Positions 1-64,000 of a DNA stretch of 64,000 nucleotides are shown one piece after another. A program made the translations under genes and the position numbers. The notes beneath the pieces were generated by a model, which was given only the letters and a program-made list of their open reading frames with translations, was not told the DNA's origin and ran no database searches. Origin of the DNA: Phycisphaerales bacterium AB-hyl4 (lineage in GTDB: Bacteria > Planctomycetota > Phycisphaerae > Phycisphaerales > Phycisphaeraceae); the NCBI GenBank assembly GCA_041821185.1, contig JBGUBD010000016.1:20755-84754 (forward strand). Direction: 5' to 3'. The stretch's first letter is position 1. The number at the start of each line of letters is the position of its first letter.

Positions 1-1
1 G

Positions 2-1621
2 GAGAAGACGCTTCGCCGTCAGCGGCTGCACGAGGCGGAGCAGCGGTTGACGGTTCAGCTTCGCGAGAGCGAGGAGCAGCTTCGACTGCTGGTGGAGAAC
101 GTGCGTGGCTATGCGTTATTCATGCTCGATCCGGACGGCCGTGTTGCGTCGTGGAATCGTGGGGCGGAGCAGATCAAGGGGTACACGGCGAAGGAGATTA
201 TCGGTAACCCGTTTGAGGTCTGTTATACGCCGGAGGCCGTGGCGGACGGGGTGCCGGCGCGGGCGTTGCGTGAAGCGAAGGAGCAGGGGCGGTACGTCGG
301 CGAGAACTGGCTGGTGCGGAAGGATGGCAGCCGATTCTGGGCGAGCATTTCGGTCACGGCGGTTTACGGGGAGGCAGGGGAACTGCGCGGGTTTGTGAAG
401 GTGACGCAGGATCTGACGGACCGCAAGCGGATGGAGGACGAGCTGCGCGAGTTGAACCGGACGCTGGAGGATCGCGTTGCGCTGCGGTCGGCGGAGGCGG
501 AGCAGAAGACGGCGCAGCTACGTCGGCTGCATGCGGAGTTGACGTCGGCGGAGCATCGTGAGCGGAAGCACTTGGCGCGGATGCTGCATGATGGTTTGCA
601 GCAGCTATTGGTGGCGGCGAAGCTGCGGCTGGGGGTGATCGATACGTCAAGCGGCGACTCGGATCAGCATGCGCGTGTGAAGCAAATTGATGAACTGCTG
701 AATCAGGCGGTTGAGGCGTGTCGGTCGCTGACGGCGGAGCTGGTGCCGCCGGTGTTGTATGACCGTGGGCTGGTGGCGGGGCTGCATTGGCTTGCGCGGC
801 ATATGCGAACGCATCATGATTTCAATGTGGCGGTGCAGGCGCAGGATCAGGCGGAGCCGACGCGCGAGGACTTGCGGATCATGTTGTTCGAGGCGGCGCG
901 TGAGCTGGTGTTCAACGCGGTGAAGCATGCGCAGGTGAGCGATGTGGAGGTGGCGTTGTCTTATGATTCGGAAAGTCGGCATACGTGTCTTGAGGTGCGG
1001 GACGAGGGGCCGGGCTTTGATCCGAGCAAGGTGGAGTTGCAGTCGACGACGGACTCGGGCTACGGGCTGTTTAATCTGCGCGAGCGGGTGCAGGCGGTGG
1101 GTGGTGTGTTGAAGATTGACAGCTCGCCGGGGCGGGGGACGCGTGTGACGGTGCGCGTGCCGTTGTCGGTGGGTGAGCGGGAGTTGGGTGAGCAGCCGAG
1201 GCTGGCGTCGGCTTCGGCGGGGTCGCGGTCGGCGTCGAACGGCGAAGCGGCGATCCGGGTGCTGCTGGCAGACGATCACAAGGCGATGCGTGACGGGATT
1301 GCGAGCCTGCTTGCAGGCGAGGCGGGGATGACGGTGGTGGGCGAGGCGGCGGATGGGAAGCAGGTGTTGGACTTGGCGCAACAGCTTCGGCCGAACGTGG
1401 TGGTGATGGACGTGACGATGCCGGAGGTGGATGGGGTGGAGGCGACGCGGCGTATTCGTCAGACGATGCCTGGCGTGGGGGTGGTGGGGTTGTCGATGCA
1501 CAACGACCCGAGCGTGAGGGCGGCGATGACAGAGGCGGGAGCGTCGGTTTACCTGAGCAAGGATGGGCCGTTGGACGAGATGGTGGACGCGATTCGTGCT
1601 TGCGCGGCGTCGATTGGGTGA
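2..1621 (+). CDS. Hybrid sensor histidine kinase with fused receiver domain (5' end missing)
   Basis: This reading frame is open to the left edge, so the N-terminus lies outside the window; the first in-frame start-like codon is a TTG at 47, inside an apparent coiled coil. Visible order is a PAS domain (about residues 20-140), a second coiled coil, a HisKA_3-type dimerisation helix with the phospho-acceptor in RMLHDGLQQ, an HATPase domain (NAVKHAQ N-box, DEGPGFD, GYGLFNLRERV) and a C-terminal receiver with the acceptor Asp in VVVMDVTMP. The HisKA_3 class normally phosphorylates NarL/LuxR-type regulators. Here the receiver is fused and has no DNA-binding domain, so output probably passes to another protein. 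It has no obvious partner downstream, because the next operon is iron uptake. The sensed signal is unknown. Confidence 0.9.
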   Translation, partial: EKTLRRQRLHEAEQRLTVQLRESEEQLRLLVENVRGYALFMLDPDGRVASWNRGAEQIKGYTAKEIIGNPFEVCYTPEAVADGVPARALREAKEQGRYVGENWLVRKDGSRFWASISVTAVYGEAGELRGFVKVTQDLTDRKRMEDELRELNRTLEDRVALRSAEAEQKTAQLRRLHAELTSAEHRERKHLARMLHDGLQQLLVAAKLRLGVIDTSSGDSDQHARVKQIDELLNQAVEACRSLTAELVPPVLYDRGLVAGLHWLARHMRTHHDFNVAVQAQDQAEPTREDLRIMLFEAARELVFNAVKHAQVSDVEVALSYDSESRHTCLEVRDEGPGFDPSKVELQSTTDSGYGLFNLRERVQAVGGVLKIDSSPGRGTRVTVRVPLSVGERELGEQPRLASASAGSRSASNGEAAIRVLLADDHKAMRDGIASLLAGEAGMTVVGEAADGKQVLDLAQQLRPNVVVMDVTMPEVDGVEATRRIRQTMPGVGVVGLSMHNDPSVRAAMTEAGASVYLSKDGPLDEMVDAIRACAASIG

Positions 1622-1715
1622 GGATGGGGTGGGCATGTCTTTGGCGGTTCTTTGGGCAGCCGGACGAGTGGCGGTCGCGAGCTTTGGGCGGTGCGGCTGA
1701 TCCGCGGCCGGGGCA

Positions 1716-1742
1716 GCGCGGTGCAAGCACCGCGGCTAAATG
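1716..1742 (+). repeat. Palindromic repeat, CGCGGCTAAATG-tailed family, copy 1
   Basis: The hairpin CGCGGTGC, loop AA, GCACCGCG is followed by GCTAAATG. The same 27 nt recur at 22557-22583 with one base changed in the loop, and partial copies occur near 15341 and 45963. It follows the kinase gene by about 95 nt and has no U-tract, so it is probably a dispersed repeat rather than an intrinsic terminator. Confidence 0.7.
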
Positions 1743-1824
1743 GGCACATGAATTGAAGGAAAGCCTTGTGGTCATCGTTGGCCGGGGCGTGAGTTGACAG
1801 GCTTGCGGGGGGTAACTATTTTCC

Positions 1825-1852
1825 TTGTATCGTTGAGACTGTGTCTCATAAT
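1825..1852 (+). promoter_or_regulatory. Candidate sigma70-type promoter of the iron-uptake operon
   Basis: A TTGTAT -35 (1825-1830) and a CATAAT -10 (1847-1852) are separated by 16 nt. The palindrome at 1834-1848 lies in the spacer and touches the -10, which is a good position for repression. The predicted leader to the ATG at 1991 is about 130 nt and contains the G-tract run. The call rests on sequence match only. Confidence 0.45.
1834..1848. promoter_or_regulatory. Fur-like operator candidate (TGAGAC-TGT-GTCTCA)
   Basis: A perfect 6-bp inverted repeat with a 3-nt centre lies between the -35 and -10 of the receptor operon. The half site TTGAGAC resembles Fur-family half sites. A Fur-type repressor would fit a ferric-siderophore or citrate receptor plus TonB system, but the regulator gene is not in the window. 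Confidence 0.45.
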
Positions 1853-1922
1853 CGTGTATCAGGCGTACGCCGGGATGAGCGATTGGGTGACCTTTCGCTT
1901 GCCGTTGCCTGGCTCCATCGGC

Positions 1923-1950
1923 GGGGCGGGGCGGGGCGTGGGGCGTGGGG
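1923..1950 (+). promoter_or_regulatory. Canonical G-quadruplex motif in the operon leader
   Basis: Five GGGG runs at 1923-1926, 1928-1931, 1933-1936, 1940-1943 and 1947-1950 are separated by loops of 1 or 3 nt on the sense strand. This satisfies the strict quadruplex pattern with very short loops. It lies about 40 nt upstream of the receptor start codon and could affect translation or transcription. No function is shown by the sequence alone. Confidence 0.55.
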
Positions 1951-1990
1951 CGTGCGTGTGCAACATTTTCCCTTGAGGGAGGTTTTCGTC

Positions 1991-4414
1991 ATGGATTGTC
2001 GTCAGATGTTGGCATGGTGTGGCAGTCGCGGCGGGGGGGCCGGGCTGGCGGCCGGGGTGGTGCTGGCGTGGGCCGGCGTGGTGATGGCGGAGGAAGAGGC
2101 GGGCGTGGATGGGCCGGCCGAGCCGACGTTGACGGTGGAGGCGACGCCGGGTGAGGCGGAGGCAGATGCCCCGCCGACGGTGAATGGTGAGGCGAATGGT
2201 CAGGCGGACGGCGAGGCGGTGGTCGAGACGGGCTCGGCGTTTCGCTTGCCGGGGCTGACGGTGATCGGCACGCGTGAGGCGGAGTTCGCGCTGCCGGGCG
2301 CGGGGTCGTTTCTCGATGTGGATGACATCCGCACGCAGAACTACGACGACATCAACCGCGTGCTCCGCAAGGTGCCCGGCGTGTACGTGCGTGAAGAGGA
2401 CGGCTTCGGGTTGATGCCCAACATCAGCCTCCGCGGCGCGGACATGGGGCGAACGAGCAAGGTGACGCTGATGGAAGACGGCGTGCTGGCGGCGCCTGCG
2501 CCGTATTCAGCACCGGCGGCGTATTACAGCCCGACCGTCGGTCGAATGGAGGGCGTCGAGGTGCTCAAGGGGTCGAGCCAGGTGCGCTACGGCCCGCACA
2601 CGACCGGCGGTGTGGTCAACTACCTTTCGACCAGCATCCCCAGCGAACGGCGCGGCTACACCCGCACGAGCTATGGCACGGACAACGACATCCGCGTGTT
2701 TACGCACTACGGCGACACGTTCGATACGGACATGGGCCGATTCGGCTTGCTGCTGGAGGGTTACTTCCGTTCGAACGATGGCTTTCAGCGTATTGATGCG
2801 ACGCCTGACTTCCGCGACCGCGGGCGGACCGGGTTTACGAAGATCGAGCCGATGCTGAAGCTGTCGTGGGAGCCGGATGGGGATATTTATCAGCAGTTCG
2901 AGTTCAAGGCGGGCTATACCGACCTTGATGCGGACATCAGTTATCTCGGTTTGACGCGGGCGGATTTTCGCAGCGACCCGCATCGGCGTTATGCCGCGTC
3001 GCGGTTTGACCGGATTCAGACCGAGCAGTGGCGAACGCATGTGAGGCATTACATTGAGCCGAGCGAGAGCTTCAACCTGACGAGTACGGTTTATTACAAC
3101 GAGTTTGACCGCAACTGGTCGAAGCTGCACGACCTGCAGGGCGCGTATACGTACGACGACGGTACGGTAGTGAACAACCCGAGCCTGGCGGCGGCGCTGG
3201 CGGGTGGGGGGACGGCCCTCGATGCCCTGCGTGGCAATGGGGCGGGCACGTTGCGGTATCGGGACAACAAGCGCAGCTATTACTCGTGGGGCGCGGAGTC
3301 GATCGGCGAGTTTCTGTTTGAGACCGGCGGACTGGATCATCGGCTGGCGGTGGGCGTGCGGTATCACGAAGACCGCGTGCGGCGGTTCCAGCATGACACG
3401 GTCTACACGCAGAACGCGGACGGCGTGTTTGTCGGCCGAGCGGCGGGCGCGCCGGGGAGCCAGGACAACCGCCGGGCGGACACGCAGGCGATCGCGGTGT
3501 TTGTGCAGGATGAGATGAGCTTCGGCGACTGGACGGTGACGCCGGGCATTCGGTACGAGCACTTGCGGCAGTCGTTTGAGAACTTCAACACCGGCGATAG
3601 CGGGTCGGGCAACCTCGACCTGGTCGCCGGCGGGGTTGGGGTGACGTACGACTTTACCGATGAGTGGATGGCGTTCGGCGGAGCGTATGTGGGCTTTTCG
3701 CCGCCCGAGCCGCAGTCGCGAATCACGCAGGGCGTCAAGGAAGAGACGAGCCTGGGGACGGAACTGGGCTTGCGATATCAGCACGACAGCGGCGCGTTTC
3801 GCGCTCAGAGCACGTACTTCTTTACGCAGTTCGATGATCTGCTGGTGCGGGACTATGTCGGGGCCGGCGGCGGCGCGGGCGATGAGTCGGTCGGGCGCAT
3901 CCGCACGCATGGCATTGAGTTGTCACTGGAGTATGACGCGGGCATCGCCAACGGCTGGGGCTTCCGCAACCCGTACTACGTGGCGGCGACGTGGACGCGA
4001 GCCCGGCTGGCGAGCGATACGGGGTCGGCGAATCCGGAGTCGATCTTCAGCGGCGGGCAGCGCGGCAATCGCGTGCCTTACGTGCCGGAGTGGGCGATCA
4101 CGCTGGGCACGGGGATCGAGTTCGAGAAGTTCGGCTTCTTCATCAATGGCATCTATGTGGACGAAACGTACACCACGGCGAGCAACACGCGACAGCAGGT
4201 GAATGTCGACGGCGAGCCGGACGCACGGTTCGGCACGACGGATTCGCATTTCCTGCTGGACCTGTCGGCTCACTACTGGGTGACGGAGAACGCGAAGCTG
4301 TTCGCAGGCGTGCAGAACGCGCTGGACCGCGAGTATGTGGCGTCGCGTCATCCGCATGGCGCTCGGTCTGGCGCGGCGATGTTCGCCTACATGGGTGTCG
4401 AGGTGAACTGGTGA
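1991..4414 (+). CDS. fecA: TonB-dependent outer-membrane receptor, FecA-like (ferric citrate/siderophore type)
   Basis: This 807-residue protein has an N-terminal signal region ending near VMA-EEEA and an acidic Pro/Glu-rich linker. The plug domain includes VLRKVPGVYVREEDGFG, NISLRGADMGR and VLKGSSQVRYGPHTTGGVVN, matching the FecA-type (COG4772) plug. The long C-terminal beta-barrel ends in an aromatic residue (VEVNW), as outer-membrane barrels do. The start at 1991 is chosen for its ribosome binding site and signal peptide. It lacks the N-terminal signalling domain used by E. coli FecA for FecR contact. It opens an operon encoding its own energising complex, with the next gene overlapping its stop. 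The substrate is inferred to be a ferric complex and is not proven. Confidence 0.88.
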   Translation: MDCRQMLAWCGSRGGGAGLAAGVVLAWAGVVMAEEEAGVDGPAEPTLTVEATPGEAEADAPPTVNGEANGQADGEAVVETGSAFRLPGLTVIGTREAEFALPGAGSFLDVDDIRTQNYDDINRVLRKVPGVYVREEDGFGLMPNISLRGADMGRTSKVTLMEDGVLAAPAPYSAPAAYYSPTVGRMEGVEVLKGSSQVRYGPHTTGGVVNYLSTSIPSERRGYTRTSYGTDNDIRVFTHYGDTFDTDMGRFGLLLEGYFRSNDGFQRIDATPDFRDRGRTGFTKIEPMLKLSWEPDGDIYQQFEFKAGYTDLDADISYLGLTRADFRSDPHRRYAASRFDRIQTEQWRTHVRHYIEPSESFNLTSTVYYNEFDRNWSKLHDLQGAYTYDDGTVVNNPSLAAALAGGGTALDALRGNGAGTLRYRDNKRSYYSWGAESIGEFLFETGGLDHRLAVGVRYHEDRVRRFQHDTVYTQNADGVFVGRAAGAPGSQDNRRADTQAIAVFVQDEMSFGDWTVTPGIRYEHLRQSFENFNTGDSGSGNLDLVAGGVGVTYDFTDEWMAFGGAYVGFSPPEPQSRITQGVKEETSLGTELGLRYQHDSGAFRAQSTYFFTQFDDLLVRDYVGAGGGAGDESVGRIRTHGIELSLEYDAGIANGWGFRNPYYVAATWTRARLASDTGSANPESIFSGGQRGNRVPYVPEWAITLGTGIEFEKFGFFINGIYVDETYTTASNTRQQVNVDGEPDARFGTTDSHFLLDLSAHYWVTENAKLFAGVQNALDREYVASRHPHGARSGAAMFAYMGVEVNW

Positions 4415-5262
4415 CACGACGTCAATACTGGCATGGAAGGCGGGGCGGTGCGGCCGGGCTGGGGCGGTGTGCTGCTGTGGTGCTCGGGTTGAGCCTGGCG
4501 TGGCAGCCGATGGCGGTTGCGATGGCGGACGATGCGGACGCGGTGGCGCGACGGATTGCCGAGCGGGTCGCCGAGCTTGAGTCGCTGCGAGCCGAGGCGC
4601 GGGCGGAGCGGTCGCAGCGGGCGGGCGAACGCGACGCGCTGGCGGAGCAGGTCGACCGGTTGCAACATGATCTGCGGACGGCCGAGGCGGAAGTGGGCGA
4701 GCTGAATGATGAGCTTGAGCAGTTGCGCGAGCAGCGGGTCGGAGTGGATGACGAACGCGCGGCGCTGGCGGATGCGCTGGATACGCTTACCGGGACGGTG
4801 AGCGCGTCGGCGTCGGCGTTGGAGGCGGCGATCGCGAACGGCGTGCCGAGCGGTCGTGAGCCGAGGCGGGCAGCGGTGCAGCGGGTCAGTGAAGCGCTGG
4901 GTGATGTGGATGCGAGCGCGACGCAGCGGATCGACGCGCTGGCGACGTTTGTCGACTTCGCAAGCGAAGAGCTGCAACGGGTGGACCAGCGCGAGCTGCG
5001 CAACGAGCGGGTCGCGGTGGGGGATCGGCAAATGCATGCGTTTATCTATCGGCTGGGCCTGGTGACGGAAGGGTTCGTCAGCGAGGACGGCTCGGCGGTG
5101 GGCGTGTTCGACCCAGGCGCGGGCGACTGGCGGCTCGATGTGTCTGGCGAGGCGGAGCGGTTGCAGGCGGTGATCGACACGATGCGCGAACGGCAGCCGC
5201 CTGCGATCCTCGCGGTGCCGATCATCGCGGACCTTGAAACGGAACAGGCAGGTGACTCTTGA
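4411..5262 (+). CDS. DUF3450 periplasmic coiled-coil protein of the TonB/Exb operon
   Basis: The start is GTG at 4411, overlapping the receptor stop (GTGA), and it gives a signal peptide ending near AVAMA-DDAD. The 283-residue product has a long Glu/Arg-rich coiled coil (about residues 30-130) followed by a compact C-terminal part with DRQMHAFIYRLG and DGSAVGVFDPG. DUF3450 proteins are regularly encoded beside TtpC/ExbB/ExbD/TonB in marine proteobacterial TonB systems and are thought to act in the periplasm with that complex. Its C-terminal module resembles the periplasmic part of the next protein, which suggests parallel architecture. The biochemical role is unknown. Confidence 0.82.
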   Translation: MTRRQYWHGRRGGAAGLGRCAAVVLGLSLAWQPMAVAMADDADAVARRIAERVAELESLRAEARAERSQRAGERDALAEQVDRLQHDLRTAEAEVGELNDELEQLREQRVGVDDERAALADALDTLTGTVSASASALEAAIANGVPSGREPRRAAVQRVSEALGDVDASATQRIDALATFVDFASEELQRVDQRELRNERVAVGDRQMHAFIYRLGLVTEGFVSEDGSAVGVFDPGAGDWRLDVSGEAERLQAVIDTMRERQPPAILAVPIIADLETEQAGDS

Positions 5263-6839
5263 TCGGCTTGCGTGGCGATGTGCGTGGCGGAGCGTGGCGG
5301 TCGGCGGTGCTGATATGCGCGGCGGCGGGGTGGCTGCTGTGCGGTGCGGCGACGGCGATCGCGGCGGATGCGGACACGTTGCGGAACAGGCTTGCGGCGA
5401 TTGAAGCGGAGATCGAATCGCTTGAGCAGCAGCGCGATGAGGCAGCGCAGACGTGGGAGCGCGACCAGTCGGCGTTGCAGTCGCAGCGGCGAGAGCTGGC
5501 GGCGCGGTTGCTCGATGCGAGCTTCGACCGCGTGCAGCTTGAGCAGTCGCGCGGCAGGGTCGAGCGCGAGCTGCGGCAGGGTCGCGACGAGGTGGCGACG
5601 CTGGCGGACGGGCTTGAGGGCCTGATGCGTCGGCTGACCGGGGTGGCGGAGCGGATTGATCTGCATTTGGCCGAGTCGCCGGACCGCGAGACGTTCGAGG
5701 CGACGTCGGCGGATGATATTCGATTGCTGAACGAAGGCGACTGGCGCGAGCGGGCAGAGCGCGCGTCGCGATGGGTGACGCGGTTCGAGCAGTTGCATCG
5801 GCGAGCGGGGCAGGTGCGGGTGACGCGAACCGAAGTGCACACCGCGGACGGCTCGCGCGAGGCGGTTGAACTGCTGAGCGTGGGGCGGGTGGCGTATGCG
5901 TATCGCACGGTGGATGGCGGTCGGCTGGGCATGGCGGTGGCGAGCCCGGCTGAGGCGACGGGCTACCGGTGGGTCGAGTCGATCCATCGGAACCGCAAAC
6001 GGCAGCTCGCGGCGGTGTTTGATGATGCGGCGGCGGGCGGCTCAGCGGGCGCAGCGGTGGCCGGCGCGGTGCATCGGCTGCCGATGGATGTGACCGGGCA
6101 GGTGCGGGCCGAGACGGCGTTACAGGAGACGGGGCTGCAGGCGACGGTGCTCGCGGGCGGGCTGGTGATGATCCCGCTGGGGCTGGTGGCGTTGCTGGCG
6201 GTGTTGTTGATCGTCGAGCGATGGTTCACCTTGCATCGCGCGGGCCGAGGCGGCGACGGGCTGGCGGCGGCGGTGTTCGAGGCGTACGAGCGCGGCGATG
6301 CTGACGCGGCGGTGCGGCGATGCCAAGCGAGCGACGGCGTGGTGGCGCGGGTGCTGCTTGCGTGTCTGAGTCGGCGCGAGCAGGGGCAGCATGCGATGGA
6401 GGATGGCATACAGGCGCAGTTGCTGCACGAAGCGCCGCGGCTGGAGCGGTTTCTCGCGGGCATTGCGGTGCTGGGTGCGGTGTCGCCGTTGCTGGGATTG
6501 CTGGGCACGGTGACGGGGATCATTCAGACGTTCGAGGTGATTACGACGTTTGGCAATGTGCAGCCGGGCGCGATGGCGGGCGGGATTTCGGAAGCGTTGA
6601 TCACGACGGCGGCGGGGCTGGTGATTGCGATTCCGATTCTGCTGTTGCACAGCGCGCTCAGTGGCAAGTCGGACCGGATCATCAGTGATGCGGAGAAACA
6701 TGCCGCGACGATGTTGAACCTTTCGCAGGCGCGCAGCGGCGAAGTCGCGGGTGCGGTGGCGGTTGAGGCGGCGTCGAAGGTGAAGGTGGAACCGAAGTCG
6801 AAGCCGAAGGCGGCGCAGGAACAGGGCAGCGAAGCGTGA
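5259..6839 (+). CDS. TtpC-like MotA/TolQ/ExbB proton-channel protein with long periplasmic domain
   Basis: The start is TTG at 5259, overlapping the DUF3450 stop; a GTG shortly downstream is an alternative. The 526-residue protein has a signal peptide, a periplasmic coiled coil (about residues 35-110), a DUF3450-like segment (SVGRVAYAYRTVDGG), then three membrane segments beginning near residue 295, including GAVSPLLGLLGTVTGI, the ExbB/TolQ signature. The C-terminal tail is Lys/Ala-rich and cytoplasmic. Proteins of this architecture are TtpC, the fourth component required by TonB2-type systems in Vibrio. It is followed directly by a short ExbB, so the operon has two channel subunits. Confidence 0.85.
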   Translation: MIGLRGDVRGGAWRSAVLICAAAGWLLCGAATAIAADADTLRNRLAAIEAEIESLEQQRDEAAQTWERDQSALQSQRRELAARLLDASFDRVQLEQSRGRVERELRQGRDEVATLADGLEGLMRRLTGVAERIDLHLAESPDRETFEATSADDIRLLNEGDWRERAERASRWVTRFEQLHRRAGQVRVTRTEVHTADGSREAVELLSVGRVAYAYRTVDGGRLGMAVASPAEATGYRWVESIHRNRKRQLAAVFDDAAAGGSAGAAVAGAVHRLPMDVTGQVRAETALQETGLQATVLAGGLVMIPLGLVALLAVLLIVERWFTLHRAGRGGDGLAAAVFEAYERGDADAAVRRCQASDGVVARVLLACLSRREQGQHAMEDGIQAQLLHEAPRLERFLAGIAVLGAVSPLLGLLGTVTGIIQTFEVITTFGNVQPGAMAGGISEALITTAAGLVIAIPILLLHSALSGKSDRIISDAEKHAATMLNLSQARSGEVAGAVAVEAASKVKVEPKSKPKAAQEQGSEA

Positions 6840-7438
6840 CGAGCGTGCTTGTTCAAGGCGGCTGGGTGATGGTGGCGATTGTGGCGTTGTCGCTGATCGC
6901 GTGGGCGGTGATGGCGTGGAAGTGGTTGACGTTGCGCGACGAGTCGCCGGGCGATCTGGATTGGGCGGAGCAGGCGGTGGCGCTGGCGCGTCGGAACGAG
7001 TCGGCGAAGGCGAGCCTGCTTTGTGACGAACGGTCGGGTTGTCTGGCGCGGGTAATGCGGTCGGCGCTCACGATACGCGAGCCGAGCAGGGCGTACTTTG
7101 AGAAGTATCTTCAGCCGTTGCTGGACAGCGAGTCGGTGCGGATTCATCGGGGGTTGATGTTCGTGCAGACGCTGGGGGCGGTCGCGCCGCTGCTGGGTTT
7201 GCTGGGCACGGTGATCGGGATGGTGCGAACGTTCGCGTCGGTGACGGCGACAGGCATGCCGGAGACCGAGGGCATGGCGGCGGGCGTGTCGCAGGCGCTG
7301 GTGACGACGCAGGCGGGGCTGGTGGTGGGGTTGGCGATCATGCTGGTGCATGGCTACCTGGCGTCGCGGGCGCGGCGGTGCATCGACACGGCGGAACTGT
7401 ATGCGAAGAAGGTGGAGACGGCGGTGCTGCATGATTAG
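6836..7438 (+). CDS. exbB: ExbB-type biopolymer transport proton-channel subunit
   Basis: The GTG start at 6836 overlaps the preceding stop by 4 nt. The 200-residue protein has three membrane segments: the N-terminal GGWVMVAIVALSLIAWAVM, then LGAVAPLLGLLGTVIGMV, the MotA/TolQ/ExbB signature, and ALVTTQAGLVVGLAIMLVH. With ExbD it forms the inner-membrane channel that converts proton motive force into TonB movement. The length is typical of compact TonB2-system ExbB. It is followed by a 51-nt gap before ExbD, the only real gap in this operon. Confidence 0.9.
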   Translation: MTSVLVQGGWVMVAIVALSLIAWAVMAWKWLTLRDESPGDLDWAEQAVALARRNESAKASLLCDERSGCLARVMRSALTIREPSRAYFEKYLQPLLDSESVRIHRGLMFVQTLGAVAPLLGLLGTVIGMVRTFASVTATGMPETEGMAAGVSQALVTTQAGLVVGLAIMLVHGYLASRARRCIDTAELYAKKVETAVLHD

Positions 7439-7489
7439 CGGGTTTGATGTGGGTTTGCGTTCGGTTTTTGAAGTGTGAAGGGTGTTGCC

Positions 7490-7912
7490 ATGTTTCAATC
7501 GATGACGAGACAGAAGCGGCGGTCGCGGGCGTTGCCTGCGATCAATATTGCGCCGTTGATTGACATGGTTTTCATTTTGTTGATTTTCTTTCTGGTGACG
7601 ACGACGTTCGTGCGTGATCGGGGGGTGGAGATCACTCGGCCGGAGGCGAGTGTGACGCGGGTGGTGGAGCCGATGGCGATGCGGGTGAGCGTGACGGCGA
7701 GCGGGGCGATTTATGCAGACGGTCGCGAGGTGGATGTGAATCAGTTGCGTGATCGGGTGGCGGTGTTTGGTCGTCAGAGCGATCGGCCGAGCGTTGTGAT
7801 CGTGCCGGACGAGCAGACGCCTTCGGGTCGGTTGGTGGAGGTGCTGGACACGGTGCGAGCGGCGGGGGTGGACGATGTGGCGGTGGCGACGCGGGAGCGA
7901 CGCGGACGATGA
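7490..7912 (+). CDS. exbD: ExbD-type biopolymer transport protein
   Basis: The 140-residue protein has one membrane helix containing PLIDMVFILLIFFLV, with the conserved proton-carrying Asp at residue 25, as in E. coli ExbD. A periplasmic ExbD/TolR domain follows. I prefer ATG 7490 over GTG 7475 because AAGGG lies 7 nt upstream and because it places the Asp at the family position. The gene overlaps tonB by 4 nt (ATGA). It pairs with the ExbB encoded just upstream. Confidence 0.92.
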   Translation: MFQSMTRQKRRSRALPAINIAPLIDMVFILLIFFLVTTTFVRDRGVEITRPEASVTRVVEPMAMRVSVTASGAIYADGREVDVNQLRDRVAVFGRQSDRPSVVIVPDEQTPSGRLVEVLDTVRAAGVDDVAVATRERRGR

Positions 7913-8616
7913 GCGACAGTCGGTGGACATCGCGGACCGTTCGGCGGGTGTTGTTCGCGGGTGGTGCGACGGTGGTGGTTAATGCGCTGTTGTTGTTGAG
8001 CCTGGAGTTGATCAATCGGCCGACGCCTGCGGTGGTGGAGGAAGGGGCGTTGTCGCGTGTGCGGTTGGCGGCGTTGCCTGAGCCGGTGGTGGAGGCGGAA
8101 GAGCCGGAGGATGAGCCGGAGCCGATGGAGGATGAGGTGTTTGAGGAGCCGACGGTTGATGTGGACTTGCCGCAGCCGACGGTTGAGCCGTTGGACTTGC
8201 CGACGCCGTCGCTGGATGTGACGGTGCGTGTGCCGCCGAGCGTTGTGCGGGATGTGCCGACGTCGGTGGATGCGACGGAGGTTGTGCCGCGGCCGAGCGA
8301 GCCTGCGGCGGCGCGGCGGGGGCCGATGCGTGAGGGGGAGGTGGATGTCGGGCCGAGGCCGATCCGCAATCCGCAGCCGCCTTACCCGCCGGCGGCGCAG
8401 CGGCGTGGGGTGGAGGGGTATGTGGTGGCCCAACTGCTTGTTGATACGAGCGGGCAGGTGCGTGAGGTGCGGGTGACGGATCGACGGGGGCCGCCTTCGT
8501 TTGAGCGGGCGGTGATGGAGACGTTGCAGGGCGAGTGGTCGTTTGAGCCTGGCGAGCATGAGGGGCGGGCGGTGGCGACGTGGACGAGTGTGCGGATTGA
8601 TTTCAGGATCCAATGA
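7909..8616 (+). CDS. tonB: TonB energy-transducing protein
   Basis: The 235-residue protein has a short cytoplasmic N-terminus, one membrane anchor (FAGGATVVVNALLLLSLEL), an acidic Pro/Glu-rich periplasmic spacer (about residues 45-130) and a C-terminal TonB domain with PQPPYPPAAQRRGVEGYV, VDTSGQVREVRV and WSFEPG. TonB spans the periplasm to contact the TonB box of outer-membrane receptors, here presumably the FecA-like receptor at the head of the operon. The start overlaps the exbD stop and the stop overlaps the next start, so translation is coupled. Confidence 0.92.
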   Translation: MSDSRWTSRTVRRVLFAGGATVVVNALLLLSLELINRPTPAVVEEGALSRVRLAALPEPVVEAEEPEDEPEPMEDEVFEEPTVDVDLPQPTVEPLDLPTPSLDVTVRVPPSVVRDVPTSVDATEVVPRPSEPAAARRGPMREGEVDVGPRPIRNPQPPYPPAAQRRGVEGYVVAQLLVDTSGQVREVRVTDRRGPPSFERAVMETLQGEWSFEPGEHEGRAVATWTSVRIDFRIQ

Positions 8617-9773
8617 TGAGCAGTAACTGGTCGGTCGTTGTCGTGGCGGTGGGTGTGATGTGGGTCGCGTGCGCGGGCTCGGCGGCGGCGGACGAGTCGG
8701 TGGAAGCACGGCTACACGAAGCGCGGCAGTTGTACGCCGACGGTGCGTATGCTGATGCGGCGGCGGCGCTGTCGGCGATTGTGGAAGAGCGGCCTGATGT
8801 GGCGGCGGCGCATCTGTTCAAGGGGCATGCGTTGTATGCGCTGGAGCGGTTTGATGAGGCTCGCGGGGCGTATGCGCGGGCGATCGAAGCGGGTCGGCTG
8901 GATGCGGCGATGCTGGGGCGGCTGGCGCAGATCGAGCAGCGGGCGGATCGGCGAGGGTCGGCGTTGTCGGCGTTGCGGTTGTTGCTGCTGGTGACGCCGG
9001 GCGAGCATGATCTGCACCTGGCGGTGGCGGAGGCGTCGGCGGCGGCGGGGTTGCCGGGTGAGGCGGCGCAGTTGTACGAGCAGGTGATTCGCGCTCGGCC
9101 GAGCGATGCGGGGGGGCATTTGCGGCTGGCGAACCTGCACCTTAGCCGTGACCGCTGGCGTGAGGCGATCGGGCCGATGACGCTGGCGTATCACCTGGGT
9201 GAGGCGGCGGGCGAGCGGGCGCGGACGTTGGGCGATCTGCATATGCGGGCCGACCAGCCGACCGCTGCGGCGGCGTGGTACGAGCGGGCGATTGATGATG
9301 GGCTGGACACGTCGGCGATGCAGTTGCGGCTGGCGCAGGCGTGGCTTGCACACGGCGACCGCGAGGCGGCGCGGGCGGCGGCGACGCGGGCGGCGGAGGC
9401 CGACGACACGTCGGCAGATGGCGGGCGGGCGCTGCTGCTGCTGGGGCAGCTGGCTCGCGAGGCGGGTGAGATTGACGAGGCGGTGCGGTACTGGCAGCGG
9501 GCGGCGGAGCGGGCCGACGTGCCAAGGCAGGTGCATGTTTACCTGGGCACACTGACGTATGAGCGGGAGCGGTTCGGCGAGGCGGCGGCGCATCTGGCGG
9601 CGGCGCGGGCAGCGGGGGATGTTGAGCCGACGACGCTGCGCTTGCTGGTGCTCAGCTATGCCGGGCAAGGTGAACGCGAGCGGGCGCGGGAGATGTTGCA
9701 GGTGTATGTCGAGCGCTACGGGATGGACGAGGCGGCGGCGGGGATGGTGCGGCGGCTGCTTCGCATACCGTGA
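8613..9773 (+). CDS. Exported tetratricopeptide-repeat protein of the TonB operon
   Basis: ATG at 8613 overlaps the tonB stop. The 386-residue product has a signal peptide ending near GSAAA-DES and then about nine TPR-like helical pairs running to the C-terminus (for example [46 protein letters not shown]). A TPR protein commonly closes TonB2/TtpC operons, and it is presumed to be a periplasmic scaffold for the ExbB-ExbD-TonB-TtpC assembly. No catalytic motif is visible. The stop lies 17 nt before thyA, so thyA could be co-transcribed, although codon choice changes sharply there. Confidence 0.85.
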
Positions 9774-9790
9774 GCGCTTATACTATCGAC

Positions 9791-10600
9791 ATGCGGCAGT
9801 ACCTCGACCTGATGCAGCACATCCTCGACCACGGCGTCAAGAAAGACGACCGCACGGGCACGGGCACGCTCAGCGTGTTCGGCTATCAGATGCGGTTCAA
9901 CCTCGACCCGGCGGCGGAAGGCGGCGGCTTCCCGATGGTGACGACAAAGAAGCTGCACCTGCGGTCGATCATTCATGAGCTGCTCTGGTTTCTTCAGGGC
10001 GAGACGAACATCGCTTACCTCAAGCAGAACAAGGTGAGCATCTGGGACGAGTGGGCCGACGACTCTGGCGAACTCGGGCCGGTGTATGGGTATCAGTGGC
10101 GACACTGGCCGCGGCCGGACGGCACGCAGGTTGATCAGATCACCGAGGTGGTCGAAGCGATCAAGAGCAACCCTGACTCGCGTCGGCTGATCGTCAGCGC
10201 GTGGAACGTGGGGCAGGTGGATCAGATGGCGCTGCCGCCTTGCCATCTGATGTTTCAGTTTTACGTCGCGGAGGGGAAGCTGAGTTGTCAGATGTATCAG
10301 CGCAGTGCCGACGTGTTCCTCGGCGTGCCGTTTAACATTGCCAGCTATGCGCTGTTGACGTTGATGATGGCGCAGGTGACGGGGCTGAAGCCGGGCGAGT
10401 TTGTGCACACGTTCGGCGATGCGCACCTTTACCTTAATCATCTCGACCAGGCCCGCGAGCAGTTGTCGCGCGACCCCCGGCCGCTGCCGACGATGAAGCT
10501 CAACGCGAATGTGAAGTCGATCTTTGATTTCACGTTCGACGACTTCACGCTGGAAAACTACGACCCGCATCCGCATATCAAGGCGCCGGTGGCGGTGTGA
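9791..10600 (+). CDS. thyA: Thymidylate synthase
   Basis: This folate-dependent enzyme makes dTMP from dUMP. The 269-residue protein matches bacterial ThyA throughout: [37 protein letters not shown], the catalytic Cys in [11 protein letters not shown] (about residue 151), [19 protein letters not shown], and the C-terminal IKAPVAV. ATG 9791 aligns with the E. coli start (MKQYLELMQ), so I prefer it over GTG 9770, which overlaps the previous gene. It carries a five-residue insertion (PAAEG region, about 42-47). The cofactor-recycling enzyme DHFR follows immediately, the usual thyA-folA pairing. Confidence 0.96.
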
Positions 10601-10604
10601 GATT

Positions 10605-10652
10605 GGTTTGGAATTTCGGATTTGGAATTTCGGATTTCGGATTTGGGGAAAG
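10605..10652 (+). repeat. AT-rich AATTTCGGATTT-type repeat, left arm, thyA-folA junction
   Basis: The segment repeats GGAATTTCGGATTT three times with small changes. Its inverse complement, built from ATTCGAAAT and CCGAAAT units, lies at about 10676-10713 inside the folA reading frame, so the two could fold together around the folA start. The low GC contrasts strongly with both genes. Related A-rich units appear near 12056-12085. Confidence 0.65.
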
Positions 10653-11183
10653 GTGAGCGACGCGGTGACGGGCAAATCCGACATTCGAAATTCGAAATCC
10701 GAAATTTCTCTCATCGTCGCGATGGCGGAGAATCGGGTCATCGGCCGGGATGGCGATCTGCCCTGGCGATTGCCGGCGGACCTGGCGCACTTCAAACGGC
10801 TGACGACCGGACACACCATCGTCATGGGGCGGAAGACGTTCGAGTCCATCGGTCGGCCGCTGCCGAATCGGCGGAGCATCGTGCTCACACGCGATCCGCA
10901 ATGGGCTCACGAGGGTGTCGAAGTGGTGCACGACTGGGACGCGTTGCAGGCGAAGGTCGCGGGCGAGGGTGAGGTGTTTGTCATCGGCGGCGAGGTGGTG
11001 TTTGGCCTGGCGCTGCCGTGGGCGGATCGGGTGTACCTCACGCTGGTGCACGCGACGGTGGCGGGTGACACGTTCTTTCCCGAGTTGCCGAGCGAGGCGT
11101 GGCAGTTGTCGGCCGACGAGCGTCGCCCGGCCGACGAACGCAACAAGTATGCGATGAGCTTTCAGCAGTACGATCGACGTTGA
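10653..11183 (+). CDS. folA: Dihydrofolate reductase with repeat-derived N-terminus
   Basis: DHFR regenerates tetrahydrofolate consumed by the adjacent ThyA. The core begins at ISLIVAMAENRVIG and has GDLPWRLPADLAHFK, VMGRKTFESIG, VIGGEVVFGLAL and a YLTLVHATVAGDTFFP segment, all family motifs. Most DHFRs start one residue before ISLIVAM. Here no ATG exists at that place, and the frame instead continues upstream through an AT-rich repeat that would encode DIRNSKSE. GTG 10653, with GGGGAAAGG just upstream, or GTG 10665 are the most likely starts, adding about 18-22 residues. The gene meets panC convergently with only 4 nt between them. Confidence 0.93.
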   Translation: MSDAVTGKSDIRNSKSEISLIVAMAENRVIGRDGDLPWRLPADLAHFKRLTTGHTIVMGRKTFESIGRPLPNRRSIVLTRDPQWAHEGVEVVHDWDALQAKVAGEGEVFVIGGEVVFGLALPWADRVYLTLVHATVAGDTFFPELPSEAWQLSADERRPADERNKYAMSFQQYDRR

Positions 11184-11187
11184 AACT

Positions 11188-12051
11188 TCATGCGGTCGCT
11201 GATGCGCCGATGATCATGTTGTCGATCAGGCGAACCTCGTCGAGGCGGGCGGCGATCAGCGCGGCGACGCCGTGGGTCAACGATGGCTCTACGCAGTCGA
11301 GCCTGGCGAGCGTCTGCGGGTGGCGGAGCACGGCGTAGTCCACATCAAAATGATGCGCTTCGAGCGTCTGCTGCATCGCCCGCTCGACGGCGGCGGGATC
11401 GGTTTCGCCATCGTCTTCGATCATCCGCTTCGCTTGCAGCAGCGCCTTGTACGCGCCGACCGCATGGCGGCGGTCGTCGGCGGAGAGGTAGCGGTTTCGA
11501 CTGGACATCGCCAGGCCGTCGTCTTCGCGCATCGTCGGCATGCCCACGACCCGCACGGGCATGAGCAGGTCGGCGACCATCGCCTGGATGACCTTGAGTT
11601 GCTGGTAATCCTTCTGGCCGAACACTGCGATGTCGGGCTGAATGACGTTGAAAAACTTCATCACCACCCGGCAGACGCCCGCGAAATGGCTCGGCCGAAA
11701 CGCGCCCTCCAGATCGCTGGTCAGCTCCGGCACGTCGACCTGCACATCCGGCGCGGCGGGGGGGTACATCTGATCCACCGACGGCGCGAACACGCCGGCA
11801 GCGCCGGCAGCCTGGCAGCGTTCGAGGTCCACTTCGAGCGTTCGCGGGTAGCGGTCGAAGTCTTCGCCGGGCCCGAACTGTGTCGGGTTGACGAAGATGC
11901 TCACCAGCACATGGTCCGCCAACGATCGGCCGTGCTCGATCAACTTCAAGTGGCCTGCGTGCAGCGCGCCCATCGTGGGCACAAGCGCGACCGTTCCCGT
12001 CAGTGCGTTGCGATGTTTACGTGCGTCGGCAGTCGAGTGTGTCAGTTGCAT
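11188..12051 (-). CDS. panC: Pantothenate synthetase (pantoate-beta-alanine ligase)
   Basis: This cytosolic enzyme condenses pantoate and beta-alanine with ATP in coenzyme A synthesis. The 287-residue length is typical. Visible motifs are PTMGALHAGHLKLI (HxGH nucleotide-binding motif), SIFVNPTQFGPGEDFDRYPRT, the FGQKDYQQL segment and the KMSKS-like MSSRNRYL. The start at 12051 is a plain ATG. It is probably co-transcribed with the upstream glycosyltransferase (46-nt gap holding an A-rich repeat). No other pan genes are in the window. Confidence 0.96.
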   Translation of the reverse strand: MQLTHSTADARKHRNALTGTVALVPTMGALHAGHLKLIEHGRSLADHVLVSIFVNPTQFGPGEDFDRYPRTLEVDLERCQAAGAAGVFAPSVDQMYPPAAPDVQVDVPELTSDLEGAFRPSHFAGVCRVVMKFFNVIQPDIAVFGQKDYQQLKVIQAMVADLLMPVRVVGMPTMREDDGLAMSSRNRYLSADDRRHAVGAYKALLQAKRMIEDDGETDPAAVERAMQQTLEAHHFDVDYAVLRHPQTLARLDCVEPSLTHGVAALIAARLDEVRLIDNMIIGASATA

Positions 12052-12097
12052 GCGAAGAGCAAATCGGAAATTGGCAATTGGAAAAACAAAAACGCGT
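12052..12097 (-). repeat. A-rich repeat remnant between the glycosyltransferase gene and panC
   Basis: The gap contains AAATCGGAAATTGGCAATTGG and AAACAAAAACG-type units, related to the AT-rich repeat at the thyA-folA junction. It is far more AT-rich than the flanking genes and fills almost the whole intergenic space. Confidence 0.5.
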
Positions 12098-13171
12098 TCA
12101 CCCCGGAAACGGAATCGTATGGCCGGCCATGCGATGATACATCTCCAGCGTGCCCGCGATGGCTTGCGAGGCGGTGCGGTGCTCGCCGATCCACGACCGC
12201 GCCCGCTGGCCGAGCGATTCGGCTTCCTGCGGCTGCTCGATCATGGCGTTGATGCGCTCAGCCCAGTCCGGCCCGCTGGCGGACGACATCACGAACGCCG
12301 ACTCATCCGCCACCAGGTAGTCCAGCCACGGGTCTTCATGCGCCAGCACGGGCACGGCGTGGGCCATCGCCTGCAACGTCAGCCCTCGCGACAGGCCCAG
12401 CGGCTGCGGATGCAACAGCATGTCCGCCCGCACGAGCAGTTCGCGATGCCCCAGCCGACGCGGGATCATCGACAGGTTCGACATCAGGTTGTGATGCCGG
12501 GCCGCCTTCCAGATCTGATGCTGGTCGGAGCCTTGCCCGTCGAAGAAAAACTGCGTTCGCGGGTGTCGGCGGATGACTTCGCCCAGGCCTTCGAGCATGG
12601 CGTGATAGCGGTGGTCCAGCCGACCGTTGCCGCTGATGACGGCGCAGGCCTCGTCGTCGCTTTGGCGCACGCGGACGGGCTCGCCCACGTGGGCTCCGGG
12701 CGGCACGCAGGCGACCGTGTGATCTTCGGTGAGGCGTTCGCGGATGGCTTGGGCGATGGGTTCGGTGGTGGCGATGAAGGCGGTCTGCTTCGCAGGCAGC
12801 AGGGCGGTCACGCGGTCGAGTCGGCGAAGGTCGATGTGCGAGTTGGCCTGGAAGATGACGGGCAGCTCGAGCTTCCGCGCCAGCAGGGCTGCGCCCAGCC
12901 ACAGTCGGCCGTCCATCGCGTGCAGCAGATCCACCCCCAACTCGGCGAGCTTCGTATCCATCCGCCACAGCCGATAGACGTTGACCGCCCACCACTTCGA
13001 CTCCGGCCAGAGCACGCGTTCACCGAAGACGATCGACTCCTCCAGCGGCAGGTGTTGCGGCACGACCTGCGCAACCCGCACCTGCTCGTCGATCAGGCCG
13101 ACGACCAGTTGCTGAAAGCTGGCGAGTTCTTCATCCAGCCAGGCGACGTTGGCAAGCAATGCCACATGCAT
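12098..13171 (-). CDS. Glycosyltransferase, group 1 (GT4-like)
   Basis: The 357-residue protein starts MHVALLANVAWLDEELAS and has a two-lobed GT-B layout: an N-terminal acceptor lobe, then VISGNGRLDHRYHAMLEGLGEVIRRHP, the start of the nucleotide-sugar lobe, and PQPLGLSRGLTLQAMAHAVPVLAHEDPWLDYLV, which corresponds to the EX7E-like donor-binding region although the glutamates are not well conserved. There is no membrane segment. The acceptor is unknown. The neighbours are metabolic and do not indicate which glycan is made, and panC follows in the same direction. Confidence 0.75.
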   Translation of the reverse strand: MHVALLANVAWLDEELASFQQLVVGLIDEQVRVAQVVPQHLPLEESIVFGERVLWPESKWWAVNVYRLWRMDTKLAELGVDLLHAMDGRLWLGAALLARKLELPVIFQANSHIDLRRLDRVTALLPAKQTAFIATTEPIAQAIRERLTEDHTVACVPPGAHVGEPVRVRQSDDEACAVISGNGRLDHRYHAMLEGLGEVIRRHPRTQFFFDGQGSDQHQIWKAARHHNLMSNLSMIPRRLGHRELLVRADMLLHPQPLGLSRGLTLQAMAHAVPVLAHEDPWLDYLVADESAFVMSSASGPDWAERINAMIEQPQEAESLGQRARSWIGEHRTASQAIAGTLEMYHRMAGHTIPFPG

Positions 13172-13253
13172 CCGTTCATGCTACGCCATTCCCGCGATGG
13201 GTGAAACACGATTCGTTTTACTGTGATCGGCCATGAGCCTCGAACGTCGTGGG

Positions 13254-13324
13254 CAATAGCCCTCCGTGGAAGCGGAGGGTTAGCGTCGTGTGGACCAAAC
13301 CCCACGCTCCCGCGTGGGGCTATG
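13254..13324. repeat. Paired inverted hairpins (ATAG-headed composite unit), copy 1
   Basis: The unit opens with CAATAGCCC, forms one hairpin (CCCTCCG stem, TGGAAG loop), then a second hairpin in opposite orientation (CCCCACGC, loop TCCC, GCGTGGGG) that ends GGGCTAT. The outer ends are inverted repeats of each other. A closely matching 72-nt unit lies at 21285-21356, and a truncated single element at 63121. The organisation resembles REP/BIME pairs, in which a short head such as GTAG precedes a palindrome. Confidence 0.7.
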
Positions 13325-13351
13325 GGGGGAACAACCTCTGCCCGACGCCAT

Positions 13352-13385
13352 AAAAAACGGCGGACGACGCGTACGTCGTCCGCCG
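13352..13385 (-). terminator. Intrinsic terminator of the DUF2203 gene
   Basis: Read on the minus strand, a 12-bp perfect stem (CGGCGGACGACG, 4-nt loop, CGTCGTCCGCCG) is followed directly by six T residues. It lies 44 nt past the stop of the DUF2203 gene and is a textbook rho-independent terminator. Confidence 0.85.
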
Positions 13386-13428
13386 GGGGTGGTGGTTCGG
13401 TTGTGAGCTCTCGGGCCGAGGCGGGCGG

Positions 13429-13890
13429 TCAGTCTTCGTCGTCCGCGGCGGTCTTGACGTTTTCCAGCGTGTCGACCGACTGTCGGCCGGCGTAGCCCGC
13501 GTCGGTCTCATGCCAGTAGCCTACCTCCGGCTCGCCCGGATGCCAGCATAGTTGCACTTCCCGACCGTCGTGCACCGCGGGGAAGTCGATCAGCCCCTTC
13601 TCGAAATCCTTCAACTCGACGCCCACGGCGTGCAGCTCGTCGACCAGCGCGCTGAGCCGATCCATCGCCGTCTCATATCGGGCCTCGGCCGTCTCGCTGT
13701 CGCCGCCGGTGTCGGCCGCCTGCTCCACCTCGCGGCGGAGGTCGACGATTCGGCTGTAAACCTCGGCAACGTCTTTCACAATACGCTGCACGTAGGGCAA
13801 CGCGCGGTTCGCCTCCTCGACCGAGAAGTAGCGCTTATCGGGGAACGGGTCGTGGTGAGTCGTCGTCATAAAAGCATTTTCAGCGGACAT
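13429..13890 (-). CDS. DUF2203 family protein
   Basis: The 153-residue soluble protein matches the DUF2203 pattern: an N-terminal RYFSVEEANRALPYVQRIV, a helical middle, then the signature VGVELKDFEKGLIDFPAVHDGREVQLCWHPGEPEVGYWHETDAGYAGRQ region split across about residues 90-135. ATG 13890 is used; ATG 13869 (MTTTHHDPF) is an alternative. No function is established for this family. The gene stands alone with its own terminator downstream. Confidence 0.85.
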   Translation of the reverse strand: MSAENAFMTTTHHDPFPDKRYFSVEEANRALPYVQRIVKDVAEVYSRIVDLRREVEQAADTGGDSETAEARYETAMDRLSALVDELHAVGVELKDFEKGLIDFPAVHDGREVQLCWHPGEPEVGYWHETDAGYAGRQSVDTLENVKTAADDED

Positions 13891-14150
13891 CGTTGGGCCT
13901 CGCAGGGTTTGAGACTGGATTGTCTACAAAAGCGGTCATAAGTAACGTACCGCCCGGCTTCCTTGTCTTCCTCCAAGGCCAGCTCACGCCTGCCTTTGAG
14001 GCTTGCCCCAAGACACGATAGGCTCGCGCCTCGGAGGATGGCGAGGCCGACGGATCACAAATCCGTTACACGTCCTATCGGCTTACCGGTCGATCCGCTT
14101 TGAAAAGCGATGCCGCCATCCTCCGGGCACGACCTGATAAGCTTTTGGGC

Positions 14151-15335
14151 ATGAGCCCTCAGCCACCTGAACAACTCGCCAACCCGCCAGAAGATTCCCG
14201 CCAACCGCGTCCGCCAGCCGACGCCGATCGGCAGGCGGAGGTCATCATCGTCGGGGCCGGGCCGATCGGCCTGGAGCTGGCCGTCGTCCTCAAACACATG
14301 GGCGTCGACTACCTCCACCTCGACGCTGGACAGGTCGGCCAGACCGTCACCCGGTACCCCCAGCAGACCCGCTTCTTCTCCAGCCCGGAACGCATCGCCA
14401 TCGCAGGCGTCCCCCTTACCCTGTCCGACCACAATCGCGCCAGCCGAGAGCAATATCTCGCGTACCTCCGCAGCGTGGTTCAGCAGTTCGACCTCAAGGT
14501 CAACACCTTCGAGCGCGTGACCGACATCAAGCAAAGCGACGGCGAATACCGCTTCACGCTCCACACCGACCGCCGGGGCACGCCTCACACATATCAGGCG
14601 AAACACCTCGTGCTGGCTGTCGGCGATATGCACGGCCCGCGCAAGATCAACGTGCCCGGCGAAGATCTGCCCCATGTCAGCCACTACTTCGACGAGCCGC
14701 ATCGCTACTTCAACCAGCGGCTGCTCATCGTCGGCGGGCGCAACTCGGCGGTCGAAACCGCGCTGCGCTGCTATCACGCCGGTGCTCAGGTGAGCCTCAG
14801 CTATCGCTGGGGCGGGTTTGACGAACGACTGGTCAAGTATGGCATCCTGCCGGAGATCAAAGCGCTCATCGAGCATGAGCGCGTGAAGTTTTACCCCTAC
14901 ACGCTCGTCCGCGAGATCACCGCGGAGCACGTCGTGCTGGAAGACTCCGGCCTGCGCGGGCAGGACGCCGGGCCGGGCGTGACGGACCTTGCCACGACGC
15001 CCGCCGAGGCCAGCGGCGAGTTGACGCACGTGCCCGCTGACTTTGTGTTGCTGCTGACCGGCTATGTGATGAACACCGAGTTGTTCGCGATGGCGGGTGT
15101 GGAGCTGGTGGGTGAGAACTGTTCGCCGAAGCATGACCTGTCGACGATGGAGACGAACGTGCCGGGCCTGTATGTCGCAGGCACGGCCGCGGCGGGCACG
15201 CAAGTGCGGTTCCGGTTGTTCATTGAGAACTGTCACCCGCACGTGGCGAAGATCGCCCGCAATATCACGGGCCAACAGCCGCCGATGCACCTGATCAACC
15301 AGGCGGCGAAGCAGTTCGCGTTGCCGGAGAGTTAA
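14151..15335 (+). CDS. ypdA: YpdA/Bdr-like FAD-dependent NAD(P)H oxidoreductase
   Basis: The 394-residue flavoprotein has an N-terminal Rossmann FAD site (IIVGAGPIGLELAVVLKHMG), TRFFSSPERIAIAGVP, VPGEDLPHVSHYF, a second NAD(P)H site (LLIVGGRNSAVETALRC) and METNVPGLYVAG near the C-terminus. These match B. subtilis YpdA, the bacillithiol disulfide reductase, segment by segment. YpdA has no CxxC redox pair and none is seen here. ATG 14151 is chosen because the upstream in-frame extension is low-complexity and precedes the conserved fold. The thiol substrate in this organism is unknown. Its stop shares a TTAA with the convergent PEP-CTERM gene. Confidence 0.85.
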   Translation: MSPQPPEQLANPPEDSRQPRPPADADRQAEVIIVGAGPIGLELAVVLKHMGVDYLHLDAGQVGQTVTRYPQQTRFFSSPERIAIAGVPLTLSDHNRASREQYLAYLRSVVQQFDLKVNTFERVTDIKQSDGEYRFTLHTDRRGTPHTYQAKHLVLAVGDMHGPRKINVPGEDLPHVSHYFDEPHRYFNQRLLIVGGRNSAVETALRCYHAGAQVSLSYRWGGFDERLVKYGILPEIKALIEHERVKFYPYTLVREITAEHVVLEDSGLRGQDAGPGVTDLATTPAEASGELTHVPADFVLLLTGYVMNTELFAMAGVELVGENCSPKHDLSTMETNVPGLYVAGTAAAGTQVRFRLFIENCHPHVAKIARNITGQQPPMHLINQAAKQFALPES

Positions 15336-16090
15336 GGGCGATTTAGCCGCGAAGCGCAGCGGAGTTCGGGTCGGCGTCGCCACAGCAGCGTGATGCCACT
15401 GAGACCTAGCAAGGCGAGCGAGCCGGGTTCCGGAACGATGCTGATCGCATCGAAGGCGATAAAGGCGTCTCGTTGGCGGGCGCGGGCAAAGATGAAGTCG
15501 ATGTAATGCACGTTCTCAAAGTCCGCGTCGAAGCTGGAGAACGGGAGAATCAGGTCGAACGCACCGTCGTTGCCTGGCACTTCAAATGGAACGGCACTGG
15601 CGCCGTCCTCGTCAGCGACGCGAATCATGTCGTGAAGCGGCGAGAGATTTTCATTTTCGAAATTCGTGCGGATGTTATGAATTTTGATCGCGTTGCCGTG
15701 CTGTGTGGCATCAAAGTTCAGTGGCGTGTCTTCAGAACCGTACCGAACGATGAAATAGGTGATTGGTCGGTCATCCCCGTCGACTGTGGCGCTAGTGACA
15801 CGCAGGCGACCATCGATAGCATCCGGATGAATAGTCAATGTCGTAGGCGTTACGACCGAATCGCTTGTGACCGTCGCCACGAACAACTCGCGCGTACCAG
15901 CAACGACGTGATTGGGGTCGAGCCCGGTTTGCGTTTCGCTGACTCCGCCGCCAAGGTTCGAGCCTTCGCTGCCAAGGGTAATGGGGCCCTGCGTGAAGTC
16001 GTCGATCATCAACGCATACGCAGGGTTATGCGATGTAGCCAAGGCAATCAGGCCCGCAGCGACCAGGCACTTCCATTCTTGCATGCTCAT
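15332..16090 (-). CDS. PEP-CTERM sorted exported protein
   Basis: The 252-residue protein has a signal peptide (CLVAAGLIALATSHNPAYA), a beta-rich extracellular middle with no recognised enzyme motif and a C-terminal PEP-CTERM signal: VPEPGSLALLGLSGITLL followed by WRRRP. Exosortase (not in this window) would cleave at the PEP motif. I prefer ATG 16090 over GTG 16093, with AAGGGG about 8 nt upstream. The tail after the Arg cluster (ELRCASRLNRP) is longer than usual and is encoded by a partial CGCGGCTAAAT-type repeat. Its TAA overlaps the TAA of the convergent reductase gene. Confidence 0.85.
   Translation of the reverse strand: MSMQEWKCLVAAGLIALATSHNPAYALMIDDFTQGPITLGSEGSNLGGGVSETQTGLDPNHVVAGTRELFVATVTSDSVVTPTTLTIHPDAIDGRLRVTSATVDGDDRPITYFIVRYGSEDTPLNFDATQHGNAIKIHNIRTNFENENLSPLHDMIRVADEDGASAVPFEVPGNDGAFDLILPFSSFDADFENVHYIDFIFARARQRDAFIAFDAISIVPEPGSLALLGLSGITLLWRRRPELRCASRLNRP
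15341..15365 (-). repeat. Partial CGCGGCTAAAT-type repeat within the PEP-CTERM gene 3' end
   Basis: On the minus strand the segment reads CTCCGCTGCGCTTCGCGGCT followed by AAATC. It matches the tail of the repeats at 1716 and 22557 and the half-element at 45963. It encodes the last residues of the PEP-CTERM protein. Confidence 0.5.
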
Positions 16091-16295
16091 CACAGGTTCC
16101 CCTTCTGTTTGAAGTCAGCGATTGCATCCCGGTGTCACAATGCCTGCGACTTGCAACTCGTGCCCGAAGCGTATTCGGCAGAGGCGGCGATGACGCATGG
16201 CTGAACGATTGTCTATATCGATTCAATGTAGCCTCCATAATCGCCAGCGGCAAGAGGGGGATCATATTCAACCGGGCGGCTGAACGGCATCCACA

Positions 16296-16331
16296 AACAA
16301 AAGAAGCCCACGGCGTGACGCCGTGGGCTTC
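16296..16331 (-). terminator. ahcY terminator formed by a 29-nt palindromic repeat
   Basis: A perfect palindrome at 16303-16331 has 14-bp arms (GAAGCCCACGGCGT) and a single-base centre. Read on the minus strand it is followed by TTTTGTTTG, making a good intrinsic terminator 30 nt after the ahcY stop. The hairpin is one copy of the 29-nt dispersed family also found at 21185, 32783, 36145, 40872, 50105 and 60455. Confidence 0.8.
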
Positions 16332-16360
16332 GGGTGGTTTAACACGAATTGTTGTTCGAA

Positions 16361-17833
<1,473 letters not shown>

Positions 17834-17970
17834 ACTAAAAAGCTCCGTCAGGGTTAATCAGTTCAAAAGTTTCTAAAAGTTACGTTTTACTTACACATTT
17901 CGGGCCAACCACCTAAACGGCTGGCCGCCAATCAACATCCATCATCCACATCCTGCCTGATCCCAAAAAC

Positions 17971-18924
17971 TCACTTCTTCCTCGCCCGTCCCACAAGCAG
18001 CGCCGGCCCACGTGCCCGCTCCTCCGGGGGCACCGGCCAGCTCTGCGCCTTCTCAAACCCCGCCTCCGTCAGCAACTGGTTCAAGCCCTCCGGCTCGAAG
18101 CCCATCGACTGCTGACCCATCTGCCGACGAAAGTCTTCCCGGTCGTGCTTCAGCAGATCGACCACCACCGCCACGCCGCCCGGCTTTAAAATGCGGTGCA
18201 TCTCCTGCACCACACGAATCGGCTCGGGCACGTACGTCAACACGAGCGCCTGGATCGCCGCGTCGCAGGTCCCGTCATCGATCGGTACGGCTTCAACGTC
18301 GCCTTGCCGAAGCTCGACATTGTCAACCGCCGCGGTCCGCTGCCGAGCCGCGTCGAGCATGGCTGGCGAGTTGTCCACGCCGATGACCTTGCCCACAAAC
18401 CGGGCCAGGTCCGCCGACAGCGAGCCCGTCCCGCAGCCCAGGTCCGCCACGACCAGCTCGCCCGGCAGCAGGGCGAGCAAGGATTCGCGACTGAACGCCG
18501 AGCCATAGAGTTCATTGCGAAGGCGGTCCCACTCGCCCGCCGCTCCCGCGAAAAAGGCTTGTGAGTCGTCGCGCTTCCGCCGCAGCCGTTCCGCGAGGCG
18601 AAGCTGGTCCTGCTCCGTGGCGGACCATTCGCTGCTCTGCTCGCGGGCGAGCAGCCAGAGTTTTCGCTGCGAGGGGGCCAACTCGTCCAGCACCATGCGG
18701 TAGCGGTTGGTCGTGCCCTGTCTTCGCGAAACGAGCCAACCCTCGTCACTGAGCAACTTTAGGTGTCGGCTAACCGTCGACTGGGGCATCTGCACCACGT
18801 CGCAGAGGTCGGAGACGCCGAGCTCATGCTGTTCGAGCAGCCGAAGCAGCCGTAGGCGGGTGGGCTCGGCCAGGCTGCCCATCCAGCGGAGCAGGGCGTC
18901 AGGTTGGGCGGGGGCGCTAATCAT
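17971..18924 (-). CDS. ArsR-family regulator fused to an SAM-dependent methyltransferase
   Basis: The 317-residue protein combines an N-terminal ArsR winged helix (MGSLAEPTRLRLLRLLEQHELGVSDLCDVVQMPQSTVSRHLKLL region, about residues 14-70) with a C-terminal class I methyltransferase (VVADLGCGTGSLSADLA, GVDNSPAMLDAARQR, VLTYVPEPIRVVQEMHRILKPGG). ArsR-type SahR proteins control ahcY and methionine-cycle genes in proteobacteria by sensing SAH. A protein that binds SAM/SAH and DNA directly upstream of ahcY fits the same logic. ATG 18924 is one codon inside a GTG at 18927. A promoter with an operator-like palindrome lies immediately upstream, giving a leader of only about 10 nt. Confidence 0.88.
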   Translation of the reverse strand: MISAPAQPDALLRWMGSLAEPTRLRLLRLLEQHELGVSDLCDVVQMPQSTVSRHLKLLSDEGWLVSRRQGTTNRYRMVLDELAPSQRKLWLLAREQSSEWSATEQDQLRLAERLRRKRDDSQAFFAGAAGEWDRLRNELYGSAFSRESLLALLPGELVVADLGCGTGSLSADLARFVGKVIGVDNSPAMLDAARQRTAAVDNVELRQGDVEAVPIDDGTCDAAIQALVLTYVPEPIRVVQEMHRILKPGGVAVVVDLLKHDREDFRRQMGQQSMGFEPEGLNQLLTEAGFEKAQSWPVPPEERARGPALLVGRARKK

Positions 18925-18928
18925 CACT

Positions 18929-18941
18929 TTATCCGGATGAA
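18929..18941. promoter_or_regulatory. Operator-like palindrome upstream of the ArsR-methyltransferase gene
   Basis: TTCATCCGGATAA on the minus strand is a near-perfect 13-bp palindrome centred on ATCCGGAT. It overlaps the last base of the -10 element and the expected transcription start and ends 5 nt before the start codon. This is an ideal autorepression site for the ArsR domain encoded downstream. Confidence 0.55.
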
Positions 18942-18969
18942 TAGTAAGCTATCCCGCCCGGCAATTCAA
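18941..18969 (-). promoter_or_regulatory. Promoter of the arsR-methyltransferase/ahcY operon
   Basis: On the minus strand TTGAAT (18969-18964) and TACTAT (18946-18941) are separated by exactly 17 nt, a good sigma70-type promoter. The predicted start lies near 18934, so the transcript would have a leader of about 10 nt. Confidence 0.6.
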
Positions 18970-19072
18970 GCGTTGCCTGAAACAGGGCAGGGCCATCGGA
19001 TCGAATCGCTCATTACGCCAAGACGCAGAGTCGCCAAGACGCCAAGGAAATCAATAAAGATGATTTGCCAGA

Positions 19073-19102
19073 GCGTAGGGCAGGGCAAGCCCTGCCCTAC
19101 GC
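19073..19102. repeat. Perfect palindrome, GTAGGGCAGGGC type
   Basis: The 14-bp arms GCGTAGGGCAGGGC and GCCCTGCCCTACGC flank an AA centre. There is no T-tract on either side, so this is more likely a dispersed hairpin than an intrinsic terminator. Confidence 0.6.
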
Positions 19103-19242
19103 GCAGATACGACGCCCGCCCCAAGCCCCACGCCCCCAAGCCTCAAGCCCTCAAGCCCTCAAGCCCCACGCCCCCTGTAGTCGTCCACGCCGGCCTCTGA
19201 TACACTCTGAGTCTCACCCACGGAAGCATGGAGGCGTCCGGC

Positions 19243-20208
19243 ATGACCAGTTCGTACAAAATTGCACTTCTCGCTGCCGGACTCTTGTGTGTCCTGGTGG
19301 TTGGCTATTACCTCGTGCCGGATCGCACTGACGACGACAACGGCGAGCCGACTGCCGCCGAGTCCTCGGCCGACGACGCCGGGGCGGATCGTCCTGCGTC
19401 GCTGGTTCGGCGGGGGTCGGACAGCGCGGGCAATCAGCCCGGCCGACGGTCTGCCGAGCCGGTGGATGCGACGCCGACGTTTGAAGATCCGGCGCCCGAC
19501 ACATCGGCGGACGATGACGACCCCGGCCTGCCACCGAGTGAAGACCCGGGCATGACGCCCTCGGCCAACGACCAGCCGGTGATCCCCGTCGGTCGTAATG
19601 GCGATTCGATGCGGTCGAATTTGTTCGAGTCGCTCGACGTGGCCGACGCTGCGGATGAGCCGGGCGGGACCGAGCGGTCGACTGCCGAGCGTGAACCGGA
19701 ATCAGAACCGGACCCCGAGCCCACCGCCGCGGAAGCCGAGCCCGAGCCGACGCCTGCCGCCGAGCCAGAGCGGACGACGACGTCGGCCCGCAATGCCAAT
19801 GCCCAGCAGCAGACGCCGCAGACGTACACCGTTCAGAGCGGCGACACGCTCAGCTCGATCGCCAACGATCTGTATGGCGCCGAGCGCCACTGGGTCGACA
19901 TCGCCCGGGCCAACCCGCGCGTCGACCCGATCCGCCTGCGCATCGGGCAGGAGCTTCGGCTACCTGCCGACGAGGTCATCGAACGTCGCAGCGCTGCCTC
20001 AACAGATGCTGACCTCGAATCACCCCCCGGCACGCTGACGCACGTGGTCCGTCCGGGCGAGACGCTGACCGCGATCGCCCATCAGCACTACAACGACAGC
20101 TCGCGCTGGCGTGTGATCTTCAACGCCAACCGCGACAAGCTCGGCGCCGACCCCAACCGCGTGACGGCGGGCGACGAGTTGACCATTCCGCCGCTGCCGC
20201 GCAACTGA
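19243..20208 (+). CDS. Membrane-anchored protein with two LysM domains
   Basis: ATG 19243 is preferred to ATG 19228 because GGAGG lies 8 nt upstream of it. The 321-residue product has one N-terminal membrane segment (IALLAAGLLCVLVVGYYLV), a long acidic Pro/Glu/Asp-rich disordered linker (about residues 25-190), and two LysM motifs, one starting TYTVQSGDTLSSIANDLYG and one starting LTHVVRPGETLTAIAHQHY. LysM binds peptidoglycan-type glycans, so the protein probably spans from the inner membrane to the cell wall. No catalytic domain is present. Confidence 0.88.
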   Translation: MTSSYKIALLAAGLLCVLVVGYYLVPDRTDDDNGEPTAAESSADDAGADRPASLVRRGSDSAGNQPGRRSAEPVDATPTFEDPAPDTSADDDDPGLPPSEDPGMTPSANDQPVIPVGRNGDSMRSNLFESLDVADAADEPGGTERSTAEREPESEPDPEPTAAEAEPEPTPAAEPERTTTSARNANAQQQTPQTYTVQSGDTLSSIANDLYGAERHWVDIARANPRVDPIRLRIGQELRLPADEVIERRSAASTDADLESPPGTLTHVVRPGETLTAIAHQHYNDSSRWRVIFNANRDKLGADPNRVTAGDELTIPPLPRN

Positions 20209-20259
20209 CCATCTGTTCGTGGGTCGTCAACCGCGTCTGTTTCGACTAGGCTCGCCGAC

Positions 20260-21153
20260 ATGAGCATTCGCATCGTCATGCTGGGCGACATCGTCGGCAC
20301 GGCCGGCCGACTGGCGTTGGCCCAGTGCATGCCCGCGCTGCGCGAGCGCTATCAGCCGAACCTTGTCATCGCTAACGCTGAGAATGCCGCCAACGGCTCG
20401 GGGCTGACGCCTGCGCTGCACAGCAAGCTCGCGGCGATGGGCATCGACGGGATGACCCTCGGCGACCACGTCTATAAGAAGAAGGAAATCATGCGGACGT
20501 TGGAGGAGGACCCGACGCTCATCCGCGCGGCGAACCTGCCTGCCTCCGCTGCGGGCCGGGGCTGGATGCGGTTGACGCCGACGACGTCCGTGGCTGCCGG
20601 CGGCGAGCGCGGGCCGAGTGTTTATGTGATTACGCTGCTCGGCCGAGTGTTCATGAATCTGCCGGTGAACCATCCGTTCGAGGTGATCGAGCAGGTGCTC
20701 AGCCAACTGCCTTCGCGCGAGTCGATCGTGCTCGTTGAGATGCACGCCGAGGCGACCAGCGAAAAGGTGGCGATGGGTTGGTATCTCAACGGCCGAGTGG
20801 CGGCGGTGCTCGGCACGCACACGCATATCCCCACCGCCGACGCTCGCATTCTGCCTGCCGAGCCGCAGCACGGCCGACCGGGCGGCTCGCCCACGCTCGG
20901 CGCTGCGGGTGGCACGGCGTACATCACCGACCTGGGCATGACCGGCCCGTACGACTCGATCCTCGGCCGACGCATCGACCGCGTGCTGCATCACATGACC
21001 ACCAGCATGCACGCGCCTTACGACGTGGCCGAGGGCAACCCGCGCGTCTGCGGTGTGTCGATCGACGTTAACGAAACCAGCCTGCGCGCTACCGCCATCG
21101 AACGCATCGACATGCCAGCCGACGTCACCAAGCCGCCGTTCACCAGCGGCTGA
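20260..21153 (+). CDS. ymdB: YmdB-family metallophosphoesterase
   Basis: The 297-residue protein matches the YmdB/TIGR00282 family: MLGDIVGTAGRLALAQCMP at the N-terminus, IANAENAANGSGLT, MTLGDHVYKKKEI, VEMHAEATSEKVAMG, VLGTHTHIPTADARILP and ITDLGMTGPYDSILG. The metal ligands Asp, Glu, Asn and His are all visible. In B. subtilis YmdB acts on 2',3'-cyclic nucleotides and affects RNA turnover and development. The family often has GNHVWDKKEI where this protein has GDHVYKKKEI. It follows the LysM gene by 51 nt. Confidence 0.9.
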   Translation: MSIRIVMLGDIVGTAGRLALAQCMPALRERYQPNLVIANAENAANGSGLTPALHSKLAAMGIDGMTLGDHVYKKKEIMRTLEEDPTLIRAANLPASAAGRGWMRLTPTTSVAAGGERGPSVYVITLLGRVFMNLPVNHPFEVIEQVLSQLPSRESIVLVEMHAEATSEKVAMGWYLNGRVAAVLGTHTHIPTADARILPAEPQHGRPGGSPTLGAAGGTAYITDLGMTGPYDSILGRRIDRVLHHMTTSMHAPYDVAEGNPRVCGVSIDVNETSLRATAIERIDMPADVTKPPFTSG

Positions 21154-21184
21154 TACGGATCAAACATGAGTCTCGCATGCGATG

Positions 21185-21213
21185 GAAGCCCACGGATTGA
21201 ATCCGTGGGTGTC
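21185..21213. repeat. 29-nt palindrome family, ATTGAAT-centre copy
   Basis: GAAGCCCACGG, centre ATTGAAT, then CCGTGGG and TGTC: the right end differs from the family GCTTC in two bases. The outer arms match the copies at 16303 and elsewhere while the 7-nt centre is swapped. Confidence 0.7.
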
Positions 21214-21284
21214 TTTGCACGCAATGCGCTTGCGGATGCGACTTTTTATCTGCTTTCTGATTAACCATCGTGCTCATGCTCACT

Positions 21285-21356
21285 CAATAGCCCCACGCGG
21301 AAGCGTGGGGTTTGGCGCATTTGCGGGCAACCCCCGGCTTCCGCCGGGGGCTATTG
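21285..21356. repeat. Paired inverted hairpins (ATAG-headed composite unit), copy 2
   Basis: CAATAGCCCC opens the first hairpin (CCCCACGC, loop GGAA, GCGTGGGG); a 14-nt spacer follows; the second hairpin (CCCCCGGC, loop TTCC, GCCGGGGG) closes with CTATTG. The outer CAATAGCCCC and GGGGGCTATTG are inverted repeats. The layout equals that of 13254-13324, with different stem sequences but the same head and loop. Confidence 0.75.
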
Positions 21357-21392
21357 AAATCACGAGGATTAATGATGATCCGTATTACGTCC

Positions 21393-21431
21393 GTTCATTT
21401 AAAGCTCACGTTGCGTTAACCGAGCCTTAAC
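21393..21431 (+). promoter_or_regulatory. PHO box of pstS (four direct repeats at 11-nt spacing)
   Basis: GTTCAT (21393), GCTCAC (21404), GTTAAC (21415) and CTTAAC (21426) start exactly 11 nt apart, the spacing required for PhoB/PhoP-type dimers binding one face of DNA. The box ends 64 nt before the pstS ATG. A hexamer at 21440 (CATACC) or 21442 (TACCAT) could be the -10. The same arrangement precedes phoB at 30730-30768. Confidence 0.7.
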
Positions 21432-21495
21432 AATCCAAACATACCATCTCTGCGTGTTGAGAACGGGAACGAAACTTTCATTGGAGATCACGCAG

Positions 21496-22476
21496 ATGAA
21501 CAAGCGCAATTGGACCATGCAGACGTGTGCGATGGGGGTCGCGGCAGTGCTCGCAGCCCCGGCTCTGGCAGATCAGGTCGACTCGAACCTGCCGCAGTAC
21601 GAGGCAACGCAGGGCGTTTCGGGCAACATCAATACCGTCGGCTCGGACACGATGAACAACCTTGCTCAGCTCTGGACCGAGGGCTTCCGCGAGGTCTACC
21701 CCAACGTCCGCATTGAAATCGAAGGCATGGGCTCGTCCGCAGGCCCGGTCGCGCTCAGCGAGGGCACCGCAAACTTCGCCCCCATGAGCCGGGCCATGAC
21801 CGCCCGCGAAAACGACACCTTCGAGGCCCGCCACGGCTATGTGCCGGTCGCCCTGCCGGTGGCTGTCGACATGCTCGCTGTCTATGTCCACCGCGACAAC
21901 CCCATCGAAGGCCTGAGCATGCAGCAGGTCGACGGCATCTTCTCCTCCACCCAGCGCGGCGGCGGCGAGAACATTACCCGCTGGGGCGAAGTCGGCCTGG
22001 CCGGCAACTGGGCCAACCAGAACATCAGCATCTATGGCCGAAACGCCGCCAGCGGCACGTACGGCTTCTACCGCGAACACGCCCTGTTCGGCGGCGACTT
22101 CAAGAGCAGCGTCCGTGAGCAGCCCGGCTCGTCGGCTGTGGTGCAAGGCGTCGCCAGCGAACGCAACGCCATCGGCTACAGCGGCATCGGCTACAAGACC
22201 GCTGACGTCCGCGCCGTCCCGCTGAAGCAAGATGGCGACGAACGCTATTACGAGGCCACCGCGGAAGACGCCGGCGATTATCCGCTGGCCCGCTTCCTCT
22301 ACGTCTACGTCAACCACCAGCCCGGCCGCGACCTCGACCCGCTTCGCCGTGAGTTCATCAAGTTCATGTACTCGCAGCAGGGCCAGGAAGCCGTCGTCCG
22401 CGACGGGTTCATCCCTGTCAGTGCGTCCGTCGCCCGCGAAGCGCTGAAGGCAGTCGGTATCGAACCTGGGTTCTAA
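21496..22476 (+). CDS. pstS: Periplasmic phosphate-binding protein
   Basis: The 326-residue protein has a signal peptide ending near APALA-DQV and the PstS-like core: VGSDTMNNLAQLWTEGF, GSSAGPVALSEGTANFAPMSR, VPVALPVAVDMLAVYVH, and YGRNAASGTYGFYREHAL. It captures phosphate in the periplasm for PstC/PstA. ATG 21496 is chosen over the upstream in-frame start at 21454 because of the signal peptide and a GGAG 9 nt upstream. It heads the pst operon behind the PHO box. Confidence 0.93.
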   Translation: MNKRNWTMQTCAMGVAAVLAAPALADQVDSNLPQYEATQGVSGNINTVGSDTMNNLAQLWTEGFREVYPNVRIEIEGMGSSAGPVALSEGTANFAPMSRAMTARENDTFEARHGYVPVALPVAVDMLAVYVHRDNPIEGLSMQQVDGIFSSTQRGGGENITRWGEVGLAGNWANQNISIYGRNAASGTYGFYREHALFGGDFKSSVREQPGSSAVVQGVASERNAIGYSGIGYKTADVRAVPLKQDGDERYYEATAEDAGDYPLARFLYVYVNHQPGRDLDPLRREFIKFMYSQQGQEAVVRDGFIPVSASVAREALKAVGIEPGF

Positions 22477-22506
22477 ATCAACAACGCGGCGTCGGCCTCA
22501 CGCTCT

Positions 22507-22583
22507 CATTTAGCCGCGGGCCTTGGGTCGCGCGTTCAGGTCCGCAAGTCCGAAGAGCGCGGTGCGAGCACCGCGGCTAAATG
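22507..22583 (+). repeat. Nested inverted repeat between pstS and pstC (CGCGGCTAAATG family, copy 2)
   Basis: CATTTAGCCGCGG (22507-22519) and CCGCGGCTAAATG (22571-22583) form perfect 13-bp arms around a loop that itself contains the hairpin GCGCGGTGC / GCACCGCG. The last 27 nt match the repeat at 1716-1742. A stable stem after a binding-protein gene often protects its mRNA and lowers readthrough into the permease genes, and this repeat is placed to do that. Confidence 0.7.
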
Positions 22584-22672
22584 TTGCAAGCGTGAAACCG
22601 CCTTGCCTTCCTGATGACCGTGCACCGGGCGGGGGTCGAAAGGCCCTCGCCCGCCTTCCACCGGACGTACCC

Positions 22673-25402
22673 ATGAACGACAAGCCAGGCAGAACATTCA
22701 CCGGCTATCAACGTCGGAAGGAAACCCGACTGAGCGTGCGCGTCGGCGACATCACCGCGCGGTCGATGATTACCATCGGCGGCATCGGCACGATCATCGC
22801 CGTCTCGGCAGTGTTCCTGTTCCTCGTCTCCGTCGCAGCGCCGCTGTTCAGCGGCGGACGTGTGGAGCAGTCGCTCGACTACGACAGCCCGTGGGCGACC
22901 GACTCAACGCAACCGCTGCACATGGCGACCGACGATCACCAGTCCATCGGCTGGGCAATGACGCCCGATGGCATGATCCACGTCTTCCGACTCGACACGG
23001 GCGAGTTGATTCACCAGCAGCGCGTCATCGGCGAAGACCAGCGCCTCACCGCGTCATCCTTCGGCGGCCGACGCGGCGACGTCATCTTCGGCTATGAAAC
23101 CGGCTCGATCCAGCGCGGCACGATTCAGTTCATCACCAGCTACCTCGAAATGGCCGACGTGCCCGCCGAGATGCGCAGCCGACCTGTTGGCGAGTTGATG
23201 GTTTACGAAGATGGTGTGATCGTCCGCACGCCCGCGAACCAGTTTCGCAAGCGTCAGGTTCGCGTCGAGCTTGATGAAGCCGTGCCGTTGGAAGACCCCT
23301 CGCCGATCGTTCGGCTAAGCCACACGACCTACGCCGGGCGGACGATGCTCGTCAGCTATACGCTCGACGGCCGACTGCTGCTCAGCGAAATCCGCGAACG
23401 GCGAAACCTGCTCACCGGCGAAGTGCGCGTGCAGCTAAGCGACCGCAAGCTGCCGTTCACTTTGCCACAAGGCCGTGAAGCGCCCGACCACGTCGCGATG
23501 GCGGGGTTGGGCGACAACATATTTGTGATCTGGAACGACGGCCACATGCTGCGGTACGACCTGCGCGATCGCGACAACCCGCGCGTCGTCGAAGCGCTCG
23601 ATCTGGTGGAAGAGACGGGCGAAACGATTACCGCGGTGAGCTTCCTGCTCGGCAGACACAGCCTGGTGACGGGCGACTCGCTCGGCCGAGTGCGCGTATG
23701 GTTCCGCGTGCCCGAAGCCGCGGCGGCGCGGGCCGAGGCGGTCGGCGATGCCGGCGCGGTGGCGCGGGTCGAAGACGACGATCTTGTCGCGGCGGTGGGG
23801 CGGATTGAAAGCGACGGCGTGCGGATGGTCAACGCCCATGAGTTGCGCGGACCGACACGCGGCACGGCCGTGACCGCGCTCGGCCGATCGGTCGGTAGTC
23901 GTATGCTCAGCGCCGGCTATGCCGACGGCACGGTGCGCGTGTTTCAGGTGACTGCCAACAATCTCATTGTCGAAACGCAGGCCGACGCCGTCGGCGAGCA
24001 GGGCGTCGCGAGCCTGACCATGACGCCGCGCGACGACGGTGTGCTCGCCGTGACCGAGGCGGGCGTGCAACTCTGGCGGATCGATCGGCGATACCCGGCC
24101 GTCACGCTGCGGTCGGTCATCACGCCGGTGTGGTACGAAGACTATGCGTCGCCGCAGCATCTCTGGCAGTCGTCATCCGGCCAGGACGACTTCGAGCCGA
24201 AGTACGGCCTCGCGCCGCTGATCTTCGGCACGCTGAAGGCGACGTTTTATTCAATGCTGTTCGGCTTGCCGTTGGCGGTGCTGGCGGCGATCTACACAAG
24301 CGAGTTTCTGCATCGCAAGGTGCGCTCGCGCATCAAGCCCATCATTGAAATGATGGCGAGCCTGCCGTCCGTCGTGCTCGGGTTCGTGGCGGCGTTGGTA
24401 ATCGCGCCGGTGGTGGAGCAGGCCGTGCCTGCGGCGCTGCTGGCGTTTCTGGTCGTGCCGATGATCGTGCTGCTGGGCGGGTTTCTCTGGCAACTGCTGC
24501 CGTATGCCTGGCACGTTCGGCTGACGAACTGGCGGTTCGCGTTCATCGCAATGACGGTACTGATCGCGTTGCCGGTCGCGTTCCTCGGCGGGCCGATCGT
24601 TGAACAGCTTCTGTTCGCCGGCGACATCCGCGCCTGGCTGTCGCAAGACGTCGGCAGCGGGGTGGCGGGGTGGTTCCTGTTGATGATGCCGATCTCCGCC
24701 ATCGTCGTGGCGGTGTTGTTCAGCCGATACGTCAACCCGGTGTTGCGCGAACGCTTCGGCCAGCAGGGCCGACGCGCGATGGCGCTGGCCGACCTTGCCA
24801 AGTATGGTGTGGGCATTGTCCTGACAATGCTGCTTTCGCTGCTGCTGGGCTCGCTGCTGGTGTACGGCCTGGGGTGGGACCCGCGCGGCGGCTCGTTCGC
24901 CTTCTGGGGCATGGACCTATCGCCTCTGAAAACCTACGAGCAGCGAAACGCGCTCATCGTCGGCTTCGTGATGGGCTTCGCCATCATCCCGATCATCTAC
25001 ACGATCTCCGAAGACGCGCTTAGCGCCGTGCCTGAGCACTTGCGATCCGCATCGCTTGGCGCGGGTGCGACGCCTTGGCAGACGGCGATGCGTCTGATCG
25101 TGCCCACCGCGATGAGCGGTCTGTTTTCCGCCGCGATGATCGGCCTCGGCCGAGCCGCGGGCGAAACCATGATCGTGCTCATGGCGGCAGGCAACACGCC
25201 GTTGATGGAGATGAACATCTTCAACGGCTTCCGCACGCTGTCGGCCAACATCGCCGTCGAGCTGCCCGAAGCCGCCGTGGGCGGGACGCACTTCCGCATG
25301 CTCTTTCTCGCAGCGTTGACGTTGTTCGTAATCACTTTCGCAGTCAACACCTTCGCGGAGGTGGTTCGACTGCGGTTCCGCAAGAGGGCATTCCAGCTAT
25401 GA
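22673..25402 (+). CDS. pstC: Phosphate ABC transporter permease PstC with large periplasmic propeller-like insertion
   Basis: The 909-residue protein is about three times the E. coli PstC length. One membrane helix near residue 35-60 is followed by about 430 extracytoplasmic residues with WD40-like blades (for example SIGWAMTPDGMIHVFRL, VTGDSLGRVRVWF, GYADGTVRVFQV, VTEAGVQLWRIDRRY). The transmembrane permease part starts near residue 510 (GTLKATFYSMLFGLPLAVLAA) and contains the EAA-type loop in LRSASLGAGATPWQTAMRLIVPTAM. ATG 22673 precedes MNDKPGRTF; the longer upstream frame is repeat DNA. Its stop overlaps the pstA start. Large insertions of this kind are known in some marine gammaproteobacterial PstC. 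Confidence 0.9.
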   Translation: MNDKPGRTFTGYQRRKETRLSVRVGDITARSMITIGGIGTIIAVSAVFLFLVSVAAPLFSGGRVEQSLDYDSPWATDSTQPLHMATDDHQSIGWAMTPDGMIHVFRLDTGELIHQQRVIGEDQRLTASSFGGRRGDVIFGYETGSIQRGTIQFITSYLEMADVPAEMRSRPVGELMVYEDGVIVRTPANQFRKRQVRVELDEAVPLEDPSPIVRLSHTTYAGRTMLVSYTLDGRLLLSEIRERRNLLTGEVRVQLSDRKLPFTLPQGREAPDHVAMAGLGDNIFVIWNDGHMLRYDLRDRDNPRVVEALDLVEETGETITAVSFLLGRHSLVTGDSLGRVRVWFRVPEAAAARAEAVGDAGAVARVEDDDLVAAVGRIESDGVRMVNAHELRGPTRGTAVTALGRSVGSRMLSAGYADGTVRVFQVTANNLIVETQADAVGEQGVASLTMTPRDDGVLAVTEAGVQLWRIDRRYPAVTLRSVITPVWYEDYASPQHLWQSSSGQDDFEPKYGLAPLIFGTLKATFYSMLFGLPLAVLAAIYTSEFLHRKVRSRIKPIIEMMASLPSVVLGFVAALVIAPVVEQAVPAALLAFLVVPMIVLLGGFLWQLLPYAWHVRLTNWRFAFIAMTVLIALPVAFLGGPIVEQLLFAGDIRAWLSQDVGSGVAGWFLLMMPISAIVVAVLFSRYVNPVLRERFGQQGRRAMALADLAKYGVGIVLTMLLSLLLGSLLVYGLGWDPRGGSFAFWGMDLSPLKTYEQRNALIVGFVMGFAIIPIIYTISEDALSAVPEHLRSASLGAGATPWQTAMRLIVPTAMSGLFSAAMIGLGRAAGETMIVLMAAGNTPLMEMNIFNGFRTLSANIAVELPEAAVGGTHFRMLFLAALTLFVITFAVNTFAEVVRLRFRKRAFQL

Positions 25403-27480
25403 GCGGTGGGCTTGAAATCAAACAACCTCGCATCGAGTTGACACGCGAGCCGCGCGATGCGCCGCCCGCCGACGGCGGGCCGCCGCCCAAGCGATCGCTT
25501 CGCCGACGCGCGCCCGCCGGCTCTTCGTTAACCGCGCACGGCGAGCCGATGGTCTGGCTGATCGGTGGCGGGTTGGCGATCTGTGCGTTCATGATCATCG
25601 GCCTGCTGATACTTATCGCCTGGCAGGGGTCGGCGACGTTTTGGCCCAAGCCGATCGTGATGATCGAAACCATTGACGGGCAGCACATCCTCGGCGAGCC
25701 GACACGCTCGGAGTATTACGAGCCGCGCGTGGAAGTGGCCGCTGACGATGTTGAGGGGCAGGCAGAGCCCGAGATGCTTGCCAGCACCGTGGTGGAAGAT
25801 GGGCTGCTGGGCCTGGCACATCGCCGACTGATTCGCGTGGGCAACCGCGAGTTTCTCGGCACGCCGTTTCGCTGGGTGACCGACGATGCGGTGGCGAACG
25901 AGACGCAGCCGACCTGGGCCGTGCTCGTCGAACGCCGAACGTGGGGCCCGTTCATTGGTAAGCCCAGCGGCTTCCGCGTGAATGGCAAAACGGTCGCGGA
26001 CAACGCGGATGAGGCATGGGCGCAGTTTCAAACGTACCACGTCGGCGTGCTCCAGCGGCGCGATCAACGGCGACAGCTCGAGACGTACGACACGGGTGAA
26101 GTCAATCATGTGCTCGAACGCAGCCGACTGGCGGTGCGACGGGCTGAGTTGGCAGTGGTTCGTGCGGACCGTACGGAGGGGCAGGACTCGTCGCGCTACG
26201 CGACCGCTCGCGAACGATACGACCAGGCTCGCGCGAACTATGACCGGACGTTGTCGTGGGCGACTGAAGAGTTCGATCGCATTCGTGCTGAGATTGATGA
26301 GCTGAACAGGGAAAACGATCGTTTCGCGATCATGATGACCACGGCTGACGATCAGGAAGTCGCGTTGCCGTTGGGTGAAGTGGTGCGGGCGTATCCGGCG
26401 AACCAGTTGAATTGGCTTGAAAAGGTGCGCGTCTACGTATCGCGCTGGCATGAGTTTCTCACCGACGATCCGCGCGAGGCGAACACGGAAGGCGGCGTGC
26501 TTCCGCCGATCGTTGGGACGGTGACGATGACGCTTTTGATGTGCTTCATCGTCGCACCGTTCGGCGTGCTGGCAGCGCTGTACCTGCGTGAGTATGCCCG
26601 CGCCGGCCCGATTGTCAGCGCCGTCCGCATTGCGGTGAACAATCTCGCGGGCGTGCCGAGCATTGTGTTCGGCGTGTTTGGACTGGGCTTTTTCTGCTAC
26701 ATGGTCGGCGGGTATGTTGACCGCGGGCCGAGCAACCCGACGACGACCGGCCCGTGGCTGGCGGCGCTTGGCTTGCTCGTCGTGCTCGCGTTGCTCGCGG
26801 CTTCGATGACGGTAGTGAAGCTGCGAACGAACGATGAACGACAACTTGGCGCACGCATGCTCGGCTGGGCGGCGGTGACGTTGTGGCTGATCTCCGTCGC
26901 GGTGCTGGTGTGGATGGTCATTCGTGTGCCGTTCTTCGACGGTTTCTTCGCAGCGCGAGCGGCAGACGGCAGCCCGACGTTCGGCAAGGGCGGCGTGCTG
27001 TGGGCCTCGCTGACGCTGGCGTTGCTGACGCTGCCGGTGGTGATTGTCGCGACGGAAGAGGCGCTCGCGGCCGTGCCAGGCTCGATGCGCGAAGGCTCAT
27101 ATGCCTGCGGTGCGAGCAAGTGGCAGACGGTTCGGCGGATCGTGCTCCCCCGTGCGATGCCGGGCATCATGACGGGCATGATCCTCGCCATGGCGCGCGG
27201 TGCGGGCGAGGTCGCGCCGCTGATGCTCGTCGGCGCGGTGACGATGGCCCCCGAGCTGCCGGTGGACAACCACTTCCCTTACGTGCACCTGGACCGCAGT
27301 TTCATGCACCTGGGCTTCCACATTTACGACGTCGGCTTCCAGAGCCCCGACAGCGAAAGTGCGAAGCCGATGGTGTACACGACGACGCTGTTGCTGATTG
27401 CCATTATCGCGACGCTGAACATGGCCGCGTTTTACCTGCGGACCCGCCTGCGTCGCCGATTCGCTGAGAGCAAGTTCTAA
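25399..27480 (+). CDS. pstA: Phosphate ABC transporter permease PstA with extended periplasmic coiled-coil region
   Basis: ATG 25399 overlaps the pstC stop (ATGA). The 693-residue protein has an N-terminal membrane helix near residues 50-75, a periplasmic domain of about 270 residues ending in a charged coiled coil (RRDQRRQLETYDTGEVNHVL onward, about 215-310), and the permease domain with TVTMTLLMCFIVAPFGVLAALYLREYA, NLAGVPSIVFGVFGLGFF and the EAA loop SYACGASKWQTVRRIVLPRAM. E. coli PstA is about 296 residues, so more than half of this protein is extra. The insertion may contact the equally enlarged PstC. Confidence 0.9.
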   Translation: MSGGLEIKQPRIELTREPRDAPPADGGPPPKRSLRRRAPAGSSLTAHGEPMVWLIGGGLAICAFMIIGLLILIAWQGSATFWPKPIVMIETIDGQHILGEPTRSEYYEPRVEVAADDVEGQAEPEMLASTVVEDGLLGLAHRRLIRVGNREFLGTPFRWVTDDAVANETQPTWAVLVERRTWGPFIGKPSGFRVNGKTVADNADEAWAQFQTYHVGVLQRRDQRRQLETYDTGEVNHVLERSRLAVRRAELAVVRADRTEGQDSSRYATARERYDQARANYDRTLSWATEEFDRIRAEIDELNRENDRFAIMMTTADDQEVALPLGEVVRAYPANQLNWLEKVRVYVSRWHEFLTDDPREANTEGGVLPPIVGTVTMTLLMCFIVAPFGVLAALYLREYARAGPIVSAVRIAVNNLAGVPSIVFGVFGLGFFCYMVGGYVDRGPSNPTTTGPWLAALGLLVVLALLAASMTVVKLRTNDERQLGARMLGWAAVTLWLISVAVLVWMVIRVPFFDGFFAARAADGSPTFGKGGVLWASLTLALLTLPVVIVATEEALAAVPGSMREGSYACGASKWQTVRRIVLPRAMPGIMTGMILAMARGAGEVAPLMLVGAVTMAPELPVDNHFPYVHLDRSFMHLGFHIYDVGFQSPDSESAKPMVYTTTLLLIAIIATLNMAAFYLRTRLRRRFAESKF

Positions 27481-27501
27481 AAACGAACGAGAGTCAAAAT
27501 A

Positions 27502-28311
27502 ATGATCACCGAAACCATGCCAACCATGACTGACACGCACGCCGCCGTCGCCGACGAGCAGGCAGTGCTTGAGATTGATCGCTTCAACCTGTGGTACGGC
27601 GCGGCGCAAGCGTTGTATGACGTGTCGTTGAACATTCCGCGCGGGAAGGTCACGGCTTTGATCGGCCCGTCGGGCTGCGGCAAGTCGACGTTGCTGCGGT
27701 CGGTCAATCGGCTGAACGACCTGATCGAGTCGGCAAACATCAAAGGTTCGATGCGACTGAACGGCGACGAGATCTACGACCCGCGCATCGACGTCATCGA
27801 ATTGCGCAAGCGCATGGGGATGGTCTTTCAGAAGTCGAACCCGTTCCCGATGTCGATCTTTGAAAACGTGGTCTACTCGCTGCGGATCGATGGCGAACGT
27901 AATCGCAAGGTGCTCGCCGAGGTGTGCGAGCGATCGCTGCGGGCGGCCGCGTTGTGGGACGAGGTGAAGGACCGTCTGAAGGAGTCGGGCCTGTCTCTGT
28001 CGGGTGGTCAGCAGCAGCGGTTGTGCATCGCGCGGGCCATCGCCGCCGAGCCGGAGGTGCTGCTGATGGACGAGCCATGCTCAGCGCTGGATCCGCTTGC
28101 GACGGGCAAGATTGAGGAGTTGATCGAGGCGCTCAAGGGCGATTACTCCGTGCTGATTGTGACGCATAACATGCAACAGGCATCGCGCACCAGCGACTAC
28201 ACCGCATTCATGTACCTCGGCAGGTTGATTGAGTATGGCCCGACGTCGGACATCTTCACCAACCCGCACTTGAAAGAAACCGAAGACTACATCACCGGCC
28301 GATTCGGTTGA
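27502..28311 (+). CDS. pstB: Phosphate ABC transporter ATP-binding protein
   Basis: The 269-residue ATPase has Walker [10 protein letters not shown], the signature [17 protein letters not shown], Walker [14 protein letters not shown] and the switch His in [11 protein letters not shown], together with the PstB-specific [18 protein letters not shown]. It powers PstC/PstA. The start is taken at ATG 27502; ATG 27517 is possible, with the conserved domain starting near residue 18. It lies 21 nt after pstA and 54 nt before phoU. Confidence 0.95.
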
Positions 28312-28365
28312 TGTCCGCCACGCGATCGATCAAACAACCTTTGCTTTGCAATCAGGAACCCCACG

Positions 28366-29049
28366 ATGTCCGCTCACCTTCATAAGCAGATTCTTCGGTT
28401 GAAACAGATGATTGTCGACCTTGGTACGCAAGTCGACGTCGCGGTGCAGCATGCCCTGCAAGCGGTGCACGAGCGTGACCCGGAACTGGCACGCGAGGTG
28501 GTCGCAGGCGACGAGCGGATCGACATGCTCGAAGTCGAGATTGAAGAAGAATGTCTTCACGCGCTCGCGCTGCATCAGCCGGTGGCGCTGGACTTGCGCT
28601 ACGTGATCGCGATGTTGAAGATCAACAACGACCTTGAACGCATCGGCGACCTGGCGGTCAATATCGCTGACCAGGCGATCTTCCTGTCCGGCGAGTCGGA
28701 GGTCGTGTTGCCGTTTAATCTTGAAGGCATGGGCGACGGTGTCAGCCGTATGCTTCAGCAGGCGCGGGCGGCGCTGCTGGATCTTGATGTAAAGCAGGCG
28801 GAGCGCGTTCGGCTGGAGGACGACAAGATCGACGCGATCCACCGTGACATGTATCGGCAGGTCGAGCAGGCGATCCGCGAGCAGCCGACGAATACCGAGC
28901 AGTACATTCACATGCTCAATGTGTCGCGCCACCTCGAACGCATCGGCGACCACGCTGTGAACATCGCGGAAGACGTCATCTACATGGCTCGCGGCGAGAT
29001 CATGCGTCACCGCCAACCGCCCGCGGAGGAGTCGGTCAGCGGTGTGTGA
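28366..29049 (+). CDS. phoU: PhoU phosphate-signalling regulator
   Basis: The 227-residue helical protein contains two PhoU three-helix repeats, each with the metal-binding LERIGDLAVNIAD / LERIGDHAVNIAED motif. PhoU links Pst transporter activity to the PhoR kinase, damping the response when phosphate is sufficient. It ends the pst operon and converges on phoR with only 5 nt between the stops. Confidence 0.95.
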   Translation: MSAHLHKQILRLKQMIVDLGTQVDVAVQHALQAVHERDPELAREVVAGDERIDMLEVEIEEECLHALALHQPVALDLRYVIAMLKINNDLERIGDLAVNIADQAIFLSGESEVVLPFNLEGMGDGVSRMLQQARAALLDLDVKQAERVRLEDDKIDAIHRDMYRQVEQAIREQPTNTEQYIHMLNVSRHLERIGDHAVNIAEDVIYMARGEIMRHRQPPAEESVSGV

Positions 29050-29054
29050 TGGGC

Positions 29055-29882
29055 TCACTTGGCGGTCGGGTCGTCCGCGAGCAGGTGGATGCAGAACATG
29101 CTCCCCCGGCCGACTTCGCTTTCGACGGACACGCGCCCGCCATGGGCCTCGGCGACGTGCTTGACGATCGACAAGCCGAGTCCCGTGCCGCCGAGCGCCC
29201 GGCTACGCGCTTTGTCCGTGCGGTAAAACCGTTCGAACAGGCGGGGCAGATGTTCCGGTTCAATGCCTCGCCCCTCGTCGGTGACTTCGATGAGCACCTC
29301 CCGGCCGCGGGGGCGGGCGCACACCTCAACGGTCGTCCCTTCCGAACTGTACTTGATCGCGTTGACGATCAGGTTCACCGTCGCCTGCTCCAGCAGAGGG
29401 GCGTTGATGGGCGCTTTCAATGCGGGGTCGCATGAGTGGTTGAGCGTAATTTTTTTTTCCTGCGCGTGGGCCTGACAGGTCTCGCAAGCCGCTTCAATCA
29501 CCGACACGACGGGCTCGCTTTGCAGCTCGGCGTAAATCTCGCCGGCGTGCTGCTCGATGCGCGCCAGGCTCAGCAGGTCATCGACGATCGCGCTGAGCCG
29601 GTCGGCCTGCCTTGCGATGATTTTGGTGAAACGCTCGGCGTCTTCGCGCGGCATGGCGGGGTCGGCCTGGATGGTCTCGACCGCGGCCTTGATCGCGCTC
29701 ACCGGCGTCTTGACTTCGTGGGACACGTTGGCGACGAAGTCGCTGCGCATTGCTTCGAGCTTGTTCAGCCGAAGCATCAGGTTGCGAATCGAACGATGCA
29801 CCACCAGCGCGATGACGCCGACCACGGCCAGGCCGGCGAGCGTTGCGATCACAAGCGTCGTCAGGTTCAGCCAGTCGTTCAT
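29055..29882 (-). CDS. phoR: Phosphate-regulon sensor histidine kinase PhoR (short form)
   Basis: The 275-residue kinase has a single predicted membrane segment (VIATLAGLAVVGVIALVVH), the H-box SDFVANVSHEVKTPVSAIK, N-box NLIVNAIKYSS and the G-boxes in DEGRGIEPEHLP and GGTGLGLSIVKHV. It lacks the PAS domain and the second membrane helix common in longer PhoR, so sensing probably relies on contact with Pst/PhoU. Its start overlaps the phoB stop by 4 nt, which fixes the pairing. Identity as PhoR rests on this pairing and the facing pst operon. Confidence 0.88.
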   Translation of the reverse strand: MNDWLNLTTLVIATLAGLAVVGVIALVVHRSIRNLMLRLNKLEAMRSDFVANVSHEVKTPVSAIKAAVETIQADPAMPREDAERFTKIIARQADRLSAIVDDLLSLARIEQHAGEIYAELQSEPVVSVIEAACETCQAHAQEKKITLNHSCDPALKAPINAPLLEQATVNLIVNAIKYSSEGTTVEVCARPRGREVLIEVTDEGRGIEPEHLPRLFERFYRTDKARSRALGGTGLGLSIVKHVAEAHGGRVSVESEVGRGSMFCIHLLADDPTAK

Positions 29883-30610
29883 GATTCGACCGTCGCGTGG
29901 GCTTCCTTGTAACGGTAGCCGACGCCGCGCACGGTTTCGATGTTGTTGCCCACCGAGCCGAGCTTCTTCCGCAACGCCACCACCTGCACATCCACCGAGC
30001 GGTCGGTCACGGCGGCGTAGCCTTCGTGCACCGCTTCAATGAGTTGCTGCCGGGTGAACACCCGCCCGGGCCGCGTGGCGAGCACGACCAGCAGGCGAAA
30101 TTCCGTGGCGGTCAGCGGTACGGGCTTGCCCTGCGCGAGCACTTCGTGACGCTCGGGGTCGATCGTCAGGCTGGCTGCTTCGATCGTTCGCGGCGAGCCG
30201 CTGCCTTGCTCTTCCTGTCGGCGACGCAAGACGGAGTTGATCCGCGCGAGCAGCACGCGCGGGCTGAACGGCTTGGTGATGTAGTCGTCGGCCCCCGCTT
30301 CCAGGCCGCGGACGATGTCCGCCTCTTCGCCTTTCGCGGTGAGCATGATGATCGCGGTGCGCGACGTGCGGTCGCGCGACTTGATCGCTTTGCATACCTC
30401 AAGCCCGTCCATCGCTGGCAGCATGAGGTCCAGCAGCATCAGGTCGGGCGCCGCGGCGCGGGCGAGGCGCAGGCCTTCTTCGCCCGTGTCGGCAACCTGC
30501 ACGCGATAACCCTCGCGCACCAGGTTGTACCGCAACAGTTCGAGCAGGTCTGGTTCGTCTTCGACGATAAGGATGGCTGGCGCGTCGGAGGATAGTTCAC
30601 TCATGTTCAT
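29879..30610 (-). CDS. phoB: Phosphate-regulon response regulator PhoB
   Basis: The 243-residue OmpR/PhoB-class regulator has a receiver domain with the acceptor Asp in LMLLDLMLPAMDG and Lys in DDYITKPFSPRVLLARI, followed by a winged helix (LTATEFRLLVVLATRPGRVFTRQQLIEAV, RSVDVQVVALRKKLG). It should bind the 11-nt-spaced boxes before pstS and before itself. ATG 30610 and 30604 are both possible. It is 198 nt downstream of the dnaE stop in the same direction, with its own promoter between. Confidence 0.92.
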   Translation of the reverse strand: MNMSELSSDAPAILIVEDEPDLLELLRYNLVREGYRVQVADTGEEGLRLARAAAPDLMLLDLMLPAMDGLEVCKAIKSRDRTSRTAIIMLTAKGEEADIVRGLEAGADDYITKPFSPRVLLARINSVLRRRQEEQGSGSPRTIEAASLTIDPERHEVLAQGKPVPLTATEFRLLVVLATRPGRVFTRQQLIEAVHEGYAAVTDRSVDVQVVALRKKLGSVGNNIETVRGVGYRYKEAHATVES

Positions 30611-30715
30611 GGCATTCGCGCGATCACTGGGATCAACACTTTTCGTCGGGCCCGCCGATCCCGGCCGGGGCCAACGCAGGCTCGATAACCAGGGGCAGCA
30701 TCACCCCATGCCAAC

Positions 30716-30721
30716 ATTAAA
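30716..30721 (-). promoter_or_regulatory. -10 element of the phoB-phoR promoter
   Basis: TTTAAT on the minus strand lies 8 nt downstream of the last PHO-box repeat, which is the expected geometry when PhoB replaces the -35 contact. It would give a leader of about 100 nt to phoB. Confidence 0.5.
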
Positions 30722-30729
30722 GCCTTCCG

Positions 30730-30768
30730 ATGAACCCTATGTTAGGCGATCGTTAGAAATGTGTTAAT
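30730..30768 (-). promoter_or_regulatory. PHO box of phoB-phoR (four direct repeats at 11-nt spacing)
   Basis: On the minus strand ATTAAC, TCTAAC, CCTAAC and GTTCAT start exactly 11 nt apart (their right ends on the plus strand are 30768, 30757, 30746 and 30735). The hexamers match those before pstS, and GTTCAT is shared by both boxes. This predicts positive autoregulation of phoBR. Confidence 0.7.
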
Positions 30769-30808
30769 CGAAATGCAAAACGCTCGCGACGCAAAGGGGA
30801 GGGTGGCG

Positions 30809-33800
30809 TCAGTAGCGGTCGACGCTGTCGCAGACTTCGCCGTCGTGCAGGCGCGACGCGAAGCCGAGCATGTTGCCCCGGTCGGCAGACGCTTCGTCGT
30901 GCATCAGTTCCTCGGCGGCGGCGGCGCTGCTGACGAGCTTCGGCGGGCCCATGAGCAAGCAGTTGACCCGGCCTTCGGGGGCTCGCTTGAGCACCTGTTT
31001 CACCGCGTCGACCAGTTCCCGGTCCACGCCGACGCGCAAGCCGTTGACGCGCAGGCTCACCACCCGCCCGGCCTGGTGCAGTTCGAGCACGACGTCGGCG
31101 GCGGGCTCGCCGTTGCGCGGGCCGGCTTGCCGGAGTACTTCGCGCAGTCGGCCGAACTCGCCGTTGAAGGCAGTGCCCTTCTCCACCGGGCGCGGGTCGT
31201 GCACGACGATCCTCACCTGCTGCGTCAGCCGAGTCTCGGCTTGCTCGATGGGTACGACCTGGTCGACGACGATGCTGGGCTCTTCGCGTCGGCGGTCGAC
31301 CTTGCCTTTGAGGAAGACGACCTTGTCCAGTTCCAGCGCGTGATAGGTGGTCGCGTATGTGTCGGCGAACACGACGGCGTCGATGCTGTTCTTGCCATCT
31401 TCGATGGTGAGCATCGCCATCTTCTGCCCGGCGGAGCGGCCTTTCTTGACGAAGGTCGGACGCACGCGGGTGAGCATGCCGCCGACGGTGACCTGCACCT
31501 CCGCTGCGAGTTGGCTGATCTGTTCGATGGTGCAACTGCTGTAGCGGTAAAGCGCGTCGCCGTGCTGGTCGAGCGGGTGGCTGGAAACGTAGAAGCCGAG
31601 CACTTCCTTTTCGTACTTGAGCGCTTCGTTGGTGGACCACGGCTCGACGCGCGGCAGCGTGACGGCGGGGGCCTCGACGACGGTGCCGGTGTCGGCTTCG
31701 GCTTCCTCGGCGAGGCCACCGAAGAAGTTCATCTGGCCGGACGTGCGGTCTTTCGCGGCGCGTTGGCCGGCCTGAATGGCGGCGTCGAGTGCTTCGAGCA
31801 TGGCGGCGCGGTTTTCGATGCCGTGCACTTCGTCGAACGCGCCGCACTTGATGAGGGCTTCGATGGTCGAGCGGTTGACCGAGCCGAGCGGGACGCGTTC
31901 GCAGAAGTCGTAGAGGTTTTTGAATGCACCGTCTTTGTTGCGTTCTTCGAGGATGGCGCGGATGGCTTTTTCGCCCACGCCCTTGACGGCGGAGAGGCCG
32001 AAGCGGATGTGGCCGTGGCTGGGGTCGCGTTGCTCGCCGGGGTTGAACACGACGCCGAAGCCGATGTCGGAGAGGTTGATGTCCGGCGGCTTGACTTCGA
32101 TGCCCGCGTTGCCGTTGGGCAGGCGTGTGCGTTTGCAGGCGTCGATGTACTCGACGACTTTGTCGGTGCTCACCGATTCGTAGGTGAGCAGGGCGGCCAT
32201 GTAGTGCAGGGGGAAGTAGGTTTTGAGGTAGGCGGTCTGGTAGGCGACGATCGCGTAGCCGGTGGAGTGCGACTTGTTGAAGCCGTAGCCTGCGAACTTG
32301 AGGATGAGGTCGTAAAGCTCTTCGGCTTGCGCGGCGATCATGCCTTTGGTCTGCGAGCCTTTGACGAACTTCTCCCGGCCGGCGTTGATGGTCTTTTCTT
32401 TTTTCTTCGAGATCGCCTTGATGAGCGTGTAGGCTTCGCGCAGCGGGATGCCGCCGAGCTGGTTGGCGACCTGCATGACCTGTTCCTGGTAGACCATGAT
32501 GCCGTAGGTCTCTTCGGTCAGGCGGTCGACGACTTCGTGGACTTTGGGCACGTTCTCCCGGCCGTGCTTTCGGTTGTTGTAGTTGGGGATCAGCTCCATC
32601 GGGCCGGGGCGGTAGAGCGCGTTGGCGGCGATGAGGTCTTCGAGGCGGTCGGGCTTCATGGACATGAGCAGGTTGCGCATGCCGCCGGACTCAAACTGGA
32701 ACACGCCCGCCGTGTCGCCGCGCTGGAAGAGTGCGAGCACGTTGGGGTCGTCGTAGGTGAGGCGTTCGAGGTCGAGGGGGTCGACGCCCACGCCGTCACG
32801 GCGTGGGCTTCCGATTGCTTCCCGGATTTCGTTCTCATCGAAGCTTTGTCGGATGAGTGATTTGGCGCGTTCGATGATGCTGAGCGTGCGCAGGCCGAGG
32901 AAGTCCATCTTGAGCAGGCCAACCTTTTCGCACGTCGGGCCGTCCCATTGCGTGACGAGTTGATCCGTGCCGGCCGGCTGATAGAGCGGGACGATGTTTT
33001 CCAGCGGCTGGGTCGCCATGACCAGCGCACAGGCGTGGACGCCGGCGTGTCGCGCGAGGCCTTCGAGTCGACGGGCCGTGTCGATCATCGCGCGATGCTG
33101 CACGCTGTCGCCGTAGAGTTTTTTAAGGTCCGGCTCCTGATCGAGCGCCTTGTCGATGGTCGTGCCGAGCCCGTCGCCGACGAGCTTGCAGACCTTGTCG
33201 ACTTCGCTCAGGGGCACGTCGAGCACGCGGCCGACGTCGCGGATGGCGGCCTTGGCTTTGAGGACGTTGAAGGTGATGATCTGCGCGACGTAGCCATACT
33301 TTTCGCGGACGTATTCGATGATCTGTCCGCGGCCGTCCTGGCAGATGTCGATATCGATATCGGGGTATTCGGAGCGGTCGGGGTCGGTGAAGCGTTCAAA
33401 GAGCAGGCCGTACTTGACCGGGCATGCGTTGGAGATGCCCAGCACGTAGCCGACCATCGTGCCGACGCCCGAGCCGCGGGCGTTACAGGGGATGCCGTTG
33501 GCGCGGGCGTAGTTGACGCAGTCCCAGACGATGAGGAAGTAGGCGCTGATGAGCTTGTCCGCGAGCACCTGAAGTTCGCGTTCGAGGCGGGCGCGAATTT
33601 CGTCGGTGATGCCGTCTTTGCCGTACCGCCAGATGAGGCCCGCTTCGCAGAGATCGCGCAGGGCGTCGTCGCAGCCTTCTTTGAGGGCGTCGGCCGTGAG
33701 GTGCTTGTCCTTGCCTTCATCGAAGGGGACAAGGTCATACTGCGAGCCGAACTTTGTGAACCATTCGGTGGAGCCTTCGGGCAAAGTGGGATGTGGGATG

Positions 33801-34744
33801 TGGGATGTGGGATGTTTTTCAACATCCGCCATCCGCGATTCCACACCCGACATTTTCTCGATCTTGACCACCGGCGCGTGGTTGGCGGTGAAGTCGAGTT
33901 CGAGCTCGCACATCTCGGCGATGCGGTTGGTGTTCTCGCAGGCCTCGCGCCACTTGGCGTGGTCCATCGCGGCGTACATCTCGTCGTTGCTCTTGAGGTA
34001 GAGCTGTGTCGGGTACTTCATGCGACTTTCGTCGCTGACGAGCTTGCCGGTGGAGATGCAGCAGAGGCAGTCGTGCGGCTGGTGGTCGTCCTTGAGCAGG
34101 AAGTGCACATCGTTGGTCGCAACGAGGCCGACGCCCATGCGGTCGGCGAGGTCGATCAGCTCGGGGTTGACCTGGTCCTGCTCGCGGATGTGCTTCTGCA
34201 CTTCAATGAAGAACTTGTCCGGGCCGAAGACGTCGAGGTATGTCTCGGCGATGGTCTTGGCGAGCTTGCGGTCGTCCTTCATGAGGGCGGAGGGGATCTC
34301 TCCGCCGAGGCAGGCGCTGGTGGCGATGATGCCTTCGCTGTGGGCCTTGAGCGTTTCCTTGTCGATGCGTGGCTTGTAGTAGAAGCCTTCGCGGTAGGCG
34401 ATTGACGAGAGTTTTAGGATGTTGCGATAGCCCGCGTGGTTTTGTGCGAGCAGCAGCAGGTGGTAGCCGCCGTCTTTGTTGCCTGTGCTCGTGCGGTCGC
34501 GGCGGTCGCCGGGGGCCATGTACGCTTCGATGCCGACGATGGGCTTGACGCCTGCGTCGACGGCTTTGCTGTAGAAGTCGACGACGCCGAAGAGGCAGCC
34601 GTGGTCGGTGATGGCGATGGACGACTGGCCGAGCTCTTTGGCGCGTTTGACGAGGTCGCCCGTTCGGCAGGCGCCGTCGAGCAGGGAGTACATCGAGTGC
34701 ACGTGAAGGTGCACGAACGGGTTGGTTTTTGTGTTGCTCACCAT
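30809..34744 (-). CDS. dnaE: DNA polymerase III alpha subunit (replicative polymerase) with two repeat-derived insertions
   Basis: The 1311-residue protein starts with a PHP domain (FVHLHVHSMYSLLDGA), has the polymerase palm with catalytic aspartates in YPDIDIDIC (about residue 460) and GVHACALVM, the finger region FGGYG-like KFAGYGFNKSHSTGYA, helix-hairpin-helix elements and a C-terminal OB fold (VTVGGMLTRVRPTFVKKG). Two stretches look foreign: about residues 298-321 (MSGVESRMADVEKHPTSHIP onward) and about 645-655 (SPRRDGVGVDP). Their DNA is palindromic repeat sequence, and family alignment would run straight across them. Both keep frame, and all core motifs remain, so the gene should be functional. 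ATG 34744 is clear. Confidence 0.96.
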   Translation of the reverse strand: MVSNTKTNPFVHLHVHSMYSLLDGACRTGDLVKRAKELGQSSIAITDHGCLFGVVDFYSKAVDAGVKPIVGIEAYMAPGDRRDRTSTGNKDGGYHLLLLAQNHAGYRNILKLSSIAYREGFYYKPRIDKETLKAHSEGIIATSACLGGEIPSALMKDDRKLAKTIAETYLDVFGPDKFFIEVQKHIREQDQVNPELIDLADRMGVGLVATNDVHFLLKDDHQPHDCLCCISTGKLVSDESRMKYPTQLYLKSNDEMYAAMDHAKWREACENTNRIAEMCELELDFTANHAPVVKIEKMSGVESRMADVEKHPTSHIPHPTLPEGSTEWFTKFGSQYDLVPFDEGKDKHLTADALKEGCDDALRDLCEAGLIWRYGKDGITDEIRARLERELQVLADKLISAYFLIVWDCVNYARANGIPCNARGSGVGTMVGYVLGISNACPVKYGLLFERFTDPDRSEYPDIDIDICQDGRGQIIEYVREKYGYVAQIITFNVLKAKAAIRDVGRVLDVPLSEVDKVCKLVGDGLGTTIDKALDQEPDLKKLYGDSVQHRAMIDTARRLEGLARHAGVHACALVMATQPLENIVPLYQPAGTDQLVTQWDGPTCEKVGLLKMDFLGLRTLSIIERAKSLIRQSFDENEIREAIGSPRRDGVGVDPLDLERLTYDDPNVLALFQRGDTAGVFQFESGGMRNLLMSMKPDRLEDLIAANALYRPGPMELIPNYNNRKHGRENVPKVHEVVDRLTEETYGIMVYQEQVMQVANQLGGIPLREAYTLIKAISKKKEKTINAGREKFVKGSQTKGMIAAQAEELYDLILKFAGYGFNKSHSTGYAIVAYQTAYLKTYFPLHYMAALLTYESVSTDKVVEYIDACKRTRLPNGNAGIEVKPPDINLSDIGFGVVFNPGEQRDPSHGHIRFGLSAVKGVGEKAIRAILEERNKDGAFKNLYDFCERVPLGSVNRSTIEALIKCGAFDEVHGIENRAAMLEALDAAIQAGQRAAKDRTSGQMNFFGGLAEEAEADTGTVVEAPAVTLPRVEPWSTNEALKYEKEVLGFYVSSHPLDQHGDALYRYSSCTIEQISQLAAEVQVTVGGMLTRVRPTFVKKGRSAGQKMAMLTIEDGKNSIDAVVFADTYATTYHALELDKVVFLKGKVDRRREEPSIVVDQVVPIEQAETRLTQQVRIVVHDPRPVEKGTAFNGEFGRLREVLRQAGPRNGEPAADVVLELHQAGRVVSLRVNGLRVGVDRELVDAVKQVLKRAPEGRVNCLLMGPPKLVSSAAAAEELMHDEASADRGNMLGFASRLHDGEVCDSVDRY
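32783..32811. repeat. 29-nt palindrome family copy inside dnaE
   Basis: GACGCCCACGCCGT, centre C, ACGGCGTGGGCTTC: same length and ends as the intergenic 29-nt copies (compare 36145, which also begins GACGCCCACG), with the inner stem bases inverted from GG-C to GC-C. It lies wholly within the coding sequence of the replicative polymerase and encodes about ten residues of an extra loop. Confidence 0.75.
33781..33853. repeat. GGGATGT tandem/hairpin repeat inside dnaE
   Basis: On the plus strand TGGGATG is repeated four times at 7-nt spacing (about 33786-33811), then TTTTTCAACATCCGCCATCC forms an imperfect stem with it. The segment encodes about 23 residues (298-321) between KIEK and PEGSTEWF, which are normally close together in DnaE proteins. 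Confidence 0.65.
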
Positions 34745-34785
34745 CCGTGGCGATTCTGCGGTTGGTCAATCGGGCGGCATAAAAT

Positions 34786-34808
34786 CCTTCTCCCCTACGG
34801 GGAGAAGG
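34786..34808 (-). terminator. Hairpin, possible terminator downstream of the methyltransferase gene
   Basis: A perfect 10-bp stem with a 3-nt loop is followed on the minus strand by ATTTTA. It is about 270 nt past the methyltransferase stop and just upstream of dnaE. The weak T-tract lowers confidence. Confidence 0.4.
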
Positions 34809-34910
34809 TGCCCACGAAGTGGGCGGATGAGGGGTGGAAGGTTCTGTAGTCGAGGATGCAACAGCGTACTGTAGATCACCGACGTCGGAACGTTTCAACC
34901 CTCACCCCTG

Positions 34911-34933
34911 CCCTCTCCCTGGCAGGGAGAGGG
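34911..34933. repeat. CCCTCTCCCT/AGGGAGAGGG hairpin
   Basis: Perfect 10-bp arms flank a GGC loop. No T-tract follows on either strand, which favours a dispersed repeat. Confidence 0.55.
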
Positions 34934-35078
34934 AGTAAGGCAATCGGCTTTGATCACGTCCAACTTACCGCCGCGCGGGAAGGCTGCCAAGGGGGATTAC
35001 GAGCGGTCAATCGGCCGGATTCGTTTAACGCGAGCCGTGGCCGGGCGTTGGTGATTTGGGCGAAATTTTGCGATTCGC

Positions 35079-35996
35079 TCACACCGCCGCGGGCTCGCCG
35101 GCGTCGATCAGGTCGAGGCGCTGGCCGGCTTTGGTGGCGTAGTCTTCGCTGAGCTCGCAGCCGAGCCAGTCTCGGCCGAGGCGTTTGGCGACGGCGAGGG
35201 TCGTGCCGCTGCCGGTGAACGGGTCGAAGACGAGGTCGCCGGGGTTGCTGGAGACGTTGATGATGCGTTCGAGCAGGGCTTCGGGCAGTTGGCAGGGGTG
35301 CCACTGCTCGCGTTCTTTGAACGTGCCGCATAGCCGGGACTGGTACCAGGTGTCGCCGTCGGGGCCGAAGAGGTTTTCAGGCGATTGCTCGAACGCTTCC
35401 TGCGGGCGGACGTGCCAGTCCTTGCTCGCGGGGAATTTGAGCGTCCACGTGTCGTCCGGCAGCTTGCCCTTGGGGTTGGTGCGGGCGTCCTTGTAGGTGG
35501 TCATGCGGGCGCTGGGCACAGCCGCCTGGTCGTAGTGGAAGGTGAAAGGGGGGCTTTTCGCCAGATCGCTGCGTGGCTTGCCGTTTTTGCCCACCGCGGC
35601 CGACCCGACGCAGTAGAACAGGTGTGCGTGTGAGCGGTTGTACTTGGCTTTGCAGCGCTGGCCGAAGGTGTAATGCCAGATGATCCAGTTGCGGTAGAGC
35701 AGCTGGCCGTCGCGTTGGAGCTTTTTGAGGTGGATGCGGGTCTCGGCGGCGAACTCGTCGCCGATGAGGATGTACATCGAGCCGGTGGGCTTGAGCAGGC
35801 GGGTGCAGGCGTCGATCCACTGCTCGGTCCAGGCGATGTACTCGTCGTCTTCGCGTTTATCGTGGTACGTGTCGTACTGGTAGCCGATGTTGTAGGGCGG
35901 GTCGGCGAAGACGAGGTCGACGCTGTCGGCAGGCCAGGCGTTCATCTGCTCGATGCAGTCGCCGACGGCGATGGTGTTGCGGGGGGCGTTACTCAT
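35079..35996 (-). CDS. Orphan site-specific DNA methyltransferase (N6-adenine or N4-cytosine, beta-type order)
   Basis: The 305-residue protein has the catalytic motif DPPYNIGYQY near residue 42 and the SAM-binding FDPFTGSGTTLAVAKRLGRDWLGCEL near the C-terminus, the DPPY-first order of beta-class enzymes such as CcrM. The region between (about 75-235) would carry the target-recognition determinants. ATG 35996 is chosen over an upstream in-frame start at 36083; GGAG lies 9 nt upstream. No restriction endonuclease gene is adjacent, so it is probably a solitary regulatory or epigenetic methylase. The target sequence cannot be read from the gene. Confidence 0.88.
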   Translation of the reverse strand: MSNAPRNTIAVGDCIEQMNAWPADSVDLVFADPPYNIGYQYDTYHDKREDDEYIAWTEQWIDACTRLLKPTGSMYILIGDEFAAETRIHLKKLQRDGQLLYRNWIIWHYTFGQRCKAKYNRSHAHLFYCVGSAAVGKNGKPRSDLAKSPPFTFHYDQAAVPSARMTTYKDARTNPKGKLPDDTWTLKFPASKDWHVRPQEAFEQSPENLFGPDGDTWYQSRLCGTFKEREQWHPCQLPEALLERIINVSSNPGDLVFDPFTGSGTTLAVAKRLGRDWLGCELSEDYATKAGQRLDLIDAGEPAAV

Positions 35997-36144
35997 GGGG
36001 TGTGCTCCGGCGTGCGCGCTTTGTGCGCAGTGTTTCGTGATGATTGTAGCGCCAGCGCGCAGATGCTGCAAGGCATCGGGCACGGAAGGGGTGGCATGCG
36101 CGGGCTCAAGGCGGGGGGTGGGGGTGGTCGATGAGTGGAGGGTA

Positions 36145-36173
36145 GACGCCCACGGATTGAATCCGTGGGCTTC
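36145..36173. repeat. 29-nt palindrome family, ATTGAAT-centre copy 2
   Basis: GACGCCCACGG, centre ATTGAAT, CCGTGGGCTTC. It lies in the divergent region between the methyltransferase and ferredoxin genes (35997-36292), where I see no gene and no strong promoter. Confidence 0.7.
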
Positions 36174-36292
36174 GCTGTGTTTTGCATGCGAACCGTCGCC
36201 CGGTTTGCCCGGAGCGCGTCGCGCCCTATACTGGTTTTCTTCGACGTTTCGGACACCCAGCCATCCCGACCACGGGGAGTGAGGATTCAGTT

Positions 36293-36550
36293 ATGCCACA
36301 CATTATTGCCGAGCCTTGCATTGGAACGAAGGACACCTCCTGCGTGGCGGTGTGCCCGGTCGACTGCATCCACCCGACCAAGGACGAAGAAGAGTTCGAA
36401 GGCGCGGAGATGCTCTACATCGATCCGGACACCTGCATCGACTGCGGGCTGTGCGTGGATGAATGCCCGGTGAAGGCAATCTTCCCCGAGGAAGACCTGC
36501 CGGACGAATGGGCGTCGTTCATCGAGAAGAACGCTGAGTATTATCAGTAA
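36293..36550 (+). CDS. Seven-iron ferredoxin ([3Fe-4S][4Fe-4S])
   Basis: The 85-residue electron carrier begins MPHIIAEPCIGTKDTSC. Cys9, Cys17 and Cys21-Pro plus Cys25 match the first cluster region of Azotobacter-type FdI, but the position of the non-ligand Cys11 is Thr12 here, as expected for a [3Fe-4S] site. The second region CIDCGLCVDECPVKAI is a regular CxxCxxCxxxCP. ATG 36293 has GAGG about 9 nt upstream; longer in-frame starts upstream are not supported. A strong terminator follows, so it is monocistronic. The redox partner is unknown. Confidence 0.92.
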   Translation: MPHIIAEPCIGTKDTSCVAVCPVDCIHPTKDEEEFEGAEMLYIDPDTCIDCGLCVDECPVKAIFPEEDLPDEWASFIEKNAEYYQ

Positions 36551-36614
36551 ACCGTCGATTTTCGCGCTCCTGGCTTCGGGTTGCCAACTCGGGCGAGGGT
36601 CACGATAAATTTTG

Positions 36615-36645
36615 CGCGGAGCGTCCAGCGGCGCTCCGCGTTTTT
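36615..36645 (+). terminator. Intrinsic terminator of the ferredoxin gene
   Basis: CGCGGAGCG (36615-36623) pairs with CGCTCCGCG (36632-36640) and is followed by five T residues (36641-36645), 65 nt after the ferredoxin stop. Confidence 0.85.
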
Positions 36646-36686
36646 CGTGGTTCGCCTAGTGGTTCGCCAACGGGACTTGTGCCGCC

Positions 36687-37643
36687 ATGCCTACGGTTGT
36701 CATTACAGAGACGCTCGCCGACGAAGCCGCCGACTGGCTTGGCCGACATGCCGAGCTGGTCTGGTGTCCGCATGACAAGCCCGCCGAGCTGCGCGAGGCG
36801 TTGAAGTCGGCGGACGCGATCGTCGTCCGCACGTACACCCAGGTCGACGATGCCTTGCTCGACCTCGCGCCGAACCTCAAAGTCGTCGGCCGAGCGGGTG
36901 TGGGGCTGGACAACATCGACCTCGACGCCTGTGAGCGCCGCGGTGTGCCGGTGGTCTACACGCCCGACGCGAACACGCAGGCGGTGGTGGAGTATGTCTT
37001 CGGGCTGATCCTCGACGAGCTGCGCCCACGCACCAACCTGCCCGACGCCGTCACGCCCGAAACCTTCCACGCCCTGCGCAAAAGCGAAGTGGGTAAGCAG
37101 CTCGATCACCTGAGCCTGGGCATCCTCGGCTTCGGCCGCATCGGCAAGCGCGTGGGCCAGGTCGCCCACGCCATCGGCATCAAGCTGCACGTCTGCGACC
37201 TGCTGCCCGAAGCACAGTTGCGCAACGCCGTCGACTACCCTTTCGAATTTTGCAGCCACGAAGACCTGTACGCGAGCAGCCAGATTGTCACCGTGCACGT
37301 CGACGGTCGGCCGAGCAACCGCCACCTCATCGGCCAGGCCGAGCTGGACAAGCTGCACGACCCTTGCCTGCTCATCAACACCGCTCGCGGCATGCTCGTC
37401 GACCCGGCGGCGCTGGCCGAGTGGGCCAAGCGCCGCACGACCTGTCGAGCGGTGCTGGATGTGCACGACCCCGAGCCGCCGTCGGCCGACTATGTGCTCT
37501 ACCGTCAGCCGAACGTCCGCCTGCTGCCCCACCTCGCGGCACGCACGAACGAGGCGCTGGCCAACATGAGCTGGGTCGTTCGTGATGTTCACGCCGTACT
37601 GGAAGGCAAAGAGCCACGTTTTCCCGCAGTGGTGTCGAGTTGA
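36687..37643 (+). CDS. D-isomer 2-hydroxyacid dehydrogenase (phosphoglycerate dehydrogenase-like)
   Basis: The 318-residue NAD-dependent dehydrogenase has LKVVGRAGVGLDNIDLDACERRGVPVVYTP, the Rossmann motif SLGILGFGRIGKRVGQVA, catalytic Arg in LINTARGMLVD, Glu in VLDVHDPEPP and His in LLPHLAART. It resembles the catalytic and NAD domains of SerA but lacks a regulatory ACT domain. The middle LRPRTNLPDAVTPETFHALRKSEVGKQL lies where SerA has the RPR-type hinge. The true substrate could be phosphoglycerate, glyoxylate or another 2-oxoacid; no pathway neighbour decides this. Confidence 0.88.
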   Translation: MPTVVITETLADEAADWLGRHAELVWCPHDKPAELREALKSADAIVVRTYTQVDDALLDLAPNLKVVGRAGVGLDNIDLDACERRGVPVVYTPDANTQAVVEYVFGLILDELRPRTNLPDAVTPETFHALRKSEVGKQLDHLSLGILGFGRIGKRVGQVAHAIGIKLHVCDLLPEAQLRNAVDYPFEFCSHEDLYASSQIVTVHVDGRPSNRHLIGQAELDKLHDPCLLINTARGMLVDPAALAEWAKRRTTCRAVLDVHDPEPPSADYVLYRQPNVRLLPHLAARTNEALANMSWVVRDVHAVLEGKEPRFPAVVSS

Positions 37644-37680
37644 GCATCAGGTGGGTGCAGTCTGAACGATCGTAAAGTCC

Positions 37681-37722
37681 AACGATAAAGCCCAGGCATG
37701 GCCATGCCTGGGCTTTATCGTT
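37681..37722. terminator. Perfect 42-bp palindrome, bidirectional terminator between convergent genes
   Basis: Two 21-nt arms (beginning AACGATAAAGCCCAGGCATG) meet with no loop and end in TTTATCGTTT on both strands. It lies 37 nt after the dehydrogenase stop and 28 nt before the convergent DUF4340 stop, so it can end both transcripts. Confidence 0.8.
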
Positions 37723-37750
37723 TGTCGACGTGTTCAATTCGTCGCGCGCG

Positions 37751-39997
37751 CTACTTCGTATCATCCCCCACCGGCACTTGCATCGGCACATCCTCGGGCT
37801 CTTCGTACGCGACCGGCTCTTCGTCTTCCAGCAGCGAGTCATACAGTGCGTCCATCGTCTGGCCATCCATCTGGAACCAGCGATCGCCCACTCGGCCGGC
37901 GGTGACGCCATCGCTCAATCGCCATAGCTCGACGACGTAATCGTCGCCCTCGGTTCGCTCGATCACGTACTGCCGTTCCGGTTCGTCTTCGCGGTCGTCG
38001 GGCTCGTCGATGTATCGCCAGACGCGCAAGCTCGACAGCGTGTCGAACAGCGCCGCGGCGGGCTGCTCGCGGACGGCCGTGTCGCCGTCGGAAAGATATT
38101 GCCCGCCCGACGTCCGCCGCAGCGTCAGCGTTTCGTCGTCGGGCAGCTCACGGCGGATCTGTTCGATCTCACCCGCTCGCAGCGACAACACGGTGCGCGG
38201 CCGATACTCGTCGCGTAGCCGATCGACGAACGAGCGTGGCAGCTCGAACCCGATCGCCTCGTCCGCCATCGCGCCCTGTCGAGCCGACACATCCACATGC
38301 AGCACCGTCGGCGAGCCGTCCGCCCGCTCCACGGTGAGCACCGCCCAGCCGAAGCCTTCGCCATGCTCAGCCGACGCGTCCAGCCAGCGCTCCGCACGCA
38401 GCGGCCGAAGCGCTGCGAGCAGGCCATCAAACGCGCGGCGCTCGAACGACGCATGCCCTTCAAGCTGCCACTCGCCTTCCTCATCGCGGGTGAACACGAA
38501 CTCGGCCCCATCGTCGCGCGTCAGCGTCACGCCCGCCACGTCGTCGGCCCGCACATTCATAAGCTGCATGTCCCGGTACGCCACCAGCGGCGCAAACACG
38601 CTCGCCAACCCCTCCGCCGACACGCGATAGGCCACCCGCTCATCTTCGCGCACCGCCAGGTAGGTGGCCGCCGCGTTCACCTCGCTGTCGTCGTCGATCA
38701 GCTCCGGCCCCGGGTCTTCGAACAGTTGAACCTGCTCCTCCCGGCCGCCGCGCCGCAGCAGCGTCACGGTCGCCCGCGGCTCGCTGGTTGGCTCGAAGCC
38801 GGTCTCGTAGCTGACCGCTTCCGTGCGGGCGATCGCGTCGATCAACTCGCTCGCCGCGGTGTAGTCCGCGCCATACGCCGGGCCGTCTTCGCCGAAGCGA
38901 TAGCCCACGTCAGGGTCGCGCACCAGATGCAGCGCCGGCTCATCCGCACGCTCGATGTACACCTCGCTCACATCGCTCGGCCGAGTCGTCACGATCCGCG
39001 GATCGCGCAGCTCGTCATGCACCACCGCCAGCCGATCCACACCCCGCCGTTCGACCGTGAACACCACAGGCGACATCTCTTCATCGACCGACCATGTCGC
39101 GTAATGCTCCCGCTCGCTCAGGTCCGCCGCCGCCCCGATCCGCAGCACATACGACCGCCCGCCGTCGCCGACGTCCGGCGTGTGCACCGCGACCCGCGTT
39201 GTCGGCTCGTCAACGCCATACGTCGACAACCCGTCCCTCGCGTCCGCTACGAATGAGCTGATCGTCAACGATCGCACCGCCTCCACCAATGCATCTACAC
39301 GCGATTCGCTCGCCCGGCTGCGCAGCGTTTCGTCATCCGCGTCGAGGTACCAGCGGCCGTCCTGCTTGGTCAGCTCGATCGTCTGCCCGTCGTGTTCGTG
39401 CACCACCCGCTCGGCTCGCGCGGCCCGCGGCGCTTCGAGCTGCCGCCGCCGCCAGTCGCGGATCGTCTCGTCCAGCACCGCTCGGTGCAGGCCGTCGTCC
39501 ACGATGTAAATCCGCTCATCGCCCGCAAGCTGCACATATGCCTGCCCGTCCACCATCCGCCTGCCGAGCAGCACCGTCCAGCTCGTCGCGTCGGCCGTCA
39601 GCGTCAGCTCCGCTCGCGGCGTGTCCAGCCCCACCTCCGCCAGCGTCGGCCGATCATCGTCCGCCGATTCGCCCGGCAGGAATCGTTCGCGCCACGTCAG
39701 CCCCAGCGTCCGCTCCACGATCTGCCGAGCCGACTCGCTGCGCACCCCAAACCGCACAGGCTCGACCTGCCACCACGCGTCCGAATCGCGAAACAGCACC
39801 ACCGCCTCATCCCCCCGACGCACCGCCACCTGCCGCACCGCGTCACGCTCCGGCGATGCTTCGCCCAGCAAGGTTTGGCCGTCTTCGCTCACCTCCACCG
39901 CCGCGGGCCCCCGATCGCGCCCCCGCTCGACAAACAGAAAGTAGCCGCCCACCGCAGCCACCAGCACCACCAGCACCAGCGTCGTCTTGAAGTTCAT
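37751..39997 (-). CDS. DUF4340 exported protein
   Basis: ATG 39997 gives MNFKTTLVLVVLVAAVGGYFLFVERGRD, one N-terminal membrane anchor followed by about 720 extracytoplasmic residues. DUF4340-like modules recur (for example VRFGVRSESARQIVERTLGLTWRERFL, WYLDADDETLRSRASESRVDALVEAVRSL, YLSDGDTAVREQPAAALFDTLSSLRVWRYID), each a beta-rich unit. Total length is 748 residues. DUF4340 genes usually follow the GldA/F/G-like ABC genes. Here that system lies 4.2 kb away in the opposite orientation (44198-48126), so this is a probable detached partner. The function is not established. Confidence 0.82.
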   Translation of the reverse strand: MNFKTTLVLVVLVAAVGGYFLFVERGRDRGPAAVEVSEDGQTLLGEASPERDAVRQVAVRRGDEAVVLFRDSDAWWQVEPVRFGVRSESARQIVERTLGLTWRERFLPGESADDDRPTLAEVGLDTPRAELTLTADATSWTVLLGRRMVDGQAYVQLAGDERIYIVDDGLHRAVLDETIRDWRRRQLEAPRAARAERVVHEHDGQTIELTKQDGRWYLDADDETLRSRASESRVDALVEAVRSLTISSFVADARDGLSTYGVDEPTTRVAVHTPDVGDGGRSYVLRIGAAADLSEREHYATWSVDEEMSPVVFTVERRGVDRLAVVHDELRDPRIVTTRPSDVSEVYIERADEPALHLVRDPDVGYRFGEDGPAYGADYTAASELIDAIARTEAVSYETGFEPTSEPRATVTLLRRGGREEQVQLFEDPGPELIDDDSEVNAAATYLAVREDERVAYRVSAEGLASVFAPLVAYRDMQLMNVRADDVAGVTLTRDDGAEFVFTRDEEGEWQLEGHASFERRAFDGLLAALRPLRAERWLDASAEHGEGFGWAVLTVERADGSPTVLHVDVSARQGAMADEAIGFELPRSFVDRLRDEYRPRTVLSLRAGEIEQIRRELPDDETLTLRRTSGGQYLSDGDTAVREQPAAALFDTLSSLRVWRYIDEPDDREDEPERQYVIERTEGDDYVVELWRLSDGVTAGRVGDRWFQMDGQTMDALYDSLLEDEEPVAYEEPEDVPMQVPVGDDTK

Positions 39998-40199
39998 CCT
40001 CTGACATCCCTGTGTATAAGCGAAACCTGTTCCGACCTGTTTCGCAATGATCAACCAGCCATTCACGCAAACCCACCGCCGCGCCTGCCGAAACCGTGGG
40101 GGCATCCCCCTGTACGCACAATCGGCCCCCCATGCTCGAAAACACCACTCGATTTTTCAGATAAACCTGCCTGCCATTATGCCCGATCCCCCATCGCTC

Positions 40200-40282
40200 G
40201 GCTAAAATGTCCGGGCTCACCCCAACGCCCCCAGCCAGAAACCACAAACCCAAAACCAGAAACCCGCCTGCGGAGCCTCACC
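40200..40282 (+). repeat. A-rich AGAAACC-type repeat upstream of the DUF4126 gene
   Basis: Repeated units CCAGAAACC, CAAACCC and AAAACCAGAAACCC (about 40230-40265) precede the DUF4126 ATG. A similar run (GAAACCTCAAACCCGAAACG) follows the gene at about 40912-40945, and a complementary run encodes the MrpD C-terminus at about 51481-51515. Confidence 0.5.
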
Positions 40283-40867
40283 ATGATGACCAACAGTCAC
40301 GAAATGCTCATGGGCCTGGCCATCGGCATCGGCCTCGCCGCGGCGTGCGGCTTCCGCGTCTTCGTTCCGCTGCTGATCATGTCGATCGGCGTCCGGGCCG
40401 ACTACCTCAACGTCGCGTCCAACATGGAATGGGTGGGCTCGACCCCGGCGCTGCTCGCCTTTGCGACCGCGACCGCGCTTGAGATCGCCGCTTACTACGT
40501 GCCCTGGGTCGACAACGCGCTCGACAGCATCACCACGCCCACCGCCATCGTCGCCGGCACGTTCGCCAGCGCCTCCATGATCACCGGCATGGACCCGATG
40601 CTCCAGTGGTCCGTCGCAGCCATCGCAGGCGGCGGCGCTGCCGGCGCGGTCCAGATCGCCACCGTCGCCACCCGCGCGACATCGACCGCCACCACCGCCG
40701 GCTTCGGAAACCCCGTCGTCTCCACCGCCGAGGCCGGGGCCGCCACGGGCGTCGCGCTGCTGGCGATTGTCGTGCCCGTGCTGGTTGTCGTGTTCCTGGT
40801 GTTGATGTTCGCCTTCGCTGCCCGGGCGATGTTCCGCCGCCGCAAACACGTCCCCGCGCTGCAGTGA
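40283..40867 (+). CDS. DUF4126 membrane protein
   Basis: The 194-residue protein starts MMTNSHEMLMGLAIGIGLAAACGFRVFVPLLIM and has about five hydrophobic segments with the DUF4126 pattern GFRVFVPLL and ITTPTAIVAGTFASAS. ATG 40283 is the second-codon start in ATGATG and follows the AGAAACC repeats; the long upstream frame is in the antisense shadow of DUF4340. The molecular function of this family is unknown. It is flanked by A-rich repeats and a 29-nt palindrome. Confidence 0.82.
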   Translation: MMTNSHEMLMGLAIGIGLAAACGFRVFVPLLIMSIGVRADYLNVASNMEWVGSTPALLAFATATALEIAAYYVPWVDNALDSITTPTAIVAGTFASASMITGMDPMLQWSVAAIAGGGAAGAVQIATVATRATSTATTAGFGNPVVSTAEAGAATGVALLAIVVPVLVVVFLVLMFAFAARAMFRRRKHVPALQ

Positions 40868-40871
40868 TCGC

Positions 40872-40900
40872 GAAGCCCACGGCGTCACGCCGTGGGCGTC
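40872..40900. repeat. 29-nt palindrome family, CGTCACG-centre copy
   Basis: GAAGCCCACGG, centre CGTCACG, CCGTGGGCGTC. It begins 5 nt after the DUF4126 stop codon. No T-tract follows on the plus strand. Confidence 0.7.
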
Positions 40901-40970
40901 CCCCCCAACCTGAAACCTCAAACCCGAAACGAGAAACGAGAAATCGCCTCCGCCCCGGTACACTGGGGGC

Positions 40971-42185
40971 GTGCCGACCCCTCGCACCATCCTGCACGTC
41001 GACATGGACGCGTTCTTCGCCGCCATCGCCGAGCTGGACGACCCATCCCTCCGCGGCAAGGCTGTGCTCGTCGGCGGCAGCGGGCCGCGCGGCGTCGTCA
41101 GCACCGCCAACTACGAAGCCCGTAAGTTCGGCTGCCGGTCCGCCATGCCCATGAGCATCGCCCGAAGGCGCTGCCCACACGCGATCGTCGCCAAAGTGAC
41201 CGGCCAGCGCATCCGCGACATGTCCCGCCGACTGCTCGACATCCTCGAACAGACCGCCCCCCTCGTTCAACCGCTCAGCGTCGATGAAGCCTTCCTCGAC
41301 GTCACCGGCATGGACCGCCTCGCAGGCGACGGCCCTTCAATCGCCCGCAACCTCAAGCAGCGCATCCGCGACGAGCTGCAGCTCACCGCCTCCGTCGGCG
41401 TCGCCTTCAACAAGTTCCTCGCCAAGCTCGCCTCCGACATGGACAAGCCCGACGGCCTGACCATCATCACGCCTGACAACCTCGACGCCACGCTGCTGCC
41501 CCTGCCCGTCGATCGGCTATGGGGCGTCGGCCCGCGCACGCTCGAAAAGATGCACACGCTCGGCCTGCGCACCGTCGCCGACCTGCGACAGTTCGGCCTC
41601 GCCCGCTTGCAACGACGCTTCGGCCACGACGCCGGCGAACACTACCACCGCCTCGCCCTCGGCCGCGACGACCGCCCCGTCGTGCCCGACCGCGAAGCCA
41701 AGTCCATGAGCCAGGAGCACACCTTCGCCGAGGACGTCGCCGACGCCGACCACGTCCGCCACGTCCTGCTCCGCCAGGCTGAGCACGTCGCCCGCCGCCT
41801 GCGCAAGCACAGCCGACAGGCCCGCGGCGTGTCCGTCAAAATCCGCTTCGGCGATTTCCAGACCATCACCCGCTCCGCCACACTGCCCGCGCCCACGGAC
41901 CTCACCGACGACCTCTGGCACGCCGCTGTCGAGTTGTACGACGCATGGGTCAGCCACAACTTCGCCCCCGTTCGGCTGATCGGCATGGGCGCCGAGCGAC
42001 TCAGTGATACGGCCGACCAGATGACACTCTTCCCCGACCCCGCTCGCGAAAAACGCCAGCAACTCGATCAGGCGTTGGATCGCATCGCCCACCGCTTCGG
42101 CGAAACCAGCATCGGCCGCGGTGCGGGCACCGGCGAACGGAAGCACACGCACGGCAAGAACAACCCGTGGCTGGAGGGGGCGTGA
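40971..42185 (+). CDS. dinB: DNA polymerase IV (Y-family translesion polymerase)
   Basis: The 404-residue protein has the Y-family catalytic motifs LHVDMDAFFAAIAELDDP (Asp in DMD) and QPLSVDEAFLDVTGM (Asp-Glu pair), the thumb helix-hairpin-helix LPVDRLWGVGPRTLEKMHTLGLRTVADLRQ and the little-finger domain ending near RLIGMGAERLSD. A C-terminal QMTLFPDPAR resembles the sliding-clamp-binding motif QxxLF. GTG 40971 is the start, directly before the conserved region. It copies across damaged template with low fidelity. No LexA-type box was recognised upstream. Confidence 0.95.
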   Translation: MPTPRTILHVDMDAFFAAIAELDDPSLRGKAVLVGGSGPRGVVSTANYEARKFGCRSAMPMSIARRRCPHAIVAKVTGQRIRDMSRRLLDILEQTAPLVQPLSVDEAFLDVTGMDRLAGDGPSIARNLKQRIRDELQLTASVGVAFNKFLAKLASDMDKPDGLTIITPDNLDATLLPLPVDRLWGVGPRTLEKMHTLGLRTVADLRQFGLARLQRRFGHDAGEHYHRLALGRDDRPVVPDREAKSMSQEHTFAEDVADADHVRHVLLRQAEHVARRLRKHSRQARGVSVKIRFGDFQTITRSATLPAPTDLTDDLWHAAVELYDAWVSHNFAPVRLIGMGAERLSDTADQMTLFPDPAREKRQQLDQALDRIAHRFGETSIGRGAGTGERKHTHGKNNPWLEGA

Positions 42186-42208
42186 GGCGTGAGGCCTGCC
42201 CTACGGAT

Positions 42209-42529
42209 TTACCCAATCACGAACCAGAGGAAAAACCACCGCATCATCCCCATCAGCCACAGGCCGATCGCCAGCAGGTGAAGCACGATCGCCAAACCCG
42301 CGAGCGAAATGCCCAAGGCGTCATCGCCGCGCATGCCGTGTACGCCGAAGCCGACGCCCAACGCGACCAGCAGGATGAACGGCAGATGCTCGTGCACCGA
42401 CTCGCCCACGCCGAGGCTGCCCTGTGTGCCGTAGGTCGCCATCACTGCCAGCGCCGCGACAAACATTGCGAACGAAACCGCTCCGGCGAACCGATATGTC
42501 AGGCCCACCGGCCTCGCCATGCCCGCCAC
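42209..42529 (-). CDS. Small integral membrane protein of unknown function
   Basis: The 106-residue protein has three hydrophobic segments (FAGAVSFAMFVAALAVMA, LPFILLVALGVGFGVHGM, LAGLAIVLHLLAIGLWLMGMM) and a small charged part. ATG 42529 or ATG 42520 could be the start. The coding frame is clean and follows the TlpA-like gene by 20 nt in the same direction, which supports a real gene in a two-gene unit. I do not recognise a family. Confidence 0.6.
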   Translation of the reverse strand: MAGMARPVGLTYRFAGAVSFAMFVAALAVMATYGTQGSLGVGESVHEHLPFILLVALGVGFGVHGMRGDDALGISLAGLAIVLHLLAIGLWLMGMMRWFFLWFVIG

Positions 42530-42549
42530 CCCCCTTCACTTTACGGCTC

Positions 42550-43920
42550 TCACTCGCCCACCAGCGAGCCGCCATCGACCAGCGTCTGCAACTCGCTTTC
42601 CAGTTGCTGTTTCGTGTTCGGCCCGAAGCCGACGTGCACCGCCTGCACCGTCCCGTCCCGGCCGATGACCACCGTCTGCGGAATGCCGCGAACGCGATAC
42701 TGCTGGCCAACCCGGCCGTTGCGGTCCATCGGAACGGTCAGCTCGTAAGGCTTGTCCGCCATGAACTGCGTGACCTGATCATCGCTCTCCTGTTGGTTCA
42801 CCGCGTAGAGCACGACGCCATCGTCGGCGAACTGCTCCGCCACGTCCGTCAGCGCCGGCAACGCCTGCACGCAAGGCCCGCACCAGGTCGCCCAGAAATC
42901 AAGAATGACGATGTCTTCGCCGATATGGTCGGCCAGCTTCATCTCACCGCCGCCATGTAGTGCCAACTCGAACTCGGGCGCTGCTTCGCCCACCAGCTCA
43001 CGCGGCCCCGGCCCGCCCTGTCGTTCGGCGGTAAACGCTTCAATCGCCGCTTGCAGCGAGTCGGCCTGCTGCACGCCTTCCGGGGCGACGAACGCGAAAC
43101 GCTCGTCGTCGATGGCCGCGTCCAGCTGCCAGTCGGTGAAGTCATGCCACATCTCGATGGTCAGTCCCGCCATGTGCGGCATTTCTTCCGCCATCCGCTC
43201 GTGCATCTTCGACATGTCCGGCTTCATACGGCGGATCGTCGGCTGGTCGCCCTCGCTGATCCAGATCTCCACCGGCATCTCGAACGCTTCGTCCATATCC
43301 ATCCCCATCCCCGCGCCCGCCCCCAACTCGTCGCCGTCCATGTGCAGCAGCAGCGACAGCCGTCGGCTTGGCTGGTCATCGCCTTCGAGCGCCTCGGCGT
43401 CGTCGACCGTGGCTTCGCGGAGCATGTCCTCGTAGCTCGCCATCCGTTCGGGCGAGAACAACGCGCCAATCATGCCGAACGCCTGCATCGTGGTCATGAC
43501 CGTTTCATCGAGCTCGTTGAGGAAGATGTCGGCCACGTCCGCCGGGGCCGGCTGTTCGATGTAGCGATTGAAATTCGCGATGTATTCGGTCAGCGTTTCG
43601 CCGTCGCTGACGACGAAGCTGTCTTCCATGCCGTCGACCGTCCGGAGCGAAAGCCGATTCGGCCGCTGCACCGCCAACTCATAAGTGGTGGCCTGCTCCT
43701 GCCGCATGCCTCGGCCGGTGACTTCGACGTTCATGGTCATCGTCACCTGGAACTGCTCCGCGTCCGCCAGCTGCTCCACCGCGGCCCGCAGCAGCTGCAC
43801 CGCCTCGTCATCGACCGTACCCTCGGCGTGGCTGACCGCCGGCGCAGCGAGCAGGCCGGCACCGGCTACCGTCGCGGTCGCAAGAACACCGCAAATGTTT
43901 CGTCGTGAAAGTGACAGCAT
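42550..43920 (-). CDS. Exported DUF2092-like protein fused to a TlpA/ResA-type thioredoxin domain
   Basis: ATG 43920 gives a twin-arginine-like signal (SLSRRNICGVLATATVAGAG) with GGAG 7 nt upstream. Residues about 40-300 resemble DUF2092 (EQFQVTMTMNVEVTG, RPNRLSLRTV, ASYEDMLREA), a lipoprotein-carrier-like beta fold that binds hydrophobic ligands. Residues about 310-456 form a thioredoxin-like AhpC/TSA domain with the active site DFWATWCGPCVQALP and cis-Pro in RGIPQTVVIGRDG. The product should be a periplasmic thiol-disulfide protein. The fusion suggests redox chemistry coupled to lipid or envelope-substrate handling, which is inference. Confidence 0.85.
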   Translation of the reverse strand: MLSLSRRNICGVLATATVAGAGLLAAPAVSHAEGTVDDEAVQLLRAAVEQLADAEQFQVTMTMNVEVTGRGMRQEQATTYELAVQRPNRLSLRTVDGMEDSFVVSDGETLTEYIANFNRYIEQPAPADVADIFLNELDETVMTTMQAFGMIGALFSPERMASYEDMLREATVDDAEALEGDDQPSRRLSLLLHMDGDELGAGAGMGMDMDEAFEMPVEIWISEGDQPTIRRMKPDMSKMHERMAEEMPHMAGLTIEMWHDFTDWQLDAAIDDERFAFVAPEGVQQADSLQAAIEAFTAERQGGPGPRELVGEAAPEFELALHGGGEMKLADHIGEDIVILDFWATWCGPCVQALPALTDVAEQFADDGVVLYAVNQQESDDQVTQFMADKPYELTVPMDRNGRVGQQYRVRGIPQTVVIGRDGTVQAVHVGFGPNTKQQLESELQTLVDGGSLVGE

Positions 43921-44112
43921 GGCAAGCTCCTGTATGGGCGGACATCGTAAGTGGGTGGGAAATCCCCGAAACGCGCGTTGCACAACCTTCAAGTAAACGT
44001 CGTTCGCGGGCGATTGTCAACGACTTTGCCACACAGAAGGCGGGGCAAGCGCTGCCGGTCATCACGTTCTCGTCCGCCTCGAATCGTCCCGCACTGGACA
44101 GCTGGCCGAACC

Positions 44113-44141
44113 TTGACCGATAGATTGGCGTAAGGTAGACC
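44113..44141 (+). promoter_or_regulatory. Possible promoter of the GldA/F/G-like operon
   Basis: TTGACC (44113-44118) and TAGACC (44136-44141) are 17 nt apart, 56 nt before the ATPase ATG. The -10 is weak, so this is tentative. Confidence 0.3.
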
Positions 44142-44197
44142 ATTCTTCCCCGCAACTGCCGTTGCTCGCGCCCTGTGAACGACGGGAAAGCCGCTCA

Positions 44198-45169
44198 ATG
44201 ATCCAAGCATCTACGCTCACCAAGTGGTACGGCCCCGTGCGAGCCGTCGACGAGCTGACATTCGCCATCCCCAAGGGTGAAATCGTCGGTTTTCTCGGAC
44301 CCAACGGCGCCGGCAAGTCGACCACCATCCGCATGCTCACCGGCTATTTGCCGCCCACTGCGGGTACGGCAGCCATCGCCGGGCATGACGTGCTCACCGA
44401 CGCCGCCGCCGCCCGTCGGCAGATCGGCTACCTGCCCGAGTCCACGCCGCTGTACCTTGAGATGCGCGTCGACGAGTACCTGCACTATCGCGGTCGGCTG
44501 ATGGGCATGCCACGCAAGCACCGCCGCGATCGCGTCAGCGCGGTCTGCGATCGTTGCGGCCTCGCCCACAATCGCCGGCGGGTCATCGGCCAACTGTCCA
44601 AGGGCAACCGCCAACGCGTCGGCATCGCCCAGGCGCTGCTGCACGAGCCGCCCGTGCTCATCCTCGACGAGCCCACCGCAGGCCTCGACCCGGTGCAGAT
44701 CGGCGAGGTGCGCAAGCTCATCGACGAACTGCGCGGCAAGCACACCGTGCTGCTGTCCAGCCACATTCTGCCCGAGGTGGAAAAGTCCGCCGACCGTGTG
44801 ATCATCATCGCCGGCGGGCGCATCGTCGCCGAGGGCACGCCCGACGAGCTGCGACAGAAAGTCCGCCGCGGCGGCCGCATCATCGTCGAAGCCAAGGCCG
44901 ACGCGAAGCAGCTCGAAGCCGCGCTGAAGCAGGTCCAGCATGTCGCCGGCGTGCAGGTCGAAGCGAACAACGGCTGGTGCCGCTCCATCGTCACCCCCAG
45001 CGGCGACAACGACGTCCGCGAAGCCATCGGCCAGGCCCTCGTCCAGCGCGGCTACCCGCTCCGCGAGATGCGCCACGAAACCGCCAGCCTCGAAGCCTTC
45101 TTCGTCCAGATCACCGCTGAACAGGAGTCCGGCGTTAGCGGACAGTCCTCCGTCCAGGCCGAGGGCTGA
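44198..45169 (+). CDS. ABC transporter ATP-binding protein, GldA-like
   Basis: The 323-residue ATPase has Walker A FLGPNGAGKST, the signature QLSKGNRQRVGIAQALL, Walker B VLILDEPTAGLDP and switch His in LLSSHILPEVE, plus a C-terminal extension (about residues 235-310) typical of DrrA/GldA-type exporters. ATG 44198 is used, preceded by GGAAAG. Together with the next two genes it forms the GldA-GldF-GldG-like set, known from Bacteroidetes gliding but widespread in non-gliders. The transported substrate is unknown. Confidence 0.88.
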   Translation: MIQASTLTKWYGPVRAVDELTFAIPKGEIVGFLGPNGAGKSTTIRMLTGYLPPTAGTAAIAGHDVLTDAAAARRQIGYLPESTPLYLEMRVDEYLHYRGRLMGMPRKHRRDRVSAVCDRCGLAHNRRRVIGQLSKGNRQRVGIAQALLHEPPVLILDEPTAGLDPVQIGEVRKLIDELRGKHTVLLSSHILPEVEKSADRVIIIAGGRIVAEGTPDELRQKVRRGGRIIVEAKADAKQLEAALKQVQHVAGVQVEANNGWCRSIVTPSGDNDVREAIGQALVQRGYPLREMRHETASLEAFFVQITAEQESGVSGQSSVQAEG

Positions 45170-45247
45170 GAAAGCCCCGCGACGAAGCCCCGGATCAGTG
45201 GCGTGCTTCGCAAGTCGGCCATCGAACCAATCGGAAATCGATCGACC

Positions 45248-45967
45248 ATGAACGTCATCACCACCATCGCCCGCCGCGAGCTTTCGAGCCTGTTCTTCTC
45301 GCCGATCGCCTACGTCGTGCTCGCGCTGTTCACGGTCGGCGCGGCGCTGATCTTCTTCACCAGCTTCGGGCAGGGCGCTCATGCCACGATGCGACCCACC
45401 TTCGAAGGCGTCGTCTGGCTGCTGATCTTCCTCGCGCCGGCGATCAGCATGCGACTGATCAGCGACGAGTTCCGCTCGGGCACGATCGAACCGCTGATGA
45501 CCGCCCCGCTGAACGACATGCAGGTCATCCTCGGCAAGTGGCTCGGCGCGATGGGCTTTTACCTTGCGCTGCTGCTGCCGCTGGTCGTGCTCGCGATCGT
45601 GCTGGAGATTCACGCAGCACCCGACCGCGGGCCGATCGTCACCGGCCTGATCGGACTCGTGCTCGTCGGCGGGCTGTACATGGCGATCGGTATCTTCGCC
45701 TCCGCGACAACGCAAAACCAGATCATCGCCTTCCTCGCGACCGTTTTCATCATCAGCCTGCTGACGTTCCTGATGTTCTTCCTGCCACGGGCCGGCTGGG
45801 TGATGCCCGAGCTGCGCGACGCGATGTTCTACCTCAACGTCAACGGCCAGTTCAGCGACTTTAACCGCGGGCTGATCGACCTGAGCAACTTCGCCTACTT
45901 CGTGACGGGCATTGCGCTGTTTCTGTTCCTCGCGGTGAAAGTGCTCGAAAGCAAACGCTGGCGTTAG
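45248..45967 (+). CDS. ABC transporter permease, GldF-like
   Basis: The 239-residue membrane protein has six hydrophobic segments and the ABC-2 type pattern MNVITTIARRELSSLFFSPIAYVVLALF, LISDEFRSGTIEPLMTAPLNDMQVILGKWLGA. ATG 45248 is used. It lies 78 nt after the ATPase gene. Its stop codon TAG is part of a TTAGCCGCG repeat arm that continues into the intergenic region, so the repeat has supplied the end of the gene. Confidence 0.88.
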   Translation: MNVITTIARRELSSLFFSPIAYVVLALFTVGAALIFFTSFGQGAHATMRPTFEGVVWLLIFLAPAISMRLISDEFRSGTIEPLMTAPLNDMQVILGKWLGAMGFYLALLLPLVVLAIVLEIHAAPDRGPIVTGLIGLVLVGGLYMAIGIFASATTQNQIIAFLATVFIISLLTFLMFFLPRAGWVMPELRDAMFYLNVNGQFSDFNRGLIDLSNFAYFVTGIALFLFLAVKVLESKRWR

Positions 45968-46062
45968 CCGCGAAACACCGCGGAGCGCGGCCTTGAGAGC
46001 GCCCGCATCCACGACACCCGCACGAACCGCCCTCCGCTTCGCTTCGGGGCTAATTGCGATCA
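45963..46062. repeat. TTAGCCGCG ... GGGGCTAATTGCG inverted repeat pair between the ABC genes
   Basis: A TTAGCCGCG arm at 45964 and a CGGGGCTAA arm near 46045 point toward each other across about 85 nt that contain CACCGCGGAGCGCGG. The ends resemble the CGCGGCTAAATG repeat family. The left arm provides the permease stop codon. Confidence 0.5.
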
Positions 46063-46074
46063 ATGGGATCTGAC

Positions 46075-48126
46075 ATGACCAACAGACACGACACGCACGC
46101 CGTTCGGCGAACCAAATATGGACTCAACGTCGCGGTCGCCCTCATCGCAGCGCTGCTGCTGGCGACGCTGGTGAACTGGATCGCCTACCGGCAGACCGAC
46201 GCGCGATGGGACTTCACCGCCACGCGCGCCCACAGCCTCGCGCCGCAGACCCGGCAGGTGCTCGACGGCCTGGACAGCGAGTTTCGCATCGTCACCATGT
46301 TCCGCGAAGACCTCGACGAGCTGACCCGCATCCGCGATCTCGCCAGCGAGTACGGCCGACGCAGCGGCAACGTCCGCATCGAACACATTAACCCCGACGT
46401 CGACGTCCGTCGGCGGCAGCAATTGCACGCCGACGTTCGCGAACACTTCGCGGACGAACTCGAACCGTTTGTCGCGACGGTGAACGATGGCGTGTCGGCC
46501 TTGCGTGCGATCACCGAGCGGATGCCCACCATCGGCACGCAGCTTGGCGAAGCGTTGGAGGACGAGTCGTTCGAGCAGGGCACGACGCGCCAGCGCGTGC
46601 AGCAGATCAACGCGGTCATCACCGGCCAGCAGTCGGCGCTCAGTCAGCAGATGCAAGGCGTTGACGAGGCGCTCGACCAGTCGCTGCCGGACTATGTGGC
46701 GATCAAGGAAGCGGTGCAGCAGTTGATCGAAGAGTTGGACGATGGGCTGCTGCGGACGGGCGTGGCGTGGTTTGAGGAAGCGGTGGAGTCGCCGAGCGTG
46801 CCCAACCGGGTGAAGAACGCGTTGCTGTCGGCCAAGCGTGAGCTGGAGACGTTGCGTGAGGCGAGTCGGTCGGCGTTGCGTGAGATGCGGTTGGCCGAGC
46901 GGCCGCGCCGGTATGACGAAGCGCGGCAGGGACTTTCGGTGCAGCAGACGGTGGTGGTGTTCGGGCCTGGCAAGTTGCGGGTGATCCCGGCGCGGGAGAT
47001 GTATCGCGAGACGGCGGAGGGGCAGCAGGCGGACATGGCGTTTCTCGGTGAGGAGCGGTTGACCGGCGCGTTGATTGCGATGGGCCTTGAGCAGCCGCCG
47101 ATGGTGGTGTTTGTGAACTCGGGTAGGCAGCCGGCCATTGGCGAGCAGGGGATGTACCAGCAGGTGGCGGAGCGATTGGCCAGTGCGAACGTGCGCGTGG
47201 AGCAGTGGAGCCCCGGCGGTCGGATGTCATCAACGGGGCAACCGTTGCCCGCCAGTTCGCCGCCGCGTGCCGAGTCGGGCCAGCGCACCGTGTGGATTGT
47301 GTTGCCGGTGCAGGATGACAACCCGATGACCGGCGGCGCGAGCAAGGAAGCCGTGGCCGAACTGTTGGAGCAGCGGCTGGCGGCCGGTGATGCGGCGATG
47401 GTGATGCTCATGCTCGACCCGGCGGCGGGCACGGGGGTGTACAGCCCGATCGTCGAGTTGTTGCGTGATGACTGGGGCATTCGGCCGCAGCTCGATCGGC
47501 AGGTGTTGCGCGAAGTGCAGACCGGCGGCGGGCAGACGCAGTCGACCGGGCAGTTTGAGGTTGACCGTTGGCCGAGCGAGTTGCCGGTCAGCCAGGCGCT
47601 GGCGGGCATGCGTGGCATGTTCGTGCAGGCGAGCCCGGTGCACGTGGGTGCGGTCGAAGGTGTGCAGCAGTGGCCGATCGCGGCCTTGCAGGGCCAGCGC
47701 ATGTGGGCTGCCCGCCGTGTGACCGACCCCGAAGCGTTGCGCAGCGCCCGGTATGACGCCGCCGAGTCGGAGCCGAGCTTTCCCATTGCCGTGGCTGCCG
47801 AGCGTGGCGACGCGCGTCTGATCGCCGTCGCCGACCCGGTCTGGGCCAGTGATGTCGTCACCACCTATGGCCAGTTCGGTCGCGGCACAGCGGAGATCAG
47901 CGGCGCCCTGTTCCCCGCCAACAGCGAGATGTTCGTCAACAGTGTCTACTGGCTCGCCGGCATGGAAGGCCTCATCGCCGCGAGCCCGCGTACGCAGGAC
48001 ATCCGCCGTATCCGCGCGATGAGCGACATGACCCTGCGCGGCTATTACATCGCCTTGCTCGGCGGCGCACCGCTGCTGATTCTCGGCGCGGGCGTGGGCG
48101 TGTGGTTCGTTCGGCGACGCGGGTGA
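46075..48126 (+). CDS. GldG-like ABC-associated extracytoplasmic protein
   Basis: The 683-residue protein has an N-terminal membrane helix (VAVALIAALLLATLVNWIAY), a GldG-type domain (WDFTATRAHSLAPQTRQVLDGLDSEFRIVTMFREDLDELTR region), a coiled-coil middle (about 105-290), a second domain with QTVVVFGPGKLRVIPAREMYR and a C-terminal membrane helix (YYIALLGGAPLLILGAGVGVWFV). ATG 46075 has GGGATC upstream; TTG 46054 and ATG 46063 are less likely. Synonymous codon use switches from C-ending to G-ending near 46480-46700 and back near 47760. Confidence 0.82.
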   Translation: MTNRHDTHAVRRTKYGLNVAVALIAALLLATLVNWIAYRQTDARWDFTATRAHSLAPQTRQVLDGLDSEFRIVTMFREDLDELTRIRDLASEYGRRSGNVRIEHINPDVDVRRRQQLHADVREHFADELEPFVATVNDGVSALRAITERMPTIGTQLGEALEDESFEQGTTRQRVQQINAVITGQQSALSQQMQGVDEALDQSLPDYVAIKEAVQQLIEELDDGLLRTGVAWFEEAVESPSVPNRVKNALLSAKRELETLREASRSALREMRLAERPRRYDEARQGLSVQQTVVVFGPGKLRVIPAREMYRETAEGQQADMAFLGEERLTGALIAMGLEQPPMVVFVNSGRQPAIGEQGMYQQVAERLASANVRVEQWSPGGRMSSTGQPLPASSPPRAESGQRTVWIVLPVQDDNPMTGGASKEAVAELLEQRLAAGDAAMVMLMLDPAAGTGVYSPIVELLRDDWGIRPQLDRQVLREVQTGGGQTQSTGQFEVDRWPSELPVSQALAGMRGMFVQASPVHVGAVEGVQQWPIAALQGQRMWAARRVTDPEALRSARYDAAESEPSFPIAVAAERGDARLIAVADPVWASDVVTTYGQFGRGTAEISGALFPANSEMFVNSVYWLAGMEGLIAASPRTQDIRRIRAMSDMTLRGYYIALLGGAPLLILGAGVGVWFVRRRG

Positions 48127-48152
48127 CATGGGGCTGTTATGCTCGGCTGACC

Positions 48153-49478
48153 ATGAGCAGCAGCGACCAGACACTTAAACGCGAGCTGGGCATCTTCGCC
48201 GCGGTCATGCTCGGCCTCGGCTCGATCGTCGGCACGGGCGTGTTTGTCAGCCTCGGCCTCGGCGCGGGCATCGCAGGCCCGGCGGTCGTGCTCGCGATCG
48301 CGCTCGCGGCGGCGCTGGCGACGTGTAACGGGCTCAGCTCCGCCCAACTCGCGGCAGCCCATCCGGTCGCCGGCGGCACGTACGAGTACGGCTACAAGTA
48401 CATGCACCCCGCGCTCGGCTTCACCGCCGGCTGGATGTTCCTCGCCGCGAAAAGCGCCTCCGCCGCCACCGCCGCCCTCGGCTTCGCAGGCTACCTGCTT
48501 AACGCCTTCGCCCCGGAGCATGGCCAACTGCTCGTGCCGCTCGCGCTGCTCATCGCCGGCCTGCTCACACTGCTGATCCTCACCGGCATCCGTCGAACGA
48601 GCACAGCCAACATCGTCATCGTCAGCCTCACATTGCTGTCGTTGATCGCGTTCGTCGTGTTCGGCCTGCCGCAGTTGATCGAACGCAGCGACGAAACGCT
48701 TACGCCCTTCTTCGCCGGCGAAGCAGACGACCGCGGCCTCGTGCCCGCGATCCTGCACGCCACCGCGCTGATGTTCGTCGCCTACACCGGCTACGGCCGT
48801 ATCGCCACGATGGGCGAAGAAATTCACAACCCCCGCCGCAGCATCCCCATCGCCATCATCATCACCCTCGTCGTCAGTGCTGTGCTTTACATGGCGGTCG
48901 CGCTCGTCGGCGTCGGCGCGGTCGGGGCGCAGGCGTTCCACGACGCGACGCGCGAGCAGGCCGCGCCGCTGGTCGTCATCGCTCAGCAGATCGCCGGCGA
49001 GCGGTCGCTGCTGGCGATGCTCATCCTCATCGGCGCACTGACCGCCATGCTCGGCGTGCTGCTGAACCTCATCCTCGGCCTGTCGCGCGTCGCGCTGGCG
49101 ATGGGTCGGCGGGGTGATCTGCCGGGCATGTTCGGCTTGCTGAACGCAAGCGGCACACCTTTCGCCGCGATCTTCCTCGTTACGCTGATCATTATGGTTC
49201 TGATACGGCTCGGCTCGGTCGAAGCGACCTGGTCGTTCAGCGCCTTCACCGTGTTGATCTACTACGGCCTGACCAACGCGGCGGCGCTCCGCCTCCCGCG
49301 CGAGCAACGGCTCTACCCGCGCGTGCTCGCGTGGGCGGGGCTGGTCGGGTGTGTGGGGCTGGCGTTCTGGGTGGACCTGCGCTACTGGCTCGCGGGGCTG
49401 GTGCTGATCGCGGTGGGCCTGCTGTGGCACGCGATCGCCCGGCGGCTGGCGTTTAGAGAATCTTCAAATCAAGCGTAG
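48153..49478 (+). CDS. APC-superfamily amino-acid permease
   Basis: The 441-residue inner-membrane protein has about twelve hydrophobic segments and the APC signature MLGLGSIVGTGVFVSLGLGAGIAGPAVVLA in helix 1, then GGTYEYGYKYMHPALGFTAGWM and YTGYGRIATMGEEIHNPRRSIP in helix 6. These are features of amino-acid:cation symporters or antiporters. ATG 48153 is chosen over the upstream GTG that overlaps gldG. Substrate cannot be told from the sequence. Confidence 0.9.
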   Translation: MSSSDQTLKRELGIFAAVMLGLGSIVGTGVFVSLGLGAGIAGPAVVLAIALAAALATCNGLSSAQLAAAHPVAGGTYEYGYKYMHPALGFTAGWMFLAAKSASAATAALGFAGYLLNAFAPEHGQLLVPLALLIAGLLTLLILTGIRRTSTANIVIVSLTLLSLIAFVVFGLPQLIERSDETLTPFFAGEADDRGLVPAILHATALMFVAYTGYGRIATMGEEIHNPRRSIPIAIIITLVVSAVLYMAVALVGVGAVGAQAFHDATREQAAPLVVIAQQIAGERSLLAMLILIGALTAMLGVLLNLILGLSRVALAMGRRGDLPGMFGLLNASGTPFAAIFLVTLIIMVLIRLGSVEATWSFSAFTVLIYYGLTNAAALRLPREQRLYPRVLAWAGLVGCVGLAFWVDLRYWLAGLVLIAVGLLWHAIARRLAFRESSNQA

Positions 49479-49492
49479 CGGCTGACGGGTGC

Positions 49493-49570
49493 CACACAGC
49501 ATCCCGTAGGGTGCTGTGTGCGAAAGCCATCCACGGTAATTCGGCACACAGCAGCCTTCGGCCTGCTGTG
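49493..49570. repeat. Two CACACAGCA-type hairpins between convergent genes
   Basis: The first hairpin pairs CACACAGCA (49493-49501) with TGCTGTGTG (49512-49520). The second (49547-49570) pairs CACAGCAGCC with GGCCTGCTGTG. Both share the ACACAGCA core in the same orientation. They lie between the permease and GerW stops and may end transcription, although no T-tract follows. Confidence 0.5.
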
Positions 49571-49601
49571 GGGCATCCGCCAGATCGAATCCGAATCCGC
49601 G

Positions 49602-50003
49602 CTAAAGCAGGCGACGCAGGGCGATGATGCCGATCAGGGCGGCGAGCGCCATGCGGAGGATGCCGCCGGGCGTGTGGATGCAGCGGAAGCTGGTTTCGCC
49701 GTTTTTCATCTCGATGTAGCCGACGGGCGAGGCACAGACGCCGCCGCCACCGCCTTGGCCTTTGTCGCCCTTGGCGTCCGTGCCCTGGCCGCCGCCGACC
49801 ATCCAGCGGGCGCGGGCGACAGGGATGACGGTAATGCCATCGCGTTCGACCGGGTCGCCGAACACCGCGGCAGCGCGGCCGCCACGTTCCAGTTGCTTCG
49901 CAAGGTCGGCGATGAACGGCGCGTGGCCGTCGCCATCGTGCGCGGGCTCGGTTGTGGCGGGGGTTGATGCGGGCGTGGTTCCGGGTGAGTTCAGCGTGCT
50001 CAT
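49602..50003 (-). CDS. GerW/YtfJ-family protein
   Basis: The 133-residue protein has the family core RAAAVFGDPVERDGITVIPVARARWMVGGGQG, a Gly-rich stretch and GVCASPVGYIEMKNGE, ending in a hydrophobic C-terminal segment (ILRMALAALIGIIALRRLL). YtfJ/GerW is required for spore germination in Bacillus but is widespread in non-sporeformers, where its role is unknown. The gene stands alone between convergent neighbours upstream of the Mrp operon end. Confidence 0.88.
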   Translation of the reverse strand: MSTLNSPGTTPASTPATTEPAHDGDGHAPFIADLAKQLERGGRAAAVFGDPVERDGITVIPVARARWMVGGGQGTDAKGDKGQGGGGGVCASPVGYIEMKNGETSFRCIHTPGGILRMALAALIGIIALRRLL

Positions 50004-50104
50004 GGCGTGCTCCTCGATTTAAGGGTCACGTGATTGTAGCGCTGCTGCCGCTGCGGACTAGATGGTTCAAATCGGTGGGGCGGAAATGAAACTCAGATGT
50101 GGGG

Positions 50105-50133
50105 GAAGCCCACGGCGTCACGTCGTGGGCTTC
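50105..50133. repeat. 29-nt palindrome family, CGTCACG-centre copy 2
   Basis: GAAGCCCACGG, centre CGTCACG, TCGTGGGCTTC with one mismatch in the right arm. It lies between mrpG (43 nt past its stop) and the gerW start. On the minus strand, downstream of mrpG, it has no strong T-tract. Confidence 0.65.
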
Positions 50134-50175
50134 GACCTTTTACGAATAGCGCTAAGTTTGACGGGTAATCCGCAA

Positions 50176-50565
50176 TCACTCGCCCGGGTGGGCCTGGGGC
50201 GCGTTGCCCGTGTCGGCGGGGGTCGCGTGCTCGGCGTGCTCGTCGCTGAGCGTGCCGTCCCATTGCGGGGTCTTCACAGCGAGGGCGGCCTTGGCCAGCA
50301 GGTGTGCCCCGACCGGGTTGGAGACGAACACGAACAACATGGTCAGCACGGCTCGCACGAGCACGCCGACGTCGCCGAGGTGAAACACCGCCGCCAGCAG
50401 CAGCCCGAGCAGGCCGAGCGTCGAGCACTTGGTCGCGGCGTGCAGCCGGTTGTACGCGTCGGGCATCCGCACCGTGCCGATGGCACCGACGAGCATGAAA
50501 AACAGCCCGATCGCCATGCATATCAGCGCCAGCAGATCCGCGATGATCAGCAGTGCATTGCTCAC
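50176..50565 (-). CDS. mrpG: Mrp antiporter subunit G
   Basis: The 129-residue membrane protein has three hydrophobic segments and the MrpG/MnhG pattern FFMLVGAIGTVRMPDAYNRLHAATKCSTLG, followed by a hydrophilic His/Glu-rich tail. It is the last gene of the Mrp operon and overlaps mrpF by 4 nt. MrpG is one of the seven subunits needed for Na+/H+ exchange. Confidence 0.93.
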   Translation of the reverse strand: MSNALLIIADLLALICMAIGLFFMLVGAIGTVRMPDAYNRLHAATKCSTLGLLGLLLAAVFHLGDVGVLVRAVLTMLFVFVSNPVGAHLLAKAALAVKTPQWDGTLSDEHAEHATPADTGNAPQAHPGE

Positions 50566-50999
50566 GGCTCGCTCCTTTCAGGGGCGGCGGGGGATGGGTT
50601 GTCGCCCTTACCATTGCCGCGCGCTGCGATGTACTGCGAGAACGCCAGCGTGCCCGCGAAGCCGATGATCGCCACCACCAGCGCCACGTCGAGGAAGTCG
50701 GTCGTGCGAAGGTAGATCGCCAGCGCGATGACCAGCCCGACCACGTGCAGCGCCAGCGCGTCGGTCGCCAGCACGCGGTCGACCAGGTGCGGGCCGCGCA
50801 TGATGCGGTACAGGCAAAGCACCATGCCCACCACGAGCACAGCGATGCCCAACTCCACAGCGACGTTCACCACGCCGCCCAGCGGACGCACGGTGTCGTC
50901 GGCCACACTTACGCTGTCCGGCAGGTCCGCCAGCGCCGCGCCGGCGGGGGCGAGCACTGCCAGCAGCATGAAAACGAGTTGCCAGGCTTGGCGGATCAT
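50562..50999 (-). CDS. mrpF: Mrp antiporter subunit F
   Basis: The 145-residue protein has an N-terminal signal-like helix and three further hydrophobic segments with LYRIMRGPHLVDRVLATDALALHVVGLVIA, the MrpF core. ATG 50999 overlaps the mrpE stop by 4 nt. MrpF is usually about 90 residues; the extra N-terminal part (about 45 residues, with ADLPDSVSVADD) may be a cleaved signal segment. I also considered a shorter start at the later GTG codons. Confidence 0.9.
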   Translation of the reverse strand: MIRQAWQLVFMLLAVLAPAGAALADLPDSVSVADDTVRPLGGVVNVAVELGIAVLVVGMVLCLYRIMRGPHLVDRVLATDALALHVVGLVIALAIYLRTTDFLDVALVVAIIGFAGTLAFSQYIAARGNGKGDNPSPAAPERSEP

Positions 51000-51475
51000 G
51001 TTTCGAACACCTCGTTCATCAGTCGGCGTTTGATTTCGTCCAGGTCTCGCAACGCGGCGTCGCGATCGCGGCAGTACATGCCGTGGATGTACAGGTGCTG
51101 GCCGTCGTCGTCGATGTCGGCGGTGAGCGTGCCGGGCGTGAGGCTGATGGTGTTGGCCAGCGTCGTGATCTGCGCCGGTGTCATGCCCTGCACGCTGTAG
51201 CGGAGGATGCGCGGCGTCATGGTGTGCTTCGGCGAGAGCACTTCCCAGGCCACCTGAAGGTTCGCGATGATGAGAATACGCGTGAAGAAGCCGACGAAGC
51301 GGATCAGCCGCCACACCTTGCCCGGATAGCTGCCCGTCTTGGACACACGGCAGTAGAGCGTGATGACGAGCGCGCCCAGCAGGAAGCCGACCACGAACGT
51401 AAACGCGCTCGGGTCGCCTACGAGTGCGATGTAGAGGATCGCCATGAACAGGTTGAGCAGGAAAAGCCAGGTCAT
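50996..51475 (-). CDS. mrpE: Mrp antiporter subunit E
   Basis: The 159-residue protein has two N-terminal membrane helices (LFLLNLFMAILYIALVG, FVVGFLLGALVITLYC) and the MrpE domain with NLQVAWEVLSPKHTMTPRILRY and NTISLTPGTLTADIDDDGQHLYIHGM. The ends overlap mrpD and mrpF by 4 nt. MrpE supports antiporter assembly and activity. Confidence 0.93.
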   Translation of the reverse strand: MTWLFLLNLFMAILYIALVGDPSAFTFVVGFLLGALVITLYCRVSKTGSYPGKVWRLIRFVGFFTRILIIANLQVAWEVLSPKHTMTPRILRYSVQGMTPAQITTLANTISLTPGTLTADIDDDGQHLYIHGMYCRDRDAALRDLDEIKRRLMNEVFET

Positions 51476-53094
51476 TGGGAGGTTTCTGGTTTCTGGTTTT
51501 CGGTTTCTGGTTTAAGCGTCAGGGCCTCGCGTTTGTCCGACGCGTCCTCAAGGGGCGCTTCGATGACGGTGATGGCACGATCGCCCATGACGGCGTTGAT
51601 GTAGGCCGAGGGGTTTTCGAGCTGGTCGCCGGCGTTGCGGGCGACCTGGTAGACCGGCTCCGCGCCGAAGCCGAGGAACAAGGCGACCACGACGAGCATG
51701 GTCGTGCCGATGTAGCCGGCGCGGAGTTCGCCGCGTTTGGGTGCGGGGTGGTTTGCGATCGGGTCTTGCGCGGGGTTCCAGAAGCCGTAGCTCCAGATTT
51801 TCAGCATGGACAGCAGCGTCAGCGGGCTGGTGATAAGGGCGAACACGGCCACCCACCACCATTCTTCCCAGCCGGCGTGCACGATGATGAGCTTGCCGAA
51901 GAAGCCCGACAGCGGCGGCAGGCCCACGAGACTCATCGCGGCGATGAAGAAGAGCACTGCCAGGTAGACGTCGCGTTTGAGCAGTCCGCCGAGGCGGTTG
52001 AGGTTGTCCGTGCCGGCGTGCTTTTCCATGATGCCGCAGCAGAGGAACAGGCAGCTTTTCACGATCATGTTGTGAACGATGAACAGCACCGCGCCGGCGA
52101 GGGCGTAGCCGGTCATGACCACGATCGCGAAGATCATGTACCCGACCTGGCTGATGACGTGGATCGAGAGGATTCGCCGAACCTGGCTTTGCGAGACGGC
52201 TCCGAGCACGGCGAGGAACATGGTGGCGCAAGCGGAGACCGCCAGCAGCGGCACCAGCCAGTCGTCACCCGCGCCGCCGGCGAAGAAGATCAGCGGGAAG
52301 ATGCGGGCGACGCAGTAGACGCCGACTTTCGTCAGCAGGCCGGAGAACAGCGCCGCGACGGAGATCGGGCAGGTGTAGTACGTATCCGGCAGCCAGAACC
52401 ACATGGGGAAGAAAGCGCCTTTGACGGCGAAGACCATGAGCAGCACGGCGCCGAGGGCGGTGAAGCCGGTGGGCAGCGGTTCGCCGGCGGCCTGGAGGGT
52501 GCGGACGATGTCGGCGATGTGGGCGATGTTCAGCGTGCCGAACATGCCGTAGGTCATGCCGGCGGCCATGACGAAGACGGTGGACGCGAGCAGGTTGAGG
52601 ACGACGTACTTGTAGGCCTGGCTCATCTGCTTTCGGCTGCCGCCGATGCACAGCAGGGCGTAGGAGGCCATGAGCGCGATTTCGAACGCGACGAAGAGGT
52701 TGAACAGGTCGCCGGTGAGGAAGCACATATTCACGCCGAACATCAGCAGCATGAACAGCGGGTGGTAATAGCGCCGCTCGATGCGAGGCTGCAACGTGGA
52801 GAACGAGTGGATGTAAGTTGCCAACGCCACCAGGCTGGACGCGACGATGAGCAGCCCGGAAAAGCTGTCAAAGATCATGTTGATCGCGAACGGCGAAGGC
52901 CAACCTCCGAGGTTGGTCACCATCACGCTGCCGTCGCTGACCTGGAGCAACAGCGTGAGCCCGAGCAGGGCGTTGAGCCCGAGCGCGACGACGCCCACGA
53001 GTCGGGACAGGTGCAGACTGTTGACCATCGGCACGGTCAACAACCCCGCGGCGAGCGGGATCATGCACAACAGGATGATTTGGTTTGCGGTCAT
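51472..53094 (-). CDS. mrpD: Mrp antiporter subunit D (proton-translocating, complex I-like)
   Basis: The 540-residue protein has about fourteen membrane helices and the NuoL/M/N-type antiporter fold with FVAFEIALMASYALL (key Glu), LGAVLLMVFAVKGAFFPMWFWLPDTY (key Lys) and LFCCGIMEKHAGTDNL. Its last residues (TLKPETENQKPETSQ) are encoded by a tandem GGTTTCTGGTTT-type repeat rather than family sequence. A 57-nt gap with a hairpin separates it from mrpC; it overlaps mrpE by 4 nt. Confidence 0.94.
   Translation of the reverse strand: MTANQIILLCMIPLAAGLLTVPMVNSLHLSRLVGVVALGLNALLGLTLLLQVSDGSVMVTNLGGWPSPFAINMIFDSFSGLLIVASSLVALATYIHSFSTLQPRIERRYYHPLFMLLMFGVNMCFLTGDLFNLFVAFEIALMASYALLCIGGSRKQMSQAYKYVVLNLLASTVFVMAAGMTYGMFGTLNIAHIADIVRTLQAAGEPLPTGFTALGAVLLMVFAVKGAFFPMWFWLPDTYYTCPISVAALFSGLLTKVGVYCVARIFPLIFFAGGAGDDWLVPLLAVSACATMFLAVLGAVSQSQVRRILSIHVISQVGYMIFAIVVMTGYALAGAVLFIVHNMIVKSCLFLCCGIMEKHAGTDNLNRLGGLLKRDVYLAVLFFIAAMSLVGLPPLSGFFGKLIIVHAGWEEWWWVAVFALITSPLTLLSMLKIWSYGFWNPAQDPIANHPAPKRGELRAGYIGTTMLVVVALFLGFGAEPVYQVARNAGDQLENPSAYINAVMGDRAITVIEAPLEDASDKREALTLKPETENQKPETSQ
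51476..51515 (-). repeat. GGTTTCTGGTTT tandem repeat at the mrpD 3' end
   Basis: On the plus strand GGTTTCTGGTTT and TTCGGTTTCTGGTTT units are repeated about four times. The complementary units AGAAACC also flank the DUF4126 gene (about 40230-40265). It encodes the KPETENQKPETSQ tail of MrpD. Confidence 0.55.
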
Positions 53095-53111
53095 GGTCTT
53101 GTATCGTTCGG

Positions 53112-53137
53112 GCAGTGCGCCTTAAGGTGCACTGCCT
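53112..53137. repeat. Hairpin in the mrpC-mrpD gap
   Basis: GGCAGTGC and GCACTGCC flank an inner GCCTTAAGGT stem. It sits in the only real gap of the Mrp operon and could adjust the relative output of the mrpA-B-C and mrpD-E-F-G blocks. Confidence 0.5.
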
Positions 53138-53151
53138 TTGTGGGGGTCAGC

Positions 53152-53552
<401 letters not shown>

Positions 53553-53556
<4 letters not shown>

Positions 53557-53975
53557 GCCTCTAGCTCCTCACTGAGTCGGATGATCATGCCGATCGACGC
53601 GCCGACGACGACGAGGAACACGCCCGCGTCGAAGATGAGTGCGGACGAGGCGTGGGCTGTGCCGCCGCCGGGCAAGCCGACGTAGCCGTGCCAGGTATGC
53701 AGCAGAGGCAGGCCCAGCGCCAGGGGCGCGAGCGCGGTGAGCAGGGCGATGGCCATGCCCGTGAATACGATGATCCGCGGGTGCAACGGGATGAGCTGCC
53801 GGAAGGTGTCCGGCCCGTTGGACATGCGGTAGATGGCGAGGCTGACCGCGGCGATGAGGCCGCCGATGAACCCGCCGCCGGGCTCGTTGTGGCCTTTGAT
53901 GGCCATGAACAACGAGAAGAGCAATGCCAGGGGCATGATCAGCGCGACGGCGGTGCGGAGGATGAGGCTGCTCAT
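53553..53975 (-). CDS. mrpB: Mrp antiporter subunit B
   Basis: The 140-residue protein has four membrane helices and the MrpB pattern LLFSLFMAIKGHNEPGGGFIGGLIAAVSLAIY. It overlaps mrpA by 4 nt. It works with the C-terminal part of MrpA in the antiporter complex. Confidence 0.94.
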
Positions 53976-56536
53976 CGTTGGTACCTCCTTCGCGGCGGGA
54001 TCAGCGACCAGACGCCCACCGCTGCGAGGGCGAGCACGACGAGTTCGCCCAGCGTGTCGAAGCCGCGGAAGTCGACGAGGATGACGTTGACGACGTTGCC
54101 GCCGCCCGCGCCTCGGCCGCCGGTGGCTTGCGTGCCGTCATAAGCATGACGGAGGAAGAAGTCGCCGAGGATCGGGTGCCCCGAGTCGAACGGTGCGCCG
54201 GAGGCGGCGACAAGCGTCAGCCAGCCGAACGCCAGGCCGACGGCGGCGGCGATGCTGATACGCCCGATGCGGCCGACCCATGCGCCTTTGCTTTCGGGGT
54301 CGGGCAGGAGTCGGAGGACGAGCAGGAAGAGGATGACGCTGATGATTTCGAACATCAGCTGCGTGAGTGCGAGGTCGGGCGCTTCGTAGACCAGGTAGAG
54401 GCCGACGACGGAGAAGCCGCAGGCACCCAGCAGCAGGACGCGGACGACGCGGGCCTGAACGAGCGGGATGGCGACGGCGGTGGCACAGGTGATGACGGCG
54501 AGCGCGACGCCGGGCCAGAATTCGAAAGTGAGCGCCATCTGGGCGAGGACGGGTTCGAACATGCCGCCGTCGAAGTAGACGGCTCCGCCGAAGGCGATGA
54601 GGAATGCGAGCAGGATGAAGATGGTGTAGTCGCGGAGGTTGCCGGTCTGGACGACGCGGAAGGCCTTGCCGCCGCCGTTGACGCAGAGGTCGTAGATGGC
54701 GGGGTAGATTTTGTCGTGGACGTCGACGATTGCGCCGCGCATGACTTTGGAGTAGCCCAGCGCGACGCCGCCGAGGATGGCCAGCAGGGACATGCCCAGC
54801 GGCACGCCGATGCCCAGTTGCCAGAGTGCGGGCACGCCGGTGTAGGAAGCGCCTTCGCCGCCGAAGTAGTTGAGGTTGGTTTCCAGTGGTCGGAAGACGG
54901 CGTTCCAGAGCGGGGTGATGAGTCCGCCGAGGAACTGGAGGCTGACGATGATGAGTGCGGGGACCCAGAGCATCGCGCCCCAGAAGCCGGTTTCGTGGTG
55001 GTGTTCGTGGTGTGTGCCGGGGGCGTGGGGGGCGTGGCCGTGGTCATCGTGGACGCCGCTGCCGTGGGCGTCGGTTTCTTCATCTTCGGGGTGGTCGGGC
55101 GCGTAGTAGTCGGGCGCGGTTTCTTTGACAGGCCAGGGCGGCGGCGGTGCTTTTTCGGTTCGCAGGCCGCCTTCGAGGCCGAGCAGGGTGGTGGTAAGGC
55201 GGACGAAGATGGCGACGTTGCACACAGCGGTGAGGATCGCCATGAGCATGAGGATCCAGAAGATCGGGTGCACGCTGGTGGCGTGGTAGATGGCGTAGAG
55301 GAAGAGCTCTTTGGCCTGGAAGCTGATCGCACCGGGGAGGGCGGCGAGGCCCCAGCCGGCGAGGAGGATGGTCAGCACCATGCCCTTGTGGTGATGCCAG
55401 GCGCCGAACAGTTCGGGCAGTTGGCGGGAGGCGACGTGGCCCAGCGCGCCGGCGACGATGAAGAGCGGGGCCTTGTAGAAGGCGTGGTTGGCGATCTGGG
55501 TGATGTCCCAGTCGATGAGGTGGAAGGTCTGGTCGTGGTAGGTCATGGTCAGCGCGCCGAGGCCGTACATGCACATCAGCAGGCCGAGCTGGCTGACGGT
55601 GGTGTAGGCGAAGATGCGCTTGAGGTCGTGCTGGTTGAGGGCGATGACCGCGCCGAGCAGCATGGTGACCGCGCCCAGCGGGATGATCAGCCAGGGCCAA
55701 AGCTCGAGTGCCGCGAAGACGGGGAACAGCCTGCCGGTGAGGAAGACGCCGGCCTTGACCATGGTCGCGGAGTGGAGGAAGGCGGAGACCGGGGTGGGGG
55801 CCGCCATCGCGCCGGGGAGCCAGTAGTGGAACGGGAACTGGGCACTTTTGGTGGCAGCGCCGAAGAAGATGAGCACGAAGGCCCAGAGCATGGGGTTGGT
55901 CCAGCTCAGGGTCATGTCGAAGCCTGCGAGGCCGTCTGCGTAGATATCGCTCCACCGCCAGAGGTCGGTGTGGAGGCTGAACAGCAGCAGTCCGCCGAAC
56001 ATGACCAGCCCGCCGAGGCCGGTGGTGAAGAAGGCCTGCATCGCGAGCTTGACGGCCTTTTTATCGAAGCGGTCCCAGCCGATCAGCAGGAAGGAGCTGA
56101 TCGAGGTCATCTCCCAGAACAGCAGGGTGAGCATGAGATAGTCGGCCACGACGATGCCGAGCATGGCGGTCGTGAACAGGCCGAGCGTGGGGTAGAAGCG
56201 GTAGAGATCGTCTTTTTCCGGGCCGAAGTAGGCCCGGGCGTAGAGCATGATGAGCACGCCCACGCCGGCGACGAGCAGGGCGAAGAATGTGCCGATGCCG
56301 TCGCCAAGGAACCCGAGGTTCAGGTGCAGCGAGGGAATCCAGGGGATCGAGTCGGTTGGCTCGGAGGTGATGCCATGGCTCGCCGCATGCGCCGCGACGA
56401 GGAGGAACGCGATCGCAGGCCCGGCCGTCGCGATGACGACGCGCGGCATAATGAGCGACCGAGGGAGGAAGAGGGTGACAACGCCCGCGATCAGCGGCGC
56501 CAGCACCGCCAGCGTGAGCAACCAGACTGCGTCCAT
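53972..56536 (-). CDS. mrpA: Mrp antiporter subunit A with His-rich loop
   Basis: The 854-residue protein contains a NuoL-like antiporter part with LLFWEMTSISSFLLIGWDRF (key Glu), LIFFGAATKSAQFPFHYWLPGAM (key Lys) and LHSATMVKAGVF, and a C-terminal MrpA-specific region with FEIISVILFLLVLRLLP. Between them a loop of about residues 485-515 holds ten His within some 26 residues (for example HDDHGHAPHAPGTHHEHHH), flanked by acidic and Pro-rich stretches. Such a loop could bind Zn, Ni or Cu. It is the first gene of the seven-gene operon; ATG 56536 is clear. Confidence 0.94.
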   Translation of the reverse strand: MDAVWLLTLAVLAPLIAGVVTLFLPRSLIMPRVVIATAGPAIAFLLVAAHAASHGITSEPTDSIPWIPSLHLNLGFLGDGIGTFFALLVAGVGVLIMLYARAYFGPEKDDLYRFYPTLGLFTTAMLGIVVADYLMLTLLFWEMTSISSFLLIGWDRFDKKAVKLAMQAFFTTGLGGLVMFGGLLLFSLHTDLWRWSDIYADGLAGFDMTLSWTNPMLWAFVLIFFGAATKSAQFPFHYWLPGAMAAPTPVSAFLHSATMVKAGVFLTGRLFPVFAALELWPWLIIPLGAVTMLLGAVIALNQHDLKRIFAYTTVSQLGLLMCMYGLGALTMTYHDQTFHLIDWDITQIANHAFYKAPLFIVAGALGHVASRQLPELFGAWHHHKGMVLTILLAGWGLAALPGAISFQAKELFLYAIYHATSVHPIFWILMLMAILTAVCNVAIFVRLTTTLLGLEGGLRTEKAPPPPWPVKETAPDYYAPDHPEDEETDAHGSGVHDDHGHAPHAPGTHHEHHHETGFWGAMLWVPALIIVSLQFLGGLITPLWNAVFRPLETNLNYFGGEGASYTGVPALWQLGIGVPLGMSLLAILGGVALGYSKVMRGAIVDVHDKIYPAIYDLCVNGGGKAFRVVQTGNLRDYTIFILLAFLIAFGGAVYFDGGMFEPVLAQMALTFEFWPGVALAVITCATAVAIPLVQARVVRVLLLGACGFSVVGLYLVYEAPDLALTQLMFEIISVILFLLVLRLLPDPESKGAWVGRIGRISIAAAVGLAFGWLTLVAASGAPFDSGHPILGDFFLRHAYDGTQATGGRGAGGGNVVNVILVDFRGFDTLGELVVLALAAVGVWSLIPPRRRYQR

Positions 56537-56703
56537 GCGCTTAACTCAATCTTGATAGCGAAACTTGCCATCTGCCCCGCCGACGTTTGACGGACGATTG
56601 CCTTTACATCGGTCCAACGGGGTCGACGAACCGAACTTTCGTCCGATAAGGCCGCCCGGCTCCCTCGCGGGCGCCCGGCGTGGCCGTGGTCGGCGTCCAT
56701 TGC

Positions 56704-56751
56704 CCCCGGTTTTCCCTCGGATTCCCCCGGATTCCCCCGGAATCCCCCGGA
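56704..56751 (-). repeat. Tandem ATTCCCCCGG decamers, G-quadruplex-capable on the mrpA sense strand
   Basis: Three consecutive 10-nt units (ATTCCCCCGG, ATTCCCCCGG, AATCCCCCGG) are preceded by two degenerate units (CCCCCGGTTTT, CCCTCGG). On the minus strand this gives GGGGG runs spaced by 5 nt, a quadruplex-capable pattern about 170 nt upstream of the mrpA start. Confidence 0.6.
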
Positions 56752-56902
56752 CACGAATTTCCCCGTGCACCCCCGCATTAAACCCCTCTATCGGCGAACA
56801 CCCCGGCCATTCGCCCGAAAAGGGGGGGTATCATGGCAGATTTGGGTTGATTTCGCCAGTTTCGCGGTTGGGGGGCGGATTTTAGTGGGTTTGGGGGGTG
56901 AA

Positions 56903-56927
56903 GCTGAGCGACTTACAGTCGCTCAGC
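56903..56927. repeat. Perfect hairpin GCTGAGCGACT / AGTCGCTCAGC
   Basis: 11-bp arms flank a TAC loop. The left flank reads GAA before GCTG, resembling the GAAG head of the 29-nt family, but the stem is unrelated. No T-tract follows. Confidence 0.55.
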
Positions 56928-57063
56928 CTCCGGGACACACACCAAGCCTCCACGCCTCATTATCGTTGGGGTGCCTTTCTTTCCCCAGCGCCTGGCGTGC
57001 GTTAAACTGATGTGCTTGGCGTCGGGCGGCTACGGGGCGGCTCGGCGGCATATAGGGATGCTC

Positions 57064-58896
57064 ATGGCGACGCCACCGGACGACAAAACGCCAGCCGACC
57101 ACGGCGGCCCGTCGGTACGGATCGGCCCTGACTCGCCTGCCGACGCAGCGAAGGGGGGCGGTCACGCTGCGCCAACGCCGCGCCCGACCTACGACCTTGC
57201 CGACGACGACGCTGCGGGGGGCGATCACGATTCGACGTCTACCGAGCCGTCGACGCGGACGGGTCATTCGCCGTCGGCGATGGGCGGTGGCAGCAACGAC
57301 ACGAGCGCTGCCTCGTCGGGCGAGTCGCGGGCGGCCCGCCGGGCCCGTCGGCTGCCGCGGAAGACGGATCGACTGATGGCGTGGCTGGCGGCGCTGCTGT
57401 GTGCGGCGGTGGCGGCGGTGCCGTTGACGGCGGGGCTGTGGCATCCGGACACGCTGCACCCGCTCGAAGCCGAGGCGTTATCGCGATCATACGAGACCTG
57501 GCAGCAGCAGGCGGATTTGCCCGTCGCGCCGGGCAGCCTCGAACGGTGGGTGCCGGTGCTCGATGATCAGCAACGGCTGGCTGACCCGCCGGGGGGGACG
57601 TGGCTGCACATGGTCGCGTTCAGCGTGCTGCAATCGAACGTTCACAGTGACGACCTGCTGCATCATGCCCGGTTGGTGTCGGTGGTGCTGGCGCTGCTGA
57701 CGGTGGTGGCGGTGTTCTGGACCGGCATGTCGATCGGCGGCATTTTGCCCGCGACGCTGGCGGGCCTGATTGCCGGGGCGTTGCCCGTGCTGCTTTTCTT
57801 CGGCCGACTGGCGAACGAGCAACTGGCCAGCGTCGCGCTGGTCACGCTGGCGATTGCGGCAGCCATCTGGGCGCTGCGGCCGCTGCGCCCGGCGAATCAC
57901 CTGGTCCGGCAGGGGCTTGGCTGGGCATTTTGCGGGCTGCTGCTGGGCATGGCGACGCTCACCGGCGGGCTGCCGGCGACGGTGGCGGTGATCGTGCCGC
58001 TGGCGCTGATCATCATTCTTTGCCCCGGCCGTATCGGGCATACGCTGGGTCTGGTCGCGGCGCTGTTCATCGGTGGACTGGTGGCGACGCCCTGGGCGCT
58101 GCACGTGCACGGCGAAGACCCGGAAGTGTGGCGGCAGTGGACGGCGGCGCTCGTGCCGCCGGAGGACTTCGACTGGCAGATGATGTTGATGCTGTCGGCC
58201 CAGCGGCTGGGGTTGGCGTTGCTGTTGGCGCTGCCTTGGACGGTGTGGCTGGTGGCGGGGCTGTTGCAGCCGTTCAGTACGTCGTCGGCCGGGGCGCGGA
58301 CGCGGCTGTTTATTGGTTGGGTGTGGTTCATGTCGGCGTTGCTGCTGGTGTTGCTGCTGCCCGGCCGGGGGCAGGTGGGCGAGTTGCTGCTGCTCTTGCC
58401 GCCGACGGCGCTGGTGACGGCGCAGGTAATCCGGCAATTCCGCGAGCTGGCGGCGGAGGGGCGGGACGCGCGGATCTGGGTGTGGCTGTGCTGGCCACAC
58501 GCGGCGGTGCTGCTGGTGGTGTCGCTGGCTGGGCCGACGGCGATGCACTTCCAGCCATGGCTGGTGAGCGAGGGTTGGCTGGATCAGTCAATCACCGCGA
58601 CGATGCACCCGATGTACTGGGTGGGCATGGCGGTCTGCCTGGTGCTGCTCGTGGGGCTGAGCCTGCGATATGTCGTCCGGCGATACCCGGGCAAGGCGAC
58701 GGTGTGCTGGGCGTTATGGGCGATGCTGGCCTTTTCCGCGGTGATTTACCCTGCGAGCATGGGGCCGCTGATGCAAAGCCGATCGCTCGCGTTCGTCAAG
58801 GCTGACGATGTGGCGGGGCATCTTTCGAGTTCGGCCCTACAATCGCGCGATGCTGTCAGCTCGCGCGACGCTCGCGGGGGCGCCGACGGCCGATAG
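57064..58896 (+). CDS. Membrane glycosyltransferase, ArnT/PMT-like
   Basis: The 610-residue protein has a disordered, charged N-terminus of about 100 residues, then roughly ten to twelve membrane helices starting LMAWLAALLCAAVAAVPLTAGLW. The first periplasmic loop has HPDTLHPLEAEALSRSYETW, where ArnT/PMT enzymes carry an Asp/Glu pair, and ATPWALHVHGEDPEVW is typical of the family. Such enzymes move sugars from undecaprenyl-phosphate donors to lipid A or proteins. ATG 57064 has AGGGA 7 nt upstream; ATG 57058 is an alternative. It starts an operon with a donor-making GT2 and a LAB_N protein. Confidence 0.78.
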   Translation: MATPPDDKTPADHGGPSVRIGPDSPADAAKGGGHAAPTPRPTYDLADDDAAGGDHDSTSTEPSTRTGHSPSAMGGGSNDTSAASSGESRAARRARRLPRKTDRLMAWLAALLCAAVAAVPLTAGLWHPDTLHPLEAEALSRSYETWQQQADLPVAPGSLERWVPVLDDQQRLADPPGGTWLHMVAFSVLQSNVHSDDLLHHARLVSVVLALLTVVAVFWTGMSIGGILPATLAGLIAGALPVLLFFGRLANEQLASVALVTLAIAAAIWALRPLRPANHLVRQGLGWAFCGLLLGMATLTGGLPATVAVIVPLALIIILCPGRIGHTLGLVAALFIGGLVATPWALHVHGEDPEVWRQWTAALVPPEDFDWQMMLMLSAQRLGLALLLALPWTVWLVAGLLQPFSTSSAGARTRLFIGWVWFMSALLLVLLLPGRGQVGELLLLLPPTALVTAQVIRQFRELAAEGRDARIWVWLCWPHAAVLLVVSLAGPTAMHFQPWLVSEGWLDQSITATMHPMYWVGMAVCLVLLVGLSLRYVVRRYPGKATVCWALWAMLAFSAVIYPASMGPLMQSRSLAFVKADDVAGHLSSSALQSRDAVSSRDARGGADGR

Positions 58897-58917
58897 TCAG
58901 GAAGGGAGCGGAAACAA

Positions 58918-59784
58918 ATGTCACTCGCCTCGGTGCAACCCGATGGCGCAGGCCTGAGCGAAGCTCGGCCGGTGTTGTCGATCGTCGTGCCCGCGCTCGA
59001 TGAGGCGGACAACGTCGGCCCGCTGGTCGAGCAGGTCGAGCAGGCGATGCGCGACGCGGCCGTCGATGCGGAGTTGATCGTCGTCGACGACGGCTCGCGC
59101 GATCAGACGCTGGCCCGGTTGCAGGCGTTGCAGCAGGGTCGGCCGTGGCTTCGTGTGTTGCACCGCGATCGGCCGCAGGGCCAGTCCGCCGCGATGCACG
59201 CCGGCATCCAGCTCGCCCGCGGCGAGTACGTCGCCACGCTCGACGCCGACTTACAGAACGACCCGGCCGACCTGCCGCTCATGCTCGCCCGCCTGCGCGA
59301 GACCGACGCCGACATGGTGCAGGGCGACCGCTCCGCGAACCGGCGCGATCATGCGATTCGGCGGATCGGCAGCCGCATCGGTCGCGGTGCCCGCCGATGG
59401 CTGCTTGGCGATGGCGTACGCGACACCGGCTGCTCGGCGCGCGTGCTGCGGGCCGACCTTGCTCGGCAGTTTCCGCTTCAGTTTCGCGGCATGCACCGTT
59501 TTCTCCCGGCGTACGCGGGCATGCTGGGCGCACGCGTGATCGAAATGCCCGTCCACCACCGCCAGCGACACAGCGGCAAGACGAAGTATGGCATGGGCCT
59601 GCTCAGCCGCGGGCCCGCGGGCCTGGTCGACTGCTTTGCCGTGCGATGGATGGCGGCCCGCTACCGCGACCCGCTCGCGACACTGCCTGCCAACGGTGAC
59701 AGTGGCAGTGACAGTGACGCTGCCGGTGACGACCGACACACCGGCGACGGCCGCGATCGCCGTGACGGAGACGACCGATCATGA
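58918..59784 (+). CDS. Glycosyltransferase family 2, dolichyl/undecaprenyl-phosphate sugar synthase type
   Basis: The 288-residue cytosolic GT-A enzyme has VLSIVVPALDEADNVGPLVEQVE, the nucleotide-sugar site LIVVDDGSRDQTLARL, the DxD motif TLDADLQNDPADLP, and RDTGCSARVLRADLAR. It most resembles polyprenyl-phosphate mannosyl/glucosyltransferases (DPM1/ArnC type) but has no C-terminal membrane helices. The C-terminal 35 residues are a Ser/Asp/Gly-rich tail encoded by TGACAGTGGCAG-type repeats. It would supply a lipid-linked sugar to the membrane glycosyltransferase upstream. It overlaps the next gene by 4 nt. Confidence 0.88.
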   Translation: MSLASVQPDGAGLSEARPVLSIVVPALDEADNVGPLVEQVEQAMRDAAVDAELIVVDDGSRDQTLARLQALQQGRPWLRVLHRDRPQGQSAAMHAGIQLARGEYVATLDADLQNDPADLPLMLARLRETDADMVQGDRSANRRDHAIRRIGSRIGRGARRWLLGDGVRDTGCSARVLRADLARQFPLQFRGMHRFLPAYAGMLGARVIEMPVHHRQRHSGKTKYGMGLLSRGPAGLVDCFAVRWMAARYRDPLATLPANGDSGSDSDAAGDDRHTGDGRDRRDGDDRS

Positions 59785-60383
59785 CGCGTACCGCCCGGCT
59801 AAGCCTCGTTGCAGCCTTGCTGCTGACGTGCACGCTCGCCGTGGTCAACGTCGGCTGCGATATCGTCGCCGACAACGACGTCAGCAACGCGATCGACCTG
59901 CACGATCGGCTGGTCGACATCGAGTTGCACGAAGAGGCCGGCCAGCAATACATCGTGCTCCAGCACAACGGCGAAGAGCAGCGGCTCACCCCCGCGCAGT
60001 ACATGCTTGCCCTGCAACAGCAACGCGACCGCCAGCGCGACAAGGGCTGGCTGTTCGTGCTGTTTAACATCACAAGCTGGGTTGGCGTGCTGTGGGTGGC
60101 GCTGGGCTTGAGCGGCCAGTTGATCTTCACCGGCCGCATGATCCTTCAGTGGCTCGCCAGCGAGAAGGAACGCCGATCCGTCGTGCCGCCGGCGTTCTGG
60201 TGGATGAGCCTCATCGGCGCGAGCATGCTGCTGGCCTACTTTATGTGGCGAAAAGACATCGTCGGCGTCATCGGCCAAGGCGGCGGTTGGCTCATCTACG
60301 CCCGCAACCTGTGGATGATCCACCGCCCGGCGTTCGTCGCCCCCGAGCCCGACGCGATGCCACGCGAGCCTTCCGCGTCGTAA
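59781..60383 (+). CDS. Lipid-A-disaccharide synthase N-terminal domain (LAB_N) membrane protein
   Basis: The 200-residue protein has an N-terminal hydrophobic segment (LVAALLLTCTLAVVNVGC, possibly a lipobox ending in Cys), a periplasmic part (about 30-85), and the LAB_N core WVALGLSGQLIFTGRMILQWLASEKERRSVVPPAFWWMSLIGASMLL with YFMWRKDIVGVIGQGGGWLIYARNLW. LAB_N proteins often accompany ArnT and GT2 genes and are thought to act on lipid A. ATG 59781 overlaps the GT2 stop. Confidence 0.87.
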   Translation: MTRTARLSLVAALLLTCTLAVVNVGCDIVADNDVSNAIDLHDRLVDIELHEEAGQQYIVLQHNGEEQRLTPAQYMLALQQQRDRQRDKGWLFVLFNITSWVGVLWVALGLSGQLIFTGRMILQWLASEKERRSVVPPAFWWMSLIGASMLLAYFMWRKDIVGVIGQGGGWLIYARNLWMIHRPAFVAPEPDAMPREPSAS

Positions 60384-60453
60384 ACATCATGTTGAGCCCC
60401 TGCGCCCACGATACGGATTTACCCTTCAAACTCGGGCTCGGTGTGTATAAGAC

Positions 60454-60484
60454 GGAAGCCCACGGCGTGACGCCGTGGGCTTCC
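60454..60484. repeat. 29-nt palindrome family, CGTGACG-centre copy 2
   Basis: GGAAGCCCACGG, centre CGTGACG, CCGTGGGCTTCC, extended to 31 nt by one extra pair. It lies between the convergent LAB_N and SPOR genes. No T-tract follows on either strand. Confidence 0.75.
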
Positions 60485-60524
60485 GGTGCACCCAAGCTTC
60501 ATATCCGATTCATATAAAGCCGTG

Positions 60525-61373
60525 TCAGTTCGTCCGACCGGCCAGCGGTACGATGATCGCGTTCGTCACCCCCATGCGTGCCCGCGCGTCGTAAGCGCCC
60601 TGGTAGCTGCTGAACGTGCCCACATGCACCAGCGTCATCGTTCGGCCGTCGGTCGACCGGGCGGGCACGATGCGCGGGCTGCCGAAGCGCATCTCGACCG
60701 AGCGCTCCGCTACTTCTTCCGCTGCGCTGCGGGCGTTCTCTTCGGTGCTGAACGCGCCAAGCTGCACGGTGTAGCCCGTCACGGACAACTGGTCCAGCGC
60801 ACGCTGCCGCAGCGATTCGCTTTCCGTCGTGTTGCGTGCCAGCAGCAGCGACGTGCGGGCCTGCGGCCAGCGGCCGAGGCGCTGCTGCGCGATGCCCGCG
60901 TAAAAGTAAGCCTGCGCGCGATCTTCGCCAGACAGATACTCCGCGCCCTGCGTGAGCTGGTCGGCGGCCTGCTCGTATCGGCCGCTGCGGTATTGCAGCA
61001 GCCCGAGGTTGGCCAGCGCATCGCCGCGCAGCGAGCCGTCTCGGCTGCGGGACGCTTGCCGCAGCAGCCGCTCGGCCGAGTTTAGGCGTCCGATGCGCAT
61101 CGCCGCGAGCCCGCCTACGTAGGCTGCCTCGTCACGGTCCAGCAGGTCGCCGCGTCGCGCCCGGGCCGAGCCGGCGTGGTAGGCTGCTTCGTACTGGCCC
61201 TGCTCATACAGCTCGGCGTAGTCGGCGCCCTCGCCCGGCCCGCCGGTCGCACAGCCCGACAGCCCAGCCGTCAATGCCAGCATGCACACCGCCGCCATCA
61301 TCACCCCGGCAGCCCCGCGCCAGGCCCGCAGCACTGCCAGGTCCTTGACTGAAAACATGCACAACCCTTTCAT
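60525..61373 (-). CDS. SPOR-domain lipoprotein with TPR-like repeats
   Basis: The 282-residue protein has a lipoprotein signal (VMMAAVCMLALTAGLSGC), a helical repeat region of about residues 45-190 (EQGQYEAAYHAGSARARRGD, LNSAERLLRQASRSRDG, SGRYEQAADQLTQGAEYL) and a C-terminal SPOR domain (TVQLGAFSTEENARSAAEEV, RTMTLVHVGTFSSYQGAYDARARMG). SPOR domains bind denuded peptidoglycan at division sites. ATG 61373 has GGGAG about 10 nt upstream; ATG 61358 has AAAGGG 7 nt upstream and is nearly as good. It is divergent from the acyl-AMP ligase. Confidence 0.88.
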   Translation of the reverse strand: MKGLCMFSVKDLAVLRAWRGAAGVMMAAVCMLALTAGLSGCATGGPGEGADYAELYEQGQYEAAYHAGSARARRGDLLDRDEAAYVGGLAAMRIGRLNSAERLLRQASRSRDGSLRGDALANLGLLQYRSGRYEQAADQLTQGAEYLSGEDRAQAYFYAGIAQQRLGRWPQARTSLLLARNTTESESLRQRALDQLSVTGYTVQLGAFSTEENARSAAEEVAERSVEMRFGSPRIVPARSTDGRTMTLVHVGTFSSYQGAYDARARMGVTNAIIVPLAGRTN

Positions 61374-61472
61374 GACGAATGACTCCCAGTCGCGAACTGC
61401 GAACAGGCTTGATAGTGTACCTTTGTTGACGGATTGGCGCGTTATTCGATCACCATCTCGGGAGCCTTTGAC

Positions 61473-62972
61473 ATGAGTCTGCTCTGGCCCATTCTCAAGC
61501 ACGCCTTCACTGCCCCACGCACCACCGCCGTCGTGGACGACATGCAAAGCTACAGCTACCTCAAGCTCGCCGCCGCCGGCTTGTTCATGGCCAACAAGAT
61601 CGCCAAAACCACCGACAAAAAACACGTTGGCGTCATGCTGCCCAGCTCCGGCGGGTTCGCCGCCGCCATGCTCGGCACGTGGATGCTCGGCCGGGTGCTC
61701 GTGCCGCTGAACTTCCTGCTCAAAAAGGAAGACCTCGCCTACATCATCCGCGACAGCGATATCGACACCATCCTCACCGTCCCGCAGATGCTCGAGTTCC
61801 TCGGCGGCCGCGACAGCCTGCCCGCGGAAACCAACGTTGTCGAACTCGCCAAGGCCGACTTCAAAGGCCTGCCCCGGCCGCGCTGGCCCAAGTCCGCCAA
61901 GGACGACGACCTGGCTGTTATCCTCTACACCTCCGGCACGAGCGGCAAGCCCAAGGGCGTCATGCTCAGCCACGGCAACCTGCACCGCGATGTCGACGCC
62001 GCCATCGAGCACGCCGGCCTCAGCTCGGCTGACACGTTCCTCGGCGTGCTGCCGCAGTTTCACAGCTTCGGCCTGACCGCGCTGACACTACTGCCACTGC
62101 GCCTGAAGTCACGCGTCGTCTACTCCGCTCGCTTCGTGCCCAAAAAAGTCGTCGAGCTCATCCGCGAGCATCGCCCGGAAATCTTCATGGGCGTGCCTTC
62201 CATGTACGGCGCGATGCTGTCCGTCAAAGACGCCACCAAGGAAGACTTCAGCTCCGTCCGCATCCCCATCTCCGGCGGCGAGCCGCTGCCCGATGCGCTC
62301 TACGACGCGTGCAAAGAAAAGATCGGCATCGAACTGCTCGAAGGCTACGGCCTGACCGAAACCTCGCCCATCGCGACATGGGCCACACCCACTCAGAAAA
62401 AACGCCACTCCGTCGGCCGTGCCCTGCCGGGCGTCACCGTCGTCACCGTCGATGACAACGACAAGCCACAGGGCGCGAACGAGGAAGGCGAAATCGTCAT
62501 CGCCGGCCCCATCATCATGCAAGGCTATTACAAGCGCGACGACCTCACCGACGAAGTCATGTTCGACCTGCAACTGCCCGATCGTGACAAACCCATCCGC
62601 GCCTTCCGCACAGGCGACATCGGCCACATCGACGACGAAGGCTACGTCTTCATCACCGGCCGCAAGAAGGAAATGCTCATCATCGGCGGCGAAAACGTCT
62701 TCCCTCGCGAGATCGAAGAAGTGCTCAACAAGCACGAATCGGTCAAAGCCTCGGCCGTGATCGGCAAGGCCGACGACATGCGCGGCGAAGTGCCGATCGC
62801 GTTCGTGGAAGTCGAAGACGACGCCGAGTTCGATGCGGGCAAGGTGCGCAGTCATTGTCGGGAGCTGCTCGCGCAATACAAAGTGCCGCGTGAGATCCAC
62901 GTCGTCGACGAACTGCCGCGCAGCCCCACTGGGAAAGTGCTTCGGCGGGAGCTGAAAAACAACAGCGACTGA
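61473..62972 (+). CDS. AMP-dependent acyl-CoA/fatty-acid ligase
   Basis: The 499-residue ANL-family enzyme has the phosphate-binding loop LYTSGTSGKPKGVMLSHGN, GYGLTETSP, FRTGDIGHIDDEGYVFITGRKKEMLIIGGENVFPREIEEVL region, and the catalytic Lys in RSPTGKVLRRELK. It adenylates a carboxylic acid, probably a fatty acid, and passes it to CoA or a carrier protein. ATG 61473 has GGGAG 9 nt upstream. No carrier protein or fatty-acid genes are adjacent, so the substrate is unknown. Confidence 0.92.
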   Translation: MSLLWPILKHAFTAPRTTAVVDDMQSYSYLKLAAAGLFMANKIAKTTDKKHVGVMLPSSGGFAAAMLGTWMLGRVLVPLNFLLKKEDLAYIIRDSDIDTILTVPQMLEFLGGRDSLPAETNVVELAKADFKGLPRPRWPKSAKDDDLAVILYTSGTSGKPKGVMLSHGNLHRDVDAAIEHAGLSSADTFLGVLPQFHSFGLTALTLLPLRLKSRVVYSARFVPKKVVELIREHRPEIFMGVPSMYGAMLSVKDATKEDFSSVRIPISGGEPLPDALYDACKEKIGIELLEGYGLTETSPIATWATPTQKKRHSVGRALPGVTVVTVDDNDKPQGANEEGEIVIAGPIIMQGYYKRDDLTDEVMFDLQLPDRDKPIRAFRTGDIGHIDDEGYVFITGRKKEMLIIGGENVFPREIEEVLNKHESVKASAVIGKADDMRGEVPIAFVEVEDDAEFDAGKVRSHCRELLAQYKVPREIHVVDELPRSPTGKVLRRELKNNSD

Positions 62973-63307
62973 TCGGTCGGCCACGGATCGCGTTGGCCGA
63001 TGTGGTGGATCGTTTGCAAATGCCTGGCTGCGTCCGAGGCAGCGGCGGGCGGGCGCGCTGCCTGCGAAGCAGGGGGGGTGTGATAAGTGATTGCGGATTG
63101 GACATGAACCTCGGATCCCCGTAGCCCCACGCGGGAGCTGGCCTTCGTCCGATAAGCAGCAAATCGTTACAGGCTGCAAAGTCGGCTTACGTCGCATAGG
63201 TCGATCACCGATAAATCCTTCGCCTGCTTGTCCGCCTGACACCAGGGGTGATGCCCGCGTGCATGACCGTTGTCAGGTTTTCCAAGCGTAACCAGAGGGA
63301 TAATTAG
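62973..63307. other. Intergenic region between the acyl-AMP ligase and the final gene
   Basis: The 335-bp gap holds a truncated ATAG/GTAG-headed palindromic element (63121-63140) and the GAGGG ribosome binding site of the last gene. No gene or clear terminator is supported. Confidence 0.5.
63121..63140 (+). repeat. Truncated GTAG-headed palindromic element
   Basis: GTAGCCCCACGC with loop GGGA and then GCTGG matches the first 18 nt of the inverted element at 13297-13323 read on the other strand, then diverges. It looks like half of a REP-like hairpin. Confidence 0.6.
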
Positions 63308-64000
63308 ATGTTGCGATTGCGTTTGGCCGGAATCCGTCAATGGGTCGATTATCGCGGGTGGCGCGGCTGCTGGATGGGGTTGGTTGTGGCGGTGTTGACC
63401 CTGGCCGTCAGCGCGCAGTCGATGTGGGCGTTCGATACGAATCCGGTGGAAGCCCGGTGGACCAGTGGCCAGGGAAACTGGTTCATCGCATCGCATTGGA
63501 GCACTGGCGAAGTGCCGGACGGAACCACCGCCGTGGAAATCGGGAGAGATTGGGAGGTTTTATCGGTCGAGATCGACCAACCCGGCGCGATAGCATATAG
63601 CTTGGATCTCAGCGATCGGCTCGGAGGTGCGAGTATCGACATCAAGGAGGGGGGAACGCTTGATGTGTTGGCTGGCGGCGCGCGGATCGGACAGTTCGTG
63701 GTCGGCATTACGGAGCTTTTCGCGAACAGCCGGATGTCGGTGGCGGGCACGACTGAGATTGGTACGTACGGCCACGGGACTTTGATCCTCGGCGAGGGCA
63801 GCCGATTCGAGACGAACCAGCCGATCATCCTCGGCGTCGCGACCGAAAGCACTGGCACGATTGTGATCCGAGGCGACACGGCCGGCGTCATCGACGCCCC
63901 GGCCATCCAGAGCGGCGACGGCACCGCCACGGTCGACTTCAATCACACCGATCTCGACTACTGGTTCACCCACGACGGGACCGCCGACGGGGACGCCGTC
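63308..64000 (+). CDS. Exported beta-strand-repeat protein, autotransporter-associated type (3' end missing)
   Basis: The frame from ATG 63308 is open for 231 codons to the window edge. It begins MLRLRLAGIRQWVDYRGWRGCWMG, has a hydrophobic signal segment (LVVAVLTLAVSAQSMWA) and then repetitive beta-strand sequence of the kind found in autotransporter/PEP-CTERM beta-helices: RWTSGQGNWFIASHWSTGEVPDG, VEIDQPGAIAYSLDLS, and GDGTATVDFNHTDLDYWFTHDG, the last resembling the autotransporter-associated repeat (VxFNHT). GAGGG lies upstream of the ATG. It is probably a large surface protein whose sorting signal lies beyond the window. Confidence 0.8.
   Translation, partial: MLRLRLAGIRQWVDYRGWRGCWMGLVVAVLTLAVSAQSMWAFDTNPVEARWTSGQGNWFIASHWSTGEVPDGTTAVEIGRDWEVLSVEIDQPGAIAYSLDLSDRLGGASIDIKEGGTLDVLAGGARIGQFVVGITELFANSRMSVAGTTEIGTYGHGTLILGEGSRFETNQPIILGVATESTGTIVIRGDTAGVIDAPAIQSGDGTATVDFNHTDLDYWFTHDGTADGDAV

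What the first reader, a model, noticed from the sequence alone, without database searches (positions are those of the whole stretch)
13254..60484. 29-nt palindrome family with constant arms and interchangeable 7-nt centre
Seven copies (16303, 21185, 32783, 36145, 40872, 50105, 60455) share GA[A/C]GCCCACG at the left and CGTGGGCTTC-like right arms and always measure 29 nt, while the centre is CGTGACG, CGTCACG or ATTGAAT. In six copies the stems stay fully paired except for one or two bases. Copies lie in gaps after or before genes in both orientations, one acts as the ahcY terminator, and one lies inside dnaE. Fixed length with a swapped centre suggests conversion or mobilisation by an enzyme that recognises the hairpin, like RAYT/REP systems. 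No such transposase gene is in this window.
Basis: partly seen in the sequence, partly recalled or inferred. Interest (0 to 1): 0.75.

Follow-up and report, generated by a model that had tools for sequence, protein, structure and literature searches.

The report
Jumping terminator hairpin with transposase
A 29-letter DNA hairpin is scattered over a hundred times through this bacterial genome, mostly right after genes where it can stop transcription, and two related bacteria carry a small transposase-like gene that has the same hairpin at both ends and in its middle, so the hairpin is probably a mobile element that was turned into a transcription stop signal.

Summary
Observation confirmed: all seven 29-nt hairpins are present. 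The genome has 111 exact GCCCACG-N9-CGTGGGC copies (reversed control 0); 15 of 61 genomes, own included, have the stricter form. The "swapped centre" is the two innermost base pairs plus a 3-nt loop; these pairs change together on both sides (69/72 and 66/72 paired, shuffle means 29-30). Copies favour gene 3' ends, above all convergent gaps (42/105 versus 31/262, P 6e-9), as two-way terminators would. (1) 40 of 137 copies lie in a ~100-nt imperfect palindrome with TACGGAT...ATCCGTA ends and some 3-bp direct repeats, MITE-like, not found in 60 relatives. (2) Two relatives carry a RAYT-like HUH-motif gene (the one tested has no Pfam or NCBIfam hit) with the hairpin upstream, in frame inside, and over its stop codon. 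Hairpins in UvrA and DnaE overlap gaps against solved homologues, which argues for insertion. Best reading: an untagged REP/RAYT-type system whose REPs serve as terminators. No such transposase was found in this genome, which was only partly searched for it. New variant of a known kind.

The parts
16303..16331 (-). core hairpin, bare; 3' of ahcY (gene 16361-17833, minus strand), followed on the minus strand by TTTTGTTT: terminator form
   Evidence: the ahcY ortholog in G014 also has the hairpin downstream
21185..21213 (+). core hairpin, 1 mismatch, inside a half-preserved long element
21148..21245 (-). long (MITE-like) element, degenerate on one side; its intact end TACGGAT begins directly after the TGA stop (21151-21153) of the YmdB-like gene 20260-21153
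   Evidence: 43 bits, E 1e-8; model range; distance 0; sequence; Pfam YmdB
32783..32811 (-). core hairpin in frame inside dnaE (30809-34744, minus strand); overlaps a 17-residue stretch absent from the two printed alignments to solved homologues
36145..36173 (+). core hairpin, bare, between divergent gene calls
40872..40900 (.). core hairpin, bare; begins 5 nt past the stop of the DUF4126 gene (plus-strand ORF ending 40867); my gene caller wrongly put an antisense gene here
50105..50133 (-). core hairpin in a degenerate long element, between convergent genes
50068..50177 (-). long element, degenerate
   Evidence: 57.7 bits, E 1.1e-12
60455..60483 (+). core hairpin at the centre of a full long element
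60412..60514 (+). long element, 103 nt; no target duplication visible (CGA / TAA)
   Evidence: (101.5 bits)
63091..63109 (+). solo end of the long element (TTGCGGATTGGACATGAAC), no core next to it

Best explanation
The 29-nt hairpin is a REP-type dispersed palindrome: a stem of up to 13 bp with constant arms (GCCCACG / CGTGGGC, mostly extended by GAA / TTC), two free inner pairs and a 3-nt loop. It was most likely spread by a single-strand, HUH-tyrosine (RAYT-like) transposase of the kind seen in two relatives, whose gene has the hairpin upstream, in frame between the HUH and Tyr motifs, and across its stop codon. Copies that landed just behind genes were kept, because the hairpin is nearly symmetrical and can end transcription from both sides; that is why it concentrates between convergent genes. 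The inner pairs then drift by paired changes (by selection for pairing, or by template switching between the arms) while the arms are held constant. In this genome some copies sit at the centre of a ~100-nt palindromic element with terminal inverted repeats and, in some copies, 3-bp direct repeats, which looks like a MITE moved by a separate DDE-type transposase that is now missing. Shown: copy number, position bias, pairing, the long element, the RAYT-like cassette in two relatives, hairpins over alignment gaps in UvrA and DnaE. Inferred: that the RAYT-like protein moves the hairpin, that the hairpin terminates transcription, that the long element was moved by a DDE enzyme.
For: 111 exact copies, control 0; 15 of 61 genomes with the stricter form. 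Gaps holding a core: 42 convergent, 53 co-directional, 10 divergent of 105; gaps without, in the same held loci: 31, 165, 66 of 262 (Fisher P 5.6e-9 for convergent, 6e-4 for the lack of divergent); in co-directional gaps 42 copies are nearer the stop and 10 nearer the start; median distance to a facing stop 41 nt. Inner pairs: Watson-Crick in 69/72 and 66/72 unique bare sequences (shuffle means 29.6 and 29.3, maxima 43) and 32/33 for both in long ones. RAYT-like cassette: G014 gene L234:1836-2399 with cores at 1766, 2135, 2387; G011 gene in L024, 63% identical, with cores at 1501, 1886, 2132; the stop codon is the TGA of the hairpin loop in both; relation to Y1_Tnp through L057 (tblastn E 1.6e-16; PF01797 E 1.8e-9) and a four-protein profile that finds other PF01797 loci. 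The UvrA hairpin falls in a 13-residue gap of both printed alignments to solved UvrAs; the DnaE hairpin overlaps a 17-residue gap. At the gene that I take for atpD, G000 has a lone hairpin, while in G014 the whole cassette stands there with its 3' hairpin at about the same distance (29 and 30 nt). T-run behind the hairpin in ahcY (G000, G014) and others.
Against: No RAYT-like gene in 178 held loci of this genome, and PF01797 finds only a truncated fragment; seven small contigs are masked. Both cassettes were found because they lie at hairpins, so 2 of 2 is not an unbiased rate; none of the 30 other Y1_Tnp loci held (L031-L060) has the core. No GTAG or CGTC tag; the CnGA foot of class 3 is only partly enriched (bare G000 36 of 96 on one strand, 17 on the other; G014 12 and 2 of 34; long copies 15 and 14 of 41). 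The outer pairs do not covary: third pair 12/33 in long copies (shuffle mean 15.4), three outer pairs 40, 46 and 35 of 72 in bare copies (shuffle means 39, 50, 35). Many copies have no clear T-run: 11 of 95 bare G000, 14 of 34 G014, 3 of 12 G006 and 9 of 16 G057 copies were polarised by my A/T-run test. Three copies are conserved behind orthologous genes, as plain terminators would be. The DnaE gap is longer than the hairpin and its end is aligned, so insertion there is less clear than in UvrA.
Confidence: 0.6

Rival explanations
1. Ordinary intrinsic terminators. The hairpins are kept in place as two-way terminators and share arms because of common descent and drift, without a mobile phase of their own.
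For: 3'-end and convergent bias; T-runs in several copies; hairpins behind ahcY and two more genes in other genera; compensatory inner pairs.
Against: Ordinary terminators are not expected to share a 7-8 nt arm at over 100 loci (inference): in the window, chosen without regard to cores, 6 of 13 hairpins of stem 9 or more are cores. Hairpins stand over alignment gaps of UvrA and DnaE. Three copies in and around a transposase-like gene in two genera. Some copies have no T-run.
Confidence: 0.2
2. Only the ~100-nt element is mobile (a DDE-type MITE), and bare hairpins are decayed long elements whose flanks are lost.
For: 40 of 137 copies have flank similarity; half-elements and solo ends exist; 5 of 12 copies with both ends good have identical 3-bp flanks (permutation mean 1.5, P 0.009).
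Against: Relatives have the bare hairpin, while the best long-element match in 60 relatives is 44 bits versus 127 here, and the 7 of 11 such matches that I read lack the frame. Bare and long copies differ in their outer bases. No DDE gene with these ends: 4 PF01609 matches at E up to 0.01, none with TACGGAT or ATCCGTA in its locus.
Confidence: 0.12
3. Paired DNA uptake sequences, as in Neisseria, forming terminators.
For: Inverted repeats of a constant arm at gene ends.
Against: Single arms outside hairpins show no large excess: GCCCACGG 72 found, 57 expected; AAGCCCACGG 21 found, 13.5 expected; inner pairs covary.
Confidence: 0.02
4. The changed centres come from arm-to-arm template switching during replication (quasi-palindrome correction and loop inversion) and not from selection or from an enzyme.
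For: In 38 long copies turned by their frame the loop is TGA 24, TCA 8, TTA 5, TAA 1; the mismatched outer form GAC..TTC (15) stands beside both arm-corrected forms GAA..TTC (10) and GAC..GTC (6), while the doubly changed mismatch GAA..GTC is absent.
Against: Not separable from selection here; it does not explain spread to new sites.
Confidence: 0.35

Closest known systems
REP/RAYT systems (REPtrons), above all TnpA-Y1 subclass 2.4 and class 3 of PMC6006769 (passages read)
   Same: Short hairpin in many copies; HUH-Tyr gene flanked by the hairpin; hairpin in frame inside the gene between HUH and Tyr motifs (as described for subclass 2.4); class 3 (24 proteins: 11 Planctomycetes, 6 Acidobacteria, 5 Proteobacteria) has untagged hairpins that can reach high copy number.
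   Different: No GT[AG]G tag; Tyr motif YI[LV][QD]H, not YIxNNP (2.4) nor Y----Q (class 3); class 3 hairpins are called weaker, these are strong; the G014 protein has no Pfam or NCBIfam hit; the gene ends in the hairpin loop.
SPRITE of Streptococcus pneumoniae (PMC3049150, passages read)
   Same: Dispersed terminator-like hairpin, enriched between convergent genes and close to 3' ends, proposed as co-opted terminator.
   Different: AT-rich, 18-bp stem with long U-rich tract, no target duplication established; here GC-rich, with a RAYT-like cassette in relatives.
Rickettsia palindromic elements (properties recalled; only the name seen in PMC10969869)
   Same: Palindromic element in frame inside conserved protein genes.
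   Different: RPEs are longer and have no linked RAYT-like gene (recalled).
MITEs of IS5-family elements with TNA targets (recalled)
   Same: ~100 nt, terminal inverted repeats, 3-bp direct repeats in some copies, no gene.
   Different: No parent element found here; in the one table I saw (PMC3281130) IS427-group elements mostly have 2-bp repeats, which does not support the match; one of five repeats here is TCG, not TNA; the centre is a REP-like hairpin.
GTAG repeats inside long palindromes in Anabaena variabilis (PMC3733652, passages and one section read)
   Same: A REP sits at the centre of a longer palindrome.
   Different: There GTAG dimers; here a single untagged hairpin in an element with likely target duplications.

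Membership tests
REP/RAYT (REPtron) | Short palindrome in high copy, mostly extragenic | tested here: met
   111 exact copies; 112 of 135 held copies outside gene calls
REP/RAYT (REPtron) | RAYT-like (HUH, Tyr) gene flanked on both sides by the same hairpin | tested here: met
   In G014 and G011; not seen in G000
REP/RAYT (REPtron) | Such a gene in the genome that holds the copies | tested here: inconclusive
   None in 178 held G000 loci; PF01797 only a fragment; rest of genome not searched for this subfamily, 7 small contigs masked
REP/RAYT (REPtron) | Protein belongs to Y1_Tnp / TnpA-REP | tested here: inconclusive
   G014 protein: no Pfam hit at E 0.1, no NCBIfam hit at E 1; HUH motif and conserved Tyr seen; homology to PF01797-positive L057 and profile hits
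REP/RAYT (REPtron) | Tetranucleotide tag GTAG/GTGG or CGTC at one foot | tested here: not met
   No such conserved tag in flank profiles; some G000 copies read GGGCGTC at the foot
REP/RAYT (REPtron) | Strand-specific binding and cleavage of the hairpin | not testable with these tools
   needs biochemistry
TnpA-Y1 class 3 | Motifs NHVH, W[TA], YV[VI][AENY]EQ; CnGA foot | tested here: inconclusive
   W-A present, HUH [KT]H[ML]H, Tyr motif differs; CnGA 36 versus 17 of 96 bare, 15 versus 14 of 41 long
MITE (long element) | Terminal inverted repeats | tested here: met
   TACGGAT...ATCCGTA; consensus fold z -5.5
MITE (long element) | Target-site duplication | tested here: met
   3 bp in 5 of 12 copies with both ends good, permutation P 0.009; with 2 of 3 letters allowed 9 of 12 versus 6.9 expected, P 0.10
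MITE (long element) | Autonomous parent with the same ends | tested here: not met
   End-pattern searches of the whole assembly found copies and solo ends but no parent; PF01609 loci lack the ends
Intrinsic terminator | Stable GC-rich hairpin downstream of genes | tested here: met
Intrinsic terminator | T-run behind the hairpin | tested here: inconclusive
   clear in some copies; polarised by A/T-run: 11 of 95 bare G000, 14 of 34 G014, 3 of 12 G006, 9 of 16 G057
DNA uptake sequence | Single motif strongly over-represented | tested here: not met
   held G000 loci only

The most novel reading that the evidence does not exclude
A REP system without the usual tag in which one hairpin plays three roles at once: substrate of a RAYT-like HUH enzyme whose own gene carries it at the start, in its middle and as its stop codon; two-way transcription terminator of the host; and centre of a second, DDE-type MITE whose preferred TNA target is always a stop codon on one of the two strands, so that insertion at a stop codon re-creates it (9 of 32 facing gene ends abut the element exactly). 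A terminator would thus be spread by two unrelated transposition chemistries.
Probability: 0.25. Interest if true: 0.75.

Novelty: new variant of a known kind. Interest (0 to 1): 0.58.

Why it matters
It links three things usually studied apart: REP elements, transcription terminators and MITEs. If the RAYT-like protein acts on this hairpin, it would be an untagged REPtron whose REPs were domesticated as terminators. It also makes an open question testable, how REPs spread and why they are kept: a lone hairpin behind one gene in this genome and the full cassette at the same place in another genus is a ready comparison.

Tried and rejected
DNA uptake sequence: single arms not in large excess. 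Rfam: no family in the window at gathering scores. Viral contigs: no exact copy of the GAAGCCCACGGATTGAATCCGTGGGCTTC form, no relative of the RAYT-like protein; plasmid and phage records: no relative at E 1e-3. Parent IS of the long element: end patterns and PF01609 gave none. Genome contigs with a 20-nt piece of the element end: 2 hits, neither with a core beside it, taken as chance. Weak tblastn matches of the RAYT-like proteins in G000: L080 is driven by the hairpin letters, L100 looks unrelated. My first hairpin scan had a bug that dropped 3-nt loops with complementary ends; repeated correctly. The loop and outer-base counts are not turned by the element's frame; one search gives those. 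My simple gene caller makes errors (it called an antisense gene over the DUF4126 gene), so the 27 of 137 or 23 of 135 'inside' copies are uncertain; only DnaE and UvrA were checked by alignment. Of ten gene calls with a core inside that I scanned, four have a Pfam hit (LptD_N barely over its cut-off, PMT_2, LPG_synthase_TM, DUF1501); they were not tested as insertions. Structure prediction was not run: its stated rule does not cover loci from the genome search or the fetch from genomes. The taxon was not established by a tool; I suspect Planctomycetota from prepilin-type proteins (recalled). The names atpD, gapA and prepilin are recalled from the sequences, not from a search.
Full report
What was checked. 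Allowing three mismatches gives 22 matches in the window against 15.0 expected, which is not significant, so the claim rests on exact copies. In the whole genome (G000) there are 111 exact copies and none of the reversed control; 110 of them were held for study. Among 61 genomes (own plus 60 relatives) the stricter form GCCCACGG-N7-CCGTGGGC occurs in 15: 101 in G000, 40 in G057, 27 in G014, 13 in G045, 12 in G006, 10 in G011, 9 or fewer in the other nine. None of the relatives listed is of the same genus.

What the centre is. The 7-nt centre is two inner base pairs around a 3-nt loop. Over unique sequences the two inner pairs are Watson-Crick in 69/72 and 66/72 bare copies of G000 (500 shuffles: means 29.6 and 29.3, maxima 43), 32/33 and 32/33 in long copies (means 16), 23/26 and 23/26 in G014, 13/13 and 13/13 in G057; G006 is weaker (5/10 and 8/10). 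So the centre changes by paired substitutions. Against a perfect hairpin: the outer pairs do not covary. In long copies the third pair is paired in 12/33 (shuffle mean 15.4); in bare copies the three outer pairs are paired in 40, 46 and 35 of 72 (means 39, 50, 35). Turned by their frame, 38 long copies have the mismatched outer form GAC..TTC 15 times, the two forms with one arm corrected 10 and 6 times, and the doubly changed mismatch never; loops are TGA 24, TCA 8, TTA 5, TAA 1. Template switching between arms would give this pattern.

Where copies lie. With a simple codon-based gene caller (it makes errors), intergenic gaps that hold a core are convergent in 42, co-directional in 53 and divergent in 10 of 105; gaps without a core, in the same held loci, in 31, 165 and 66 of 262 (Fisher P 5.6e-9 for convergent, 6e-4 for divergent). 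In co-directional gaps 42 copies are nearer the stop and 10 nearer the start; 98 of 145 facing stops are within 60 nt. Folded as RNA, six of the seven window copies (dnaE left out) give -22 to -34 kcal/mol; in four no shuffle of 200 folds as well, in two 2 or 3 do. Several copies have a T-run (ahcY here; ahcY and the atpD-like gene in G014; a gapA-like gene in G057; the last two names are recalled), many do not. In the window 6 of 13 hairpins of stem 9 or more are cores.

A longer element. Forty of 137 cores (2 or fewer arm mismatches, at least 8 of 10 pairs) have flanks that match a common frame. Consensus: TACGGATKACCCATCAAACTCGGGCTCTGTGTATGAGGCTGAC-core-TTCGAGCGCACCCGAGATTCATGTCCGATCCGTA, about 100 nt; as RNA it folds with z -5.5. 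A covariance model from ten copies gives, in its first 30 rows for G000, 30 full-length matches with E 8.4e-9 or better, the ten training copies among them. In the 60 relatives the best match is 44 bits against 127 here, with the stricter filters used for that many genomes; of 11 matches outside G000 I read 7: six are bare hairpins at gene ends, and L187 (G035) has a related hairpin, GCCCACGTTC..GAACGTGGGC, in a different setting. Twelve copies have both ends well conserved; five of them have identical 3-bp flanks (TGA, TGA, TCA, TTA, TCG; permutation mean 1.5, P 0.009); with 2 of 3 letters allowed the excess is not significant (9 versus 6.9, P 0.10). In 9 of 32 facing gene ends the element begins exactly at the stop codon; since every TNA triplet is a stop on one strand and intergenic space is short, this may be target preference plus selection. 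No parent with a transposase was found.

The transposase-like gene. In G014 (L234 = G014:C20:58000-61500) a gene at 1836-2399, encoding 187 residues or 197 from an upstream start, lies between cores at 1766 and 2387 and has a core inside at 2135. In G011 (L024 = G011:C65:12616-15638) a homologue, 63% identical, has cores at 1501, 1886 and 2132. In both the stop codon is the TGA of the last hairpin's loop (protein ends KPTP or KPTD), and the inner hairpin is read in frame (KPTPSRRGLR, KPTDSIRGLR) between an HUH motif (THLH, KHMH) and a conserved Tyr. The inner hairpins of the two genera differ by changes on both sides of three pairs. In L234 the PD-(D/E)XK gene upstream also ends in the loop of its hairpin (KKPTD). 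The G014 protein has no Pfam hit (E 0.1) and no NCBIfam hit (E 1), one meaningless PDB match (E 1.5) and one PHROG of unknown function at E 0.34. It is related to L057, a PF01797-positive locus (tblastn E 1.6e-16), and a profile of four such proteins finds further PF01797 loci (L052, L055, L056, L036, L031 and weaker ones). A distant relative stands about 430 nt from a core in G057 (L265). None of the 30 Y1_Tnp loci L031-L060 holds a core. The two cassettes were found because they lie at hairpins, so this is not a rate.

Own genome. PF01797 gives one truncated fragment (positions 2-38 of 121). No homologue of the RAYT-like protein is in 178 held loci of G000 (0.77 Mb with overlaps); the rest was not searched with this protein, and seven small contigs are masked. 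Four contig ends stop within about 115 nt of a hairpin: both ends of C6, the start of C12, the end of C23; the ends of C6 and C23 share TTCGCTRTGCAATCGTGCR after the hairpin, and its exact 15-nt core is in no other held locus, so an unassembled repeat may begin there.

Insertion into genes. In UvrA (L125) the hairpin falls in a 13-residue stretch absent from both printed alignments with solved UvrAs. In DnaE of the window it overlaps a 17-residue stretch absent from the two printed alignments, which are two entries of what is probably one protein; the last residues that it encodes are aligned. This supports insertion over convergence, more firmly for UvrA.

Orthologous places. Flanking proteins of 62 copies in G014, G006 and G057 were compared with those of 135 copies in G000; 21 matches at E 1e-10. 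Close pairs with the hairpin behind both genes: ahcY (73%), the atpD-like gene (85%), one 165-residue protein (73%); the others are at weaker identity, at other gene ends, or prepilin-like (recalled). At the atpD-like gene the lone hairpin of G000 and the 3' hairpin of the G014 cassette stand 29 and 30 nt behind the stop.

Known systems. From passages read: PMC6006769 describes in-frame REP insertions between HUH and Tyr in tnpA-REP of subclass 2.4 and, for class 3 (mostly Planctomycetes and Acidobacteria), flanking hairpins without GTAG, called weaker, that can be in high copy number; PMC3733652 describes GTAG and CGTC REPs, some inside long palindromes (one section); [quoted passage not shown] PMC3049150 describes SPRITE, enriched between convergent genes; PMC8266576 shows that the need for the GTAG motif varies between systems. 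PMC7031236 and PMC3281130 did not show the TNA preference that I recall for IS5-family elements; the latter lists mostly 2-bp repeats for the IS427 group. My searches listed no paper that by title or abstract treats this hairpin; their scope is open-licence PMC only.

Verdict. An untagged REP/RAYT-type system is the best fit, with the hairpins in use as two-way terminators and, in this genome, some of them carried by a MITE-like element. Cleavage by the protein, termination and movement are inferred, not shown.

Noticed in passing
window 13254-13323 and 21285-21354: A second palindromic repeat, CAATAGCCC...GGGGCTAT, made of two hairpins whose stems differ between the copies; the copy at 21285 lies next to a long element. 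A strict pattern found only the 21286 copy in held loci.
   Followed up: partly
window 37681-37722; L007 591, L084 1195, L105 4896: Another repeated terminator-like hairpin, AAAGCCCAGGCATggccATGCCTGGGCTTT (L084 with a shorter stem), four copies in held loci.
   Followed up: no
window 34911-34933; L086, L095 (two), L116, L123, L127: Repeated hairpin CCCTCTCCCT-nnn-AGGGAGAGGG, seven copies in held loci, three followed by aaccggac.
   Followed up: no
L098 start, L102 end, L127 start, L279 end (G000 contig ends): Contigs stop within about 115 nt of a core hairpin; two of these ends share TTCGCTRTGCAATCGTGCR after the hairpin.
   Followed up: partly
L262, L264, L271, L272, L030 (G057): In 5 of 16 G057 copies the hairpin stands near the start of a gene whose product begins like a prepilin (FTLIELLVV; name recalled).
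   Followed up: no
L234 510-1778 (G014): A PD-(D/E)XK_4 nuclease gene ends in the loop of the hairpin that precedes the RAYT-like gene.
   Followed up: no
L187 around 1500-1610 (G035): A related hairpin, GCCCACGTTCtgctGAACGTGGGC, with AACACCAATC on its left and GATTGGTATT on its right: possibly another long palindrome with a hairpin at its centre (by eye; the inverted-repeat tool reports only the inner hairpin there).
   Followed up: partly
L008, L091, L121, L130, L134, L135, L139 and the window 40872 region: Short GTTTC(T/G)AG-like repeat runs (for example gtttctagtttcgagttt) beside many bare copies.
   Followed up: no
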